Assembly (NCBI RefSeq): GCF_003795145.1
Contig: NZ_CP027786.1
Coordinates: 2,604,001 to 2,668,000, forward strand
Direction of reading: 5' to 3'
DNA: 64,000 nucleotides
DNA from: Tetragenococcus koreensis
Lineage (GTDB): Bacteria > Bacillota > Bacilli > Lactobacillales > Enterococcaceae
Shown here one piece after another: positions 1 to 64,000 of this stretch. Below the pieces are notes generated by a model that worked only from the letters and a program-made list of their open reading frames with translations, was not told the origin of the DNA and made no database searches. The translations under genes and the position numbers were made by a program. Position 1 is the stretch's first letter. The number at the start of each line of letters is the position of its first letter.

Positions 1-2
1 AT

Positions 3-185
3 GTATTCTTAATGGTGCATCGGATAACTTTTGATATCCAGTATGATCCAGTAGGAAACGTAGATAAAGATGTATTAATTAGTGATAAGCAACTTCTATT
101 AAAAGTTGAACAGCTTTTTGCTGAAAACGATTTATCAGTTAATGATGCTGAACTAACCGCATTATTTCAATATATAGACATTTAG
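3..185 (+). CDS. C-terminal end of a PRD-domain regulator (partial)
   Basis: The window opens inside an open frame of about 60 codons that closes with TAG at 183-185. The visible peptide includes LMVHRITFDI, which resembles the conserved His-Arg segment of a phosphotransferase regulatory domain (PRD) as in BglG/LevR-type antiterminators and activators. Only the tail is present, so the DNA- or RNA-binding part cannot be seen. It lies 18 bp before a second PRD-like gene and ahead of the glucosaminate-type operon, which suggests it is that operon's regulator. The family call rests on a short segment. Confidence 0.5.
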   Translation, partial: VFLMVHRITFDIQYDPVGNVDKDVLISDKQLLLKVEQLFAENDLSVNDAELTALFQYIDI

Positions 186-203
186 TTAAATGAGGAGGAA
201 AAA

Positions 204-539
204 ATGGAAATAACTGAAGAAGCAAAGGAAATAATTGAGAATAGTCTTTATCAGAATGAATTAAGAAAAATAATAGAATATACGGATGATCAGCTAGTTA
301 GTAATGATATAAGTCTTAGTGGAATTCAGTGGACTGTCCTTATTAATCACTTAAAAGAAATGATTGATAGGAAAAAAGAGGGGGCGTCTATACCTGAAGT
401 TGATTCAGCAATGTTTTCTGAAGTTTCATCAGATTCATTATTAATTGCTGATAATATAGTTAAAAATATAGGAAATTTAAGCGAAGATGAAAAATATATT
501 TTATCAATTCACTTTGAAGCAGCAAAAGAAAATAATTAA
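204..539 (+). CDS. Stand-alone PRD-domain protein (111 aa)
   Basis: A small protein preceded by GAGGAGG. Residues about 38-56 (QWTVLINHLKEMIDRKKEG) match the PRD pattern N-H-L-x(3)-I-x-R, and the end (LSEDEKYILSIHFEAA) matches the second half of a PRD. There is no helix-turn-helix, RNA-binding or kinase domain, so it is a single free PRD. PRDs are normally controlled by PTS phosphorylation of histidines, and one candidate (His of NHL) is present. It is the first complete gene of the operon and sits 19 bp before the SFCGS gene. Inference: it works with the upstream regulator as a split PRD regulator of this operon. Confidence 0.65.
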   Translation: MEITEEAKEIIENSLYQNELRKIIEYTDDQLVSNDISLSGIQWTVLINHLKEMIDRKKEGASIPEVDSAMFSEVSSDSLLIADNIVKNIGNLSEDEKYILSIHFEAAKENN

Positions 540-558
540 TAAATTGGAGGAAAAAATT

Positions 559-918
559 ATGGTAAAAGTAGTTATTGCAGATCGGATGGGGAAAGGACAA
601 AATGTAGCAAAAGGTGTAGAAGCTGCAGAAGGAACGGCAGTAGTAGTCCCTGGCATGGGAGCTGATATGAGATTAGGCGATGTGATGCAAGAAGAAAACG
701 CAGATTTAGGAATATCCTTTTGTGGAAGTGGAGGCGCAGGTGCACTAACTGCAGCAAATAAATACGGTTATCCAGAACGGCATGGAATGCGCTCGATTGA
801 TGAAGGAGTTACCGCTATTAATGATGGAAAAATCGTTTTAGGCTTTGGCTTTTTGGACCAAGAAGAACTAGGCAAAAGAATAGTTGAAACTTATCTAAAG
901 AAATACGGTAGTCAATAG
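559..918 (+). CDS. Glycine-rich SFCGS family protein
   Basis: A 119-aa protein. ATG 559 was chosen because GGAGG lies 9 bp upstream; a longer in-frame extension overlaps the previous gene. The hallmark ISFCGSGGAGALTAANKYGY is at about residues 55-74, in a small soluble alpha/beta protein rich in Gly and Val. The family is found next to DUF4310, DUF4311 and DUF4312 genes and has no assigned activity. No transmembrane segment is visible. Its fixed place directly before the membrane proteins suggests a cytoplasmic component of the same transport or enzyme complex (inference). The glycine-rich loop could bind a phosphate or phosphorylated sugar acid, but nothing here proves that. Confidence 0.8.
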   Translation: MVKVVIADRMGKGQNVAKGVEAAEGTAVVVPGMGADMRLGDVMQEENADLGISFCGSGGAGALTAANKYGYPERHGMRSIDEGVTAINDGKIVLGFGFLDQEELGKRIVETYLKKYGSQ

Positions 919-941
919 TTTTTTGGAAAGGAGATCATATA

Positions 942-1301
942 GTGAATGTTTTAGAAAAAGAAAAAAGTTCAGTTACTGTGACCGGTAGAGGAAAAAATAG
1001 AAAAGAGGTTTTTGCCGATGCTTTGAGCAGTGTGCAAAAACAAATTACTAAATATGCAGATAACGTACCTGTACGAATTGAACCAGTTACAATCACTATA
1101 CTCTCTGCAGAAGAAAAATCTTACATGGAACGATTCTTATTTTTCTTTTTTCCTAGGAAGAAAACAGAATATACATTAAAGTTGAAAATTGGTATAGAAA
1201 TATCAAGTATTGACGTAAACAAAGTGGACTTTAAAAAAATAGATGAAACAAAGCCAAAGTTGTTCAAAAAATCTATTTTGGCTAAAAGAATAAAAGAATA
1301 A
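942..1301 (+). CDS. DUF4312 family protein
   Basis: A 119-aa soluble protein with GTG start and GGAAAGGAG about 9 bp upstream. It begins with a short charged segment, has SVTVTGRGKNRKEVFADAL (a ferredoxin-like beta-alpha start), and contains a short hydrophobic patch FLFFFFP at about residue 65 that is not long enough to span a membrane. The C-terminus is lysine-rich. DUF4312 proteins are known only from clusters with DUF4310/4311 and SFCGS proteins. It is the second soluble partner in the operon, 12 bp before the first membrane gene. Function is unknown. Confidence 0.75.
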   Translation: MNVLEKEKSSVTVTGRGKNRKEVFADALSSVQKQITKYADNVPVRIEPVTITILSAEEKSYMERFLFFFFPRKKTEYTLKLKIGIEISSIDVNKVDFKKIDETKPKLFKKSILAKRIKE

Positions 1302-1313
1302 AGGAGAAAGAAA

Positions 1314-2093
1314 ATGGAGTTTGTTACGATACTAATAAAATCATTAATTATTGGTGGATTGTTGGGATTTTCTGCAGGTGTTGGGGCAGCTAGAATGTTC
1401 CATGCGCCAAATACACAAGCTCTGGGAGCATTTCGTACACTTGGAGAAATGAACGCTTGCCAGGGTGATGCAGCTTCTCACTTTTCATTTGGTTTAGGTT
1501 TTTTCTTTAACGCTTGGGCATCAGCGGTAGGAGCTGGTGCTTTTACACAAGATGTCACTCATCGGGTGGTTCCAAACTGGGCTGCTGCTGCTTTATTATA
1601 TAAAAATAAGGATGTAAGTCAGACAATCCAAGATCCCAAAAAAATGGGGATCGCTGGAACTATTATTGGAATGATCGTAGTTGCCTTTTTAAATAGTACT
1701 GCTGCTGCTATTCCTGAAGCATTACAAGTGACTGCAGTTGCGGTATTAGTCCCTGCGGCAACAATATTAATTGATACAGTTATGCCTATTATTTTCTGGC
1801 TAGCTGCAATTGATGCTGGTAGACGAACTGGTTTTTGGGGGACTTTATTTGGCGGATTCGCTCAGATGATTATGGGAAATGCTGTACCTGGAGTAGTTTT
1901 GGGCATATTGATAGGAAAAGGTGTCGATGACCAAGGCTGGTCAAGAATTACGAGAATCATCTTATTTGCCGCAATTTTACTATTTATTCTAAGTGGGTTC
2001 TTCCGTGGTTTTGATTTGGAATTATTGGAAAGCTTTAAGCTGTCAGTTCCGGATTGGTTAGATAATGTTCACGAAATTATTAAGACAGAATAG
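1314..2093 (+). CDS. DUF4311 membrane protein
   Basis: A 259-aa polytopic protein with about 6-7 hydrophobic segments (for example residues 7-27, 110-130, 137-160, 172-200 and 218-235). It has a conserved-looking GVGAARMFHAP segment near the N-terminus and an acidic tail. AGGAGAAAG precedes the ATG. With the following DUF4310 gene it gives two membrane subunits, the layout of a small two-subunit permease. No PTS EIIC/EIID or ABC motif is visible. Because related enzyme clusters in other bacteria carry a PTS for D-glucosaminate, I infer that this pair is the importer of the substrate, or a channel for it. Confidence 0.75.
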   Translation: MEFVTILIKSLIIGGLLGFSAGVGAARMFHAPNTQALGAFRTLGEMNACQGDAASHFSFGLGFFFNAWASAVGAGAFTQDVTHRVVPNWAAAALLYKNKDVSQTIQDPKKMGIAGTIIGMIVVAFLNSTAAAIPEALQVTAVAVLVPAATILIDTVMPIIFWLAAIDAGRRTGFWGTLFGGFAQMIMGNAVPGVVLGILIGKGVDDQGWSRITRIILFAAILLFILSGFFRGFDLELLESFKLSVPDWLDNVHEIIKTE

Positions 2094-2106
2094 GAGAGAC
2101 TAAAGG

Positions 2107-2766
2107 ATGGAAGATATAACAGAAGAAAAAAGAGCAAAAAGTTTTTGGTTTGCAGACTGGGCCTTTCCTCTCATAGTTGGAATAATGTCTGCCGCAATTT
2201 TTACTGGGACTTACATGTATATTCAGTATGGCGTAGGTGCTTTTAATGAGGTGGCCATCGTAGCGATGCTGAAAGCAGGATTAGATGGTGGTTCTTACGG
2301 AGCGGCAGCAGCTTTTGGGGCGAGCTTTTTATTTGCAAGGATCCTTGAGGGTTCATTAGTTGGAATCTTGGATTTAGGCGGTTCGATACTTACTGGGTTA
2401 GGCATTGGGATTCCCGCTATTCTATTAAGTGTTGGAATTACTGCACCACTTAACAATTTTCCTTTAGCGCTTCTTACTGGAGGAATACTAGGACTACTTA
2501 TTGGTGGAATTATTGTACTAATACGTAAATTCACTATTAATCAGTCAAGTTCAACTTTTGGTGCCGATATTATGATGGGAGCAGGAAATTCATCTGGGCG
2601 TTTTTTAGGTCCATTGATTGTACTTAGTGCTGCTCAAGCTTCTATTCCAATTGGTATAGGTGCGACTGTTGGGGCCCTAATTTTTTATAAATTTGAAAAG
2701 CCAATTGCTGGGGGAGCTATTTTAGGAGCAATGGTATTAGGGGCAATATTCCCAGTGGCTGTCTAG
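2107..2766 (+). CDS. DUF4310 membrane protein
   Basis: A 219-aa membrane protein with about six hydrophobic spans and many Gly-rich stretches (for example AKAGLDGGSYGAAAAFGASF-like sequence near residues 56-75 and GILGLLIGGIIVLIRK near 125-140). The start is preceded by AGGAGAGAC and lies 13 bp after the DUF4311 stop, so the two are co-translated. The small size, repeated Gly motifs and pairing with DUF4311 suggest a heteromeric transporter (inference). No catalytic motif is recognisable. Confidence 0.75.
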   Translation: MEDITEEKRAKSFWFADWAFPLIVGIMSAAIFTGTYMYIQYGVGAFNEVAIVAMLKAGLDGGSYGAAAAFGASFLFARILEGSLVGILDLGGSILTGLGIGIPAILLSVGITAPLNNFPLALLTGGILGLLIGGIIVLIRKFTINQSSSTFGADIMMGAGNSSGRFLGPLIVLSAAQASIPIGIGATVGALIFYKFEKPIAGGAILGAMVLGAIFPVAV

Positions 2767-2811
2767 TAGGAAAAAGAATAATGTTTAAGTAGAAAGGTCG
2801 TAAAAATTATT

Positions 2812-3915
2812 ATGGAAGAAACAGTTTTAAAAGGTGGAAAGCTGATTACAGGTGAAACCTATGACGTTGCTTTTAAAGATAATAAGATCACACAAGTTGC
2901 GCCTTCAATTGATACAAAAAACAAAAAAGTCATCAATATTGATGGAAAGTTTATATCTGCTGGTTGGATAGATGATCACGTTCATTGTTTTGAAAAAATG
3001 AGTTTGTATTATGATTTCCCCGATCAAGTAGGTGTAGAAAAAGGAGTTACAACGGTTATTGATGCCGGAACTACCGGTGCAGAAAATATAACAGATTTTT
3101 ATCAGTTAGCAAAAAAAGCGAGAACGAATGTTTTTGCTATGGTCAACATTTCTAAAACAGGGATCGTTGAACAAGATGAGTTAGCTGATTTAACAAAAGT
3201 TAAAGAAGAGCTTGTAACAAAAGCTATTCAAGGTTTACCTGAATTTATAGTTGGTATTAAAGCGCGAATGAGTAAAACAGTTATTGGTGATAATGGAATT
3301 ACACCATTAGCTTTAGCAAAGAAAATTCAGGAAAAAAATCATCATATACCTTTGATGGTTCATATTGGTTCAGCCCCCCCAGAATTAAATGAAACGCTGT
3401 CTTTAATGGAAAAAGGTGATGTATTAACCCATTGCTTTAATGGAAAAAGCAACGGAATTTTAAATTCTAATACAAATGAAATTAAAGATTTTGCTAAACA
3501 AGCTTATGATAAAGGGGTCGTTTTTGATATTGGACATGGTACAGATAGTTTTAACTTTAATGTAGCAGAAGTTGCCTTAAAAGAAGGAATTAAGGCTAAA
3601 TCTATCAGTACAGATATCTATATTCGTAACCGAAAAAATGGGCCAGTTTACGATATGGGGACAACGCTAGAAAAATTACATGTCACTGGATACTCTTGGG
3701 GAGAAATCATTGAAAAAATTACTGTTGCTCCGGCTGATAATTTTAACCTTTCTGCAAAAGGTAAATTAGAAGTGGGATATGATGCAGATGTTACCGTATT
3801 TGACTTTATTTCAGGAGAAAAAGAGCTAACAGATTCAAATGGTTTTACTAGGAACACCAATGAGCAAATTCAACCATTTAAGACAGTTATTGGAGGACAA
3901 GTTTATGACAATTAG
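2812..3915 (+). CDS. Amidohydrolase/deacetylase family metallohydrolase
   Basis: A 367-aa TIM-barrel amidohydrolase. The HxH metal motif is in DDHVHCF at residues 56-58. A likely carboxylated lysine is in VGIKARMS (about Lys150), followed by His in LMVHIGSAPPE and LTHCFNG and the barrel-end Asp in SISTDIY. Members of this group in dga-type clusters are annotated as D-ornithine/dihydroorotase-like deacetylases. The likely role is to remove an acyl or cyclic group from an amino-sugar acid before the lyase step (inference). It follows the membrane genes by 45 bp and overlaps dgaE by 11 bp, so it is translationally linked to it. Confidence 0.85.
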   Translation: MEETVLKGGKLITGETYDVAFKDNKITQVAPSIDTKNKKVINIDGKFISAGWIDDHVHCFEKMSLYYDFPDQVGVEKGVTTVIDAGTTGAENITDFYQLAKKARTNVFAMVNISKTGIVEQDELADLTKVKEELVTKAIQGLPEFIVGIKARMSKTVIGDNGITPLALAKKIQEKNHHIPLMVHIGSAPPELNETLSLMEKGDVLTHCFNGKSNGILNSNTNEIKDFAKQAYDKGVVFDIGHGTDSFNFNVAEVALKEGIKAKSISTDIYIRNRKNGPVYDMGTTLEKLHVTGYSWGEIIEKITVAPADNFNLSAKGKLEVGYDADVTVFDFISGEKELTDSNGFTRNTNEQIQPFKTVIGGQVYDN

Positions 3916-5008
3916 TTATGAAAAGTTTGCGTTAAAAGAAGTGATTAATGCCTCTGGAAAGATGACGATTTTAGGGGTTTCTAAGGTATCTGATGCTGTA
4001 CTAGAAGCGCAGCGTTTTGGCGGACAGCACTTTTTTGAAATGGAAAAATTAGGGACCCATACGGGGAAATATTTAGCCGACTTATTACAGGTAGAGGATG
4101 CGCAGATTGTTTCTTCAGCCTCTGCGGGGATTGCGCAATCCGTGGCTGCGATCATTGGTCAAGGCGATGTTTATCATGCCTACCATCCATATACAGAAAA
4201 GATCAAAAAACGGGAAATTATCCTGCCTAAAGGCCATAATGTTGACTATGGCACGCCGGTAGAAGTCATGGTCGCACAAGGGGGAGGCGAACTCGTTGAA
4301 GCTGGCTATGCGAATATGTGCACCCCAGAGCATCTGGAGATGATGGTCACTGAAAATACAGCGGCGATCCTTTATATTAAAAGCCACCATACCGTCCAAA
4401 AAAGCATGCTTTCTGTGGAAGAAGCGGCGGCTGTGGCTAGACAAAAGGAGCTTCCCTTAATCGTAGACGCGGCGGCTGAAGAGGATCTGTTTAAATATAG
4501 TCAAGCCGGAGCTGATGTGGTTATTTATTCCGGAGCTAAAGCCATCGAAGGGCCCAGTGCTGGCTTAGTCATTGGGAAGAAAGATTATATTGACTGGGTT
4601 CGTTTGCAAGGCAAAGGTATTGGACGGGCCATGAAAATCGGGAAAGATAATATTTTAGGCTTTACTCAAGCGGTGGAAGACTATTTATCCCAAGGCAGCG
4701 AAGCTGGGGAATCAATGAAAAAACGGCTACAGCCCTTTGTCGCTGAAATCAATCAAATTAAGAACCTAGAAGCAACCGTTGTTCAAGACGGGGCAGGTAG
4801 AGATATCTATCGCGCAAGCGTCAAAGTTACTGGGGATAAAGAGGCAAAGCAAGTGATTTCTGAATTAAAAGCAGAGAATCCGGCGGTCTATACACGAGAA
4901 TATCAAGCCAATAATGGCATTATTGAATTTGATATCCGCTCGGTGAATGAAGAAGAAATGACAAAAATTGTGAAGCGATTACAACAAGTGATGAAAGAAG
5001 GAGATTAA
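3905..5008 (+). CDS. dgaE: DgaE-type PLP-dependent ammonia lyase
   Basis: A 367-aa fold-type I PLP enzyme of the SelA-like/DgaE group, which converts D-glucosaminate-6-phosphate-type amino acids to 2-keto-3-deoxy acids plus ammonia. The PLP lysine is Lys212 in YSGAKAIEGPSAG; an upstream Asp is in LPLIVDAAAEEDL. ATG 3905 was chosen because GGAGG lies 8 bp before it; it overlaps the amidohydrolase stop. From here through dgaF the DNA is visibly less AT-rich than the membrane-protein genes before it, hinting at a mosaic operon. dgaF begins 2 bp after its stop. Confidence 0.85.
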   Translation: MTISYEKFALKEVINASGKMTILGVSKVSDAVLEAQRFGGQHFFEMEKLGTHTGKYLADLLQVEDAQIVSSASAGIAQSVAAIIGQGDVYHAYHPYTEKIKKREIILPKGHNVDYGTPVEVMVAQGGGELVEAGYANMCTPEHLEMMVTENTAAILYIKSHHTVQKSMLSVEEAAAVARQKELPLIVDAAAEEDLFKYSQAGADVVIYSGAKAIEGPSAGLVIGKKDYIDWVRLQGKGIGRAMKIGKDNILGFTQAVEDYLSQGSEAGESMKKRLQPFVAEINQIKNLEATVVQDGAGRDIYRASVKVTGDKEAKQVISELKAENPAVYTREYQANNGIIEFDIRSVNEEEMTKIVKRLQQVMKEGD

Positions 5009-5010
5009 CA

Positions 5011-5754
5011 TTGGCTTTAATACCTAATTATTTAGAAAATCGAATCTGTTTAAATGTTTTAGCAAATTCCGTAGAAAATGCAAAAGAATGCTATGAGGCA
5101 GCTGAAGGACATGTATTATTAGGGGTTCTCTCGAAAGATTATGAAAGTGACGAGTCAGCGATTGAAGATATGAAAAAATATCAAGAAGCGATCCATAATG
5201 CCTTATCCGTTGGTTTAGGCGCAGGCGATCCTAATCAAAGTGCGATGGTCTCTCGTCTTTCTGCGGTATTACAACCGCAACATGTCAACCAAGTGTTTAC
5301 GGGCGCTGGTTTTTCACGTGCGCTATTAGGCCAAAACGAAACGGTCGTAAATGCTTTAGTTTCTCCGACAGGAAAAGTCGGTTATGTGGATATCGCCACT
5401 GGCCCTTTAAGCTCCCAGCAAAAAGCGACCGAAGTTCCAGTGGATACAGCGATTGCTCTATTAAAAGATATGGGCGCCAGTTCCCTTAAATACTTCCCTA
5501 TGAAAGGATTAAAGCATAAAGAAGAATATATGGAAGTGGCGAACGCTTGTGCTAGGAATGATTTCTATCTAGAACCAACAGGTGGTATTGACTTAACAAA
5601 CTTTGAAGAAATTGTCCAAATTGCCATTGATGCCGGAGTAGAAAAAGTCATTCCGCACGTGTACAGTTCGATCATTGATCAAACAACTGGAGATACAAAA
5701 CCTGATGATGTAAAACAACTTTTTATTATGATGAAAAATGCTTTGGCCAAGTAA
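5011..5754 (+). CDS. dgaF: DgaF-type KDPG/2-keto-3-deoxy acid aldolase
   Basis: A 247-aa class I aldolase of the DgaF/KDGP family, TTG start with AAGGAG 8 bp upstream. A Schiff-base lysine is expected in SSLKYFPMKGL (about residues 156-166), and GLGAGDPNQ and EPTGGID motifs fit a phosphate-binding TIM barrel. In the known pathway DgaF splits 2-keto-3-deoxygluconate-6-phosphate to pyruvate and glyceraldehyde-3-phosphate. It is the last gene of the operon and is followed at once by a strong terminator. Confidence 0.85.
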   Translation: MALIPNYLENRICLNVLANSVENAKECYEAAEGHVLLGVLSKDYESDESAIEDMKKYQEAIHNALSVGLGAGDPNQSAMVSRLSAVLQPQHVNQVFTGAGFSRALLGQNETVVNALVSPTGKVGYVDIATGPLSSQQKATEVPVDTAIALLKDMGASSLKYFPMKGLKHKEEYMEVANACARNDFYLEPTGGIDLTNFEEIVQIAIDAGVEKVIPHVYSSIIDQTTGDTKPDDVKQLFIMMKNALAK

Positions 5755-5791
5755 TAGGCGTATAACTATTTAATTATTGATATTTTAAAAT

Positions 5792-5832
5792 ACGTAGGAC
5801 ATCGGTGTTAAACATCTGTCCTACGTGTTTTA
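5792..5832 (+). terminator. Terminator of the dga operon
   Basis: A perfect 10-bp stem ACGTAGGACA/TGTCCTACGT (5792-5801 with 5817-5826) is followed by GTTTTATT. It lies 37 bp after dgaF. Confidence 0.85.
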
Positions 5833-6093
5833 TTGTAAGTAATAACTCTATAATTTTTGGAGAATATAAAGAGAAGTCATTATATCTTTTTTATTTCAAA
5901 ACTTTTTTGTAATACAATCGTCCTAAAAAATCACAAAAAAGTGCTATTGAAACTTTGTTTTATTTATCATTACCGAATACTATTCATAGTTTTTTGGCAA
6001 TGGGATTGAAATAACTATGTTTATGTACTATCGTAAATTGTGGAACGTATAAAATACAGAATTTATCTTAAGTAGATTCGAGGAGATGTTGAG
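5833..6093. other. Intergenic region before gnd
   Basis: AT-rich, no convincing reading frame. It must hold the gnd promoter, but I could not pick one -35/-10 pair with confidence. Confidence 0.4.
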
Positions 6094-6990
6094 TTGGATA
6101 TTCGTATTATTGGTTTAGGAAAAATGGGGTTAAACTTAGCTTATAATTTATTAGAACATGGCTATAATGTTTCTGGTTACGATCAGAATAGTACGGTAAA
6201 AAATGAATTTGAACAAAATGGTGGAACTTTTTATTCAAGTTTTGAAACATTAATGAGCGATAAAAAGCAACCATCTGTTGTTTGGCTAATGCTTCCAGCA
6301 GGAGAAATCACCAATAATCAAGTTGCTTCGTGCATTAACGCAATGGATGAAGAGGATATTTTAATTGATGGTGGAAATTCTAAATTTACAGATAGCCAAA
6401 AAAATGGTGAAAAAGCCAAAGAGAAGGGGATATACTTTTTCGATGTAGGTACTTCTGGTGGCACGTCCGGTGCACGTGAAGGTGCTTGTATGATGATCGG
6501 CGGAAATGCAGAAAAATTTGAAGATATTCGTCCGTTATTTGAAGCTATTTGTGTGAAAGATGGTTATCTTTATTGTGGTCCCGTCGGTAGCGGACATTAT
6601 TTGAAAATGATTCATAATGGAATTGAATATGGTATGATGCAAGCGATTGGTGAAGGATTTAATCTTATTCATCATGGGGAATATGATTATGATTTGCCAG
6701 CAGTTGCGAAAGTATTTAATAACGGTTCTGTGATTCGCAGCTGGTTAATGGGACTAACAGAGGATTTGTTGCAAGATGATCCAAATCTTAACGAAATTGA
6801 AGGTGTCATCCCATCTTCGGGCGAAGGGAAATGGACGGCCGAAGAAATGCTACGGCAAGAGCTGTCGGCTCCAGTAATTACACAGGCCTTGTTAACTAGA
6901 TATGCTAGTGTTGATAAAGAAAAGTATGGCGAAAAAATTGTCGCTTCTTTACGTAATCAATTTGGTGGACATGAAGTTTCGAAGAAATAA
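6094..6990 (+). CDS. gnd: 6-phosphogluconate dehydrogenase, decarboxylating (short NAD type)
   Basis: A 298-aa member of the short (about 300 aa) GntZ/YqeC-type 6-phosphogluconate dehydrogenases, which oxidise and decarboxylate 6-phosphogluconate to ribulose-5-phosphate. TTG start with GAGGAG 8 bp upstream. Rossmann motif IIGLGKMGLNLAYNL at residues 5-19; substrate motif GTSGGTSGAREGACMM at about 128-143; catalytic Lys171 and Asn175 in GHYLKMIHNGIEYG. It is followed 48 bp later by a HAD phosphatase. The 260 bp upstream and the dga terminator separate it from the dga genes, although both handle sugar acids. Confidence 0.9.
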   Translation: MDIRIIGLGKMGLNLAYNLLEHGYNVSGYDQNSTVKNEFEQNGGTFYSSFETLMSDKKQPSVVWLMLPAGEITNNQVASCINAMDEEDILIDGGNSKFTDSQKNGEKAKEKGIYFFDVGTSGGTSGAREGACMMIGGNAEKFEDIRPLFEAICVKDGYLYCGPVGSGHYLKMIHNGIEYGMMQAIGEGFNLIHHGEYDYDLPAVAKVFNNGSVIRSWLMGLTEDLLQDDPNLNEIEGVIPSSGEGKWTAEEMLRQELSAPVITQALLTRYASVDKEKYGEKIVASLRNQFGGHEVSKK

Positions 6991-7038
6991 CGTAGTCACT
7001 TTTAGTACCGAAAAAATTTATGAACTTTAGGAGAAATA

Positions 7039-7692
7039 ATGAATACTTTTATATTTGACATGGACGGCGTAATCGTCGATTCTGAATACACTTATTTTAA
7101 ATCAAAAACGGATATTCTTCATGAAGCAGGCCATGACGTGCCTGTTAGTTACCAATACCAGTTTATGGGGACAACTTCTGATTTTATGTGGCAAATCATG
7201 AAAGAAGAATTTAATTTACCGCAAACTGTGGAAGAATATGGTAAAGAAATGAATCGGCGACGCGATGAAATCATTCAAAAGGATGGCGTTCAACCGATTG
7301 CCAATGTAAGAGATTTAATAAAACGTTTGTCTGAAGCTGGGTTTAAATTAGGCGTTGCATCGGCTTCGCGTAAAGAAGAAATTATTCGTAATTTGAAAGA
7401 ATTAGGATTAGATTCTTACTTCACACAAGCTGTTAGCGCAGAAGAAGTTGAACATTCAAAACCAGAACCAGATGTCTTTTTACACACAGCGGAATTGCTT
7501 GGTTCGAAGCCTAGTGATTGTATAGTAATTGAAGATACTAAAAATGGCACCCGTGCAGCCAAGGCAGCGGAGATGTATTGTGTTGGTTTTGCTAACCCGG
7601 ATTATCCAGCCCAAGATCTGTCTTGTGCGGATGAGATTATCAAAGATTTTCGCGAAATTAATGAAAATTGGTTAAACGAAAAAAGGTTATAA
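7039..7692 (+). CDS. HAD-superfamily phosphatase, beta-phosphoglucomutase-like
   Basis: A 217-aa protein with all HAD motifs: I FDMDGVIVDSE (nucleophile Asp7, acid Asp9), II VASAS, III Lys near HSKPEPDVF, IV IEDTKNG. The alpha-helical cap sits between motifs I and II, as in beta-phosphoglucomutase and 2-deoxyglucose-6-phosphatase-like enzymes. The substrate cannot be told from sequence. AGGAG precedes ATG; probably co-transcribed with gnd, and a terminator follows. Confidence 0.8.
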   Translation: MNTFIFDMDGVIVDSEYTYFKSKTDILHEAGHDVPVSYQYQFMGTTSDFMWQIMKEEFNLPQTVEEYGKEMNRRRDEIIQKDGVQPIANVRDLIKRLSEAGFKLGVASASRKEEIIRNLKELGLDSYFTQAVSAEEVEHSKPEPDVFLHTAELLGSKPSDCIVIEDTKNGTRAAKAAEMYCVGFANPDYPAQDLSCADEIIKDFREINENWLNEKRL

Positions 7693-7705
7693 AAATAAAT
7701 AAGAA

Positions 7706-7757
7706 ACTCTTTTCTTTTACTTTGTAGCGTAAACGGGTAAAAGAAAAGAGTCTTTTT
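7706..7757 (+). terminator. Terminator after the gnd-HAD pair
   Basis: A 15-bp stem ACTCTTTTCTTTTAC/GTAAAAGAAAAGAGT (7706-7720 with 7737-7751) is followed by CTTTTTTG. Confidence 0.85.
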
Positions 7758-7778
7758 TGTATAACTTCTTAGGGTCGG

Positions 7779-7905
7779 AATGAAAAAAGAGGATTAGCAC
7801 ATTAGTGCGAAAAAGTAATGCGCTTAGGAAAAAATAAGACCATAGGAATGGAAAACTCATGAGGTTAACCGCAGTTAAGCCCATCAAAATGAGAAAGTGC
7901 TGTTG
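7779..7905. repeat. Copy A of a dispersed intergenic hairpin repeat
   Basis: Shares the core CCATAGGAA..GAAAACTcaTGAGGTTA with a copy at 15517-15625 and more distantly with 40801-40915. Possible stem CTCAT (7856-7860) with ATGAG (7889-7893). No coding potential. Confidence 0.45.
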
Positions 7906-7978
7906 TTAATTTGAAAAAAGAAACGGTTAAAGGGCGTTTAGAGCATATTAAGCACGTTAGAACATTAAAACTATGAGC

Positions 7979-9316
7979 TTAATTTGCTCCCTGTTTTATA
8001 TTTTTAAAATTAAAAAATAAATTCAATACAATCGCAGTTAATGACCCGGCTAAAATGCCACTGCCAAAAATATTTTGGACAAGGGCGGGAAAGTTCACGT
8101 AGAAATTTGGATATACCGATGGTAGCATACAAACGCCAACACTTAGTCCGATAATCAACATGTTTTGGTTGCCTTCAAAATTGACTTGTTTCAAAATGTT
8201 AATTCCGCTTCCGATAATGATACCAAAAATAGCAAAACCCAATCCGCCTAACACTGGATCCGGAATGGCAGAAATTAAGGCAGAAAATTTAGGGATAAAA
8301 CCGATCAACACTAGCATAAAACCGGAAGTTGCAATGGCAAATCGGCTTTTGACTTTTGAAAGATCTAAAATGCCGACGTTTTGGACAAACGCTGTGGGTT
8401 GTACACCGTTGAATAAACCAGATGCAAAGGTAGTTATGCCTAGAGACTGCAAGACGCGTTGGAATTGTCCTTTTGTCATTTCTTTATCAACAATATTATG
8501 GATGCCCATCGCGGTGCCCGAAATTTCAACCATACCTAAAATAATGGCAATTAAAAAGGAAAGAGTCGCGGTCAAATCAAATTTAGGAACACCGTAATGA
8601 AAAGGTAAGTTTAATCCAAACCAGGGGGCTTCTTGTACTGGAGTAAAATCAACGAATCCAAGCGCCAACGCCAGTAATGTACCAAAAACAAGTGAGATTA
8701 AAATCGTTAAATTTCCTAGTAAACCTTTAAAATATTTACTGATAATCACATGAAAGATAAATATCGCTAAAGCCATCAGTAATGTTTCATGATCGATGCT
8801 TTCCGTTAAGTCATAAGCTTTATCGCCCATTAACCAGTGAAAAGTGTTCGGCAATAAAGAAACGCCCAAAACGATTAAGTTTGTTCCAACGACAATGGGT
8901 GGGAAAAAACGTTGGAGTTTAATCCAAAAAGGAGCCGCTAAAAAGCAAAAAATACCTACAATCATCGTTGAACCTGCGATAATTTGAAAGCCGGTTTCGA
9001 TACTAGAGGCATCATTTAATGTCGTGCTTGCAATAGGAACTACCGCAAAGTTTGCTCCCATGACCATTGGTACCTTGGGGCTTGTCTTAGGAATGATATT
9101 TAAAGACATCAATAAACTGGATAACCCAGCGCCAAAAATGACGGCGTTAATAAAAAAACGTGTTTGCTCAGGAGATAAACCAGCATTTGCTGCTATTAGT
9201 AAGGGAACGGGTATGGCAGCCAAAACAGCGATAACCGTATGTTGTAATCCTAAAAGCAAGTTTTGTCTTAATGGAAGTTTTTCGTCAACTTTTGGTAACT
9301 GATCATTTTTATTCAA
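7979..9316 (-). CDS. NCS2-family nucleobase:cation symporter (xanthine/uracil permease type)
   Basis: A 445-aa membrane protein of usual NCS2/NAT length with about 12-14 hydrophobic segments. The NAT signature region GTAMGIHNIVDKEM to FVQNVGILDLSKV (about residues 267-321) is present, as is the LGLQHTVIAVLAA start. Expected to import xanthine, uracil or a related purine with protons. AAAAAGGAGCG precedes the start on the minus strand. No purine riboswitch pattern was seen in the leader. It follows the lpd operon in the same direction but is separated from it by a terminator and 390 bp. An aromatic-acid substrate is possible but unsupported. Confidence 0.85.
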   Translation of the reverse strand: MNKNDQLPKVDEKLPLRQNLLLGLQHTVIAVLAAIPVPLLIAANAGLSPEQTRFFINAVIFGAGLSSLLMSLNIIPKTSPKVPMVMGANFAVVPIASTTLNDASSIETGFQIIAGSTMIVGIFCFLAAPFWIKLQRFFPPIVVGTNLIVLGVSLLPNTFHWLMGDKAYDLTESIDHETLLMALAIFIFHVIISKYFKGLLGNLTILISLVFGTLLALALGFVDFTPVQEAPWFGLNLPFHYGVPKFDLTATLSFLIAIILGMVEISGTAMGIHNIVDKEMTKGQFQRVLQSLGITTFASGLFNGVQPTAFVQNVGILDLSKVKSRFAIATSGFMLVLIGFIPKFSALISAIPDPVLGGLGFAIFGIIIGSGINILKQVNFEGNQNMLIIGLSVGVCMLPSVYPNFYVNFPALVQNIFGSGILAGSLTAIVLNLFFNFKNIKQGAN

Positions 9317-9590
9317 GTGTTCTCGCTCCTTTTTATAAAATTTGAAATAACAGATATATGTGCTTAAATTAACTGAAATGTTACTAACGATGCGTTGAAA
9401 AATTAATGATTATAAATTCAGTATTCGTGTTAATCACAAATCTTCTGCTATTAAAGAAAAAACGAATTTCTTTCTTCATTTTATGTTTTATATTACGTTG
9501 TTTTCAATAAAAATAAAAAATTATCGCTAAAAAATGGATGGAATGTTTGTCTTTAAGGCGCTAACATTTTGTTTTGCTAGACAAAAAATA
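9317..9590. other. Leader region of the NCS2 permease gene
   Basis: AT-rich, no gene. Reading toward the permease, ATGTTAGCGCC (around 9561-9575) resembles half of a catabolite-responsive element, but the second half does not match. I see no riboswitch. Confidence 0.35.
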
Positions 9591-9650
9591 AAACCAAACG
9601 AACTTACTCTTATCATTATTGATAAATGAGGTTCGTTTGGTTTTTTTGAA
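9591..9650 (-). terminator. Terminator of the lpd operon
   Basis: A perfect 13-bp stem AAACCAAACGAAC/GTTCGTTTGGTTT (9591-9603 with 9631-9643) with a second inner stem. T-rich on both sides, so it may work in both directions. It lies about 65 bp after the lpdD stop. Confidence 0.8.
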
Positions 9651-9707
9651 TAGCCAAAGTTATACGATTTTTATGTGGTATCTGAACTGTTAGAATTATG
9701 TCTCACT

Positions 9708-10115
9708 TCATTTTTTATAAATCGGATCAGCTACGTCAAAACTGGTTTCTTGTAGCCAGTTTCGTAATTTTTCTCCCAATTTTTCAGCCATCGTAAAAGA
9801 AGCTTTAATCTGTTTTTGACTAATGCCATTCACATGCACACCTGCAGTGATAGTACAATTTCCCGGTAAATCTGGTTGGATCACACGTGCAATGGTTTCT
9901 GCTAAGACATCATCTTTATGAAAACGTCCATCATGACTGGGAAATCGGATGGTTTGGCACGTTGTTTCTTTGGTAATTGTGGTGACTGTGCCAATATGAG
10001 GCGTATCACCGCCAGTTACTGTGATCAATAAGTCTTTACCAATGATTTTTACTTCTGAAGTCATAGTAAAATCGGCAGCAATTATTTGAAAAGACTTAGC
10101 GGTCATGGCGCTCAT
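9708..10115 (-). CDS. lpdD: LpdD-type accessory protein of the UbiD-like decarboxylase
   Basis: A 135-aa soluble protein of the LpdD/VdcD group that accompanies non-oxidative hydroxyarylic acid decarboxylases. Visible family marker: GGDTPHIGTVTTI at about residues 34-46; HVNGISQKQI follows near 95. Thought to help prenyl-FMN loading or maturation of the large subunit. Its start overlaps the ubiX-like stop by 20 bp (next Met is at residue 4), so it is translationally coupled. Last gene of the operon. Confidence 0.75.
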   Translation of the reverse strand: MSAMTAKSFQIIAADFTMTSEVKIIGKDLLITVTGGDTPHIGTVTTITKETTCQTIRFPSHDGRFHKDDVLAETIARVIQPDLPGNCTITAGVHVNGISQKQIKASFTMAEKLGEKLRNWLQETSFDVADPIYKK

Positions 10116-10686
10116 TTCCTTCCCAACGTTGGTTCAGTTGGTTATCAATTCCCAGCGCATCTAAGAGTTTCATGGTTTGGTGGCTGATAATATCTCCAAT
10201 GGTTTGGGGCTGATTGTAAAATGCCGGGATCGGCGGAATAATTTGTACGCCCATCTTAGAAAGTTTCGTCAAATTTTCTAAATGGATGGTGCTTAATGGC
10301 GTTTCTCTGGGAACAACAATAAGTTTCTTTTGCTCTTTTAAAACGACATCGGCCGCACGCGCGATCAAATTATCACCAAAACCATAAGCGATCGCGGAGA
10401 CGGTTTTCATACTAGCAGGTACCACAACCATCGCATCAACTAAATAAGAACCGCTGGCAATTTTTGCCCCCATGTTATTAGCCGAATAAAAATAATCAAA
10501 TAAATTTTCTAATTCATGTAATGATAAAGAAGATTCTATTTTTAAATTTTGTTTGGCCCAAGAACTAATCACACCATGGGTTTCAACTTCGGGATCTTTT
10601 TGTAATTGTTTGACTAAATCAATGGCATAGGCGGTGCCAGAAGCACCGGTGATGCCAATAATAATTCGTTTTTTTCTTTTTTCCAT
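10096..10686 (-). CDS. lpdB: UbiX-type flavin prenyltransferase (LpdB)
   Basis: A 196-aa flavoprotein of usual UbiX length. The FMN/phosphate loop is IIIGITGASGTAYAIDLV (residues 8-25); ASGSYLVDAMVVVPASMKT (about 77-95) and PRETPLSTIHLENL (about 125-138) are the diagnostic UbiX motifs. It makes prenylated FMN, the cofactor of the neighbouring UbiD-like enzyme. It lies 14 bp after that gene. In Lactobacillus plantarum the equivalent lpdB supports the gallate decarboxylase LpdC. Confidence 0.9.
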   Translation of the reverse strand: MEKRKKRIIIGITGASGTAYAIDLVKQLQKDPEVETHGVISSWAKQNLKIESSLSLHELENLFDYFYSANNMGAKIASGSYLVDAMVVVPASMKTVSAIAYGFGDNLIARAADVVLKEQKKLIVVPRETPLSTIHLENLTKLSKMGVQIIPPIPAFYNQPQTIGDIISHQTMKLLDALGIDNQLNQRWEGNERHDR

Positions 10687-10700
10687 AGTCTCTTTCTCTC

Positions 10701-12185
10701 TTAATTAGAATCGTTTAAGTAATCTTCCCAATTAGGAACTTCTTTAAATTGGGCACGTTGAAATTGATCTTTCATATCAAAAGGTACCGTGCCATCAAGA
10801 ATGGTTTTAGCACTCATTCCTTTAAAACGAATGGTCCCTGGATTATATTGCGGCCGTTCGGATGGATCGAGTGGATGGTTACGCATCCCGGGAATAACAA
10901 CGACATCTTTATCCCCTTGAAAGCGTGTATTTAAGGTCCACATCACATCGTTCATATCAAAAATATCCACGTCTTCATCGACAAGGATGACGGTTTTTAA
11001 TTCTTTGAATGAGGATAAGGCTAAGATAGCCGCTTGTCGTTGGATCCCTTCATCTGCTTCATTTTCTTTGTTGATTTGCATAATGGTCATTAGCTTGCCA
11101 CCACCAGCTGGCGGATTATAGACATTCAAAACTTTACCTGGAATAGCTTTTTCAACTAAGCCAAGAATACTTGCTTCAGTTGGAATACCTGCCATAGAAA
11201 CATGTTCTTCGCTAGGACCGATTGTCGTTTGCATAATTGGGCGATCTTTTCGATGGGTAACAGCTTTTACTTTCACCACATTGACGGCTGGGTTGGCATC
11301 GCCATTGTAACCAGGAAATTCGGGCATCGCTTTACCGGTATTGGTATTAATGTCTTCTTGCATGGTTTGATTAGGTAAAATTTCAGCTTCAATGGTAAAT
11401 TCGCTACGAGCAATGCCCACTTCGTTAACGGAAGTAGCGTCTACTAATTGGACGGGTTCATCCCGTAAAGCACCTGCTATCCATAACTCGTTGTAACCTA
11501 ACGGTGTGGTTGGTGGTTCAAACGTTGTTCCAATCGCAATCGCCGGATCTAGTCCAATATTGATAGTGATAGGCATGGGTTTATTTTCAGCTTCAAATTG
11601 TTTTTGAAAGTGTCCGATATGACGCCCACCTGGCATAATGTACATGCCAATCGTATCTTTATCTTCTAAAACCATACGGTGGATCGTGACGTCAGTCATT
11701 GTTTTATCTGGATCAGAACCTAAGACAACGCCCATTGTGATATAAGGCCCCGCATCTTCTGGGGTGTTAGTAGGCGCAGGTAAAATTTTACGAATGTCAA
11801 AATCGTCATCGGTTGCTAGATGAACGACTTCTTGTGCCGGTGCTTGTTCTTTATCTACTTTAATAGGTTTAACGGGATGTTCTACCGATTGATAAAGCAA
11901 TTTGCCTAAAGTTTTATAATCGTGGTGCAGAATTTCTCCTACCCGTTTGCGACTCGCCATTGTCCCAATGGAAACTCTTGTATTAGGAAATCCTTCAATA
12001 GTGTTAAAAGTCAGGGCAGGCCCTTCTTGTGTAGGACGCATGACTGTGCCGCCCGCACCAATATAACGATAGACGCCTGATAAATCAGCATTTGGATCAA
12101 TCGGTTTATCAGTTTCGTGATATTGGTTGGGAAATTGTTTTAATTCTTCTAGTACTTTACGTAAATCGTAAGGTTGTTCGCTCAT
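10701..12185 (-). CDS. lpdC: UbiD-family decarboxylase (LpdC-like, gallate/protocatechuate type)
   Basis: A 494-aa UbiD-family enzyme, the usual length for hydroxyarylic acid decarboxylases. Motifs include PDKTMTDVTIHRMVLEDKDT (about residues 162-181, metal/prFMN site), IGMYIMPGGRHIGHF (about 182-196), and NEVGIARSEFTIEAEI (about 262-277) bearing the conserved Arg and Glu residues. Together with UbiX-like and LpdD-like partners the context is that of LpdBCD or VdcBCD, which remove CO2 from gallate, protocatechuate or vanillate. Which substrate applies cannot be told. AAAGGAGCG precedes the ATG. A LysR regulator gene lies 69 bp upstream in the same direction. Confidence 0.85.
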   Translation of the reverse strand: MSEQPYDLRKVLEELKQFPNQYHETDKPIDPNADLSGVYRYIGAGGTVMRPTQEGPALTFNTIEGFPNTRVSIGTMASRKRVGEILHHDYKTLGKLLYQSVEHPVKPIKVDKEQAPAQEVVHLATDDDFDIRKILPAPTNTPEDAGPYITMGVVLGSDPDKTMTDVTIHRMVLEDKDTIGMYIMPGGRHIGHFQKQFEAENKPMPITINIGLDPAIAIGTTFEPPTTPLGYNELWIAGALRDEPVQLVDATSVNEVGIARSEFTIEAEILPNQTMQEDINTNTGKAMPEFPGYNGDANPAVNVVKVKAVTHRKDRPIMQTTIGPSEEHVSMAGIPTEASILGLVEKAIPGKVLNVYNPPAGGGKLMTIMQINKENEADEGIQRQAAILALSSFKELKTVILVDEDVDIFDMNDVMWTLNTRFQGDKDVVVIPGMRNHPLDPSERPQYNPGTIRFKGMSAKTILDGTVPFDMKDQFQRAQFKEVPNWEDYLNDSN

Positions 12186-12254
12186 TATTTATCGCTCCTT
12201 TATTTCTAAAGTAACGCTAAAAACAGTAAGGAACAATTCAACTTTTTGTCTTTT

Positions 12255-13145
12255 TTATTCCAAATTGGAATGACTTAGTTGTTCTTGTAAAAATTGCCAA
12301 AAAGTATTTACAGCCAAATTATCTGTTTTCTTACGTACGAAGGATAAATAACTCGTTTTGTTAGGCGTAATCGGAATAATGGCTAGGTTATTTTTCCAAC
12401 TATTATCGATTGTCTTTTCCATGACGATCGTAATCCCTAATTCACTGGCAACCATGTTCAATAATAGCTCGATTCTAGATGTTTCAAATGAGATATTTGG
12501 CGTAAAACCAACTTCATGGCAGAGGTCGATGATCGGTTGATAGGTTTTTGTTTCTTTACTTAACATGAGAAATTTTTCTTGTTGCAATTCGGATAAATTG
12601 ATTTCAGACCGTTGAGCCAGCGGATGATTTTTACTTAATACGGCAACAAAATGATCTTTTTCGGTCAATAAAGCTTCAAATGATTGTTTTTCTAGTTGGA
12701 ACGTACGAACAAAAATCAAATGATTCTCATCGGTGTCAAGAAAGGGAACAAGTTCAGTGCCTTCGCCTTCTTTTAACTGAATATCAAATTCTGGATGTTG
12801 CTTCATAAAGGCTGTCACTTGATTGAACGCCCAGTAGTTTGCCATCGTCGGTATAGTCAAAATATGTAGTGTAGACGCTTTTTGCTGTTGGTAATCTTGA
12901 AGCGTCTGCAAAAGCGCTTGTTGTTGGACAACAATGGTTTTGGCATAAGGTAAAATTAATTTGGCTTCTTCTGTTAGTTCGATTTGGCGATGTGAACGGA
13001 GAAATAAAGAGGTGTCTAGTTCTTTTTCTAGAGCAATAATTTGTTTAGAGATATTCCCTTGAGTGGTGTAGAGTCGCTCAGCTGTTTTGGAATAATTTTT
13101 AGTTTCTGTTAAATCTAAGAAAATTTTGAGTTTAGCTAGGTCCAT
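12255..13145 (-). CDS. LysR-family transcriptional regulator (probable lpd regulator)
   Basis: A 296-aa LysR protein: N-terminal winged helix (MDLAKLKIFLDLTETKNYSK, HTH at about residues 18-37 with TTQGNISKQI) and a two-lobed effector domain (about 90-290). Unlike most LysR genes it is not divergent from its target but lies just upstream of lpdC on the same strand, so it may be autoregulated or share a transcript. In L. plantarum a LysR protein (TanR) controls tannin/gallate genes; a similar role is inferred. A perfect palindrome ATTCCAAATTGGAAT (12257-12271) overlaps its stop codon and may be an operator. Confidence 0.8.
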   Translation of the reverse strand: MDLAKLKIFLDLTETKNYSKTAERLYTTQGNISKQIIALEKELDTSLFLRSHRQIELTEEAKLILPYAKTIVVQQQALLQTLQDYQQQKASTLHILTIPTMANYWAFNQVTAFMKQHPEFDIQLKEGEGTELVPFLDTDENHLIFVRTFQLEKQSFEALLTEKDHFVAVLSKNHPLAQRSEINLSELQQEKFLMLSKETKTYQPIIDLCHEVGFTPNISFETSRIELLLNMVASELGITIVMEKTIDNSWKNNLAIIPITPNKTSYLSFVRKKTDNLAVNTFWQFLQEQLSHSNLE

Positions 13146-13297
13146 TTCAACACATGTCCTTTCTTTTAAAAAGTTACTCGTAAGCTGAATATTATCGTCT
13201 TTGACTTTATTTTATCACGAAAGAAAATTTTCCGTAGGTTACTTATAAAAATTGATGGGAAAATTCATCTGACTTATTCCTTAGCTGTGGACGATTT

Positions 13298-13322
13298 CTA
13301 AGTGTAAAATTTATTGAGGTTT
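13298..13322 (+). mobile_element. Solo left end of an ISLre2-type insertion sequence
   Basis: The 24 bases starting CTAAGTGTAAAATTTATTGA are identical to the left terminal repeat of the intact ISLre2-family element at 46366. The flanking sequence then differs (TTATAG versus ATCCCT), and no transposase or right end follows. Probably a deletion relic of this or a related IS. Confidence 0.55.
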
Positions 13323-13432
13323 ATAGTGATAGTGGTGAAGGAAAAAAAGTTGCTATTTGTGATTAGACCGTGACAGCTACTAATGGCAACGACCCTATTT
13401 TCCAAAAGGTAGAGAACATTTCTCGAAAGTAG

Positions 13433-13596
13433 CTCTAGAAAGCAGGAAAACTAGAGTAGGATTTGAAAAGGGGCTCTAGAAATTAGAAAAACTAGAGTAG
13501 GGTTCGAAAAGGGACTCTAGAAATTAGGAAAACTAGAGTAGGATTCAAAAAGGGACTCTAGAAATTGAAAAAACTAGAGTAAGTTCAGATGTTACC
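13433..13596. repeat. Tandem repeat, four units of exactly 41 bp, each a hairpin (locus R1)
   Basis: Units start at 13433, 13474, 13515 and 13556. Each begins CTCTAGAAA and carries ACTAGAG at positions about 18-24, so CTCTAG pairs with CTAGAG within or between units. The linker is AGGNTTCNAAAAGGG. Lies in a 670-bp gene-free gap upstream of the ROK kinase. Shares its period and layout with loci at 35952, 61249 and 63310. Confidence 0.85.
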
Positions 13597-13783
13597 CTCC
13601 TATTTTTTCAAGCAGGGGAAGTCAATTCGTGTTCTACCTCCCCTCCGTGTCTCTGGTGCCATGGTGTTGTATGCTTGTAAGATTATGTAAAACATACCTT
13701 TATAACCGCTAACGGACTATTTTTTTGCAGTAGAATAACTTGGTGTTATCCATTACAATAAAAGAAAAGATATTTTTATTTGT

Positions 13784-13801
13784 AAACTGTTCAAACGGTT
13801 T
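13784..13801. promoter_or_regulatory. Candidate operator upstream of the ROK-epimerase pair
   Basis: AAACTGTTCAAACGGTTT is an imperfect palindrome of the form AAACnGTTnnAACnGTTT, 21 bp before the ROK gene start. The shape is that of a LacI/ROK-type operator; the regulator is not in view. Confidence 0.4.
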
Positions 13802-13822
13802 GAAATTGTAGGAGAGATAAAT

Positions 13823-14734
13823 ATGCAATACTATGTAGGCTTTGATATTGGCGGCAGCTCAATTAAATATGGACTGTTAGATGAAAATGGAGAAATTAGT
13901 AAAAAGGATCATTTTAAAACTCCTTCTGATAAGGATCAAGTGTTAGATAAGATGGCCGAAGTAGTTTCTGCTTTTACAAAAGATTATAAGGTAAAAGCAA
14001 TTGGACTGTCTGTTCCAGGTGTAGTGGAAGAAAATGGTTTCCTGACAACAGCCGGCGCGATTTCGTGCTTGTATGGGATAAACATTAAAGAGGAGATAGA
14101 AAAACGAACCGGACTATTTGTCCATGCAGAAAACGATGCGAATGCAGCCTCGATCGCAGAAAAATGGGGTGGGGCAGCTCAGGGTATTGCTAATTATATT
14201 AGTTTAGTTATTGGGACAGGAATCGGTGGCTGCCTAGTTGTTAATCATGAAATTTACCGTGGAGCGCACGCTCGTTCTGGTGAATTTGGCTGGATGCTAT
14301 TAGATGATAACCAGGATGATTTGAACTCAAGCACTATGAATTTTCAAGCAGCTACAATTATCGGTTTGCTGCGGATCTACAATTTAAAATCAGGAGAGAA
14401 GATAAGTGACGCTCGTACGATTTATGAACGTGCAGAAAAAGGTGAGTACTTAGCTCAAACGGTGCTGACAAAATTTCATCGCAAATTAGCTCAAGGGATT
14501 TTAAATGTTGTTGTGTCATTTGACCCATCCGTTGTGGTTATTGGTGGCGGAATTAGTGCTAATCCAACCTTTTTAAAAGATTTACAGCTAGCATATAAAC
14601 AATTGCAAAACGAGCACGGAGCGCTGGTTGATATGGATATTCCACAGATTGTTCCCGCAAAATTTCTTAATGATGCTGGAATCATTGGAGCGGTGTATTG
14701 TGTGAAAGTAGCTTTATCGAAAGAAGTTAAATAG
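13823..14734 (+). CDS. ROK-family sugar kinase
   Basis: A 303-aa ROK kinase. ATP loop FDIGGSSIKYGLLDE (residues 6-20), catalytic Asp105 in HAENDANAASIAEK, IGTGIGGCLVVN (about 133-144) and second ATP motif VVIGGGISANP (about 234-244). The zinc motif CxCGxxGC of classical glucokinase-type ROK proteins is absent; HARSGEFGWMLL takes its place, as in several Firmicutes ROK kinases. Next to an epimerase gene it may be an allose or beta-glucoside-type kinase (inference). AGGAGAGAT precedes ATG. Confidence 0.8.
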   Translation: MQYYVGFDIGGSSIKYGLLDENGEISKKDHFKTPSDKDQVLDKMAEVVSAFTKDYKVKAIGLSVPGVVEENGFLTTAGAISCLYGINIKEEIEKRTGLFVHAENDANAASIAEKWGGAAQGIANYISLVIGTGIGGCLVVNHEIYRGAHARSGEFGWMLLDDNQDDLNSSTMNFQAATIIGLLRIYNLKSGEKISDARTIYERAEKGEYLAQTVLTKFHRKLAQGILNVVVSFDPSVVVIGGGISANPTFLKDLQLAYKQLQNEHGALVDMDIPQIVPAKFLNDAGIIGAVYCVKVALSKEVK

Positions 14735-14768
14735 GGGTAAAAGCAATTGAAAGAAGGAGATGGGATTT

Positions 14769-15443
14769 TTGAAAAAGATCGCGGCTTCAATTATGTGTGC
14801 TGACATGTTAAACGTGCAAACGGAATTAGAACGTTTGGAAAAAACAGATTGCGACTTGTTGCATTTAGATGTAATGGATGGTGTGTTTGTTGATAATTTG
14901 GCTTTAGGGCCGGAGTGGATGGCAAGCGTCAAAAAGCAAACAAACTTACCCTTTGATATTCATTTGGCCACTGAAATGCCAGAAAAATACGTGGAAATGT
15001 TTCGCTTTTTACAACCTGAAACGATTTCTTTTCATATTGAAGCAGCGGCTCATCCAGTTCTTTTAATCAAACGATTGAAAAACTATGGCATTAAGCCCTC
15101 AATAGTATTAAATCCGGTTACTCCTTTGGAAGACATTTTACCTTATATTGATGAGGTGGATCAGATTCTGCTAATGACGGTACCCACAGGTTTTGCAGGA
15201 CAAACTTTTCAACAAGAAACGTTGGAAAAACTGCGTGAGCTAAAAAATATTTTAGCTCAAAGAAACCTACAGCCGTTAATTGAAGTAGACGGAAATATTA
15301 ATACACAAACCATTTCCTGGATGAAAAAAGCTATGCCGGATGTCTTTGTGCTGGGAACATCAGCCTTATTTCAAGGGGGCGATGCTAATAGTTATCAGGA
15401 ACGTATTCAAGCAGTTCGCCAAACGATTAACGCTTATAGATAA
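14769..15443 (+). CDS. Ribulose-phosphate/allulose-6-phosphate 3-epimerase family protein
   Basis: A 224-aa TIM-barrel epimerase. Metal/catalytic motifs: HLDVMDGVFVDN (His and Asp, about residues 31-42), FDIHLATEMPEKY (about 63-75), phosphate loop GFAGQTFQ (about 139-146) and EVDGNINTQT (about 172-181, catalytic Asp). I chose TTG 14769 because GAAGGAG lies 9 bp upstream; the ATG at 14760 abuts that site and is unlikely. It follows the ROK kinase by 34 bp. The HLATE motif in place of HLM suggests an AlsE-like enzyme rather than housekeeping Rpe (inference). Confidence 0.8.
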   Translation: MKKIAASIMCADMLNVQTELERLEKTDCDLLHLDVMDGVFVDNLALGPEWMASVKKQTNLPFDIHLATEMPEKYVEMFRFLQPETISFHIEAAAHPVLLIKRLKNYGIKPSIVLNPVTPLEDILPYIDEVDQILLMTVPTGFAGQTFQQETLEKLRELKNILAQRNLQPLIEVDGNINTQTISWMKKAMPDVFVLGTSALFQGGDANSYQERIQAVRQTINAYR

Positions 15444-15516
15444 GATTGTTAATATAAGCGTGTGTAACTAAAAAAAAGATCAATTCGTTGTTGTAAGCAC
15501 ATAAGAAGACAAAAAT

Positions 15517-15625
15517 AGTGGGATAAAAGAACTATAAGCCCATAGAAACGCAAAACTAGTGAGGTTAGAGAGGATTAGACCCACCATTAGCAAACTTATG
15601 CGCTTAATCTAATTTTTGAAGGCAA
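15517..15625. repeat. Copy B of the dispersed intergenic hairpin repeat
   Basis: AGTGGGATAAAAGAACTATA, then CCCATAGAAACGCAAAACTA and GTGAGGTTA. Same core as 7779-7905. Possible stem CTAGTG with CATTAG. Nothing codes in 15444-15652. Confidence 0.45.
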
Positions 15626-15716
15626 ACATGAAAGAATTTATATGTTAATAATTAAAACTTGAAAGGACCAAAATAGCGTTGATCCCTTGATAAATCAGAC
15701 AAATTTAACAAAAAAA

Positions 15717-15787
15717 TAGCATGAACGATCTCAAACTTGGTATAATAGAGTTAACCAAAAACCACTAACCAAGGAGTGTTCATGCTA
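15717..15787 (+). promoter_or_regulatory. IS promoter with inverted repeat masking the transposase start
   Basis: TAGCATGAAC (15717-15726) is the exact complement of GTTCATGCTA (15778-15787), which spans the transposase start. The likely -10 TATAAT is at 15740-15745, so a transcript started here lacks the left arm, while a read-through transcript would fold and hide the start. Such a device is known for IS10, IS50 and IS231. Confidence 0.55.
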
Positions 15788-17154
15788 TGTCAATTATAAC
15801 ACAAACAAACTCAACTTCGGAAGAATTTTCGCATTCCATATCGAACTTTTTCCATCGTTTCCATCTTTCTGATGCGCTGAAAAAATCCAACGCAAAGCAC
15901 AAGAAAGGGCATCCAGTTTCTGTTATTTTTTCTTTTTTACTGGCTTCGATTTTTACTCATGGCTCGACCTATCGCTCTTATCAAAAACAAAAAGAAGAAC
16001 TCCCCTTTTCCGATAAAACGTTTCGAAATTTGTTAAATGATCCACGGATCCACTGGCAAAAACTTCAGATTTTGATTGCGAAAGCGGTCTTGGCTTTTTT
16101 ACGTCCGCTAACAAGTCAAGATCGGAAAACGACCTTTATCATCGATGATTCCATGTACACACGCTTAAACGCTCAAAAAGTCGAATGTGCAGCACTCCAA
16201 TATGATCACGCCCAAAAGAAATATTTGAAAGGCTTTCGCTATTTACAGTTAGGCTGGAGTGACGGCAATAGCTTTATCCCTGTCGCTTTTTCGCTGCTTT
16301 CAGGAAAGCGAAAAATCCAATCAAATAACCCCTTGGGGGACCAACGGACAAACGCGGGAAAACGCCGCGCACAGGCTTTCCGCAAAGGAACAGAAGTAAC
16401 GGTAGAACTCTTACGTGAGGCGCTGAAACAAGGCGTCCAAGCCGACTATGTCTTATTTGATACCTGGTTTTCGAGTCCTAAAATGTTTCAAGAGATTCGC
16501 ACCTTGCAATGCCACTGCGTCGCCATGATCAAACGTTCAAAGAAGGTGCATTATCGTTACCAAGGACAAATGATGGATGTCAAACAAATCTTTCAAGCCA
16601 ATAAAAAACGTCGCGGCCGCTCACGTTATCTCCTAAGCGTCCAAGTGGAAGCCCTGGTTGACAACGAGGGATTGCCGATAAAATTAGTCTATATTCGAAA
16701 TCGCAATAAACGCAATGAGTACCTCGTTTTGGCTTCCACAGATACAGCCCTGACCGAAGACGAGATCATTCAGCTTTATTCCCGACGCTGGAACATTGAA
16801 ATTTACTTCAAAATGTGTAAGCAATATTTGAAATTGGCCAAATATCAAGGCCTTTCCTACGATGGCATTTTCGCTCATACGACGCTCGTTGCAGTTGCCT
16901 ATATGATTTTAGCCGTTCAAGAACGTGAGAGTAAAGATGACCGCACGTTGGGGGAGTTGTTTTATCTTCTACTCGATGAGCTTTCCGAGTTTTCCGTGGC
17001 CGAAGCAATCTTGCAGTTATTGGATTTATTTCAAGAAGCTTTCGCCAACGAATATGTCTTAGATGAGACAGTTTTAAATAACATTATCGAGCAGTTTCTT
17101 GCCAAGCTTCCCTCTTCGGTCCAAAATCAACTCAAAGGGGCGGGGACAAGTTAA
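15787..17154 (+). CDS. IS4-family DDE transposase
   Basis: A 455-aa transposase. Catalytic Asp in FIIDDSMYTR (about residue 120), second Asp in YVLFDTWFSSPKMF (about 225), and the IS4 signature Y-x2-R-x3-E-x6-K in YSRRWNIEIYFKMCKQYL (about 326-343). The start overlaps the right arm of the inverted repeat described separately; AAGGAG lies upstream. Appears intact. A related but truncated gene lies at 23128. Confidence 0.9.
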   Translation: MSIITQTNSTSEEFSHSISNFFHRFHLSDALKKSNAKHKKGHPVSVIFSFLLASIFTHGSTYRSYQKQKEELPFSDKTFRNLLNDPRIHWQKLQILIAKAVLAFLRPLTSQDRKTTFIIDDSMYTRLNAQKVECAALQYDHAQKKYLKGFRYLQLGWSDGNSFIPVAFSLLSGKRKIQSNNPLGDQRTNAGKRRAQAFRKGTEVTVELLREALKQGVQADYVLFDTWFSSPKMFQEIRTLQCHCVAMIKRSKKVHYRYQGQMMDVKQIFQANKKRRGRSRYLLSVQVEALVDNEGLPIKLVYIRNRNKRNEYLVLASTDTALTEDEIIQLYSRRWNIEIYFKMCKQYLKLAKYQGLSYDGIFAHTTLVAVAYMILAVQERESKDDRTLGELFYLLLDELSEFSVAEAILQLLDLFQEAFANEYVLDETVLNNIIEQFLAKLPSSVQNQLKGAGTS

Positions 17155-17226
17155 TTTTCCTTTAGAAAATGCCTGCATAGCAAGGGATAAGACTGTAAAA
17201 AGAGGTTTCAAGTTTTAGTTAATAAA

Positions 17227-17265
17227 AAAATCGTTGACGCATTTTATTACGTCAACGATTTTTAT
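17227..17265. terminator. Bidirectional terminator, target of the group II intron
   Basis: A 13-bp stem AAAATCGTTGACG/CGTCAACGATTTT (17227-17239 with 17250-17262) with T-runs on both sides. It was originally the terminator of the siderophore-receptor gene, now 1.9 kb away because the intron lies between them. Confidence 0.85.
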
Positions 17266-17269
17266 TTAT

Positions 17270-19157
17270 GTGTGCCAGGCATGGCATTTATCTAGCTGGT
17301 GAAAGTCCAGTCACGGGTAGTTACCGCCAAGTGTAGCGAGCCACAAGCCGAAATCAGTGATGATGGGGTGAAGGAAGTGGTGACGCAAATCTCTTGAGCC
17401 TACGCACAGGAACTTGATGAGGCTAAATGGTGGATAAGGCTGCATAACAAGCTAAAGTCCAAAAGGTAAACGTAAAACCAAGACAGTAAATCAAGAGGTT
17501 GTGGAGAGAAAGATAAATGTCTTACCCTGGGAGGTCTTACGAACGTTTGCGAACGGTCGAAAAAGGTTTGTCGTAAGAAGTCAGCTGAGGCCATAGTAGC
17601 TATTGCATTTCATGTAGTGAAGGGCCGAATGTTTGTATAGTGTGAATCGCTAGAAGGAAATGTCCGAATAGTCCGAAAACGAGAATACCCTAGAACAATA
17701 GAACGTAACTATTGATGGGAAAGGTAGTGGGGGCGGTTTTGGATAAATTTACGCCTAGAGGAGGAACAGCGCATGAGATTAATTGAAAAGATTACGAGTT
17801 ATCAAAATATGACACAAGCCATCGAACAGGTCAAAAAGAATAAAGGGGCCCCGGGCGTGGATGAAATGACAGTTGATGAACTCGACCATTATTTTTATCA
17901 ACAGGGGCGAGATCTTGTTCAAGAGATTCGTTCGATGACCTACCGACCAAAGGCGGTCAAAAGGGTTTATATCCCTAAATCCGATGGGAAACAAAGACCC
18001 TTAGGGATTCCAACTGGGGTAGACCGTGTGGTGCAACAAGCAACAGCGCAACAATTAAGTCGCATCTTCGATGTCCACTTCAGTGAAACCAGTTATGGTT
18101 TTCGTCCGAATCGAAGTGCTCATCAAGCAATTGAAAAAGTACTTGATTACTTGAATGAAGGCTATGAATGGCTCATCGATATGGATATTGAGAAATATTT
18201 TGATACCGTTCACCATGATAAATTAATCTCGACCCTCAGAGAACGGGTCAAAGATAGAGAGACCCTTCATTTAATACGTGTTTTCTTAAAAGCAGGTATT
18301 ATGGAGAATGGCTTCGTTAGTCCGAACGAAACCGGGGTTCCGCAAGGAGGCCCGTTAAGTCCAATTTTAGCGAATATTTATCTGGACAAACTGGATAAAG
18401 AATTAGAAGCAAGAGGGCTGCATTTTGTTCGGTACGCGGATGATACGGATATTTTTGTCAAAAGTGAGATGGCAGCCAACCGTGTGATGAAATCTATTAC
18501 GGATTGGATAGAAAGAAAGTTATTCTTGCAAGTGAATGTCACGAAAACCAAGGTCGTACGACCGACACAAAGTAAATTTTTAGGATTTACCTTTTGGAAG
18601 AACCAAAAGGGTTGGCAGTGTAAACCGAGCAAAGTCAGTAAAACAAAGCTCTATGACAAAACCAAAGAAATTCTTAAAAGGAAACATGCCGTGTCGCGAC
18701 CTTTAACTGTGACATTTACGAAATTGAACCAAATTGTAAGGGGCTGGATCAATTACTACCGTATCGGTAGTATGAAAACCTATCTAGCGAAGTTTGGTCA
18801 ATGGTTACGACATAAAGTCCGTGTCATTATCATAAAACAATGGAAACTTCCGCAACGAATCTATACGAATTTACAACAATTGAATCGACTATTCAATTGT
18901 CATTTCAAGAAAGAAGACATTTATAAGGTCGCTAATTCTAGATTAGGTTGGTATAGGAAATGTGGAATGCACGTTGTCAATTTTACACTGAGTCCGAAAG
19001 TTTTAGCCATAAAGAAAAAGGATAGACCTGGATTGGTCGATCCCTTAACTTACTATCTAAATAAAGTGTGAAAACAATACAAACGTAGCGCCGTATACGA
19101 GAACCGTACGTACGGTGCGACGGGAGGGGCGGAAATTTTATTTCCCCTCTACCCTAT
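17270..19157 (+). mobile_element. Group II intron, bacterial class C-like (about 1888 bp)
   Basis: The 5' end is GTGTGCC at 17270, directly after a terminator stem and its T-tract, the known target of class C introns. About 500 nt of structured non-coding RNA precede the reverse transcriptase. Domain V is AGCGCCGTATACGAGAACCG followed by TACGTACGGTGCG (about 19086-19119). Domain VI is the GGGAGGGG...CCCCTCTACC hairpin ending CCCTAT at 19157. The encoded protein lacks an endonuclease domain, also typical of class C. Ends are inferred to within 1-2 nt. Confidence 0.85.
17773..19071 (+). CDS. ltrA: Group II intron reverse transcriptase/maturase
   Basis: A 432-aa protein. RT blocks run from about residue 25 (GAPGVDEMT) through YRPKAVKRVYIPKSDGKQRP, SYGFRPNRSAHQA and DIEKYFDTVHH to the catalytic RYADDTDIF (about 217-225) and GVPQGGPLSPILANIYLD (about 189-206). 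The maturase X domain carries GWINYYRIGSM (about 322-332). There is no HNH endonuclease. It would splice the intron RNA and drive retrohoming. GAGGAGG precedes the ATG. Looks full length. Confidence 0.9.
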   Translation: MRLIEKITSYQNMTQAIEQVKKNKGAPGVDEMTVDELDHYFYQQGRDLVQEIRSMTYRPKAVKRVYIPKSDGKQRPLGIPTGVDRVVQQATAQQLSRIFDVHFSETSYGFRPNRSAHQAIEKVLDYLNEGYEWLIDMDIEKYFDTVHHDKLISTLRERVKDRETLHLIRVFLKAGIMENGFVSPNETGVPQGGPLSPILANIYLDKLDKELEARGLHFVRYADDTDIFVKSEMAANRVMKSITDWIERKLFLQVNVTKTKVVRPTQSKFLGFTFWKNQKGWQCKPSKVSKTKLYDKTKEILKRKHAVSRPLTVTFTKLNQIVRGWINYYRIGSMKTYLAKFGQWLRHKVRVIIIKQWKLPQRIYTNLQQLNRLFNCHFKKEDIYKVANSRLGWYRKCGMHVVNFTLSPKVLAIKKKDRPGLVDPLTYYLNKV

Positions 19158-20092
19158 TGTAAGGCCTCTTTTACATCTTCTAGCATTTGAGTGTAGGCGA
19201 TCGGACCATTGTATAGCCAGCTGCTTTCAGGACCGAATTCAAACAGTTGGTCATTTTCAACTGCAGGAATATTTTCCCACAATGGATCGTCAAACATTGC
19301 GGCTGATTCATCACTGTTGACTAGAAAAAGATAATCAGCATCCAGTTGTGACAGGCTTTCTAAGGAAACTTGTGACCAGTCAGCTTCGGCGTCTTCTGAA
19401 ACTTCTTCGGTCAATTCGGGTACTTCCAAACCTAAATCGTCATATAATAAACGTCCGCTCGAACGATTTTCAGCGACCATAAAAGCGGAATTATTAGTCA
19501 CCCAAATAACTGCAGCTGATTTTCCGTCAATTTCATCTTGTAATTCATTTTGGACGTCGTTAACTGCATTTTGATAATCAGCTTCAACCTCTTGCGCTTC
19601 ATCTTCTTTATCGAATACCTGTCCGATATCTTCTAAGGTGTCTTCCCAAGTAACGTCTGTGCCGTTTTTCACAACATAAGTCGGAGCAATTTTTTCATAT
19701 TCTTCATATTTGCCACCTTCTACAGTAGCATCAGACTCGATGAGTAATAGGTCCGGTTCGAAATTTAATACATCTTCATAAGGCAAATCAAAATTAATCG
19801 TTGGGATACCGTCTAGTTCATCTTGGAGATATTCTTGTATTTTTCCTTCACCGACTGTCCACTGTGCGACCGGTTTTTCACCCAATGCTACTAGATAATC
19901 TTCTAAATAAGAACCAATGATCCGTTGTGGATTATCAGGGACCTCTACTTCATGATCTTGTGCATCAGTTAAGGTATGTGTTTGGGGCTCAGTCTCAGTA
20001 GACGCACTCTCAGAAGAGTTAGAATTTTCACAAGCACTTAAAGAAATAAACGCTAGGCACGCAAGTGTGCCTGCTAGAAATTTTTTATTCAT
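19154..20092 (-). CDS. Iron-siderophore ABC transporter substrate-binding lipoprotein
   Basis: A 312-aa FeuA/FhuD-type binding protein. Lipoprotein signal MNKKFLAGTLACLAFISLSA with Cys21 as the acylation site, a Ser/Glu-rich linker, then the helical-backbone binding domain (VPDNPQRIIGSYLEDYLVALG start at about 50). The mature protein is very acidic. Divergent from the ATPase and permease genes, with a Fur-box promoter between. The stop codon TAG is read from the last bases of the group II intron: before insertion the frame would have ended at TAA in the same place. Confidence 0.85.
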   Translation of the reverse strand: MNKKFLAGTLACLAFISLSACENSNSSESASTETEPQTHTLTDAQDHEVEVPDNPQRIIGSYLEDYLVALGEKPVAQWTVGEGKIQEYLQDELDGIPTINFDLPYEDVLNFEPDLLLIESDATVEGGKYEEYEKIAPTYVVKNGTDVTWEDTLEDIGQVFDKEDEAQEVEADYQNAVNDVQNELQDEIDGKSAAVIWVTNNSAFMVAENRSSGRLLYDDLGLEVPELTEEVSEDAEADWSQVSLESLSQLDADYLFLVNSDESAAMFDDPLWENIPAVENDQLFEFGPESSWLYNGPIAYTQMLEDVKEALQ

Positions 20093-20112
20093 AGCCTTCT
20101 CCTTTTATAAAT

Positions 20113-20161
20113 GATAATTGTTCTCAATTAGTATTATCACAAAAACTAGGTTAGAAGTCAA
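20113..20161 (-). promoter_or_regulatory. Promoter and Fur box of the siderophore receptor gene
   Basis: On the minus strand: -35 TTGACT (20156-20161), 17-bp spacer, -10 GATAAT (20133-20138). The Fur-like box TTGAGAACAATTATC lies just downstream (about 20113-20127). Iron starvation control is inferred from the box. Confidence 0.7.
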
Positions 20162-20181
20162 TAAACTTTTTCATTTAAAGG

Positions 20182-20224
20182 TTGACGTTGAGCTAAAATA
20201 AAGAGATAATTGAGAATAGTTATC
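20182..20224 (+). promoter_or_regulatory. Promoter and Fur box of the siderophore ATPase/permease operon
   Basis: -35 TTGACG (20182-20187), 17-bp spacer, -10 GATAAT (20205-20210). The -10 is part of GATAATTGAGAATAGTTATC (20205-20224), a near-palindromic Fur box, so repressor binding would block polymerase. Confidence 0.75.
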
Positions 20225-20245
20225 ACTTAAGGAGGAATAGATGTT

Positions 20246-21031
20246 ATGGCAAAATTAGCGACGGCTGATCTTTCGTGCGGATATGAAAAAAAGATTGTCT
20301 TACATGATGTGACGATCGAAATTCCTGAGAAGAAGATCACAAGTTTGATCGGTCCTAATGGTAGCGGAAAAACCACACTCCTCAAAGCGTTAGCACGAAT
20401 TTTAACGCCTAACAGTGGCAAAGTACAGATTAATGGTAAAGACATTAATCGTTTAGACACCAAATATGTGGCGCAAAAAGTTGCGTCTTTATCACAAAAA
20501 ACGAGCCAAGTAGCTGGCTTGAGTGTAGAAGAAATTGTTGCTTACGGTCGTTTTCCTTATCAAAAGGGGTTTTCTGGTCTGCAAAAAGAAGATCATGAAT
20601 TGATTCAGTGGGCCATAGAGGCAACGGGTTTGTTGCCGTTGAAAAAACGAACGCTTAGTACATTATCTGGAGGACAACAACAGCGTGTTTGGATTGCAAT
20701 GGCCCTAGCTCAAGATACCGAGATTTTGATTTTGGATGAGCCGATTTCCTTTTTGGATCCTGCCCATCAATTAGAAATTCTTTATTTATTAGAAGAGATC
20801 AATCGGCAAGGAAAGACGATTCTGATGACGATTCATGACTTAAATCATGCAGCGCAATTTTCTGACTATGTGATGGGGCTAAAACAAGGACGCTTAATAC
20901 TACAAGGAAGTCCTCAAGAAGTATTTACACCAGAACGTTTGTTAGAGCTGTTTGATATTCGACCTGAAGTGGTATTTTCTGAGAAAAACCAAAAACCAGT
21001 GATTCTTTCCTATGATTTAGTGAGGAATTGA
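20246..21031 (+). CDS. Iron-siderophore ABC transporter ATP-binding protein
   Basis: A 261-aa FecE/FepC-type ATPase. Walker A GPNGSGKTTL (about residues 36-45), Q-loop SQKTSQ, signature LSGGQQQRVWIAMAL (about 139-153), Walker B EILILDEPISFLD (about 157-169), H-loop TIHDLNHA (about 193-200). TAAGGAGGA lies 9 bp before ATG 20246; an ATG at 20241 is out of frame and stops after five codons. Its stop overlaps the next start by 4 bp. Confidence 0.9.
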   Translation: MAKLATADLSCGYEKKIVLHDVTIEIPEKKITSLIGPNGSGKTTLLKALARILTPNSGKVQINGKDINRLDTKYVAQKVASLSQKTSQVAGLSVEEIVAYGRFPYQKGFSGLQKEDHELIQWAIEATGLLPLKKRTLSTLSGGQQQRVWIAMALAQDTEILILDEPISFLDPAHQLEILYLLEEINRQGKTILMTIHDLNHAAQFSDYVMGLKQGRLILQGSPQEVFTPERLLELFDIRPEVVFSEKNQKPVILSYDLVRN

Positions 21032-22014
21032 TCATGAAGAAAAAAATATTTTTTCTGCTAGTAGGTGTTTTATTGCTAGTAGCTATGGCCAGTTCGTTAA
21101 AATATGGGGCAGTCGAAAGTTCTTGGCAGGAAGTCAGTCAGTCGTTGCTAAATTTTGATACGAGTAATCAAACGCATCAGCTGATTTATCAATTACGTGT
21201 GCCGAGAATGATCGCTTCATTGTTTGTTGGTGCAGCTTTTGCAGCTTCAGGCGCTTTAATGCAAGGGATTACACATAATCCGATTGCCGATTCTGGCCTT
21301 TTAGGAATTAATGCTGGTGCTGGGTTGGGTTTGGCGTTGGTCTTTGCTTTTGTGACAACGCCCAATCCTGCCATGACCATTTTAGCTTCTTTTATAGGTG
21401 CCGCAGTGGCCTTAGCAATTATTTATGCTGCATCAAGTCGAATTGCTTTTACACGCTCGCCCATTCATATGGTGTTGTTAGGGGCGGCCATTGGTTCTTT
21501 TTTTACCGCTTTAAGTCAGAGTATAAGTTTACTATTTAATTTGAACCAAGATATTACTTTCTGGTTCGTGGGCGGTACTGGTAATGTAACTTGGGGCCAA
21601 ATTAAAATCGCCGTTCCCGTGATGTTACTAGGCATTATAGGTGCTTGGCTGATTAGTAAACAAGTGACCTTATTAAGCATGGGAGATGAAACGGCTATTT
21701 CTTTAGGGAGAAATCCACAGAGAATTCGTGAAAAAAGTATGCTTTGTGTCCTGCTTCTAGCTGGTACAGCCGTATCATTAGTAGGAACAATCAGCTTTTT
21801 AGGGTTGATTATCCCTCATATTGTGCGTTTTTTTGTAGGACATGATTACCGCTTTGTGGTGCCAGCTGCTACCTTATTTGGAGCCTTGTTTTTTGTGGTA
21901 GCCGATGTAAGTTCACGTCTAATCGCTCCGCCTTTAGAAACCCCGGTGGGTGTCATTGTTACTTTAATCGGAGTTCCTTTGCTTTTGGTTCAAATCAGGA
22001 GGGGCAGCGTATGA
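21028..22014 (+). CDS. FecCD-family siderophore ABC transporter permease
   Basis: A 328-aa permease with about 9-10 membrane spans. Typical FecCD blocks: LRVPRMIASLFVGAAFAASG (about 54-73), GITHNPIADSGLLGINAGAGL (about 79-99) and SFLGLIIPHIVRFFVGHDYR (about 252-271), the last being the coupling region to the ATPase. Overlaps both neighbours by 4 bp (ATGA-type), so ATPase and two permeases are made together. Confidence 0.9.
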   Translation: MIMKKKIFFLLVGVLLLVAMASSLKYGAVESSWQEVSQSLLNFDTSNQTHQLIYQLRVPRMIASLFVGAAFAASGALMQGITHNPIADSGLLGINAGAGLGLALVFAFVTTPNPAMTILASFIGAAVALAIIYAASSRIAFTRSPIHMVLLGAAIGSFFTALSQSISLLFNLNQDITFWFVGGTGNVTWGQIKIAVPVMLLGIIGAWLISKQVTLLSMGDETAISLGRNPQRIREKSMLCVLLLAGTAVSLVGTISFLGLIIPHIVRFFVGHDYRFVVPAATLFGALFFVVADVSSRLIAPPLETPVGVIVTLIGVPLLLVQIRRGSV

Positions 22015-23003
22015 AAAAAAGCGGTATTTGGCTACTACTTTGTGTTTTGCTAATAAGCGGTATAGGGCTGAGCCTTTCAACAGGCACCATTTCTTTATCC
22101 GTTGAAGAATTAGTAGCGGTTATAAGGGGGCAAGGACCCCCGGCGAACCAACTGGTGGTGCTAGATTTTCGGTTGCCTCGGATGTTGATTGCAATCTTTG
22201 CGGGTGCAGGATTGGCTGTATCAGGTTATTTATTTCAAACTATTACTCACAATGACTTAGCGGATCCCGGAATTTTAGGGATTAACGCGGGTGCCGGGCT
22301 GACTGTTTTGTTTTATTTAGGTTTTTTTACCAGCCAGACTTCAAGTAGTTTATTACCATTTGTTGCCTGTATCGGTAGTTTTTTAGCTGCGTTTTTGGTT
22401 TATTTTTGTAGCAAACAAAAAGAAAGATTTGATCCCAATCGATTGTTATTATCTGGTGTAGCAGTTAATGCAGGGATTTCCGCATTGACATTAATTGGCA
22501 CAATCCGTATTTCACAGGATAGTTATCTTTTTGTGACTTCGTGGTTAGCGGGCACAATCTGGGGAACGACTTGGAACCATGTTTATGTTATTTTACCTTG
22601 GTTATTTATCCTATTGCCATTCATTTTATTCCAAGGAAAAAGTTTAGAAGTTATCGGGCTAGGTGATGAAGAAGCTGTTGGGCTTGGTGTACCATTGAAG
22701 AAAAAACAGCTTTTCTTTTTAACGAGTGCCGTTATTCTAGCAGCAGTCAGCGTATCTGTCGCTGGCAGTATCAGTTTTATTGGCTTAATTGCACCGCATC
22801 TGGCAAAAAACATTGTCGAGCGAAAAAATAATCATGCGCTGCTAATGACTGGGGTTATCGGTAGTTTGCTCTTGTTATATAGTGATATTTTAGGACGTAT
22901 CATTTTAGCCAACGGCGAAATGGCAGCAGGAATTATCGTGTCTATTGTCGGAGCACCCTACTTCATTTTCCGGTTATTAAAAAATAATCAGTCTAAAAGT
23001 TAA
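22011..23003 (+). CDS. FecCD-family siderophore ABC transporter permease, second subunit
   Basis: A 330-aa permease, paralogous to the previous one: FRLPRMLIAIFAGAGLAVSG (about 51-70), ITHNDLADPGILGINAGAG (about 76-94) and SFIGLIAPHLAKNIVERKNN (about 248-267). It forms a heterodimeric channel with the upstream permease. A strong terminator starts at its stop codon. Confidence 0.9.
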   Translation: MKKSGIWLLLCVLLISGIGLSLSTGTISLSVEELVAVIRGQGPPANQLVVLDFRLPRMLIAIFAGAGLAVSGYLFQTITHNDLADPGILGINAGAGLTVLFYLGFFTSQTSSSLLPFVACIGSFLAAFLVYFCSKQKERFDPNRLLLSGVAVNAGISALTLIGTIRISQDSYLFVTSWLAGTIWGTTWNHVYVILPWLFILLPFILFQGKSLEVIGLGDEEAVGLGVPLKKKQLFFLTSAVILAAVSVSVAGSISFIGLIAPHLAKNIVERKNNHALLMTGVIGSLLLLYSDILGRIILANGEMAAGIIVSIVGAPYFIFRLLKNNQSKS

Positions 23004-23033
23004 AAATCAGCGGAAATTTCCGCTGATTTTTTT
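23003..23033 (+). terminator. Terminator of the siderophore permease operon
   Basis: AAATCAGCGGAAA pairs with TTTCCGCTGATTT, then TTTTG. The stem begins at the stop codon. Confidence 0.85.
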
Positions 23034-23127
23034 GTAGGGAGAATTATTCGAGTTAGGAAATATTATTAGCTATAGGGAAAGCAGTGGGGTCAAAGGAGGT
23101 GGCATAAAGAAAGTAATTATCATTAAC

Positions 23128-24390
23128 TCAAGTTTCGCACACCAAATCTGGGAGATAAGCCTTGATATAACGGGGCAGAGTATCCACCCAGTGTTGGAGT
23201 TGACTTGTAATAAAATCTTGTAATTGGCTTCCTGATTCTTCACTTACCGCTTGAATAATATGTACTAATTCGATAAGAGCAGCGGACCAATCGAGTTCTT
23301 TTATTTGATCGCCCAGTTCATAAAATAAGCCACCTAAGGTCCGCTCATCATTGGCACAGCGCTGCTGCCAGCTTAATAAAATATACCGTGTGAACACAAT
23401 GGTGGTGTGACAAATTAAGGCTTGATAATGTCGCGTTTGTGTTTCTTTAGTCAGATGAAGCAATGATTTCGATGCCTTAAAAAATGTCTCGATGTCCCAT
23501 CTCGCCGAGTATGTTTTGACCATTTCTTGGGAAGATAAATCCAGATCATCGGTCATAATCGCCAACCAAGCACTTTTCTTATTGTGATTTTTGACAAAAA
23601 CGATTTTCACGGGATTTTTGCCGGAGCTTGGTTTCACCACAATCGAGGAAATAATCGCTTCTTGTGTATATTCTTTCGTAGATTTGGCATAAAGTTCTTC
23701 CAGCTTGTATAAACGTTGATGAAAAAGGTATTTGGTTTTTCCATTTTTCACCATCCCAATGGTGTGAATCCCCATATCGTGTAATTGGTCTATCATTTTA
23801 GGGGAAGTAAACCATTTATCCATCAACACATGGGTGGCGTAAATCCCTTGGTTCAAGGCGCGTTGAACCATCTCAAGTGCCACTTCGGGCATTTTACGAC
23901 TTGATTCGTTGAATCGTTTGGCTCCTACGGTTCGTTGATCTTTTTCTGCTATTGTTTGGTTCACTTTTTTCTTACCGGATAGTAACCCGAAATCAATCGG
24001 AATGAAAGAATAGCCATCGGAGAACCCTAAAGTAAGCATACGATACCCTTTGTATCCTTGTTTGAGCGCATGATCCCAAAGACGAGCTAAGCCTGGTACC
24101 TCTTGGCTTCGATTACGATAAAACGTCGAATCATCCAAGATCAACGTCCGAATATGGGTTTTCGTATCCGTTAAAGAATGGAGCTTTTCGATGACAGACG
24201 CACTAAACCGAAGTAAAAACAGACGCCAGTTGTTATGGGGATTGTTCATCCATCGATACACGGTATCTTTTTTCATGTATTGGTCGCTTTCCCGCCCACT
24301 GAGAACTTGGTTTAAGGATTTTCCTTTAAAGACGAGGCTAAAGAGAAAAGTGAAGTATAAAAAAGCGGCACCTTCAATCAATGAAGGCAC
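23128..24390 (-). pseudogene. 5'-truncated IS4-family transposase
   Basis: A 420-codon frame with the IS4 catalytic blocks (LILDDSTFYR, HVLMDKWFTSPKM, YSARWDIETFFKASKSLLHL), about 35-45 residues shorter at the N-terminus than the intact relative at 15787. Its apparent GTG start lies inside the terminator hairpin of the neighbouring MFS gene, so the first dozen codons are not transposase sequence. No left terminal repeat remains; the right end was not identified in 23034-23127. Likely a deletion remnant that cannot transpose itself. Confidence 0.7.
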
Positions 24391-24392
24391 CG
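24357..24392 (-). terminator. Terminator of the MFS gene
   Basis: On the minus strand CGGTGCCTTCA pairs with TGAAGGTGCCG using two G-U wobbles, followed by CTTTTTTA. The wobble pairs make it work only in this direction. Confidence 0.75.
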
Positions 24393-24402
24393 TTTCTTAC
24401 AA

Positions 24403-25770
24403 TCAACTATTTTTAGTACGCCAAAAGTGGCGCACGCAAGCCAAGATAATAAGGATAAGTAAAACGAATAATATCAGAAGGGCTACTTGTGAGCCCAGCG
24501 TAGTTCCTTTTAGATAGTCAGGGTTCCTTTGTTGGAAGCTATTGATCACACTAGCGACGATTGCAGTAGCTACCGCACCAGAAAATTGTTGCAGCGTGTT
24601 AAAGAAGGTGTTGCCATCGCCGTATTCTTCAGGGGTTAAAAGGTTCATACCACTTGTCATCATATTACTATAGGAAAAGCCGATGCCTAACATATAAAAT
24701 ACATGCCCTGCGACTAAGCCAAGCAAGCTTGGTTGATTGAGTAAAATAGTTAAAGCCAGCCAACCAATGGCGGCTAACGTTAATCCGATTAAGATGGGCC
24801 TTTTAGCCCCGTGTTTATCTAATACGCGTCCAGAAATAGGTGCCAGAATAGCGCCTATGGCTGCTCCGGGTAGCATAACTAGCCCTGCAATAAATGCATT
24901 GTCTCCTAGAACAATCTGTACAAAATTAGGAAGGACAAAGGAAATCCCTAAAAGTAAGAACTGACAAACCAGAAAACCACATAAGAACAAGTCAAATGCT
25001 TTGTTTTTTAGCACGTCAATTCTCACTAAAGGCTGTTGTGCTTTAGAAGTTCGTTGTAAGAAAATAATTAATCCTATTGCGCCAACCAATAGCGGGATTA
25101 GACTTTTCAACGTACCCATTTGATTGAGAAAAACTAATAAACCACTAAATAATAACCCGATGCCCACGAGACTGAATAGATCGAGCGAACTGCTTTTTTG
25201 CACCTTTATTTCAGGAATAGCGTATAGCCCCATAATAAGAGAGAGCAGTAAAACCGGTATTAAAAATAAAAAGATATAATGCCAAGAAATGATGGAAGTC
25301 AGCAAACCGCCATAGGTAGGGCCAATAGCTGGTGCGATCGATGTCGTAAGTGTACCAACGCCCATCATGCTTCCGCGTTTTTCCAAAGGCGTAAACGTTA
25401 AAATGATATGAAACATCAATGGTAAAGCAATCCCTGTGCCGATCCCTTGCAACAGGCGACCGAAAAGTAAGATCAAAAAAGTGGGGGAGATAAAGTCGGT
25501 AATCAGGCCAACAATAAAAAAGAGATTGGCGATGACAAATAATTTGCGAATTGAAAAGTTTTTGATTAAATAGTTCGAAAAAGGAACCATAATGGAAATA
25601 ACTAATAAATAAATCGTAGTTACCCATTGGACCGTTGAAGTCGAAATACTAAATTCTGAAATTAGCGTAGGAAAGGTGACATTCATCGCTGTTTCGATCA
25701 ATACCCCCGAAAACGACATAATCCCAGCAGCTAAAACGGCTGGTAGTAAATTGATTTTTGCTTTTTCCAT
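24403..25770 (-). CDS. MFS drug efflux transporter, DHA2 (EmrB/QacA-like) family
   Basis: A 455-aa membrane protein with about 13-14 spans. Antiporter motif C is APAIGPTYGGLL (about residues 143-154), followed by SWHYIFLFLIPV; motif A-like GRVLDKHGAKRP is near 310. Such proteins export cationic drugs, dyes or antibiotics by proton antiport. AAAGGGG precedes ATG. The 108-nt leader holds a short peptide frame and a terminator, suggesting induction by a ribosome-targeting compound (inference). The end of the gene touches an IS remnant. Confidence 0.85.
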   Translation of the reverse strand: MEKAKINLLPAVLAAGIMSFSGVLIETAMNVTFPTLISEFSISTSTVQWVTTIYLLVISIMVPFSNYLIKNFSIRKLFVIANLFFIVGLITDFISPTFLILLFGRLLQGIGTGIALPLMFHIILTFTPLEKRGSMMGVGTLTTSIAPAIGPTYGGLLTSIISWHYIFLFLIPVLLLSLIMGLYAIPEIKVQKSSSLDLFSLVGIGLLFSGLLVFLNQMGTLKSLIPLLVGAIGLIIFLQRTSKAQQPLVRIDVLKNKAFDLFLCGFLVCQFLLLGISFVLPNFVQIVLGDNAFIAGLVMLPGAAIGAILAPISGRVLDKHGAKRPILIGLTLAAIGWLALTILLNQPSLLGLVAGHVFYMLGIGFSYSNMMTSGMNLLTPEEYGDGNTFFNTLQQFSGAVATAIVASVINSFQQRNPDYLKGTTLGSQVALLILFVLLILIILACVRHFWRTKNS

Positions 25771-25796
25771 TTCTATACCCCTTTAAAAAATTCATT

Positions 25797-25913
25797 AAAA
25801 AAGAGACTGTCTCTAAATGAATAGAAACCGCCTCTTTCTCGACACGTAGCCTCTACGTGTTATCTGTACGATCATTGCAAAAATATTATAAAATGGTTTT
25901 TGTTTTGGGTCAA
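25797..25913 (-). promoter_or_regulatory. Promoter, leader peptide and attenuator of the MFS efflux gene
   Basis: On the minus strand: -35 TTGACC (25908-25913), 17-bp spacer, -10 TATAAT (25885-25890). Transcription should start near 25878, only about 3 nt before an ATG at 25875 that opens a 20-codon, Arg-rich frame (MIVQITRRGY...) ending at about 25813. Inside it lies hairpin ACACGTAG/CTACGTGT (25842-25860). The frame ends within a terminator: AAAGAG..GTTTCT pairing with AGAGAC..CTCTTT, then a T-run (25797-25837). The layout is that of a ribosome-mediated attenuator. Confidence 0.6.
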
Positions 25914-25922
25914 GTTAAAATT

Positions 25923-26432
25923 TTAGTGCATCAGATCATCTGCTCTATCTGGATATTGGTGTGCTAAACGGCTCGCACCAGAGGCAGCGATTGCTCCAAC
26001 AATATCATCTAAAAAAGTATGCACACGCGGACCCTCATGATCGTTTAGCATTTGCAAAATACCAGGTTTTACTTTATCGATATAGCCATAGTTGGTAAAA
26101 CCAATCGATCCATAGACGTTGACAATGGAAAGAGCTAATATTTCATCAATCCCGTAAAGTCCTTCATCTTGGGAAACAATTTCTTGCAATGGCTGTAGTA
26201 GTTGATCTTCTTCTGCCAAGACATCTAGTTGGATACCGGTTAAAATTGCATTATGAACTTCTCTTTTAGATAACACAGAATCAACGCTTTCGACACAATT
26301 TTCTAAAGATAAGCCTGGAATGTAATCTTTTTGCAAATACATGACTAATTTGGCGATATCAATGACTGAAACGCCACGTTCCTTTAATAGTTCACGTGCT
26401 TTTTCTTCTAATGTTTTTGTTTCTAAAACCAT
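25923..26432 (-). CDS. pgpA: Phosphatidylglycerophosphatase A family protein
   Basis: A 169-aa PgpA/YutG-like protein. ATG 26432 was chosen for the AGGAGG 8 bp upstream; the frame extends further but into the neighbouring gene. Features: AKLVMYLQKDYIPGL (about 26-40), SIVNVYGSIGFTNYGYIDK (about 101-119) and HTFLDDIVGAIAASGASRLA (about 136-155), the conserved DDxxGA-type motif. The Firmicutes branch is soluble and short. Expected to dephosphorylate phosphatidylglycerol phosphate. It follows the FNR-type reductase gene on the same strand. Confidence 0.75.
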   Translation of the reverse strand: MVLETKTLEEKARELLKERGVSVIDIAKLVMYLQKDYIPGLSLENCVESVDSVLSKREVHNAILTGIQLDVLAEEDQLLQPLQEIVSQDEGLYGIDEILALSIVNVYGSIGFTNYGYIDKVKPGILQMLNDHEGPRVHTFLDDIVGAIAASGASRLAHQYPDRADDLMH

Positions 26433-26454
26433 AAATGAAACCTCCTGTTTATGT

Positions 26455-27429
26455 TCATTGGAAAAGACTTGTCGAATGCATAGGTTGCGTCCGATTTTTA
26501 GGATCAATATAATGAAGGGCATTGTTTACCGCTGTGGGCGCTTCACCGAAACCGGTGGCGATTAGATCCACTTTCCCATCATACAAAGTGATGTCGCCAC
26601 AACAATAAACCCCATCTCTAGAACTTTTCATATCCGAATTCACAGGGATTCCTTGACGACTGCTGTTAATTTGCCATTCTTTTAGATCTAAATTCGTAGA
26701 AAATCCATAATTTACAATTAAATAATCGACAGCTAAATCAGCCGTTTCATCACTTTTAGCGACTTGTAAATGCAGTGTATCCAGGCTTTGTTCTCCTTTT
26801 ACCCCTCGGATAATATAAGGAGTTAAAATTTGCACAGAAGAGTTTTTTAATTGCTGAATACTGTGTTCGTGGGCTCGAAATTTGTCGCGCCGATGAACAA
26901 TGGAGACTTCTTTAGCAATCGGTTCTAACATGAGAGCCCAATCGACCGCTGAATCACCACCACCAGCGATCACGACTTTTTTACCAGCATATTTCATAAG
27001 ATCTGAAATAAAATAATCGATCCCATTATTTTCAAACTTTTCTGCTTGTTCTACGCGCAACCTGCGCGGTTGAAAAGAACCATTCCCCAAAGCCAAAATA
27101 ACGGCCTTTGAATAGTGGGTACGTTGATTGGTGACAATTTCAATCAAATCATCTTGGTAGTTGAGCTTTACCACTTCTTCTTCTAAACAATAGCGATGAT
27201 TAAACATCGTAAGTTGCTTTTCTAAATTTTGCGCTAATTCATCTGCTTTAATTTTAGGAAATCCGGGGATATCATAAATATATTTTTCTGGATATAATGT
27301 TGTTAATTGTCCGCCTAATTTGGGCAGGGTGTCGATAATTTTTGTTTTGGCATTACGCATGCCGGCATAAAAAGCAGCAAACATTCCAGCCGGCCCAGCG
27401 CCAACGATTGTGATATCATATACATCCAT
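26455..27429 (-). CDS. Ferredoxin/flavodoxin-NADP(+) reductase, TrxR-like (YumC type)
   Basis: A 324-aa flavoprotein. FAD loop IVGAGPAGMFAAFYAG (about 8-23), NADPH loop VIAGGGDSAVDWAL (about 152-165) and CCGDIT..GKVDLIATGFGEA (about 277-298). It lacks the CxxC redox pair of thioredoxin reductase, which identifies the bacterial FNR group. ATG 27429 (MDVYD) was chosen because AAGGAG lies about 8 bp upstream; a longer start would read through that site. Supplies or takes electrons from ferredoxin or flavodoxin. Confidence 0.85.
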   Translation of the reverse strand: MDVYDITIVGAGPAGMFAAFYAGMRNAKTKIIDTLPKLGGQLTTLYPEKYIYDIPGFPKIKADELAQNLEKQLTMFNHRYCLEEEVVKLNYQDDLIEIVTNQRTHYSKAVILALGNGSFQPRRLRVEQAEKFENNGIDYFISDLMKYAGKKVVIAGGGDSAVDWALMLEPIAKEVSIVHRRDKFRAHEHSIQQLKNSSVQILTPYIIRGVKGEQSLDTLHLQVAKSDETADLAVDYLIVNYGFSTNLDLKEWQINSSRQGIPVNSDMKSSRDGVYCCGDITLYDGKVDLIATGFGEAPTAVNNALHYIDPKNRTQPMHSTSLFQ

Positions 27430-27569
27430 ATTGTGACTCCTTTTCATATAAAACCTACTGAGTTTCAACACATTAGCTACATTATAACAAAGAAATTAAA
27501 GCGTGGCATTTTTAATATTTTTTGCTATGATAAAAGAGCAGTAAGTAAATTTTTAGAGGAGGAATTTTT

Positions 27570-28157
27570 TTGTCTGAATTTCCACAAATTGATTTAGCAA
27601 AACAAGAAGGGCCACAAGCTGTCATTCAAACCAACCATGGGGCGATTACAGTGCAACTATTTGAAAAAAACGCTCCAAAAACAGTAAAGAACTTTATCGA
27701 ATTAGCAAAAAAACAATATTATGATGGGGTTATTTTTCATCGGATTATCCCTGACTTTATGATTCAAGGGGGCGATCCAACAGGCACTGGCATGGGTGGC
27801 GAAAGTATTTACGGCGATAAGTTTGAAGACGAATTTAGTAGTGAGTTATTCAACTTACGTGGCGCTTTGTCGATGGCTAATGCCGGACCTAATACTAATG
27901 GTAGCCAATTTTTTATTGTTACCAATAAGAATATGCCCGAAAATATGATGGGACAAATGCAAGACGCGGGCTTTCCTGCTGAAATTATTGAAGCATATAA
28001 AAACGGCGGAACCCCTTGGCTTGATTTCCGCCACACAGTCTTTGGTCAAGTGATTGACGGGATGGATGTCGTTGAAAAAATTGAAAATGTTAAAACAGGG
28101 GCTCAAGACCGCCCAGTGGATGAGGTCATCATTAATACAATTGAAATAAAAGATTGA
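27570..28157 (+). CDS. Cyclophilin-type peptidyl-prolyl cis-trans isomerase
   Basis: A 195-aa single-domain cyclophilin. TTG start with GAGGAGG about 9 bp upstream. Motifs: FHRIIPDFMIQGGDPTGTG (about 52-70, catalytic Arg), MANAGPNTNGSQFFIV (about 100-115) and FGQVIDGMDVV (about 155-165). No signal peptide, so a cytoplasmic folding helper. An insertion (ENMMGQMQDAG..) near 122-140 is typical of lactic acid bacteria. Monocistronic; a two-way terminator follows. Confidence 0.9.
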   Translation: MSEFPQIDLAKQEGPQAVIQTNHGAITVQLFEKNAPKTVKNFIELAKKQYYDGVIFHRIIPDFMIQGGDPTGTGMGGESIYGDKFEDEFSSELFNLRGALSMANAGPNTNGSQFFIVTNKNMPENMMGQMQDAGFPAEIIEAYKNGGTPWLDFRHTVFGQVIDGMDVVEKIENVKTGAQDRPVDEVIINTIEIKD

Positions 28158-28159
28158 TA

Positions 28160-28215
28160 AAAAATTGGCATATAGTGCAAACTTACAAGTTTTGCATTAT
28201 ACGCCAATTTTTATT
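28160..28215. terminator. Two-way terminator between the cyclophilin and PatB-like genes
   Basis: AAAAATTGGC (28160-28169) pairs with GCCAATTTTT (28203-28212), with an inner stem around TGCAAA/TTTGCA. T-runs flank both sides, and the two genes converge here. Confidence 0.85.
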
Positions 28216-29378
28216 TAATTAAATGCAGCGGCAATTCTTTGCAGGCCCTCTTTTAAAGTAGAATGAGGACAAGCAAGATTAATGCGCATATGTTGTGTCC
28301 CCTGTTCGCCATAAGAAATCCCAGGATTTAATACCACTTTAGCTTCATTGATTAATTTTTCTTCTAATTGTTTATCCGTCAAATGATAAGCAGAAAAATC
28401 TAACCACATGAGATAGGTTGCTTCTGGTTTGCTTACTTTAACATCAGGCAATTCTTTTTGGAAAAAGTTATAGGTTATATCAATATTTTCTTTTAAATAA
28501 TCCAATAATTCATTAAGCCAAGCTTCGCCGCCCTCATAAGCAGCTTGCGTGCCAATCATTCCAAAAGTGTTGATGTCATTTTGGTGATTTTGCTTTTGTA
28601 TTTTTTCAAATGTTTGCTTCAATTCCGGATTTTTAATGAAAACCATTGAATTTTTGATACCTGCTAGATTGAAGGTTTTTGTGGCGGCAGTTAGTACAAT
28701 GGAGAAATCTTTAAATGAAGGATCAGCATTTTGAAAAGTCGTAAATGTTTTTGGTTGATAAATAATATCTTGGTGAATTTCGTCGCTGACTACAATGACA
28801 TTGTATTTTTTACAAAGATTGCCAACCTGTTGTAATTCGTCTTTGCTCCAAACACGCCCTCCTGGATTATGCGGATTACATAAAATAAATAGTTTAACGT
28901 CTTCTTCTTGAATCAAACGTTCCATCTCAGCAAAGTTCATTTTAAATTTGTCGTCGGTAAATAGTTTACTGCGAACCAGCTTGCGATTATTTTCTTCCAC
29001 ACTTTCGGCAAAAGGTGGATAAACAGGATCGTGAATCAGTACTGTATCACCAGGTTGGGTATAGGATTGTACATTAAGAGCGATGCTGGGCACAACTCCG
29101 CTGCTAAATAAGATGTCTTCTTTTTTTATCGTAAAGTCATGTCGCCTTTTTTGCCAGCTAATAATGGCATCATATAACGAATCAGGAACGATTGAGTAGC
29201 CAAAGACGCCTTGGTTTAAATAAGTTTGAAAAGCAGACTGAACGGCTGCGGGGGCTTTAAAGTCCATATCAGCTACCCACATAGGTAATAAACCTTCTTG
29301 TTTGTAAGTTGCCTCTAAGGTATCCCACTTGACACTTTGCGTTTTTTTACGGTCTACAATTTGATCGAATTGGCTCAT
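28215..29378 (-). CDS. MalY/PatB-family aminotransferase (probable cystathionine beta-lyase)
   Basis: A 387-aa fold-type I PLP enzyme. Diagnostic segments: LPMWVADMDFKAPAAV (about 31-46), LFILCNPHNPGGRVW (about 158-172), VVSDEIHQDIIY (about 195-206) and the PLP lysine in TAATKTFNLAGIKNS (about 233-247). MalY/PatB proteins cleave cystathionine or cysteine C-S bonds, and some act as regulators. GGAGGAG precedes ATG. Single gene. Confidence 0.85.
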   Translation of the reverse strand: MSQFDQIVDRKKTQSVKWDTLEATYKQEGLLPMWVADMDFKAPAAVQSAFQTYLNQGVFGYSIVPDSLYDAIISWQKRRHDFTIKKEDILFSSGVVPSIALNVQSYTQPGDTVLIHDPVYPPFAESVEENNRKLVRSKLFTDDKFKMNFAEMERLIQEEDVKLFILCNPHNPGGRVWSKDELQQVGNLCKKYNVIVVSDEIHQDIIYQPKTFTTFQNADPSFKDFSIVLTAATKTFNLAGIKNSMVFIKNPELKQTFEKIQKQNHQNDINTFGMIGTQAAYEGGEAWLNELLDYLKENIDITYNFFQKELPDVKVSKPEATYLMWLDFSAYHLTDKQLEEKLINEAKVVLNPGISYGEQGTQHMRINLACPHSTLKEGLQRIAAAFN

Positions 29379-29466
29379 GGTTCTCCTCCTTTTATAGTGA
29401 TTTATTCACTACTTCATTTTTCATCTAATTACTAGTATAATAAAATTTGTGAAAAGAGGGAAAGAT

Positions 29467-29832
29467 ATGACTTATAAAATTGGAGAAATTTTAACAGGGA
29501 CAGTCACCGGTGTTCAAACTTATGGGGCTTTTGTCTCTTTGGATGCCCATACGCAAGGATTGATTCATATTTCAGAAATTCAATCCGGCTTTACGAAAAA
29601 TATACGCGACGTTGTCCAAATAGGTGAGAAGTTGCAAGTACAAATTATTGATATCGATGAATATACCCAAAAAATCAGTCTTTCAAGACGCACACTTGAA
29701 AAACAATTTGTACGCCCACCTTATCATAGGAAACATTACTTTACAGATAAAAATAAACAAATCGGATTTCAGACGATTGATGAACACTTACCCGGATGGA
29801 TTGATGAAGCAATGGACATTCTTTCATCATGA
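29467..29832 (+). CDS. S1-domain RNA-binding protein (CvfD/GSP13 type)
   Basis: A 121-aa protein with one S1 domain at about residues 3-75 (GEILTGTVTGVQTYGAFVSL, HISEIQSGF, VQIIDIDEYTQKISLSRR) and a C-terminal tail. CvfD/YugI proteins bind ribosomes or mRNA and affect stress response. ATG 29467 has AGAGGG 6 bp upstream; a GTG 18 bp earlier is less likely. Confidence 0.8.
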   Translation: MTYKIGEILTGTVTGVQTYGAFVSLDAHTQGLIHISEIQSGFTKNIRDVVQIGEKLQVQIIDIDEYTQKISLSRRTLEKQFVRPPYHRKHYFTDKNKQIGFQTIDEHLPGWIDEAMDILSS

Positions 29833-29922
29833 AAAAATTATCATGAAAGTTTCGCAAAATAGATAATATCGTGTTAAAATGGACGCTACGAAGAAAAGTA
29901 GAATGGGTCGAGGTGAAAAAAA

Positions 29923-30285
29923 TTGAGTGATAAAAAAGTTGCCGGCACAGTGATTCTTCATTTAGAAGATGGATCCAAAAAATTCTTAGTAAGAACAATA
30001 AATGACGGACTAGCTTTAGCATTTACGGATTTTTCCGCTGAACAAACAGGCTTAGCAAATATTCTTCAGATTTTAAAAGAGGAAGTGCAACTTGATATTG
30101 AAAATATTCAATTAGTTGAATTGACCAATGGACAAATTCAAGATATAAATGTTCCTCTGTTTGTTTTTGATGCACAAGAAAATCAACAACAAGCAGAACT
30201 CCCCGATGAATATTATTGGGCTAACGCACAAACTTTTCGAGAAATCATTCAAGATATGGATATTGAAGGGATGCCTTTCTTCTAA
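29923..30285 (+). CDS. Conserved hypothetical protein (120 aa)
   Basis: Not recognised. TTG start with GAGGTG upstream. Residues 1-35 form two or three beta-strands (GTVILHLEDGSKKFLVRTI), then NILQILKEEVQLDIENIQLVE and a C-terminal helix (YYWANAQTFREIIQDMDIEG). Acidic and soluble, with no cysteines, signal or membrane segment. The layout loosely recalls a small NUDIX-like or ribosome-associated fold, but no catalytic box is seen. Stands alone just before the rRNA operon. Confidence 0.6.
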   Translation: MSDKKVAGTVILHLEDGSKKFLVRTINDGLALAFTDFSAEQTGLANILQILKEEVQLDIENIQLVELTNGQIQDINVPLFVFDAQENQQQAELPDEYYWANAQTFREIIQDMDIEGMPFF

Positions 30286-30466
30286 GGCTGCCGATCATTT
30301 TTACTACTTTATTTTAATTGGTTAATGAAAGAACAATTTGTTTTTTAACTTTCTGCTTAAAATAATAAAAAAGGATTTGTTTTTTTGTTGACCTCCAATA
30401 AGATTCGTGATAAATTAATTGAGGTTGATCGTTCATTTGAACGTTTTACCGAATTAAAAAAAGTTA

Positions 30467-30495
30467 TTGACGTTATATTATCGAAGTGATAAGAT
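30467..30495 (+). promoter_or_regulatory. rRNA operon promoter P1
   Basis: TTGACG (30467-30472), 17-bp spacer, TAAGAT (30490-30495). Confidence 0.7.
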
Positions 30496-30559
30496 AATCA
30501 AGTCGCAAATTTTCGTATTAATAAATTTGTGGCAATCGTAAAACTTTTGAAATTAAGCA

Positions 30560-30588
30560 TTGACAAAACTTTGTCACGCTGATAAGAT
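30560..30588 (+). promoter_or_regulatory. rRNA operon promoter P2
   Basis: TTGACA (30560-30565), 17-bp spacer, TAAGAT (30583-30588). Exactly 93 bp after P1 with the same -10. Confidence 0.8.
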
Positions 30589-30766
30589 ATAAAAGTTGCT
30601 ACGGCGACAAACAGTAGACCTTTGAAAACTGAACAAAGCAAGCAAACGAACCAATGTGTAGGGCGCTTCTAATAGAAGCAACAAACATTAACAACAACGC
30701 AAGCAAGACGCAAGCGTAAAAGTAACAAGAGCTGAAACGATCAACGGTGTTGATCGATCAAATTCA

Positions 30767-35472
<4,706 letters not shown>

Positions 35473-35558
35473 CAGGTTCAAGGGTTTTCGGTTGCGAATG
35501 GAGGTTGTTTTTCATCCAGTTTTGAGAGAACGAAAGGTTCACTCAACATGATTTTGTG

Positions 35559-35675
35559 TGTGGTGGCGATCGCAAGAAGGAGACACCTGTTCCCATGCCG
35601 AACACAGTCGTTAAGCTTCTTAGCGCCAATTGTAGTGAGGGGTTATCCCCTTGTGAGAGTCGGACGTCGCCACGC
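35559..35675 (+). rRNA. 5S ribosomal RNA
   Basis: About 117 nt. TGTGGTGGCGAT at the 5' end pairs with GTCGCCACGC at the 3' end; the internal CCGAACACAG loop is present. Confidence 0.93.
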
Positions 35676-35688
35676 GGAAAATCATTAT

Positions 35689-35762
35689 TCCGGCATAGCT
35701 CAGTTGGTAGTAGCGCATGACTGTTAATCATGATGTCGTAGGTTCGAGTCCTACTGCCGGAG
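35689..35762 (+). tRNA. tRNA-Asn (GTT)
   Basis: Acceptor TCCGGCA/TGCCGGA with discriminator G, anticodon loop CTGTTAA (GTT), T-loop GGTTCGAGTCC. No encoded CCA. Sits 13 bp after 5S and is probably part of the rRNA transcript. Confidence 0.95.
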
Positions 35763-35777
35763 TTAATTAATAATTGT

Positions 35778-35819
35778 AAAAGCGATCAGGAAAAATTCAT
35801 TCCTTGGTCGCTTTTTTTA
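35778..35819 (+). terminator. Terminator of the rRNA operon
   Basis: AAAAGCGATCAGG pairs with CCTTGGTCGCTTTT, then TTT, 16 bp after tRNA-Asn. Confidence 0.85.
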
Positions 35820-35951
35820 CTATAAAGAAGCATATCTTTTTAAGAGAGATAGTAAGAAAATTGACTCAATGATTTTCCTATTAACTTTTATTAAGTAAAA
35901 TGATAAAAAAGCCTTTTTGCATAACTATTACAATTTGAAGAATAGGTATTC

Positions 35952-36229
35952 TTGAGTAACGAATCATTCTTTCTTTACTCATTATCAACTTATTGAGGAA
36001 GACTTTTCTTTTCCTTTACTCAACTTTTAGCTATTGAGTAGTGAATCGTCATTTCATTCCTCATTTTCCGTCTATTTTCGCCACTTTAGCGAATTTTTCT
36101 TTGTTCTTGAGTAACGAATCGTGTTTTCTTTATTCGTTATTAAATTATTGAGGAAAACTTTTCTATTTCATTCCTCATTTTTTGTCAATTGAGTAAAATT
36201 TTTTTACATTATTACTCAGATCCTTACTA
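35952..36229. repeat. 41-bp-period hairpin repeat, 3+3 units with a 32-bp middle (locus R2)
   Basis: Units beginning TTGAG start at 35952, 35993, 36034, then a 32-bp spacer unit (36075-36106), then 36107, 36148 and 36189. Each has a TGAGTA or TGAGGA arm matched about 20 bases later by TACTCA or TCCTCA. It fills the gap between tRNA-Asn and the HAD gene. No coding potential. Confidence 0.85.
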
Positions 36230-36374
36230 TAAAAGTTCAATCACCTTTATTTGGTAAAAACGAATCAAGAATGCTAAGTGTGTAAAAACTATTATAGTCA
36301 ACAAATGTAATTTTAGTTTATTGAAAAAGAAAAAATATGCTAGAATAAACATTAGAGAAGGAGATGAGATCCTA

Positions 36375-37016
36375 TTGCAGAAAACGAAAATTTTATTTGA
36401 CTTAGATGGAACAATTATTGACTCAAGTGCGGGCATTTACGCTTCGCTTAATTATGCGATGAAGGAAATGAATCGTGCGCCACTTTCCCAAAAAACGTTA
36501 AAATCTTTTATCGGTCCGCCTTTGATTGATTCTTTTGTCAAAATAGGTATGTCCAAACAAGAGGCAAAAGAAGCTGTGGACCATTATCGAACTCTTTATA
36601 AAGAAAAAGGAATGTACCAAGTTTCTCCCTATAATGGTATAGAAGAGGTTTTAACTCAACTTAGTAAAAAGTATGAATTGTTTATTGCTACATCGAAGCC
36701 AGAATTTTTTGCGATAAAAATCGTTGATCATTTAGGATATTCTAAATTTTTGAACGCGGTCTACGGAGCAGACTTGAAAGGAGTTCGTTCTGATAAAACA
36801 GCGGTAATCCATGATGCTTTAAAAGCGGAAAAAATTGAAGACCTCTCAACTGTGGTTATGGTTGGTGATCGTGCTCATGATATAACTGGAGCTATAGAGA
36901 ATCAAATTGACAACGTTGGGGTACTCTATGGTTTTGGCGATAAAGAAGAATTGTTAAAAGCTGGTACACAAACAATAGTAGAAAAACCAATGGATCTTTT
37001 GGAAATTTTCCAATAA
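36375..37016 (+). CDS. HAD-superfamily phosphatase, phosphoglycolate-phosphatase-like
   Basis: A 213-aa protein. HAD motif I ILFDLDGTIIDSS (Asp9, Asp11), cap helices, motif II FIATSKP (about 101-107), motif IV VMVGDRAHDITGA (about 163-175). TTG 36375 was chosen: AAGGAG lies 11 bp before it and it places motif I at residue 7. Similar to Gph/PpaX-like enzymes; the substrate is unknown. Single gene before tRNA-Thr. Confidence 0.8.
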   Translation: MQKTKILFDLDGTIIDSSAGIYASLNYAMKEMNRAPLSQKTLKSFIGPPLIDSFVKIGMSKQEAKEAVDHYRTLYKEKGMYQVSPYNGIEEVLTQLSKKYELFIATSKPEFFAIKIVDHLGYSKFLNAVYGADLKGVRSDKTAVIHDALKAEKIEDLSTVVMVGDRAHDITGAIENQIDNVGVLYGFGDKEELLKAGTQTIVEKPMDLLEIFQ

Positions 37017-37098
37017 ACTAACTGTTTAGTAGAAAAGTATAAAATGTTGTTGACAAGTATAGTCGTTTTAGGTATCCTATATCTTGTGCGAAATAAGT

Positions 37099-37171
37099 GC
37101 CGTCTTAGCTCAGTCGGTAGAGCACCACCATGGTAAGGTGGGGGTCGCCGGTTCGAGTCCGGCAGACGGCT
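37099..37171 (+). tRNA. tRNA-Thr (GGT)
   Basis: Acceptor GCCGTCT/AGACGGC with discriminator T, anticodon stem CCACC/GGTGG, loop ATGGTAA (anticodon GGT), T-loop GGTTCGAGTCC. No CCA encoded. Its last bases and terminator have a second copy at 48381. Confidence 0.93.
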
Positions 37172-37177
37172 TTGCTT

Positions 37178-37209
37178 GGAACCTTGATATGTCAAGGTTC
37201 TTTTTTTAT
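37178..37209 (+). terminator. Terminator of tRNA-Thr
   Basis: GAACCTTGA/TCAAGGTTC hairpin followed by seven T. Confidence 0.85.
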
Positions 37210-37371
37210 GCTTACACCAATAATTTACCTATGTTTGAGAATTTTGGGACGAAATTGGGAGGAGATTTTATTCCTCGAAAAGATCAGAAAAGCGTTGGGC
37301 AGATTCTTTATGGATTTGTGGCCGAACATGGGAATACATATTTATGGAGGGACATTACTATTTTTATGTTT
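37210..37371. other. Gene-free stretch after tRNA-Thr
   Basis: Two overlapping short open frames exist in 37200-37417 without ribosome sites. Both read into the tRNA upstream and neither resembles a known protein. May be degraded coding sequence. Confidence 0.3.
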
Positions 37372-37415
37372 TAAAAAAGTGGCAGTCGATAGTTTTTTAA
37401 GTATCAGCTGCCATT
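37372..37415 (-). terminator. Terminator of the minus-strand LysR gene
   Basis: On the minus strand ATGGCAGCTGATA pairs imperfectly with TATCGACTGCCAC, followed by TTTTTT. It lies about 90 bp after the lysR stop. Confidence 0.65.
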
Positions 37416-37507
37416 AAATATTTAGTTAGAAAAATCGTCGCCAAATATGTATTTAAAACCAAATACGAATAGATTCATGGATAGGAATTTTTAGTGTAGC
37501 ATAGAAT

Positions 37508-38407
37508 TTATGAGTGACTATCAAAAATAGATTGTATGGTTTTTAAAAACAATTCAGCTGCTGGAGAGAATACTTGATAATTTTTCCATATGATGTGTAA
37601 TCCTGCCTCTAATTTAGGTTCGAGCGGTCGAAAGGTTAGTTCGTTTTCAGTCATGATATTAATCATTTTATCAAAAGATATGGCGTAACCAAACCCTTCT
37701 CGGACCATTATATAAGGATTGAAACCTAGAGAAAAAGTAGATATTATATTTAATTTTTCGAAAGACTCGCCAAACCACTCCGAAAACTCATTTCTAGATA
37801 AACCTTTTTTACTTGCTTGTCGTGAAATAATTAAGGGAACGTTCATTAAATCTTCCACTGTAATTGAAACTTTTGAGGCTAAGGGGCTATCTTTACGCAT
37901 AACGATACCCCAAGTGTCTTTACTAGGCAAGGTGATATAATTGTATTTTGAAAGATCTACCGGATCAACAACGATTCCAAAATCATCTAATCCTCGATCG
38001 AGTCTATCCATAACATCTTCTGAATTTCCACTAAACAAGTGATAACACATATCAGGATAGTATTTTTGTAAATCAATAGCAGCATGAGCAAAATGTTTAA
38101 ATGCATCTGTCTCCGCACTGCCGATATATACGTCACCTCCAGAGATATCGTCCATTGTTAGAAATTCATTCTTAGTTTTTTCAAACATATCAAGAATATC
38201 TTCTGCTCTTTTGCGAAGAAGCATACCTTCATTCGTAAGTTGTACACTGTAATTACTACGAGTAAATAACTTTTTTCCAAGTTCTTCTTCTAAATCTTTT
38301 AATTGTTTAGAAAGTGTCGGTTGACTAACATGTAAAAACCTAGCTGCGTTTGTCATACTACTTTCTCTAGCAACGGTCAAAAAATATTTTAAAACACGTA
38401 TATCCAT
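37508..38407 (-). CDS. LysR-family transcriptional regulator
   Basis: A 299-aa LysR protein: winged HTH at residues 1-60 (MDIRVLKYFLTVARESSMTN, then FLHVSQPTLSKQLKDLEEEL) and effector domain from about 90. ATG 38407 was chosen with AAGGAG 8 bp upstream. Divergent from the MerR-tail, SDR and aldo/keto reductase genes, so it probably controls them, as is common for LysR genes next to oxidoreductases of lactic acid bacteria. Confidence 0.8.
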   Translation of the reverse strand: MDIRVLKYFLTVARESSMTNAARFLHVSQPTLSKQLKDLEEELGKKLFTRSNYSVQLTNEGMLLRKRAEDILDMFEKTKNEFLTMDDISGGDVYIGSAETDAFKHFAHAAIDLQKYYPDMCYHLFSGNSEDVMDRLDRGLDDFGIVVDPVDLSKYNYITLPSKDTWGIVMRKDSPLASKVSITVEDLMNVPLIISRQASKKGLSRNEFSEWFGESFEKLNIISTFSLGFNPYIMVREGFGYAISFDKMINIMTENELTFRPLEPKLEAGLHIIWKNYQVFSPAAELFLKTIQSIFDSHS

Positions 38408-38547
38408 TGATTTCACTCCTTTGTTTTTATTTTATATAAAATAGTTATTCTTTTCAATAATATCTAGGTATTAGTTATAAGTATTTGAAGATGAAGACAT
38501 CCTCCTTTAATATATACTTATAGAAATAAAAAATATAGACAAGGGGG

Positions 38548-38775
38548 ATGGCTGGAAAAATAGTGGAGCGGAACGAAAAGATCATACAAAATTTAAAGGA
38601 TTCAGGATTTTCATTGATACAAATAGAGAAATTTATGACCCTCTATGAAAACAAAAAAACGAGCCCTCAACGTCATATAATAATAAATCGCAGAAAAGCT
38701 TTATTGGATTCCATTCATCAAATGCAAAAGCAAATTGATTGCCTGGATTACTTGTTATATCGTTTGGAACTTTAA
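38548..38775 (+). CDS. Small helical protein resembling the C-terminal part of MerR regulators
   Basis: A 75-aa protein without a DNA-binding domain. GFSLIQIEKFMTLYENKK followed by RRKALLDSIHQMQKQIDCLD and LLYRLEL resembles the dimerisation coiled coil of MerR-family regulators (ERrxxLxxxxxxLxxxIxxLxxxxxxLxxKI). ATG 38548 follows AAGGGGG; GTG 38563 is an alternative. Divergent from lysR and first of a possible operon with the SDR and aldo/keto reductase. May heterodimerise with a MerR regulator elsewhere (inference). Confidence 0.55.
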   Translation: MAGKIVERNEKIIQNLKDSGFSLIQIEKFMTLYENKKTSPQRHIIINRRKALLDSIHQMQKQIDCLDYLLYRLEL

Positions 38776-38823
38776 GTTCGTGTTTAGTCGTGTATTAATA
38801 ATAAACTATAGGAGGAGAAAATT

Positions 38824-39570
38824 ATGGCAGTAAAGGATAAAGTAGTAATTATTACGGGCGCTTCTTCAGGAATCGGCGAAGCAACAGCTAAGTTATTAGC
38901 TAGTCGAGGCGCGAAATTGGTATTAGGTGCACGTCGTAAGGAAAGATTAAAAGAAATAGCAGAAGCAATCGAAAAAGACGGTGGACAAGCGGTTTACCAA
39001 GAAACAGACGTCACTAAAGTTGAAGATAATCAAAGTTTAGTTGAGTTAGCTAAAACAACTTTTAGTAAAGTAGATGTTATCTTCTTGAATGCTGGATTAA
39101 TGCCAAATTCACCATTATCTGCCTTAAAAAGCGATGAATGGAACCAAATGGTAGATGTCAACATAAAAGGCGTTTTAAATGGTATCGAAGCCATCCTACC
39201 TGAATTTAAAGAACAAAAGTCAGGGCATGTTATTACGACTTCTTCAGTGGCAGGGCTCAAGGCGTATCCAGGTGGTGCTGTCTATGGTGCAACCAAATGG
39301 GCGGTTCGTGATTTAATGGAAGTTTTGCGTATGGAATCTGCACAAGAAGGTAGTAATATCAGAACAGCCACAATTTATCCAGCAGCAATAAAATCTGAAT
39401 TGCTTGAAACAATTACAGATAAAGAAACAGCTGAAGGTGCTAACGCGATGTATGATCAATACCAAATTAGCCCAGATCGGGTTGCTAATGTGGTAGAATT
39501 TGCTATCGACCAACCAGAAGACACGAATGTTAATGAATTTACGATTGGACCAACAGCTCAGCCTTGGTAA
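38824..39570 (+). CDS. Short-chain dehydrogenase/reductase
   Basis: A 248-aa classical SDR (YdfG/SDR_c5-like). Cofactor motif TGASSGIGEATAKLL (about residues 12-26), NAG at about 90, catalytic Ser in TTSSVAGLKAY (about 138-148) and YxxxK in YGATKWAVRDLM (about 153-164). Arg residues at 37-41 (GARRKERL) favour NADP. AGGAGGAG precedes ATG. Substrate unknown. Confidence 0.88.
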   Translation: MAVKDKVVIITGASSGIGEATAKLLASRGAKLVLGARRKERLKEIAEAIEKDGGQAVYQETDVTKVEDNQSLVELAKTTFSKVDVIFLNAGLMPNSPLSALKSDEWNQMVDVNIKGVLNGIEAILPEFKEQKSGHVITTSSVAGLKAYPGGAVYGATKWAVRDLMEVLRMESAQEGSNIRTATIYPAAIKSELLETITDKETAEGANAMYDQYQISPDRVANVVEFAIDQPEDTNVNEFTIGPTAQPW

Positions 39571-39712
39571 GATCAAAATTTGAGAAGTCTTTTATAACCT
39601 AACCCTAATTACGTTATGGAAGGCTTTTTAATTAAAAAGAAAAAAATTTTGATTAGTATAAAATTATTATTGCTACAATGGTGGAAAAAATATTATAGAA
39701 AAGAGGGATTAG

Positions 39713-40549
39713 ATGGGAAAAGTTTCTATTGCCGGAAGAGAAGTAAACCCCATTGGATTAGGTACTTTACATATGGGGGATGACCCAAGTCAATTAAAGC
39801 AAGAGCTAAAGGCTATTCGTACAGGGTTGGATAATGGTGTTCAAGTATTAGATACGGCTGAAATGTATGGTAGCGGGAACTCGGAAAAATTCCTTTCTAA
39901 AGCAATCGAACCCTATAAAAGAGAGGATTTATTTTTAATTTCAAAAGTATTACCCCCCAATGCTTCGAAAAAACAGTTACCTATCAGTTTAGAGAATAGT
40001 CTGAAAAGGTTAAATGTCGACTATTTGGATTTATATTTACTTCACTGGCAAGGTCAAGTTCCTTTAGAAGAAACAGTGGAGGCGTTAGAAAAAGCAAAAA
40101 ATCAAGGGAAAATAAGAGCGTGGGGCGTATCTAATTTAGATACGAATGAATTAAAGAACGTTATTTCACTGCCCGAAGGCAAGGATTGTTCGGCCAATCA
40201 ATTACGGTATAATTTGAGGGATAGAGGAATCGAATATGATTTAATACCAGAAATGAATCAATATAATATCCCTGTCATTGCCTACGCCCCGGTTGATAGA
40301 GGTAAACAGTTGGTAAAGGAAACAGTCATTCAACAAATTGCTGAAAAACATGGTGTAGATGCTTTTCAAATCTTATTGGCATGGACGATTAGGAATGGAA
40401 ATACGATAGCTATTCCTCAATCTAGCAATGAAGCACATGTGTACAACAATATTCAAGCGGCTAACATTAAACTAAGCGAAGATGACTTAAAAAAGATTGA
40501 CAAGCTTTATTCCAAACCTACGTCAAAACAACCATTAGCTTTGTGGTAA
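39713..40549 (+). CDS. Aldo/keto reductase
   Basis: A 278-aa AKR TIM barrel. Catalytic Asp and Tyr in VLDTAEMYGSGNSEKF (about 44-59), Lys in LISKVLPPN (about 78-86), His in YLLHWQGQVP (about 109-118), and NADPH-binding end IAIPQSSNEAHVYNN (about 238-252). AAGAGGG precedes ATG. Closely spaced with the SDR gene, giving a likely shared stress or carbonyl-detoxification role. Confidence 0.88.
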   Translation: MGKVSIAGREVNPIGLGTLHMGDDPSQLKQELKAIRTGLDNGVQVLDTAEMYGSGNSEKFLSKAIEPYKREDLFLISKVLPPNASKKQLPISLENSLKRLNVDYLDLYLLHWQGQVPLEETVEALEKAKNQGKIRAWGVSNLDTNELKNVISLPEGKDCSANQLRYNLRDRGIEYDLIPEMNQYNIPVIAYAPVDRGKQLVKETVIQQIAEKHGVDAFQILLAWTIRNGNTIAIPQSSNEAHVYNNIQAANIKLSEDDLKKIDKLYSKPTSKQPLALW

Positions 40550-40651
40550 AAAAGCTTATTTACAGATACAGTAGCTTCTCGTAAACCACTTCTAAAATAT
40601 ATGATAAAGCCTAGCATAATAAATCGAGTGAATTACATTAGGAACAAATCA

Positions 40652-40697
40652 GTAAAAGCCTTAGAAAATCTAGTTAAAATCTAAGGTTTTTACTTTT
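40652..40697 (+). terminator. Terminator after the aldo/keto reductase
   Basis: GTAAAAGCCTTAGA (40652-40665) pairs with TCTAAGGTTTTTAC (40680-40693), then TTTTTGA. Confidence 0.7.
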
Positions 40698-40800
40698 TGA
40701 GTAAAGCAATTTCTTATGTGCCAAATGTTTAGCCATGATAAGGTCTCCTCTTCCTTAGAATTTATCCATTTCTTTGTTCCAAAAAGGAAGGGCAGGCCAC

Positions 40801-40915
40801 TAAGAAAATAGTGGAATAAAAAGAAAATAATCACATAAGAACGACAAACTGGTGGTATAACTTACAAGTTGTCCCACTAGTTTTTGAGAGTAATGAGATA
40901 ACTTCGATGGATAAT
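40801..40915. repeat. Copy C of the dispersed intergenic hairpin repeat
   Basis: AGTGGAATAAAAAGAAAATA resembles copy B. AAACTGGTGG pairs with CCACTAGTTT, a stem in the same place as in copies A and B but with different bases. No gene in 40550-40997. Confidence 0.4.
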
Positions 40916-40997
40916 GGTCTTTTTAGTGTTTACTTCATCCAGAAAGGTATTTTAATACGTGTTAAAATAATAGTACTAAATACTGGGGGCGCGTCAA

Positions 40998-41231
40998 ATG
41001 GATAAAACCAAGGCTAGAAAACAAGGCAATGCGGTTACAAACACATTACCTAAAAAATTCAATGTTTCTGAAGGACAAGAATTTTATATTACCCAAGAAA
41101 AAGATGGGACAATTTTACTTACTCCTAAAATTGAGGATTATTTTGCTAATGTAGAAAAAGGTGGCTTTGTTGATACCGAAGATGAATTAGCTCAAGGTTT
41201 TGTCACTACTGGAAGTGAGCTAGATAACTAG
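40998..41231 (+). CDS. MazE/PemI-type antitoxin (orphan)
   Basis: A 77-aa AbrB-fold antitoxin: KQGNAVTNTLPKKFNVSEGQ (about residues 8-27) is the DNA-binding swapped-hairpin motif, followed by YITQEKDGTILLTPK and an acidic C-terminal tail (DTEDELAQGF) that would mask a MazF toxin. The toxin gene directly downstream is broken, so the antitoxin is alone. GGGGGCG is a weak ribosome site upstream of ATG. Confidence 0.75.
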   Translation: MDKTKARKQGNAVTNTLPKKFNVSEGQEFYITQEKDGTILLTPKIEDYFANVEKGGFVDTEDELAQGFVTTGSELDN

Positions 41232-41241
41232 TATCAAATAG

Positions 41242-41343
41242 GGAATAATTTATATTGATTATGAACTTCCAAAAGAGAGTGAAATAAAGAAAAGACGACC
41301 TGTTGATGTCATCAGCAACAAAAAATTACGCAAAAAGAGTTAA
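41242..41343 (+). pseudogene. MazF/PemK toxin remnant
   Basis: Reading from 41242, the frame gives GIIYIDYELPKESEIKKRRP then VDVISNKKLRKKS and stop TAA at 41341. This matches the start of MazF/PemK toxins (GDIIWIDFDP...EIKKRRPALVVS). It has no start codon, lacks the last two-thirds of the protein, and begins 10 bp after the antitoxin stop, where the toxin should be. Confidence 0.65.
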
Positions 41344-41432
41344 CAAACGTGGCGCAACATTTTCTTTTAAACTTTAATTTTAATTTTTGAGCCAAATCCA
41401 AGATGAAAACGATAGTAACTATAAAACATGAG
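41344..41432. other. Gene-free stretch
   Basis: No feature seen between the toxin remnant and the following hairpin. Confidence 0.3.
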
Positions 41433-41474
41433 AAAAGGTTGTTGTATCCGAAATTAAGATACAACAACCTTTTT
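41433..41474 (+). terminator. Terminator
   Basis: AAAAGGTTGTTGTAT pairs exactly with ATACAACAACCTTTT, followed by T. Confidence 0.85.
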
Positions 41475-41555
41475 AAATAATATTATCAGTGTTTAATTAT
41501 CAGCGGGATCCATTAGCTGTTTAAAGCCTTGCCAACCCCAATAAATACGAGGCTT

Positions 41556-41831
41556 TTATTTATAAAAATTCAACCCTAAGACTAAAATTCCAAACAATAG
41601 ATATAAGCTATTAATAACTAAGCAGATTTTCATTAGATTATTTTTTTCATCATCTTTACTGTAAGCGGCTAGCGTGAACACACCGCTAAAAATCATAAAC
41701 ACTGCATATGAAATAATGATAGTCTCGGCTTGTGGCTGTTCTAAAGCCCAATCAAACATTCTTAGTGGTAAAATCGTCCAAGGAATAAACATGAATAGTG
41801 TACTCATTGTTGTTATAATCTTATTTTTCAT
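41556..41831 (-). CDS. Small three-span membrane protein of the LanFEG-like module
   Basis: A 91-aa protein with three hydrophobic spans (about 5-25, 37-58 and 68-88). ATG 41831 has AGGAGG 8 bp upstream; the frame extends further but without a ribosome site. It starts 5 bp after the permease stop, so it is the last gene of the ABC operon. No family recognised. The position suggests an accessory immunity protein. Confidence 0.6.
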   Translation of the reverse strand: MKNKIITTMSTLFMFIPWTILPLRMFDWALEQPQAETIIISYAVFMIFSGVFTLAAYSKDDEKNNLMKICLVINSLYLLFGILVLGLNFYK

Positions 41832-41836
41832 CAAAA

Positions 41837-42604
41837 TTACCTCCTTTCTTTTTTCCCGAATTGCACACAAGCGATTCCTAAACAAAGAACAGTAATAAAA
41901 CAAGCCGCTGGAATCCAAGGAATAAAAGTAATATCAAAATTGGGGAAGTTACTGGCTAGTTTTCCGTATCGCGAAGCCACTATGTAATACGGATAACAAA
42001 TAGGATATAAATACCAAACTCTGGTGTTAATCATTAAAACAGAGGGAACAATCGAAGCTAGGCCGATTCCGATGGCAAATATAGGCGTTTGGAAGAATAC
42101 TGAAATCATCCAATAAAAAGCTAGCATGGGAATTGAAGTAACATAAATCAAACTGACTTCTTTTAATACGGCTAATGGCGAGAGTATAAAATTATAATCA
42201 GTCGCTTGTGATGCCAAAAAGACCACCATATAATATATAGCAACGGATAATAAGACCTGAAGAGCCGCAAGGGCTAGAAGCACAACAAATTTGGCTAAAC
42301 TTAAATATTTTGGATTCACTGGTAAAGATAACATCTTTAATATTCCACTATTGGAATGTTCATTTTGATTAATCAGTAGTGTGATAACGATCATACTTGC
42401 AGGATAAATGAACCCAGTCATTGCCAACAGTCCTTGTATGAGAAGGCTGTTTTCAGGTGTAATCCCTGTCTCCATATCAAAATTCATCTCTACGTTAATT
42501 AAAGAGGGGAACCAAAGAACCAGCATTGCCAAAAGTAAAATTGGGATTATTTTTGAGCGTTTAATTTTTTTGAATTCTATACGAATAAAAGAAATTAACT
42601 TCAT
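41837..42604 (-). CDS. ABC-2 type permease, lantibiotic-immunity like
   Basis: A 255-aa integral membrane protein with six spans. It starts IRIEFKKIKRSKIIPILLLA, the charged N-terminus typical of NisE/NukE/CprB-type permeases. Overlaps the next permease by 4 bp. With that permease and the ATPase it forms an exporter that removes antimicrobial peptides from the membrane (family knowledge). Confidence 0.8.
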   Translation of the reverse strand: MKLISFIRIEFKKIKRSKIIPILLLAMLVLWFPSLINVEMNFDMETGITPENSLLIQGLLAMTGFIYPASMIVITLLINQNEHSNSGILKMLSLPVNPKYLSLAKFVVLLALAALQVLLSVAIYYMVVFLASQATDYNFILSPLAVLKEVSLIYVTSIPMLAFYWMISVFFQTPIFAIGIGLASIVPSVLMINTRVWYLYPICYPYYIVASRYGKLASNFPNFDITFIPWIPAACFITVLCLGIACVQFGKKERR

Positions 42605-43317
42605 GCAAAATGCCTCCTCGTTTTTAAGAACAATACTTCTCCAATTGTAATTACTACCACTTCAACTAGCACTGCGATGATTCGTTGGCTATCTTGATTC
42701 GTATGGTGTAGCCGTTGAAAGGCAAGGGCGAAAGGAAAAAGTGATAATGAAAAACTTTTATTGTAAATCATTATTGCTAAAAAGACTGCTGTCACATTAA
42801 TCCCTAATGATACCCATACGCTTTCAAAAAAGGTCGCAACGAGTAGAGCTAAAAGTATGGTAGGTAGAGTCATTAAGAAAAAGAAACCGAAATTTTGAAC
42901 CAGATCTAGCCCGAATCCCTCATATAGCTCAAACCAATAACCTACACCCACAAACATTGCAATCATTTCTAAAATTAAAGGGATAAGCGACAAACAAATC
43001 AGTAGAGATACTTTATTCAAAAAAAGTTGGCTTTCTTTGATTGGTAAAGACTTCATTTTTTGAATAGCGTCGTCTGAAAATTCGAGGGAATATAAAAGGC
43101 AAGCTCCAGATAGGATTAAAAGAACATTTAACATCGCTATCATTTGCCAATTGCTTGAAATTAAAATAGCTAATGGATTGCCTTCCGGGTAAAGGAAATC
43201 CTCTGAGCGCATCATTAAATTTAAAATTGGAATACTTGCTGCTAATATTCCACCAACGGTAAATACTGGAAGTATGCCTGTTCGTTTGATTTTTTTAAAT
43301 TCTAACCAACTAGTCAT
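42601..43317 (-). CDS. ABC-2 type permease, second subunit
   Basis: A 238-aa six-span permease starting WLEFKKIKRTGILPVFTVGG, clearly paralogous to the previous one. Corresponds to NisG/CprC position. Overlaps the ATPase gene by 8 bp. Confidence 0.8.
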   Translation of the reverse strand: MTSWLEFKKIKRTGILPVFTVGGILAASIPILNLMMRSEDFLYPEGNPLAILISSNWQMIAMLNVLLILSGACLLYSLEFSDDAIQKMKSLPIKESQLFLNKVSLLICLSLIPLILEMIAMFVGVGYWFELYEGFGLDLVQNFGFFFLMTLPTILLALLVATFFESVWVSLGINVTAVFLAIMIYNKSFSLSLFPFALAFQRLHHTNQDSQRIIAVLVEVVVITIGEVLFLKTRRHFA

Positions 43318-44068
43318 TACTTAACCCCCTACGATCATTATCCGTACTAATCAAACTAAGAAAGGTTTCCTCAAGATTGCCATTGTTGTGTTTTTCTCTA
43401 CCTGAATTTGCTTTCAATTGTTCGATTGTGCCTTCAAATAAGAGTTGTCCATGATTTAAAATCCCAATTTTATCCGCGACGAGTTCAATTTCTGAAAGTA
43501 AATGGGAGGATACAATAACCGTACAATTTAACTTTTCAGGTAAAGACTGAATCAGTGTTCTAATTTCATGTACACCCACTGGGTCAAGGCCGTTTGTTGG
43601 TTCGTCTAATATCAAGATCGATGGACTTCCAATGAGCGCACTAGCAAGTCCTAATCGTTGTTTCATCCCTAATGAATATTTTTTTGCTTGTCTATTTTTC
43701 CATTTTGTTATTCCCACAGTATTCAGCGCTTTTTCAATGGATGATTTGGGCAAGTCTAATATTTGTTGAATAATTTCTAGATTTTCTTCGCCTGTTAAGT
43801 TTCCATAAAAGGCGGGAGCTTCGATAAGTGATCCTACTGATTTTAAAATTTGATTTCGATCTTGTGGGTAATGCAAATCGTTAATAACAAATGACCCACT
43901 TGTGGGGTTGGTTAATCCTAAAAACATTTTCATTAGAGTGGATTTTCCTGCGCCATTTGGACCAAGTAAGCCGTATACTTTTCCTGTGGGGATTTGTAAA
44001 TTCACTTTAGAAACAGCTGTAAAATCGCTATATGTTTTGGTAATATCTTGAGTTTCGATAATGTTCAT
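43310..44068 (-). CDS. ABC transporter ATP-binding protein (BcrA/NisF-like)
   Basis: A 252-aa ATPase. Walker A GLLGPNGAGKSTLMKMFLGL (about 33-52), signature YSLGMKQRLGLASAL (about 131-145), Walker B ILILDEPTNGLDP (about 150-162), H-loop VSSHLLSE. ATG 44068 has GGAGG 9 bp upstream. First gene of the operon; divergent from the two-component genes, which likely regulate it. Confidence 0.88.
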   Translation of the reverse strand: MNIIETQDITKTYSDFTAVSKVNLQIPTGKVYGLLGPNGAGKSTLMKMFLGLTNPTSGSFVINDLHYPQDRNQILKSVGSLIEAPAFYGNLTGEENLEIIQQILDLPKSSIEKALNTVGITKWKNRQAKKYSLGMKQRLGLASALIGSPSILILDEPTNGLDPVGVHEIRTLIQSLPEKLNCTVIVSSHLLSEIELVADKIGILNHGQLLFEGTIEQLKANSGREKHNNGNLEETFLSLISTDNDRRGLSND

Positions 44069-44216
44069 CAATTGATGCCTCCTTTGTTACTTTCACTTTA
44101 CAATCTCAACCTTACGCCAACCTTCTATGAACCTTAAATCTGCCTTACATTTACTTATATCAATGAAAAAGGGCTAAAAAATAAGCTATAATGTATGTAT
44201 AAAGAAGGTGGAACAG

Positions 44217-44942
44217 GTGAAAAACGATTATATTAAAAAGAAAACCATTTTATTAGTCGATGATGAACCCGAACTCCTAAAGATGGTGGCCTCGATATTG
44301 GAAGAAGAAGGATTTGAAAAAGTTTTTACTGCGGATACGGCGGAACATACGCGAGCTTTAGTAAAAGAAATTCCGCCTGACCTTGCTATTCTCGACGTGA
44401 TGCTTCCTGATGAAGATGGTTTTTCGTTGATGGAAGAATTAAAAAAAGAAGCTGACTTTCCTGTCATTTTTTTAACTGCTCGAGGAGAAGATGAAGATAA
44501 ACTAGCAGGGTTAGGCCTTGGTGCAGACGATTACATTGTCAAACCATTTTTGCCCAAAGAACTTATCTTTCGAATGATTGCCATTCTTCGTAGAACATAT
44601 AAGAAAGAAACACCTTATGTTAATTTAAAAAACTGCCAGATTGATTTTGAACGAGCAGAAGTATTGAATGATGAAAAGCATTTGAGATTAACAGCCAAAG
44701 AGTATGCGTTACTTTATACGCTTTATCGAAATGCAGGCCGCATAGTAACAATAGATGCTTTATGTGAAGCAGTATGGGGACAAAATCCCTTTGGTTATGA
44801 GAATTCATTAATGGCACATATTCGAAGAATTAGACAAAAGATTGAGAAAGATCCATCTAATCCTGAATCCTTAATAACAATTAAAGGGCTAGGATATAAA
44901 TTGATGACTAAGGAGGAGGAGCGGGATGAAAAGCGTTCCTAA
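44217..44942 (+). CDS. OmpR-family response regulator
   Basis: A 241-aa regulator. Receiver: ILLVDDEPELLK (about 10-21), phospho-acceptor Asp in LAILDVMLPDEDGF (about 54-67), FLTARGE and Lys in IVKPF. Winged-helix DNA-binding domain at about 140-235 (AKEYALLYTLYRNAGRIVT, then LMAHIRRIRQKI). GTG 44217 is preferred since GAAGG lies 8 bp upstream; GTG 44208 abuts that site. Overlaps the kinase gene by 17 bp. Confidence 0.88.
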   Translation: MKNDYIKKKTILLVDDEPELLKMVASILEEEGFEKVFTADTAEHTRALVKEIPPDLAILDVMLPDEDGFSLMEELKKEADFPVIFLTARGEDEDKLAGLGLGADDYIVKPFLPKELIFRMIAILRRTYKKETPYVNLKNCQIDFERAEVLNDEKHLRLTAKEYALLYTLYRNAGRIVTIDALCEAVWGQNPFGYENSLMAHIRRIRQKIEKDPSNPESLITIKGLGYKLMTKEEERDEKRS

Positions 44943-46320
44943 ATTAATCGCAAGATTTATAGGGATTTTACTGTTAAGTGTCATTCTTTTGGCTATCATA
45001 AATATTGCGCTTTTGGGTCTAATATTATTTAAACAATTCCCAGATTCTTCTAATAGTGATTCTCCTTATCAATATGCGCAAACGGTTGCAGATAACCTTA
45101 CAAAAACAGGAGATAGCTTTTCTTTAGATGTAAACGATTCTACTACTTTAAAAAAAGAAAATATCTGGGCTGTTTTGATAGATGAGAATAGTAAACAAGT
45201 CATATGGCACACGGAAAACCTCCCAAATAATGTTCCTAACTCTTACACACTTTCTGATATAAGTTCACTTACCTCAGGTTACATTGAAGGTTATCCAACC
45301 TATACTGGAAGTAGTAACGATGGGCTAGTGGTATTGGGCTATCCGAAAAAGAGTTATTGGAAACATACAACGCCAACCTGGAAATACAAATTCATTGCGA
45401 ACCTCCCACAAATTTTTATGATAGCTTTATCCATCAATGTTATCTTGATTCTATTCATTTATCTTTGGTTTACTGGGAAATTGACCAGATCAGTGAATCC
45501 TATTGTTCAAAGTATTAAAGACTTACCAAAAAGTAAACGGGTAAAATTGAATGAAAAGGGTGCACTATCAGAAATAGCTGTAAATATTAATCAAACTTCC
45601 CGAATTTTACAAGATCAGGAAAAGGAACTCAAGAAAAAAGAAGTAGCTAGAGCCGATTGGATTGCAGGTATTTCTCATGATATCCGTACACCACTTTCAA
45701 TGGTCTTGGGTTATACAAGTCAGTTAGAAAATAGCCAAACACTCTCTACTGAAAATAAACAAAAAACGAAGGTTATTCTTAGACAAAGTGAAAAAATACG
45801 AAACTTAGTAGATGATTTAAACCTATCCTCAAAATTAGAATATAGTATGCAGCCGTTAAACACTACACAGGTAAATATGGTCGCCTTAGTTCGTCAGGTG
45901 GTTGTTGATTTTATGAATAATGATATAGAGGATAAATATGCAATTGAATGGCTGACAGAAGAATCGTTATCTTCTTGTATGGTATATGCAGATAAAGATT
46001 TGCTAAAACGGGCAATCACAAATCTTATTCAAAATAGTATTAATCATAATCCAGAGGGTTGTACCATTTACGTTACTGTTCAACAACAATCCGAGCAGTG
46101 CGTGATTCAGGTGGAAGATAACGGTGTTGGAATAACCGATGCTCAACTTGAAAAATTGAATCATTCTCCTCATTATATGATCAGTCGAGATAGCGGTTTA
46201 GAACAAAGGCACGGGTTAGGGTTGTTGATCGTTAAACAAATCGTTGAATCGCACAATGGAAAAATGACTTTAGGGCACAGCCATTATGGTGGGTTATCAG
46301 TTTGTATAAATTTACCTTGA
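44926..46320 (+). CDS. Sensor histidine kinase
   Basis: A 464-aa kinase: TM1 at about 13-36, extracytoplasmic sensor about 37-160, TM2 about 161-182, then HisKA with H-box WIAGISHDIRTPLSMVLGYT (about 244-263) and HATPase (N-box NLIQNSINHNPEG about 364-376, G1 VEDNGVGI, G2 GLEQRHGLGLLIV). AGGAGGAGC precedes the ATG. Co-translated with the regulator. Together with the divergent ABC genes this matches NukRK/CprRK-type peptide-antibiotic sensing systems. Confidence 0.88.
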   Translation: MKSVPKLIARFIGILLLSVILLAIINIALLGLILFKQFPDSSNSDSPYQYAQTVADNLTKTGDSFSLDVNDSTTLKKENIWAVLIDENSKQVIWHTENLPNNVPNSYTLSDISSLTSGYIEGYPTYTGSSNDGLVVLGYPKKSYWKHTTPTWKYKFIANLPQIFMIALSINVILILFIYLWFTGKLTRSVNPIVQSIKDLPKSKRVKLNEKGALSEIAVNINQTSRILQDQEKELKKKEVARADWIAGISHDIRTPLSMVLGYTSQLENSQTLSTENKQKTKVILRQSEKIRNLVDDLNLSSKLEYSMQPLNTTQVNMVALVRQVVVDFMNNDIEDKYAIEWLTEESLSSCMVYADKDLLKRAITNLIQNSINHNPEGCTIYVTVQQQSEQCVIQVEDNGVGITDAQLEKLNHSPHYMISRDSGLEQRHGLGLLIVKQIVESHNGKMTLGHSHYGGLSVCINLP

Positions 46321-46365
46321 TACTGATTTTACAAATATTTTCGTGTCATATTGATGATAATCGCT

Positions 46366-48005
46366 CTAAGTGTAAAATTTATTGAGGTTATCCCTAGACG
46401 AATAAAAAAGAAACCGTTACTCTATTCATTGGGCTTACAGGCACTAATGAATAAAGGCGGTTTCTTATGGAATCTATTGTAACAGATTTAGTTGAAGTAA
46501 TGAAGAAGGAAACGAATTTTTTAGCAAGGGAAAAAGCCATGATGGTCTTTTTTGCCCAACTCCTAGCGACGATAACACAACTTGCTTTTCAAATTCTCGA
46601 TGAAGAAGTTTCGACCCAATGCAAGAAGGAAGGCTTTCAAGTGGATCGTAAAAGTGAACGAACGGTGACTTTTTTATTTGGCACCGTGACCTATGTTCGC
46701 CGCCGAATGAAAAATCAAGCCAATGAAATTCGTTATCCTTTGGATGAATTTCTAGGGATTCGAAAGAGCTTCCGTTATAGTTCTCTTGTGCTACGCAACG
46801 TTTCTCAATTGGGGTCCATCATGGTCTATCGTCACGTTTCCCAAGCGATTGATTGTTTGACTTCTTGGCGTATGAGCCACCAAAATGTGCAACAACTGGT
46901 GGTCAAAACCGGGGAACTGATTCAGACGCGAAGTACTCATGAAAGTCGCTACGACGGGATCATTTCTAAGAAAAAAGTGCCCTATTTATATTTAGAAGGC
47001 GACGGAGTGAAGATTGGCGGTCAGAAGAAGCAGTCGCTAGAAATCCATCGTTTTCAAGTATGTGAAGGGAGCCAGAAAGTCGGGAATCGCACGGAAATGA
47101 TCGCCCCGCACTTTGTCAGTCATCTTAACCGACAACAAGCGCAAAAAGAAATAATGAACTATATTCAAGCGCATTATGATCTAACAAATACCGTTGTCGT
47201 TTCCAATAGTGATGGGGGTTCAGGCTATGAAAAAGCCGTGTTTGATGAACTTTCCTTAGGCTGTTTACGTCATGAACACTTTCGTGATCGGTATCATGTC
47301 CATCGGAAAATCAAAGAACGCCTGTCTTTTGTCCCACAACTTCAAAATCGGATGATCCAGGCGATTCAACATTATCATTGGCCAGAGGTCCAGCTTGTCT
47401 TAGATACCTCGGAAAGTTTGATCGAAGAAAAGGAAGCTGAAACCTTGGAACAATTACGCTTACTCCATCATTATCTTCAAAGAAATTGGCCGTATTTAAA
47501 ACCTCGGAAAGCCCGAGGGATCATGGATTCCAAAGCTTGTATTGGCACAATCGAAAGCACCCATCGGAAGATGACCTACCGGATGAAGCGCCAAGGACGG
47601 TTGTGGACAAAAACGGGCGCGCAGGCCATGATTCGTGTCATTGATAGTTTAAGAAACCAAGAATTTGATGGTTGGTTGAACCAATATGAAGCTCTTCCTA
47701 ACGACGTGGTCGCCCAGGAAAAGCGTTGGAAAGCCATGAAACGTTGGGTACAGAAAAAGCCTAACTTTCAAACGCATGAAGGGGCCTTGAAGGGGCAAAT
47801 CGGCGAAGGAAAAGCCAAAAGTGCGCCCTTAGGCCAATTCGCCAAAGGGTTGGAGCAATTAATAACGACACCGAATTATATCTAATAAAAACTTGTTTTT
47901 GTTAGATATCATGAGGTCTAACCGAACGAACGTGAGGTAAAAAAATACAAAAGTGTCTGTCCCAAAGGTCATTTTTTATTCGACCTCAAAAAATTTGACA
48001 CATAC
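46366..48005 (+). mobile_element. Complete ISLre2-family insertion sequence (1640 bp)
   Basis: Left end CTAAGTGTAAAATTTATTGA; right end (complement) GTATGTGTCAAATTTTTTGA; the inner 19 bp match at 17 positions. A perfect 9-bp target duplication ATAATCGCT flanks it (46357-46365 and 48006-48014). It lies 45 bp after the kinase stop and does not break a gene. Confidence 0.9.
46467..47885 (+). CDS. ISLre2-family (UPF0236) transposase
   Basis: A 472-aa protein of the UPF0236 family: VTYVRRRMKNQANEIRYPLD (about 73-92), LYLEGDGVKIG (about 174-184), VVVSNSDGGSGYEKAVFDEL (about 247-266) and SKACIGTIESTHRKMTYRMK (about 352-371). Full length and intact. Confidence 0.9.
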   Translation: MESIVTDLVEVMKKETNFLAREKAMMVFFAQLLATITQLAFQILDEEVSTQCKKEGFQVDRKSERTVTFLFGTVTYVRRRMKNQANEIRYPLDEFLGIRKSFRYSSLVLRNVSQLGSIMVYRHVSQAIDCLTSWRMSHQNVQQLVVKTGELIQTRSTHESRYDGIISKKKVPYLYLEGDGVKIGGQKKQSLEIHRFQVCEGSQKVGNRTEMIAPHFVSHLNRQQAQKEIMNYIQAHYDLTNTVVVSNSDGGSGYEKAVFDELSLGCLRHEHFRDRYHVHRKIKERLSFVPQLQNRMIQAIQHYHWPEVQLVLDTSESLIEEKEAETLEQLRLLHHYLQRNWPYLKPRKARGIMDSKACIGTIESTHRKMTYRMKRQGRLWTKTGAQAMIRVIDSLRNQEFDGWLNQYEALPNDVVAQEKRWKAMKRWVQKKPNFQTHEGALKGQIGEGKAKSAPLGQFAKGLEQLITTPNYI

Positions 48006-48123
48006 ATAATCGCTTCAAAACTTGTTCAAGGCTCAGTGATTGAGTATACTATGATTTAAGAAGATAAGCCCTAGTATTTAGTTAATTTTCTTGTGTATAA
48101 AACTAGCAAAATGTATATAATTT

Positions 48124-48160
48124 AGGATGTCAATTATTCGAAAAAAGTTGACATCTCTTG
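48124..48160 (+). terminator. Hairpin terminator containing a repeated 21-bp sequence
   Basis: GATGTCAA pairs with TTGACATC, then CTTGTTTTT. The first 21 bases (48124-48144) recur with one change at 57345-57365, where the second arm is missing. Confidence 0.6.
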
Positions 48161-48380
48161 TTTTTAAATAAAGGTTGCTATACCAACGTTTTTTGTGCTT
48201 TATTTCCAGTTTGTCGTGTTTTTCTACCCCCTTGTTAGAGAGGAGGTAGCTTTTTTGGAAGAAAAAGTAATTATGCCAATACCAATTTCAGCAATGAAAC
48301 TAAATGTGTGGGTATAAAAATAGTCTTCTCATCAAAATAAAATTGTATGTAGCTATTCTCCTTTTTGGTGACGAAAAAGG
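48161..48380. other. Gene-poor stretch with a 20-codon open frame
   Basis: GAGGAGG at about 48238-48245 precedes TTG 48255, which opens a 20-codon frame to TAA 48317. Too short to assign. Nothing else is visible. Confidence 0.3.
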
Positions 48381-48426
48381 GACGGCTTTGCTTGAAACAT
48401 TGATATATCAATGTTCTTTTTTGTTT
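48381..48426 (+). repeat. Copy of the tRNA-Thr 3' end and its terminator (possible att site)
   Basis: GACGGCTTTGCTTG is identical to 37165-37178, which spans the last bases of tRNA-Thr. The following hairpin differs from the tRNA-Thr terminator by paired changes (CC..GG to CA..TG), then TTCTTTTTT. No tRNA body precedes it. Confidence 0.6.
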
Positions 48427-48720
48427 TTGCTGTTTTGGTTTTTTCTATTATAGAAAAGAAACAAATAACTTCTTCATACTAAGTCCCGCTTCGGATAGAG
48501 AGTTTGTTGCACTTTTTGAAATTTCTTTAGTAAGTAGTCATTCTTATCTAGAAAGGGTGTTTTAACGATTTTATTTGAAATGAAAAAAATATTTAATTGA
48601 TTAGTACTATAGCGTTTGAAGAATAAGGAAAGGAACATATAAATTTTACCTTTCATAATATGTCCCAACTGGAAGGGGGGGGGGATTGTTGCGTTTTTGA
48701 AGAAGAATACTAATTTTTTA
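48427..48720. other. Gene-poor stretch with a G10 tract
   Basis: Ten consecutive G at about 48675-48684. A minus-strand open frame of 93 codons crosses it but has low-complexity sequence and no recognisable domain; I do not call it a gene. Confidence 0.35.
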
Positions 48721-48809
48721 TTGACATTTTCTTCAGATACAACTATATTAATCATATAGATGCGCGTCTATATGTTTTTTTTACTTTTAACATAGATATC
48801 CATCTATGT
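48721..48809 (+). promoter_or_regulatory. arsA1 promoter with two ArsR operators
   Basis: -35 TTGACA (48721-48726), 17-bp spacer, -10 TATATT (48744-48749). Operators ATATAGATGCGCGTCTATAT (48754-48773) and ACATAGATATCCATCTATGT (48790-48809), the second a near-perfect palindrome. Confidence 0.75.
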
Positions 48810-48884
48810 GTTCATAGTTGGATGGGATCAAAGCAGATTGAAACGTAATATTTGTACTATTAAAAAATTTTGTAAGGGAGAATC

Positions 48885-50627
48885 ATGATGGAAATTTATC
48901 AGCCTGATAATATCGAATTAACTAAGTACCTATTTTTTACAGGTAAAGGTGGAGTAGGGAAGACATCTACTGCTAGTGCAACAGCAACTTATTTAGCAGA
49001 TAAAGGTAAACAAGTAATGCTTGTCAGCACAGATCCTGCCAGTAATTTACAAGACGTTTTTGAACTAGAACTGTCAAACAAGGGGACGGAAATTCCTAAT
49101 GTAGAGGGATTAACGGTAGCTAATTTTGACCCAGTCGAAGCGGCTAATGATTATAAGGAAAGTATCGTTGGACCTTACCGAGGAAAATTGCCTGACTCAG
49201 TACTAGAAAATATGGAAGAACAGTTATCTGGCTCATGTACAGTAGAGATTGCCTCTTTTAATGAATTTGCTAATTTTCTAACCGATAAAGAAGCTTCTAA
49301 CAAGTATGACCATATTATTTTTGATACGGCACCAACAGGTCATACCTTAAGAATGCTACAATTGCCTTCTGCCTGGAACAATTATTTAGATGAAAATCAA
49401 GCAGCTACACCCCCTTTGGGACAGCTATCGGGTGCTGTGGATAAGAAAGAAATGTATGAAATGGCAGTCAAAACTTTAGCTAATGGCAAACAAACGACTT
49501 TGATGTTAGTCACTAGACCACAAAAAGCGTCTTTATTAGAAGCTAAACGAGCTTCAAAAGAATTAGAAGGCATGGGTATTAAAAATCAAACATTAATTAT
49601 TAATGGGGTTCTGGAAGAAGCAACAGATGAAGTGTCTGAAGAATTTTATAACATTCAACAAGCAGATCTGAAAAATAAGCCAGCCAGACTCGCTAAATTT
49701 CCTGAATATGTTATACCATTACGCCCCTATAATCTAATGGGGATTGAAAATATAAGAAAACTATTGGTTGAAAACCAAGAGGACATTTCTACCCAATCGA
49801 TTGAAGCAAAATCTTTCCCGCATTTGCAAACAGTTGTAGATGATTTATATACTAGTGATAAAAAAGTCATTTTTACGATGGGAAAAGGCGGCGTTGGTAA
49901 AACAACAATCGCAGCTGCAATTGCGGCGGCTTTAGCAGATAAAGGGAAAAAAGTACATTTGGCGACGACAGATCCGGCAGCACACCTGCAATTTGTTATT
50001 TCAGAAACAGATAAAATCAGTGTAAGTCATATTGATGAAGATAAAGAATTAGCGAATTATCAAAATGAAGTTTTGGCAAATGCACGCGAAACGATGTCAG
50101 AAGAAGATGTGGCTTATGTACAAGAAGATTTGCGTTCACCATGTACTCAAGAAATTGCTGTTTTCAGACGTTTTGCAGAAATTGTCGAAGGTGCAGATAG
50201 CGATGTAGTGGTTATTGACACAGCACCAACGGGTCATACGTTATTATTGCTAGACTCCACTCAAAGCTATCATAAGGAAATTGAACATTCAGCAGGTAAT
50301 GTTCCTGAGTCAGTCCAAAAATTGCTACCTAAACTGCAAAACGGCAAAGAAACCGAAGTTGTGATGGTGACTTTGCCGGAAGCAACACCAGTTTATGAAT
50401 CGTCTCGTCTAAAAGAAGATTTGGAAAGAGCAGGAATTGCTCGTACGTGGTGGGTTGTAAACAATAGTATGCTTTCAAGTGGTACAACCAATCCGATGCT
50501 TTTAGCACGAGCTCAAAACGAGAGCACCTGGATAGACAGAGTAGCTGAGCTTTCTAATAACCATCATGCGGTAATTGAATGGAAGGCAGAAGAACTTGCT
50601 GGAGATGCACTAAGAGCAGTTTTATAA
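48885..50627 (+). CDS. arsA: ArsA arsenical pump-driving ATPase, first copy
   Basis: A 580-aa two-domain ATPase. P-loops FTGKGGVGKTSTASATATYL (about residues 18-37) and FTMGKGGVGKTTIAAAIAAA (about 328-347); DTAPTGHTLRML and DTAPTGHTLLLL signal segments occur in each half; metal-site Cys in SGSCTVEIASF and SPCTQEIAVF. GGAG precedes two ATGs (48885, 48888). ArsA powers arsenite export through the ArsB/Acr3 channel with ArsD delivering the metalloid. The gene stands alone, cut off from arsR1 by an IS. A same-length second copy is at 53524. Confidence 0.93.
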   Translation: MMEIYQPDNIELTKYLFFTGKGGVGKTSTASATATYLADKGKQVMLVSTDPASNLQDVFELELSNKGTEIPNVEGLTVANFDPVEAANDYKESIVGPYRGKLPDSVLENMEEQLSGSCTVEIASFNEFANFLTDKEASNKYDHIIFDTAPTGHTLRMLQLPSAWNNYLDENQAATPPLGQLSGAVDKKEMYEMAVKTLANGKQTTLMLVTRPQKASLLEAKRASKELEGMGIKNQTLIINGVLEEATDEVSEEFYNIQQADLKNKPARLAKFPEYVIPLRPYNLMGIENIRKLLVENQEDISTQSIEAKSFPHLQTVVDDLYTSDKKVIFTMGKGGVGKTTIAAAIAAALADKGKKVHLATTDPAAHLQFVISETDKISVSHIDEDKELANYQNEVLANARETMSEEDVAYVQEDLRSPCTQEIAVFRRFAEIVEGADSDVVVIDTAPTGHTLLLLDSTQSYHKEIEHSAGNVPESVQKLLPKLQNGKETEVVMVTLPEATPVYESSRLKEDLERAGIARTWWVVNNSMLSSGTTNPMLLARAQNESTWIDRVAELSNNHHAVIEWKAEELAGDALRAVL

Positions 50628-50818
50628 TAGTAAATGAGAAATTTTTTTAAAAAAAATTAGTTTGAATTTACCCATTTTACGTAAAAGATCGTGCAATCTA
50701 TGTTATTTTATTGGTTTTTCCTTTTGAACAATTATTAGGGGCTTCTTTTACGAAAATAAGACACACAAATAGCACGCACAGAATAATATGCGTTTTTTAA
50801 AAATATTCAATGAACGCT

Positions 50819-52075
50819 TCACACAGCGAGCGCAAGTTGATGAGCCCTGGGTCGTTTTTTCACCCTTTTATAGGCTTGAATGCCCGTCGAATCAAATCGG
50901 AGAATCTCGGCCAGCCCTCGAATGAAGCGGTACAGCTTCAAGCGGATCTTTTGGTCCGAAAATGTGGCTTTGGCGCGATGAAGCACTTGTTTGACATAGT
51001 ACGTTTCTTTTTCTAATAATAAGCTATGATGCCCGATCAAATAACTCACTAAGCAATGGATCAAGCGTAAGCTATTGAGGTGGAGCGTACGTACTTTCTC
51101 TAAGTGATATTCTTGTTTTTGGACACGAAAATTCTCTTCAATCCGCCAACGCGTAATATAAGCTTTGACGATCGCTAAGACGTCTTCTTTGTTCTTAATG
51201 GGTTTATTCGTTAATAATTTCATGGGCTTTTGGCCGTAGCCATAGACGACCACCATATTCAGCGGGACCTTAGAGAGACACGGAAGTTCTACGGGAATAT
51301 GAGAGACTTTCAATGCATATTTCTTGCCTTTAATGGTCGAAGAAAAAGTGATCTTCCCTTTTCTTCTTAACGCTAATTCGGGCACCTTGATCCGTTTATT
51401 CTGATACTTTAGGTAGCGCTTATCTTGGAGCCGAACGATAAAGGAATCGTCTTGCTTATGCATAAATGTAAACATATCATTACTGTCGTAACCACGATCC
51501 ATAACGAGCGTATAGGTTTTTTCTTGAAATAAACGCTTCACCAGGTTTAATCCTTTATAGGTTTCCACATTGGTACTGTCAAAATATTCTTCCGCAACCG
51601 AAAACAAGTGGGAACAAATCGGGATCGGATGTTTCGTCTTGGGAGAAGCAATTGAGATGTTAGCCGACATATAGCCTTTTTCTGTGCCACCACGAGACCC
51701 ATCATGAACACGAGCGAGCGCTTCAAATTGTTCGCCGTAAGGCTTCGTGATATCGGAGTTATCGACGATGACCAGCATATCTTCCTGCAAATGAGGTTGA
51801 ACCGTTTGTAAATAATTTTGGTGCAAGGGATGAAAATCGTCAAAATCCGCCCCACGACGGGACAAACGTTTCACGGTATAAAGAAGACGCGTATCCTCTT
51901 CTAAAGCGCGTGCGATATCAGATAGGAGCGGGGACTGGCTTTTGACCATGCCAAAAATCATATCGAATATAAATTTTTGATCCGGTTTGGCCAATCCTTG
52001 CGCGAGTTTCTGGGAAAATTGAAAAAAATCTCGTTTTACTTGATAAATATCGGTCGGATTCATGGTATAATACAC
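50819..52075 (-). CDS. IS4-type DDE transposase
   Basis: A 418-aa transposase: Asp in MLVIVDNSDITKPYG (about 100-114), Asp in TLVMDRGYDSNDMFTFM (about 198-214), and YITRWRIEENFRVQKQEYHL (about 311-330) with the Y-R-E-K layout of IS4-type elements. Intact. Distinct from the other two IS4-type transposases in this window. Confidence 0.85.
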   Translation of the reverse strand: MYYTMNPTDIYQVKRDFFQFSQKLAQGLAKPDQKFIFDMIFGMVKSQSPLLSDIARALEEDTRLLYTVKRLSRRGADFDDFHPLHQNYLQTVQPHLQEDMLVIVDNSDITKPYGEQFEALARVHDGSRGGTEKGYMSANISIASPKTKHPIPICSHLFSVAEEYFDSTNVETYKGLNLVKRLFQEKTYTLVMDRGYDSNDMFTFMHKQDDSFIVRLQDKRYLKYQNKRIKVPELALRRKGKITFSSTIKGKKYALKVSHIPVELPCLSKVPLNMVVVYGYGQKPMKLLTNKPIKNKEDVLAIVKAYITRWRIEENFRVQKQEYHLEKVRTLHLNSLRLIHCLVSYLIGHHSLLLEKETYYVKQVLHRAKATFSDQKIRLKLYRFIRGLAEILRFDSTGIQAYKRVKKRPRAHQLALAV

Positions 52076-52171
52076 CTAGCCTTTCGTTATTTATGGTTTG
52101 TTTTGGTGCAACTTAATAATACCATAGCGGAAGGCTTTTTGTGTCCACAGATTGGTCTTGTGGATAAAGAA

Positions 52172-52226
52172 AAACCGTGCCGTTGCCCAGTTTTCCACTG
52201 GGGATAACGGTGCGGTTTTCTTTTAT
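52172..52226 (+). terminator. Terminator inside the IS, facing arsR1
   Basis: AAAACCGTGCCGTT pairs with AACGGTGCGGTTTT through two G-U wobbles that only work on the plus strand, then CTTTT. It would block transcripts entering arsR1 from arsA1 or the IS. Confidence 0.65.
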
Positions 52227-52271
52227 TGGATAGGCCCTTCAGATTTTGGGTAAATTCAAAAAAATTAGTGG

Positions 52272-52322
52272 TTGACAAAGCATAGATAAAGTTCTATATT
52301 ATGCATAGATAAGCATCTATGT
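52272..52322 (+). promoter_or_regulatory. arsR1 promoter and ArsR operators
   Basis: -35 TTGACA (52272-52277), 17-bp spacer, -10 TATATT (52295-52300). Operator GCATAGATAAGCATCTATGT (52303-52322); a second ATAGA..TCTAT pair lies between the promoter boxes. Confidence 0.8.
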
Positions 52323-52334
52323 GGAGGTGGAACT

Positions 52335-52628
52335 GTGGACTATTTAAGATTATCAAAAATTATGAAAGCTATTGCTGACCCAAACCGACTTCAGATCTTA
52401 GATATGATTTCAACTGGCGAAAAATGCGCTTGTGATATTTTAGATGACTTTGAATTTACTCAACCAACGTTGTCACATCATATGAAAGTATTGATCGAAG
52501 CAGGGATTGTGACAGCTCGTAAAGAAGGGAAATGGCATTACTATTCTCTAGTTATAGAAAATGTTGACCAATTCCAAAAAGTTATAAATCAAATTTTTAA
52601 AACGAATTTAAAAGAAGGAGCTATGTAA
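52335..52628 (+). CDS. arsR: ArsR-family arsenical repressor, first copy
   Basis: A 97-aa winged-helix repressor, GTG start after GGAGGTGG. Metal-site KCACDIL (two cysteines, residues 32-34) at the start of helix 3, recognition helix FTQPTLSHHMKVLIEAGIV (about 41-59). It dissociates from DNA on binding As(III) or Sb(III). Heads a two-gene unit with arsD. Confidence 0.9.
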   Translation: MDYLRLSKIMKAIADPNRLQILDMISTGEKCACDILDDFEFTQPTLSHHMKVLIEAGIVTARKEGKWHYYSLVIENVDQFQKVINQIFKTNLKEGAM

Positions 52629-52630
52629 AA

Positions 52631-52990
52631 ATGAGTAAAATATCGTTATATGAACCAGCAATGTGTTGTGATACCGGAGTATGTGGCCCAGGCGTGGATA
52701 CGGAGTTATTACGTATGTCTTCTGTTGTTCAAACACTTGAAAATACAGATGATGTAGAAGTCGAACGTTTTAACTTAACGAATAATCCAGGTGCATTTGT
52801 CGAAAATGCGAAAATTGGAGACTTATTACAAACTAAGGGAGCAGAAATTTTACCGGTTGTCTTGCTAGATGGTGAAATAGTAAAAATGGCGGGTTATCCA
52901 TCAAATGATGAGTTTGCTGTCTACACAGGTGTTAATTTATCTGAAGATAAGCAAGAAAAACAAGAAAATAGTTGCTGCTCTTCCATCTAG
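52631..52990 (+). CDS. arsD: ArsD arsenic metallochaperone
   Basis: A 119-aa protein with thioredoxin-like fold. Cys12-Cys13 and Cys18 in YEPAMCCDTGVCGPGVD bind As(III); a vicinal Cys pair SCCSS is near the C-terminus. LPVVLLDGEIVKMAGYPSND (about 78-97) is the usual ArsD core. It delivers arsenite to ArsA. Starts 2 bp after arsR1. Confidence 0.92.
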   Translation: MSKISLYEPAMCCDTGVCGPGVDTELLRMSSVVQTLENTDDVEVERFNLTNNPGAFVENAKIGDLLQTKGAEILPVVLLDGEIVKMAGYPSNDEFAVYTGVNLSEDKQEKQENSCCSSI

Positions 52991-53011
52991 TGGATGCTGT
53001 TAAAAATTTCA

Positions 53012-53048
53012 AAAAGCTTGTGGGGTTTCCCTCATGAGCTTTTTTTAT
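53012..53048 (+). terminator. Terminator of arsR1-arsD
   Basis: AAAAGCTTGTGGGG pairs with CCCTCATGAGCTTTT, followed by TTT. Confidence 0.8.
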
Positions 53049-53056
53049 GTTAACTA

Positions 53057-53107
53057 TTGACATTAGATAGACAAGTGTCTATATTATATATAGAAAAACT
53101 TCTATGT
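53057..53107 (+). promoter_or_regulatory. arsR2 promoter and ArsR operators
   Basis: -35 TTGACA (53057-53062), 17-bp spacer, -10 TATATT (53080-53085). Operators ATAGACAAGTGTCTAT (53067-53082, inside the promoter) and TATAGAAAAACTTCTATG (about 53089-53106). Same promoter boxes as arsA1 and arsR1. Confidence 0.8.
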
Positions 53108-53121
53108 ATGGAGGGATGAAA

Positions 53122-53487
53122 TTGGATTACAGATTAACTGCAAAGGTTTTTAAGGCTTTAGGGGATCAAAAAAGGGTTCAAATTGTGGATATGCTATCTT
53201 GTGGGGAAATGTGTGCGTGCGATTTATTAGAACGTTTTAACTTTACTCAGCCTACTTTATCACATCATATGAAGGTATTGATCAATGCAGGCATTGTCCA
53301 AACGAGAAAAACAGGAACATGGCATAATTACTCATTAAATGAAGAGAATATGAAGTTTCTTTCTGGCATTATTCAAAACTTGATCCAAAATACTGAAGAT
53401 TGTAGCTGTCATACAATGGAAAAAAGTGACTGTTCCTTTAGCGCTGAAAGTCAAGAGAAAACGATAGAACAAACGACAACTATTTAA
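53122..53487 (+). CDS. arsR: ArsR-family arsenical repressor, second copy
   Basis: A 121-aa repressor. TTG 53122 is preferred: GGAGGG lies about 8 bp upstream and the resulting MDYRLTAKVFKAL aligns with the start of the first ArsR. Metal site MCACDLL and helix FTQPTLSHHMKVL are kept. The C-terminus is about 25 residues longer and carries extra cysteines (DCSCHTMEKSDCSF), which could form an added metal site. Heads the arsA2 unit. Confidence 0.88.
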   Translation: MDYRLTAKVFKALGDQKRVQIVDMLSCGEMCACDLLERFNFTQPTLSHHMKVLINAGIVQTRKTGTWHNYSLNEENMKFLSGIIQNLIQNTEDCSCHTMEKSDCSFSAESQEKTIEQTTTI

Positions 53488-53523
53488 CAAGTATATAACT
53501 AATTTTTGGGAGGAAAAAAAGAC

Positions 53524-55266
53524 ATGCAACGTTATCAGCCAGATAAATTAAATTTAACCAAATATCTTTTTTTTACAGGTAAAGGAGGAGTTGGTAAAAC
53601 AACGACTGCTTGCGGTACGGCTACTTATTTAGCAGATAGAGGGAATAATGTAATGCTTGTAAGCACTGATCCTGCTAGTAATTTACAAGATGTTTTTCAG
53701 ACAGAATTAACAAATAAAGGAAAAGAAATCCCGTCAGTTCCTGGTTTAACAGTGGCAAACTTTGACCCAGTGACTGCAGCTGAGGATTATAAAGAAAGCG
53801 TAGTTGGTCCGTTTAGAGGTAAACTACCTGATTCAGCTGTAGCAAATATGGAGGAACAATTATCTGGTTCTTGCACGGTTGAAATTGCTGCATTTAATGA
53901 ATTTTCTGGCTTTTTAACCGACCCTGAAGCTGAAAAAAAGTATGATTATATTATTTTTGATACAGCGCCAACGGGCCATACATTAAGAATGTTACAACTA
54001 CCTTCTGCTTGGAATAATTTTATGGATGAAAATACTAAAGGTGCCTCTTGTTTAGGGCAATTGTCTGGGCTAGGAGATAAAAAAGAAACTTATGAACATG
54101 CAGTAAAAACCTTAGCTGATGAAACGAAAATAACCTTGATGTTGGTAACAAGACCGCAAAAATCTTCGCTTTTAGAAGCCAATCGTGCTGCAAAAGAATT
54201 GCAAGAAGTTGGTATTAAAAATCAAACATTGCTCGTTAATGGTGTATTGGAAAAAGCAACAGATAAAGTGTCACAGTTCATTTATGATAAACAACTAGAG
54301 GCATTATCGCAAAAACCCGAGGAATTAAAAAAATTACTTGATTACAGTATTCCTTTACGTTCTTACAATGTGACCGGAATTGAGAATTTACGTCATTTAT
54401 TGGAACCTGATCAAGACGATTTTAAAGCAGAAATTATTACACCTAGAGAGTTTCCAAAACTAAAAGATATTATAACGGAATTGGATCAATCCGATAAGAA
54501 AGTAATTTTCACGATGGGAAAAGGCGGAGTTGGTAAAACGACGATCGCTGCCGCTATTGCAACAGGTTTAGCGGATAAAGGCAAGAAAGTTCATTTAGCT
54601 ACAACGGATCCAGCTGCACATTTACAATTTGTTATTTCAGATTCTGATCAAATCAAAGTAAGTCACATCGATGAAGATAAAGAACTAGCAGCTTATAAAG
54701 AAGAAGTGTTGAGCAAAGCACGTGAAACCATGTCACACGAGGACATCGCTTATGTACAAGAAGACCTGCGTTCTCCTTGTACACAAGAAATAGCTGTTTT
54801 TAGAGCTTTTGCAGAAATTGTCGATGATGCTGATTGTGATGTAGTAGTGATTGATACAGCACCAACGGGTCATACGCTACTTTTGCTTGATTCCACGCAA
54901 AGTTATCATAAAGAAGTAGAAAGAACCTCTGGCGAAGTACCAGAGTCAGTAAAACGGCTTTTACCTCGTTTGCAAAATAGCCAAGAAACTGAAGTAGTGA
55001 TGGTGACTTTGCCAGAAACAACGCCTGTTTATGAATCCGTGAGATTACAAAAAGATTTAGATAGAGCAGGAATTGCACACACTTGGTGGGTCACAAACAA
55101 CAGTATGTTAACAAGTGGTACAACCAATCCAATGTTAATGGCTCGAGCACAAAGTGAAAATACATGGATCGATAAAGTAGCTGATTTATCTGATGATCAT
55201 TATGCAGTAGTAGAATGGCACCCGGAAGAAATTTCTGGCGCAGCTTTGCATAATATTTTAAATTAG
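53524..55266 (+). CDS. arsA: ArsA arsenical pump-driving ATPase, second copy
   Basis: A 580-aa ATPase, aligning with the first copy along its full length without gaps that I can see. P-loops FTGKGGVGKTTTACGTATYL and FTMGKGGVGKTTIAAAIATG, and the same Cys sites. ATG 53524 has GGGAGG 8 bp upstream. The close protein match but diverged third positions suggest an old duplication, or acquisition of two ars units, rather than a recent copy. 36 bp after arsR2. Confidence 0.93.
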   Translation: MQRYQPDKLNLTKYLFFTGKGGVGKTTTACGTATYLADRGNNVMLVSTDPASNLQDVFQTELTNKGKEIPSVPGLTVANFDPVTAAEDYKESVVGPFRGKLPDSAVANMEEQLSGSCTVEIAAFNEFSGFLTDPEAEKKYDYIIFDTAPTGHTLRMLQLPSAWNNFMDENTKGASCLGQLSGLGDKKETYEHAVKTLADETKITLMLVTRPQKSSLLEANRAAKELQEVGIKNQTLLVNGVLEKATDKVSQFIYDKQLEALSQKPEELKKLLDYSIPLRSYNVTGIENLRHLLEPDQDDFKAEIITPREFPKLKDIITELDQSDKKVIFTMGKGGVGKTTIAAAIATGLADKGKKVHLATTDPAAHLQFVISDSDQIKVSHIDEDKELAAYKEEVLSKARETMSHEDIAYVQEDLRSPCTQEIAVFRAFAEIVDDADCDVVVIDTAPTGHTLLLLDSTQSYHKEVERTSGEVPESVKRLLPRLQNSQETEVVMVTLPETTPVYESVRLQKDLDRAGIAHTWWVTNNSMLTSGTTNPMLMARAQSENTWIDKVADLSDDHYAVVEWHPEEISGAALHNILN

Positions 55267-55290
55267 GGCTTTTAATTTTCTAACGGATGG

Positions 55291-55308
55291 ATAGAAAAAA
55301 TTCTATGT
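55291..55308. promoter_or_regulatory. ArsR-like operator upstream of acr3
   Basis: ATAGAAAAAATTCTATGT resembles the other ars operators. About 100 bp before the acr3 start, so acr3 may have its own regulated promoter. Confidence 0.55.
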
Positions 55309-55409
55309 GTTGCGTATTTAATTGTGTAAATAGATGTAAAAAGAAAACGAGTTAGCAGTTTAGCGTTTGTATTTCTTGATTAAAAATAGATTGTTTAAAG
55401 GAGAAAAAA

Positions 55410-56489
55410 ATGAAAGATGATGTAGTACAAGAAGCAACTTCACAAGAAACTGGCGGTATGGGGCTATGGGAGCGTTACTTATCGCTTTGGGTGGCGCTTG
55501 CCATGATTGCTGGTGTTTTATTAAGTCAACTTTTACCAGCAATTCCAGAATTTTTAAATCAATTTGAATATTATAATGTATCGATACCTACAGCAATTCT
55601 GATTTGGCTAATGATTTTTCCGATGATGTTAAAAATAGATTTTAGCAGCCTTTTACACGCAGGGAAAAAACCTAAAGGACTTATGCTAACAACCACAATT
55701 AACTGGTTAGTTAAACCATTTACCATGTTTGCCATTTCAGCTTTTTTCTTTTTAGTTGTGTTCAGACCGTTTTTGAGTCCCGAGCTAGGTAGAGAGTATA
55801 TCGCTGGAGCTGTTCTTTTAGGTGCAGCACCTTGTACAGCAATGGTATTTGTATGGAGTGGTTTAACAAAGGGAGACCCAGCTTATACGTTATTACAAGT
55901 TTCTGTGAATGATGTTATTGTTCTCTTTTTGTATGCGCCTATCGTTGCACTTTTATTAGGAGTGGGAAATGTTTCCGTACCAATGGGAACTCTTTTTCTT
56001 TCAATAGGTGTATTTATCGTAATTCCTCTTGTGTTAGGAATCATTGTTAGAAAGTACGTGGTAAAAAATAAAGGAAAAAACTATTTTGAAAACACGTTTG
56101 TAAATAAGTTTGACGGAACGACTAGAGTAGGTTTGCTGTTAACATTAGTCATCATTTTTTCTTTTCAAGGAAACCAAATTATAAACAATCCATTCCATAT
56201 TCTATTGATCGCTATTCCGTTAATTATTCAAAATATTGCTGTCTTTTTCCTTGGCTATGGAGGCGCAAAAGCATGTAAGCTTCCATTTTCTATAGCAGCA
56301 CCTGCGGCCATGGTTGGTACAAGTAATTTTTTTGAACTTGCCGTAGCTGTTTCGATCTCTTTGTTCGGGTTAAATTCTGGAGCAACACTGGCAACGGTGG
56401 TAGGTGTTTTGATAGAAGTTCCTACGATGTTATTATTAGTCAAATTTTCCAACAAAACGAAGCACTGGTTTGATGGGTATGAATATTAA
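55410..56489 (+). CDS. arsB: Acr3-family arsenite efflux permease
   Basis: A 359-aa, ten-span permease of the ACR3 (BART) family, not the larger ArsB type. The essential Cys is in LLGAAPCTAMVFVWSGLTKG (about 131-150); the conserved Glu lies in GTSNFFELAVAVSISLFG (about 303-320). AGGAG precedes ATG. Exports As(III), probably energised by ArsA. Confidence 0.92.
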   Translation: MKDDVVQEATSQETGGMGLWERYLSLWVALAMIAGVLLSQLLPAIPEFLNQFEYYNVSIPTAILIWLMIFPMMLKIDFSSLLHAGKKPKGLMLTTTINWLVKPFTMFAISAFFFLVVFRPFLSPELGREYIAGAVLLGAAPCTAMVFVWSGLTKGDPAYTLLQVSVNDVIVLFLYAPIVALLLGVGNVSVPMGTLFLSIGVFIVIPLVLGIIVRKYVVKNKGKNYFENTFVNKFDGTTRVGLLLTLVIIFSFQGNQIINNPFHILLIAIPLIIQNIAVFFLGYGGAKACKLPFSIAAPAAMVGTSNFFELAVAVSISLFGLNSGATLATVVGVLIEVPTMLLLVKFSNKTKHWFDGYEY

Positions 56490-56645
56490 GAGAATGATTG
56501 TTTGTTGATTAAATAGGAAAATCTGGTAGCCCAATGACTTAACTAAACTTTCCTTGAGCTTATTTTAAAGCAGATAGGATTTTAATTTTTTCATTTTATT
56601 AATTACGTTAGTTAACATTGTTTTATTTTATCAAGGAGAATGATG

Positions 56646-57065
56646 ATGTCTAAAAAAATGGTTTATTTTTTATGTACTGGAAATTCTTGCAGAAGTCAGA
56701 TGGCTGAAGGTTGGGGAAAGAAATATCTTGGAAATAATTGGAAAGTGAAAAGTGCAGGTATTGAAGCGCATGGTTTAAATCCAAACGCAGTAAAGGCAAT
56801 GCAAGAGGTCAATATTGATATTTCTAACCAGACATCTGATATTATTGATCCAGAAGCTTTAAACAACGCGGACTTTGTGGTGACTTTATGTGGGGACGCT
56901 GCGGACAAATGTCCAATGACACCTCCCCAAGTAAAACGTAACCATTGGGGTTTTGACGATACAGTGAAAGCTCAAGGGAGCGAAGAAGAAAAATGGGCTG
57001 TATTCCAAAATGTTCGTGACCAAATAGGAGAAAGAATTAAACGTTTTGCAGAAACAGGAAAATAA
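56646..57065 (+). CDS. arsC: Arsenate reductase, thioredoxin-coupled (LMW phosphatase type)
   Basis: A 139-aa ArsC. P-loop [14 protein letters not shown] (nucleophile Cys10, Cys15) and redox pair [17 protein letters not shown] (about Cys81/Cys88), as in Staphylococcus/Bacillus ArsC. ATG 56646, third of three consecutive ATGs, is best spaced (8 bp) from AAGGAG. Reduces arsenate to arsenite for export. Confidence 0.92.
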
Positions 57066-57200
57066 AGCAATGTTATCTATGAAAATAGAACTGGAAAAGG
57101 TACAGTTCATTTAAAATCGTATTTTAATCAACTAACACCTTGTATAACAGTGGTGACCGAACTCGATAACCAAGGGGAACTAACTACTATTATTAAGTAA
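57066..57200 (+). pseudogene. Unassigned coding-like fragment directly after arsC
   Basis: In the arsC frame, right after its stop, 44 codons run to TAA 57198-57200 and read like protein (NVIYENRTGKGTVHLKSYFN..). No start codon with a ribosome site. I do not recognise the family. Probably the remnant of a further gene. Confidence 0.35.
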
Positions 57201-57344
57201 GAAAAAGTAGAGTATTAAAAGTTAAAACAAGGCTCGATTTAAACTTTATTACATGTGTCCGTGAGAATGGTATTATTGTTCTCTTTTTATAGTTGCTCTT
57301 TTATTAGACGAAAGCTTATAAAATGTATTTCAAGCAATTTGGAA

Positions 57345-57365
57345 AGGATGTCAACTATTCGAAAA
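57345..57365 (+). repeat. Second copy of the 21-bp sequence found at 48124
   Basis: AGGATGTCAACTATTCGAAA(A) differs from 48124-48144 at one base. The two copies bracket the arsenic genes in the same orientation. Confidence 0.5.
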
Positions 57366-57429
57366 TCGTTAGAAAAATTTTTTTAAAACCCAGTAGTAAC
57401 ATGAAAAATTGCTGAATCGACACTTTTTT

Positions 57430-57456
57430 GATATATTGGATATACAAGATATACGG
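57430..57456. promoter_or_regulatory. Palindromic operator candidate of the antitoxin-Doc operon
   Basis: GATATATTGGATATACAAGA contains TTGGATATACAA, nearly its own complement, about 20 bp before the antitoxin start. The layout fits autoregulation by an AbrB-type antitoxin. Confidence 0.4.
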
Positions 57457-57471
57457 AAGGTGGTAAAGCAA

Positions 57472-57714
57472 ATGACAATTCATGAAAGAAAATTAAGAAA
57501 AGTTGGAAATTCAGTTGTAGTTACTTTATCTAAAGACTTATTAGAAAGTATTGGAGCAAAGGAATCTGATACAGTTTATGTTGATGAAGATAAGTTAAAA
57601 GAAATTCTTGTCAAGAAAGAAGAGAAAGATGAACATCAAAAAAGATTAGAAATGGTTATGGCTAAATCTGTGCAAAAGCATGATGAGCTATACAAATCTC
57701 TGGTAACGAGATGA
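57472..57714 (+). CDS. AbrB/SpoVT-type antitoxin
   Basis: An 80-aa protein: HERKLRKVGNSVVVTLSKDL (about 4-23) is the AbrB-fold DNA-binding hairpin; the charged C-terminal helix (KKEEKDEHQKRLEMVMAKSV) would bind the toxin. ATG 57472 follows GGAAGGTGG. Overlaps the Doc toxin start by 4 bp. Confidence 0.75.
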   Translation: MTIHERKLRKVGNSVVVTLSKDLLESIGAKESDTVYVDEDKLKEILVKKEEKDEHQKRLEMVMAKSVQKHDELYKSLVTR

Positions 57715-58118
57715 GCATATATTATTTAATAGTGGAAGATATATCTAAAATAAACGCCTTTCAAATTACAAACTATTCTCCCAAAGAGCAAATGGGTGTT
57801 AAGGATTTGAACGCTTTGGAAATGACTGTTAATCAGCCCTCACAGAACATATTCAATCAAGAATTATATCCTTCAATGGAAGAAAAGGCTGCTGTTTTAA
57901 TGATTAATATAGTCAAAAGACATCCATTTTTTAATGCAAATAAAAGAACAGCAATGATGGCAGTCGATTCGTTTTTACAATTTAATGGATATGAAATTCA
58001 ATTTGAACTAGATGAAGGTATTCAATTAGTTATTGATATAGCTACTTATGAAAAAGATGATTTTGAAAATTTAAAAGCGTATGTATCGAAAGTAATAAAA
58101 TCGAGAATAAAGAGGTAA
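57711..58118 (+). CDS. Doc (death-on-curing) family toxin
   Basis: A 135-aa Fic/Doc protein. The motif HPFFNANKRTA (about 82-92) keeps every residue of HxFx(D/N)xNKR. Doc toxins phosphorylate elongation factor Tu at Thr382 and stop translation. The usual Phd antitoxin is replaced here by an AbrB-type one. Appears intact. Confidence 0.8.
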   Translation: MSIYYLIVEDISKINAFQITNYSPKEQMGVKDLNALEMTVNQPSQNIFNQELYPSMEEKAAVLMINIVKRHPFFNANKRTAMMAVDSFLQFNGYEIQFELDEGIQLVIDIATYEKDDFENLKAYVSKVIKSRIKR

Positions 58119-58207
58119 AAATGATAGCAAGCATTTAAGAATGTACGTTATCTTTTTTTGTACGCTAGTTAGTTTTATTCTTCAAAAAAATTCGAAAAAC
58201 GTTGTGC

Positions 58208-58300
58208 AGATGCCTGTTGGTCCGGCCTTATTAAATGATGAAAGTGGTGGGTTATCCATCAAAAAATGAACTTACGGCGTGGATAAACAGAACCTGGTAA
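58208..58300 (+). pseudogene. arsD remnant
   Basis: From 58241: KVVGYPSKNELTAWINRTW and stop, matching the ArsD core (VKMAGYPSNDEF) of the intact gene at 52631. Just upstream in another frame is QMPVGPALLNDE, resembling LPVVLLDGE, so a frameshift separates the two parts. The rest of arsD is absent. Confidence 0.5.
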
Positions 58301-58370
58301 AGGTTAATAATAGTAAAACCCCCATATCTAATTTTTGCTAGTGATGTATTTCAATTAGGAAGTGCAACGC

Positions 58371-58425
58371 TTGGCAATTACGCTACTAGCGTATATCGTT
58401 AAATTACGATAGCAGCGTAGTAAGG
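58371..58425. promoter_or_regulatory. Promoter and inverted repeats before the XRE gene
   Basis: TTGGCA (58371-58376), 17-bp spacer, TATCGT (58394-58399). Palindromes TACGCTACTAGCGTA and ATCGTTAAATTACGAT overlap and follow it, suitable as operators or a hairpin. Confidence 0.45.
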
Positions 58426-58433
58426 GAGAATCT

Positions 58434-58520
58434 ATGGTCAATAAAATCAATTTCTTCTATCCTCGTTCGTTTAAAGAGACTTCTACGTTACTAAAAAAGA
58501 GTTATAAAAGAAAGGGTTGA
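58434..58520 (+). CDS. Possible 28-aa small protein upstream of the XRE gene
   Basis: ATG 58434 has AAGGGAG 8 bp upstream. Lys-rich peptide (MVNKINFFYPRSFKETS...) ending 5 bp before the next start. Not recognised. Could be what is left of a toxin gene, since the next gene is antitoxin-like, or a leader peptide. Confidence 0.35.
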   Translation: MVNKINFFYPRSFKETSTLLKKSYKRKG

Positions 58521-58525
58521 GTGTC

Positions 58526-58840
58526 ATGCGTGAATCTCTAAAAGAATCGCTTAAAGAATTAACTGCTCTAACAAGCGGGGAATCTAATGAAATTGAGGTT
58601 AGAAGTTACAATTTGACAGAGTCTCCTTCTTACACTGGAAAAGAAATGAAAGACGTTCGTAGTAAAATTGGCGTTTCAAGAGCAGGTTTTGCTGATATTT
58701 TAGGCGTTTCTACTCGCACGATTGAAAAGTGGGAAATTAATGGAGCAGAACCTAATGGGAGTGCTAGAAGATTAATTCAATTACTTGATAATAACCCAGA
58801 GGATATACTTGAAGAAATTAAGCAGGTTAGTTCTCTTTAA
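58526..58840 (+). CDS. XRE-family regulator, HigA-like antitoxin
   Basis: A 104-aa protein with HTH at about 50-75 (KIGVSRAGFADILGVSTRTI EKW) and a helical N-terminal extension (RESLKESLKELTALTSGE). This layout is typical of HigA/MqsA-type antitoxins paired with RelE-like toxins. No toxin gene is beside it. ATG 58526 has GAAAGG 9 bp upstream; TTG 58517 is less likely. Confidence 0.7.
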   Translation: MRESLKESLKELTALTSGESNEIEVRSYNLTESPSYTGKEMKDVRSKIGVSRAGFADILGVSTRTIEKWEINGAEPNGSARRLIQLLDNNPEDILEEIKQVSSL

Positions 58841-58963
58841 ATAAGCTAAAATAAGATAATTTAAATTTTAACATTCAGAGAATATAACCTTTTAAATACT
58901 TTTTTGTTATTACAGTTAACTTTTGGAAGAATAATGGTACGAGAATGCTTTTATTCATGTCCA

Positions 58964-59006
58964 AAAAATCACTACGCCTAATAATAGCAGGCGTAGTGAT
59001 TTTTAC
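58964..59006. terminator. Two-way terminator
   Basis: AAAATCACTACGCCT (58965-58979) pairs with AGGCGTAGTGATTTT (58989-59003). Serves the convergent XRE and quinone-reductase genes. Confidence 0.85.
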
Positions 59007-59009
59007 TTT

Positions 59010-59945
59010 TTAAGCTTTGTTTTTCAGCACAAGTTTTCCGCGTCCATGACCTTCATCAATATGTTTGTGCGCTTGATGAACTTCGGATAGAGGGTAGATA
59101 GTATCAAAATGAACTTTAATTGTTCCATTACCGAATAGTTCAACGACTTTTTCGAAATAATCTTCTCTCAAATCAGTAATAATAAGATGACCTTGAACAT
59201 TGCGTGCTTTTGCTTTGTCTAGGTCGATCCCTTGTAAGGCAACTAAATGGCCATTTTCCCTTAAGACATCAAAGCTTTTTTCTAAAGTTTCCCCGCCCCG
59301 GGTATCGAGAATGATATCAAGATCAGATAAAACTTCTGAAAAATCGGTGGTGTTATAATCGATCACTTCGTCTGCTCCTAGCTCGTATAGGAAGTCATGA
59401 TTGTGGGGGCTAGCTGAAGTATAAACATAAGCGCCTTTACTTTTAGCCAATTGAATAGCCACAATACCGATACCACCTGCGCCGCCGTGAATCATAATAC
59501 GATCACCTTGAGAAATACCTGCTTCTTCAACCAAGCCTTGATAGACAGTGATACCATTAATTCCTAAGGTTGCTCCTTCTTCAAAGGACAGCGTTTCAGG
59601 CTTTTTAAAGACTAAACGTTGGTCTACGGCAATATATTCAGCGTAGCCTCCATGTCGATCTTGGTCTTGAGTGGCTACAACAGGATCACCAACTTGTACC
59701 TTTGTCACGTTTTTTCCAACTTCGCGAACAAATCCAGAAACATCCCATCCAAGAATAAAGGGCATAGGATAGTCAATCCGATCGCCACTGGATTCACTTC
59801 CTTCACGAACATTTGTATCATAGGGACTAATTCCTGTATTTTCAATTTCGATCAATACATCGTTATCTCTGACTTCTGGTTTAGGAAACTCCATTTCTTT
59901 CAATGCTTCTGGCCCACCATAATTTTCAATTGCATATGCCTTCAT
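59010..59945 (-). CDS. NADP-dependent oxidoreductase, quinone-reductase-like (MDR superfamily)
   Basis: A 311-aa medium-chain reductase without zinc ligands. MKAYAIENYGGPEALKEMEF start, GWDVSGFVREVG (about 66-77), NADP loop IMIHGGAGGIGIVAIQLAK (about 150-168). AAAGGAGAT precedes ATG. Single gene. Expected to reduce quinones or enones. Confidence 0.85.
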   Translation of the reverse strand: MKAYAIENYGGPEALKEMEFPKPEVRDNDVLIEIENTGISPYDTNVREGSESSGDRIDYPMPFILGWDVSGFVREVGKNVTKVQVGDPVVATQDQDRHGGYAEYIAVDQRLVFKKPETLSFEEGATLGINGITVYQGLVEEAGISQGDRIMIHGGAGGIGIVAIQLAKSKGAYVYTSASPHNHDFLYELGADEVIDYNTTDFSEVLSDLDIILDTRGGETLEKSFDVLRENGHLVALQGIDLDKAKARNVQGHLIITDLREDYFEKVVELFGNGTIKVHFDTIYPLSEVHQAHKHIDEGHGRGKLVLKNKA

Positions 59946-60218
59946 AAAATGATCTCCTTTCGTTAAGCTATCATTACGATTCGATTTTAGCTAAGCGATT
60001 CAGTTGGTCCGACACTCCCCCTTTAACGTTTTAATTTTGCCCCTCGACAATAATAAATTATCTGATAGTATAGTTACTAAGACATTCCTAACGTCTAACT
60101 AAATTCAGTGTAGTTCTATATAGTCAAAAAGTATATGAAATATATTGGTGAAACGCATAAAAAAGTGATATATCATGCTTTTGATTTTCTTATTAAAAAT
60201 AGTAAAGGGATGAATAGA

Positions 60219-61078
60219 ATGAAAGTTGGCGTTATTGGATTAGGGAATATGGGATACCCTATTGCAGAAAATATATTGCAAGCAGGGCATGAACTGGTGG
60301 TTTATAATCGTACAGCAAGTAAAGCAGACCCTCTTGTTGCTGAAGGTGCAACCCAAGCAATGAGTCCGTCTGAAGTTGCTTTCCGCACAGACGTCGTTTT
60401 TACGGTTTTAGCAGGGGATCAAGCAACAGAACAAGTAGTATTTGGTGAGGATGGAATCTTAAATGGTTTGTCAAAAGAGGGCATTCATGTTGCTATTAGC
60501 ACGATTAGTGTGGATTGTGCCAAAAGATTAAATGAAGCCCACACCGAGCAAGGAAAACATTTTATTTCCACCACCGTTTTGGGACGACCAGATGTAGCTC
60601 AATCAGGCAACCTTCATCTAATCGTTGCTGGGCCTGAGGAAGAAAGGGAAAAATAACCCCAATTTTAGAAGTTATCGGTCAAGATATTTTTGTTATGGGG
60701 GAAGAACCATACTTAGCAAATGTTGCAAAATTAGGCAATAATTTCTTACTTGTTTCGATGCTAGAAGCATTGTCGGAGGCTTTTATTTTCACACAGAAAA
60801 ACGGAATTGAACCTCAGTCGTTCCTTGATGTGATTAGCACATTCTTTGGTTCGCCAATTTATGATAATTATGGCTCTATTATGGTAAATGAAGAGTTTGA
60901 ACCGGCAGGCTTTAAAATGTCTCTAGGTTTAAAGGATACTAATTTAGCATTAGAAGCAGCCCAAGAGGCAGATGCTTCTTTACCACTGGCCGAGCTAGCC
61001 AAAGAACATTTTTCCAAAGGAATAGAAAATGGACTAGAAGATTTGGATTGGGCAGCATTAATTAAAACTATTGAATAA
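60219..61078 (+). pseudogene. Frameshifted 3-hydroxyisobutyrate-dehydrogenase-like gene
   Basis: Two reading frames make one protein of about 285 aa. The first has the Rossmann loop VGVIGLGNMGYPIAENIL and VAISTISVDCAKRL; the second, in the next frame, has KLGNNFLLVSMLEALSEAF with the catalytic Lys. The break is at GGGAAAAATAACC (60646-60658): one extra base there restores IT PILEVIGQDIFVMGEE and joins the halves. ATG 60219 has AAGGGA 10 bp upstream. Recent loss of one A in the A-run, or a sequencing error. Confidence 0.8.
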
Positions 61079-61150
61079 GGTCCTTTTAATTAAGAAACAT
61101 TAACTAGAATAAAGTTAAGTGCAAAAAAGAGAAATTGTAAGATAACCTAT

Positions 61151-61617
61151 CTTTCAGTTGCTCTTTTCCTTTCCTAGGCTTTATACTTTTCTTTAAATGT
61201 AAATTTTATTTAGATTCCCTAGTTGTCAAATAAATAATAGATAAAACGGATAAAGGTTTGACAATCTTCTGTCCAAAAACGAAATCACAGACAACGTTTT
61301 AGATAACTTTTATCCAAGAATTCAATCACAGAGAGAGGAAATGGAAAGTTCTGTCCGAAAAACAGGAGAATAGCCTTTAAATACTCTTAAATAGTCCATA
61401 ACAGATAAAAGTTCGACAATCCACTATCCGAAAACGAAATCACAGATAATAATTTAGAGAAACCTTATCCGAAAATTCGAACACGGAGAAAGAAATCGGA
61501 AAGTCTTATCCGAAAAATAAGAAGAAAAACTTTCTCTTGCTAAATCAGGAATCGATTATCGTTTTATTCACTTTCTTTGCCCAATTGGATTATCTAGTAA
61601 GAATTTTCTAGCGTTTA
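61151..61617. repeat. Left direct repeat bracketing the potassium-channel gene, with 41-bp units (locus R3)
   Basis: 467 bp. The ends (CTTTCAGTTGCTCTTTTCCT start, AAGAATTTTCTAGCGTTTA end) are nearly identical to 63221-63526. Inside are units of exactly 41 bp starting at 61249, 61290, 61331, then a 32-bp unit (61372-61403), then 61404, 61445 and 61486. Units carry TATCCGAAAA with GATA, or TGTCC with GACA, as hairpin arms. Confidence 0.85.
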
Positions 61618-61696
61618 AAAACTAAAAATAATTGTTGAAAATGGCGCAAGAGTTCTTTATAATAAGCTTATTTCAGTAGAGGAGCTAGCTGTTACG

Positions 61697-63055
61697 ATGC
61701 AAAAAATTCAACGATTTCATTTAACCATTTTTCAAATAATATCACTTGGGTTTGCTAGCTTAATTTTGATAGGAACGGGTATGTTAATGCTTCCTATTTC
61801 GTCTAAAAGTGGTGAATTTACTTCGTTTATAGACTCGCTTTTTACGGCTACATCGGCTACTTGTGTGACTGGCTTAACTACGCTTACAACGAGTGAACAT
61901 TGGACTTTTTTTGGACAGGCGGTTATTTTGTTACTCATTGAAATCGGCGGCTTAGGCTTCATGTCAATTCCAGTGATGTTCTTTGTTCTTTCTAAAAGGA
62001 AGATTAGTTTAAGTATCCGCATGGTCCTGCGAGAAGCGTTAAATTCCGAAGAAATGTCTGGAGAAGTCCATTCGCTGCTACGCTTATTAAAAATTGCGCT
62101 TAGCATACAGGGGATAGGAATTATTCTATTAGCACTGCGTTTTGTTCCTCTGATGGGCTGGCAGAAGGGACTATGGTATAGTCTTTTTCACGCTATTTCA
62201 AGTTTCTGTAATGCAGGGTTTGATTTATTTGGAAATAGTTTGGTTTCTTTTCAAAGGGATCCATGGATTTTAATGGTGATAAGTATTTTAATTATCGCAG
62301 GGGGACTTGGCTTTTTTGTTTGGAGTAGCTTATTGTCCACAGCTCAACGAAAGTTCCACCTGAATCTGCACAGTCAAATCGCTCTTTTAGTGACTATTAG
62401 TTTATTAGTCTTAGGAACTTTGGGTTTTTTCATTACAGAATATCATAATCCTGTTCTCTTTGTTGAAGGGGATCCGGTAAAACGATTCTGTAATACTTTT
62501 TTTATGGCTGTTACGCCACGCACCGCTGGTTTTTTCTCTGTTGATTATGCTTTGATGACTCATGCGGGATTGATGTTAACTATGATTTTGATGTTTATTG
62601 GAGGAACCTCTGGATCGACGGCTGGTGGTTTAAAGACGACAACACTTGGCGTATTACTAATTCGAATGCACAGTACATTTAAAGGCCGAAGCCAGGCAGA
62701 GTTTCGCGGGCGTATGATTAAAGAAGGGACTGTTATGCGCGCGTTTAGTTTATTCTTTCTATTTTTAACACTTATTATTTTAAGCACAATTATTCTTTCT
62801 GTCACAGAAACAATTCCTGATGTGAATGGTTTGGGGTTAGAATATATTGTATTTGAAGTAATTTCAGCAATTGGAACAGTAGGACTCACTATGGGTCTGA
62901 CACCGGATTTAACAGATATTGGGAAAATAATCATTGTATTGTTAATGTTTATAGGTAGGGTAGGAGTGATGACCTTTTTCTTCTCCCTTGTTGTACGTGC
63001 AAATAAAAAAGAAGCAAAATTTAGATATCCAGAAGAAACGGTCATGATTGGCTAG
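61697..63055 (+). CDS. KtrB/TrkH-family potassium uptake protein
   Basis: A 452-aa membrane protein with four M1-P-M2 repeats. Pore loops: ATSATCVTGLTTL (about 52-64), HAISSFCNAGFDLF (about 163-176), VTPRTAGFFSVDYA (about 277-290) and VISAIGTVGLTMG (about 387-399). The length fits KtrB. Needs a KtrA/TrkA-type RCK subunit, not in this window. GAGGAG lies 13 bp before ATG. The gene is flanked by long direct repeats. Confidence 0.88.
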   Translation: MQKIQRFHLTIFQIISLGFASLILIGTGMLMLPISSKSGEFTSFIDSLFTATSATCVTGLTTLTTSEHWTFFGQAVILLLIEIGGLGFMSIPVMFFVLSKRKISLSIRMVLREALNSEEMSGEVHSLLRLLKIALSIQGIGIILLALRFVPLMGWQKGLWYSLFHAISSFCNAGFDLFGNSLVSFQRDPWILMVISILIIAGGLGFFVWSSLLSTAQRKFHLNLHSQIALLVTISLLVLGTLGFFITEYHNPVLFVEGDPVKRFCNTFFMAVTPRTAGFFSVDYALMTHAGLMLTMILMFIGGTSGSTAGGLKTTTLGVLLIRMHSTFKGRSQAEFRGRMIKEGTVMRAFSLFFLFLTLIILSTIILSVTETIPDVNGLGLEYIVFEVISAIGTVGLTMGLTPDLTDIGKIIIVLLMFIGRVGVMTFFFSLVVRANKKEAKFRYPEETVMIG

Positions 63056-63220
63056 TCATTTTGTTGGTAATTAAACTTATGGTCTATTTTTAATAGAACA
63101 TATAATGGAAATGATTCATATAAATAGGCATCCGTTTTTAGACGATAAATAAAATTTGCTTATTTGAATTTTTTGTCATTTAAAATAAAAATGTTCAAAG
63201 CATTGGACAACAATAAGGGT

Positions 63221-63526
63221 CTTTCAGTTGCTCTTTTCCTTTCCTATGCTTTATACTTTTCTTTAAGTGTAAATTTTATTTATATTCCCTAGCGGTCAAA
63301 TAAATAATAGATAACAGAAAAAAAGTTCGACAATCCACTATCCGAAAACGAAATCACAGATAATAGTTTAGAGAAACCTTATCCGAAAATTCGAACACGG
63401 AGAAAGAAATCGGAAAGTCTTATCCGAAAAATAAGAAGATAAACTTTCTCTTGCTAAATCAAGAATCGATTATCGTTTTATTCACTTTCTTTGCTCGATT
63501 GTCTAGTAAGAATTTTCTAGCGTTTA
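63221..63526. repeat. Right direct repeat bracketing the potassium-channel gene (locus R4)
   Basis: 306 bp, nearly identical to 61151-61617 but lacking about 156 bp, the size of one 3 x 41 + 32 block. The remaining units begin near 63318, 63359 and 63400. No gene in 63056-63635. Confidence 0.85.
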
Positions 63527-63635
63527 GAAAAATTACAATTACATTTTTTCTGGAATATGTTAGCATTAATTTACAATGAGAATTAGCAAGTAAGGAAATT
63601 ATAGCAGAAGACTTCTATCAAGGTAGGTGAAAATT

Positions 63636-63992
63636 ATGATCAGTAGAGAGGAAGTTTTTGAATTTATCAAAGAGAATTATAATGTGAAGCCTGATTACCC
63701 GTGGAAGATTTACTCAAACTACGCAGCATTGCGACATAACGACAATAAAAAGTGGTTCGGTTTGGTTATGAATATAACAGAAGACAAATTAGGGCTAGCT
63801 GAAGATGAAGAAATTGACATATTGAACTTAAAAGTAAGAAAAGAATTTATCGGACCATTGAGAAAAAGGGGCGGAATTTACCCAGCGTATCATATGGATA
63901 AATCTAACTGGGTTAGTATTAATTTAAATGAAGTAAATTCTATCAATCATATTAAGGATTTAATTGCTGAAAGTTACGAATTAACAACATAA
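63636..63992 (+). CDS. MmcQ/YjbR-family protein
   Basis: A 118-aa protein with CyaY-like fold: MISREEVFEFIKENYNVKPD, then YPWKIYSNYAALRHNDNKKW and YHMDKSNWVSINLNE, matching the YjbR pattern (FP..F..K..W..L). ATG 63636 was chosen over GTG 63627, which overlaps the AAGGTAGG site. Possibly DNA-binding; role unknown. Confidence 0.75.
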   Translation: MISREEVFEFIKENYNVKPDYPWKIYSNYAALRHNDNKKWFGLVMNITEDKLGLAEDEEIDILNLKVRKEFIGPLRKRGGIYPAYHMDKSNWVSINLNEVNSINHIKDLIAESYELTT

Positions 63993-64000
63993 AAAAGCGC

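What the first reader, a model, noticed from the sequence alone, without database searches (positions are those of the whole stretch)
13433..63526. One structural family: locus-specific sequence, shared 41-bp period and hairpin layout
Loci R1 (13433), R2 (35952), R3 (61249) and R4 (63318) have little sequence in common except between R3 and R4. All have 41-bp units with two complementary arms about 15-16 nt apart and an A-rich linker (GAGT..ACTC, GAGTAA..TTACTC, TATC..GATA, TGTC..GACA). R2 and R3 both use 3 x 41 + 32 + 3 x 41, with 155 bp between blocks in each. This looks like a repeat class defined by structure, which sequence searches would miss.
Basis: seen in the sequence. Interest (0 to 1): 0.7.

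Follow-up and report, generated by a model that had tools for sequence, protein, structure and literature searches.

The report
Geometry-conserved 41-bp paired-site arrays
Scattered between the genes of the salt-loving food bacterium Tetragenococcus are small arrays of paired mirror-image DNA sites that keep an exact 41-base spacing while the site sequence differs from family to family; they look like docking arrays for unknown DNA-binding proteins, and some of them sit in mobile elements.

Summary
In 464 kb of this genome (window plus 20 sampled stretches), period 41 gives 8 three-unit arrays; each other period from 34 to 48 gives 0 or 1. The host is a Tetragenococcus; two strict patterns were found only in that genus. 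At least six arm families share one frame: half-site, 15-17 bp, inverted half-site, short linker, 41 bp in all, often in blocks of three.

Two corrections. First, each window locus has dispersed sequence relatives, and R1, R3 and R4 begin with an ISLre2-type insertion-sequence end. R1 has a one-mismatch 9-bp target duplication, and its site is empty in a relative. Second, the hairpin reading is weakened: the variable arm position changes independently in the two arms within arrays, though some tests favour pairing. At one shared site the arms changed at 1 of 60 positions (variable position left out) and the rest of the array at 66 of 190.

Best reading: phased arrays of half-site pairs for dimeric DNA-binding proteins of several specificities. 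At two sites, different species hold different arm families. No binding protein was found.

The parts
13298..13713 (+). R1 element: insertion-sequence-type left end CTAAGTGTAAAATTTATTGAGG, internal TAGAGT-family array, right end ..CCGCTAAC; flanked by GGACGATTT (13289-13297) and GGACTATTT (13714-13722), a 9-bp duplication with one mismatch
   Evidence: Empty site in G008 (L103) and flank comparison; duplication search (shuffled 9-mers matched in 3 of 20 trials, so the duplication alone is weak)
13433..13601 (+). R1 array, TAGAGT-N15-ACTCTA units at 13452, 13493, 13534 and a poor one at 13575
35954..36217 (+). R2 array, GAGKAA-N15-TTMCTC, 3 + 3 units; no insertion-sequence end found
61193..61215 (+). 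R3 insertion-sequence-type end (4 mismatches to the 20-base end)
   Evidence: no credible target duplication
61248..61511 (+). R3 array, GGAKAA-N15-TTATCC, 3 + 3 units
63263..63285 (+). R4 insertion-sequence-type end (4 mismatches to the 20-base end)
   Evidence: no target duplication found
63317..63425 (+). R4 array, one block of three units, first unit poor
46366..48005 (+). Autonomous insertion sequence of the ISLre2 type, 9-bp duplication ATAATCGCT (46357-46365 and 48006-48014); its left end matches the ends of R1, R3 and R4
   Evidence: Sequence read; ends; transposase ORF 46467-47885 hits UPF0236, PF06782, E 5.6e-32. That UPF0236 is the ISLre2 family is recalled

Best explanation
These are phased arrays of inverted half-site pairs, bound as double-stranded DNA by dimeric DNA-binding proteins of several specificities, peculiar to Tetragenococcus. 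Shown: the unit is a half-site, a 15-17 bp gap, the inverted half-site and a short linker, 41 bp in all, so half-site centres alternate about 21 and 20 bp apart, two helical turns each. Several unrelated half-sites use this frame. At a diverged shared site the half-sites are the conserved part. Some families sit in non-autonomous elements with an ISLre2-type end, others show no such end. Inferred: one dimer per dyad, neighbouring dimers on one face of the DNA and cooperating, one paralogous protein per arm family. Least certain is the purpose: an architectural anchor at gene-poor joints, or a mobile element's own device, fits better than promoter control for the GAGK family, half of whose classifiable arrays lie between convergent genes.
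For: Period 41 alone stands out in three of four sampled genomes. Gaps are strict: inner 15 in 80 of the 86 GAGK pairs listed, 16 in 63 of 65 TTGGWGG; outer 14 in 64 of the 72 GAGK listed; GGAK is looser, inner 15 in 13 of 21 listed. 251 of 312 unit-to-unit gaps are 41, from 97 arrays chosen for having at least one such gap. The variable arm position is independent between arms within arrays: complementary in 61 of 110 GAGNAA (60.1 expected), 21 of 51 GGANAA (24.1), 40 of 140 TTGGNGG (49.8); summed over the positions tested, 32 G-U against 41 A-C. Footprint at one site, variable position left out: arms 1 of 60, rest of array 66 of 190, Fisher p 2e-8; with a third strain 1 of 40 and 42 of 135, p 5e-5. 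Same site, different arms: L014/L071 and L020/L060.
Against: No binding protein was identified. Pair tests not restricted to arrays lean to pairing: GGANAA 48 of 120 against 37.4 expected (45 of 2000 shuffles reach it), GAGNAA 71 of 153 against 62.9 (125 of 2000). GAGTAA position 3 covaries: 83 of 91 paired, 62.0 expected; my attempt to trace which loci cause it used too loose a pattern. Two less diverged comparisons show the footprint weakly or not: 1 of 60 v 8 of 202 (p 0.69), 2 of 48 v 15 of 97 (p 0.056). Arm conservation alone would also fit a hairpin. Most arrays fold better than shuffles on both strands. Arrays are absent at some orthologous sites and none was found in a 219-kb sample of G006, so they are dispensable.
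Confidence: 0.48

Rival explanations
1. Hairpin class: the arms pair in RNA or in extruded DNA, the structure is what is kept, and arm sequences change by compensation; it would act at 3' ends on termination or RNA stability.
For: Arms are inverted repeats in all families; most of eight arrays fold better than shuffles on both strands, z down to -6.9; arms are conserved; GAGTAA position 3 covaries; pair tests outside arrays lean this way.
Against: Variable arm position independent within arrays and no G-U excess; gap lengths are stricter than a loop needs; R3 folds no better than shuffles (z -0.6 and -1.7) and R4 only on one strand; no curated Rfam family on the arrays.
Confidence: 0.2
2. Selfish or neutral mobile repeats: non-autonomous insertion-sequence derivatives and their relics with internal tandem units. 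The 41-bp frame is inherited from one ancestral array, arms are kept alike by conversion, and no dedicated protein exists.
For: An insertion-sequence-like end within 350 bp of 12 of 17 GGAK, 4 of 6 TAGAGT and 6 of 35 TTGGWGG arrays, against 27 of 2000 random windows (the queries that fetched many GGAK and TTGGWGG loci included such an end, so these shares are biased upward). R1 insertion with empty site. Presence and absence between species. Convergent excess is also seen for parasitic pneumococcal repeats (PMC3049150, passages).
Against: 0 of 25 GAGK, 0 of 6 AGGACAT and 0 of 3 CAGGGA arrays have such an end. Conversion would homogenise whole units, but loops diverge while arms stay.
Confidence: 0.2
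3. Topology sites comparable to REP/BIME: recognised by a general host factor such as gyrase through layout or curvature, with arm sequence of little importance.
For: GAGK arrays lie between convergent genes in 10 of 20 classifiable cases, TTGGWGG in 12 of 34, background 69 of 403; A-rich stretches recur at fixed places of the unit.
Against: Arms are the conserved part; GGAK shows no convergent excess, 1 of 16; G006 sample has no arrays.
Confidence: 0.08
4. Chance periodicity of AT-rich DNA.
For: None beyond the AT-rich composition.
Against: 0 of 1000 local shuffles at each locus; other periods give 0 or 1 loci in the own sample; reversed pattern gives 0 matches in the 105 genomes.
Confidence: 0.01

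Closest known systems
BOX elements of Streptococcus pneumoniae (passages of PMC3049150)
   Same: Intergenic composite repeats with a variable number of internal tandem modules; excess between convergent genes; copy number varies
   Different: BOX is one sequence-defined family (boxA, boxB, boxC). Here unrelated arm families share one geometry, and the arms rather than whole modules are conserved
REP/BIME palindromic repeats (passages of PMC3733652)
   Same: Small palindromic intergenic units, often in opposite orientation, often at 3' ends
   Different: That paper cites G-T pairing in stems as a sign of transcribed structure; here no G-U excess. Strict 41-bp period in blocks of three
RUP and other bacterial MITEs (passages of PMC2229807)
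   Same: Non-autonomous elements with an end like that of a resident insertion sequence, and target duplications
   Different: Only the left end resembles the insertion sequence; the cargo is a dyad array, and several families lack the end
EFAR elements of Enterococcus (recalled; named as a MITE in a passage of PMC3733652; the original paper was not held)
   Same: Modular palindromic repeats in a related family of bacteria
   Different: No sequence comparison could be made here
NikR and BirA operators (recalled, no call)
   Same: Inverted half-sites about two helical turns apart with a gap of about 15-16 bp
   Different: Those are single operators at promoters; here several dyads in tandem, dispersed, with many specificities

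Membership tests
MITE-like derivative of an ISLre2-type insertion sequence | Terminal sequence shared with an autonomous element | tested here: met
   Met at the left end only, for R1, R3, R4 and other copies; right end not similar beyond a few bases
MITE-like derivative of an ISLre2-type insertion sequence | Target-site duplication of the same length as the autonomous element (9 bp) | tested here: inconclusive
   Five fetched autonomous copies have exact 9-bp duplications; of the array elements L059, L063, L020 exact, L054, L056, R1 one mismatch, and at least L004, L005, L017, L018, L035, L058, L060, L061, L115, L230 and R4 none. Shuffled 9-mers matched in 2-12 of 20 trials for the positives
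MITE-like derivative of an ISLre2-type insertion sequence | Empty site in a relative | tested here: met
   R1 in G008; tested for R1 only among elements with the end
MITE-like derivative of an ISLre2-type insertion sequence (GAGK arrays such as R2) | Insertion-sequence-like end | tested here: not met
   0 of 25 GAGK arrays within 350 bp
REP/BIME or other hairpin repeat | Compensatory changes in the arms | tested here: inconclusive
   Variable position independent within arrays in three families; one GAGTAA position covaries; looser tests lean to pairing
BOX / RUP / SPRITE | Sequence similarity to the known modules | not tested
   No pneumococcal module was compared; an Rfam search of window and eight loci gave no curated family on the arrays
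EFAR | Sequence similarity to the EFAR modules | not tested
   Module sequences not available; the original paper was not held
Operator array of a DNA-binding dimer | A cognate protein that binds the half-sites | not testable with these tools
   No candidate protein found; no binding data

The most novel reading that the evidence does not exclude
A genus-wide 'one frame, many words' system: a set of paralogous proteins that bind the same phased 41-bp dyad frame but read different half-sites, so that arrays at one chromosomal site change specificity between species while keeping place and layout. It would be a bacterial counterpart of fast-evolving centromere or recombination-site codes.
Probability: 0.25. 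Interest if true: 0.85.

Novelty: new variant of a known kind. Interest (0 to 1): 0.62.

Why it matters
Interspersed bacterial repeats are normally found by sequence. Here the common feature is a strict geometry (41 bp, dyad, often blocks of three) with at least six arm sequences, so a sequence-based survey would file one class as several unrelated ones. Arms conserved against diverged loops point to a function. Sites that hold different arm families in different species (L014/L071, L020/L060) give a handle on how DNA-site specificity turns over. If the proteins exist they would be a multi-specificity DNA-binding family in a food starter organism.

Tried and rejected
Rfam on the window and on eight loci: no curated family at gathering score on the arrays; at a loose threshold only microRNA-type hits in L195 and L040 near arrays. 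Phage collection (one query, TTGGWGG array) and plasmid collection (two queries, TTGGWGG and GAGK): no match; records of the window's own genome may be left out there. RNA folding as a discriminator: inconclusive. Gene context: convergent excess for GAGK (10 of 20 with clear neighbours, 25 arrays in all, p 0.0007) and TTGGWGG (12 of 34 of 35, p 0.01), not for GGAK (1 of 16 of 17); background 69 of 403. Arrays and background used different ORF cut-offs and different sets of genomes, and pneumococcal repeats show the same excess, so this is weak. Homology of the right modules of R1-type and GGAK elements: one of four pair tests strong (z 5.8), three not; a GGAK right-module profile searched against 400 kb plus four R1-type elements ranked three elements with the insertion-sequence end on top, at E 0.21, 0.25 and 0.6, and missed two of the four targets: suggestive only. 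Helical phasing from block gaps (45 gaps, best period 10.25): kept as support only, because gaps of 82-84 may be a lost unit and all arrays were chosen for a 41-bp gap. Footprint rows: pairs without the same family in the partner, identical pairs and pairs over 35% different were dropped, and the variable position was left out. Finding the binding protein: not attempted beyond Pfam on eight window proteins. Papers: searches listed no title or abstract that describes these arrays; I saw passages of PMC8249745, PMC8605565, PMC2229807, PMC3049150 and PMC3733652, and listings only for the rest. PMC8249745 mentions an ISLre2 family element in T. halophilus.
Full report
WHAT IS THERE. The four loci are real. 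Self-match at lag 41 exceeds every dinucleotide shuffle of the window for R1-R3, lag 155 does so for R2 and R3, and local shuffles are exceeded at all four loci, R4 narrowly. R2 and R3 have exactly the 41,41,73,41,41 layout. In one register all four read half-site(6)-N15-inverted half-site(6)-N14: TAGAGT in R1, GAGKAA in R2, GGAKAA in R3 and R4.

HOW WIDE IT IS. The window is bases 2604001-2668000 of the main contig of a 2.73-Mb genome. A two-unit GAGK pattern over 84,980 species genomes gave 13 stretches, all Tetragenococcus. A TTGGWGG pattern gave matches in 8 of 105 genomes of the family, all in the window's genus, and none for the reversed pattern. G001, of the same genus as the window, appears to be T. 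halophilus DSM 20339, because its contig of 804,210 bases has the length of NZ_PXYA01000002.1. In 464 kb of the own genome, period 41 gives 8 three-unit loci and each other period from 34 to 48 gives 0 or 1; in G005 (400 kb) 9 against at most 2; in G001 (400 kb) 4 against at most 1; in G006 (219 kb) none. Two of the nine G005 loci (in L196 and L198) look like chance by eye. These scans added the families TTGGWGG, AGGACAT and CAGGGA. One G001 locus (AAATGAA, L207) has another register and stays uncertain. By sequence, the R4, R1 and R2 queries match 15, 6 and 12 places of the own genome; a TTGGWGG query has 41 matches in the own genome and hits 8 of 9 genus genomes, a GAGK query 8 of 9, the R4 query 3 of 9. 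G006 has none for these three.

GEOMETRY. Inner gaps are 15 bp in 80 of the 86 GAGK pairs listed, 16 in 63 of 65 TTGGWGG, 17 in 15 of 17 CTAGAG (the same sites as TAGAGT-N15) and 15 in 13 of 21 GGAK. Of 312 unit-to-unit gaps in 97 arrays, 251 are 41; others cluster at 73-74 (13), 82-84 (22) and 114-124 (9). Arrays of three or more units mostly start and end with a complete inner dyad: an extra half-site is found at 9 of 40 GAGK, 2 of 34 GGAK and 9 of 62 TTGGWGG array ends, with chance rates of about 8, 9 and 2%, so there is some excess of half units in GAGK and TTGGWGG. Half-site centres are about 21 and 20 bp apart, two helical turns.

STEM OR HALF-SITE? Each arm has one freely varying position. 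Within arrays the two sides vary independently: complementary in 61 of 110 GAGNAA (60.1 expected), 21 of 51 GGANAA (24.1), 40 of 140 TTGGNGG (49.8). Summed over the positions tested, G-U pairs number 32 and A-C pairs 41, so neither strand shows wobble tolerance. Against this: GAGTAA position 3 covaries (83 of 91 paired, 62.0 expected); tests not confined to arrays lean to pairing (GGANAA 48 of 120 against 37.4; GAGNAA 71 of 153 against 62.9); and most arrays fold better than shuffles on both strands, though R3 does not. The variable position lies about 10 bp from the dyad centre in all three families, which hints at one kind of protein interface. In the purine-rich orientation, loop positions 10-12 are A-rich in the five families examined, strictly AAA in three; orienting by purines favours this.

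CONSTRAINT. At a site shared by the own genome and T. halophilus Tet1 (L032 and L069), with the variable position left out, arms differ at 1 of 60 positions, the rest of the array at 66 of 190 and the flanks at 42 of 195. With subsp. flandriensis (L066) the figures are 1 of 40, 42 of 135 and 43 of 196 (Fisher p 2e-8 and 5e-5). Over the 23 comparisons kept, arms are 40 of 1002, rest 377 of 2872, flanks 484 of 4337. These are partly reciprocal, include copies within one genome and one cross-family pair, and the arrays were defined by their arms in one partner. Two less diverged comparisons are not significant (1 of 60 v 8 of 202; 2 of 48 v 15 of 97).

MOBILITY. R1, R3 and R4 begin with CTAAGTGTAAAATTTATTGAGG or a variant of it, the left end of the insertion sequence at 46366-48005, whose transposase hits UPF0236. 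That element, and five fetched relatives, have exact 9-bp duplications. R1 (13298-13713) lies between GGACGATTT and GGACTATTT and is missing from the same place in G008. For other elements the duplication is exact in L020, L059 and L063, has one mismatch in L054 and L056, and is not found in at least eleven others. An insertion-sequence-like end lies within 350 bp of 12 of 17 GGAK, 4 of 6 TAGAGT, 6 of 35 TTGGWGG, 0 of 25 GAGK, 0 of 6 AGGACAT and 0 of 3 CAGGGA arrays, against 27 of 2000 random windows. Some queries that fetched GGAK and TTGGWGG loci included such an end, so those shares are biased upward. The GAGK array of L025 is absent at that site in L065 and L141, with no duplication seen by eye.

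SAME SITE, DIFFERENT ARMS. Between the same two convergent genes the own genome has a GGAK 3+3 array (L014), and Tet1 (L071) and G002 (L147) have GAGK arrays; both flanks match. G008 (L140) and a metagenome bin (L067) share the downstream flank only and also have GAGK arrays. At another site the own genome has a TAGAGT element (L020, exact duplication GCTATGATT) and G001 has a GGAK element (L060) in the same orientation, ending at the same base beside CTTATATTTTAA; both flanks match, but G001's duplication fails the one-mismatch test. Either the arms were replaced within one old insertion, or a second element took the same place. Weak homology of the right modules leans to the first but does not settle it.

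MECHANISM. Most likely a set of proteins binds these dyads cooperatively on one face of the DNA. What that does is unknown; my guess is an anchor or insulator at gene-poor joints, or a mobile element's own device. Geometry, dispersal and constraint at one site are shown; lack of pairing is supported with exceptions; protein, binding and function are inferred.

Noticed in passing
61193-63530: The trkH-like gene (61697-63055, TrkH) is flanked by two direct copies, R3 and R4, that also share about 50 bp upstream of the insertion-sequence-type end; homologous recombination between them would delete the gene.
   Followed up: no
17351-19157: Group II intron with a reverse transcriptase ORF (17773-19071; RVT_1 and GIIM) and three Rfam group II matches.
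   Followed up: no
7787-7950: A further, weak lag-41 peak (47 of 82) with no assigned arm family.
   Followed up: no
L037:16565 and L047:18925: Lag-41 peaks whose arms fit none of the six families by eye; possible further families.
   Followed up: partly
L034:17380: An insertion-sequence-like end followed by a right-module-like stretch (17584-17635) but no array that I recognised; possibly an element that lost its array.
   Followed up: partly
L094:2-2252: An ISLre2-type copy that looks interrupted: its similarity to the other copies breaks about 150 bp inside the left end and resumes about 1.6 kb away at 68-73% identity.
   Followed up: no
G006 sample L167-L186: One member of the genus shows no 41-bp arrays in 219 kb and no match to three array queries; a natural negative for gene comparison.
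   Followed up: partly
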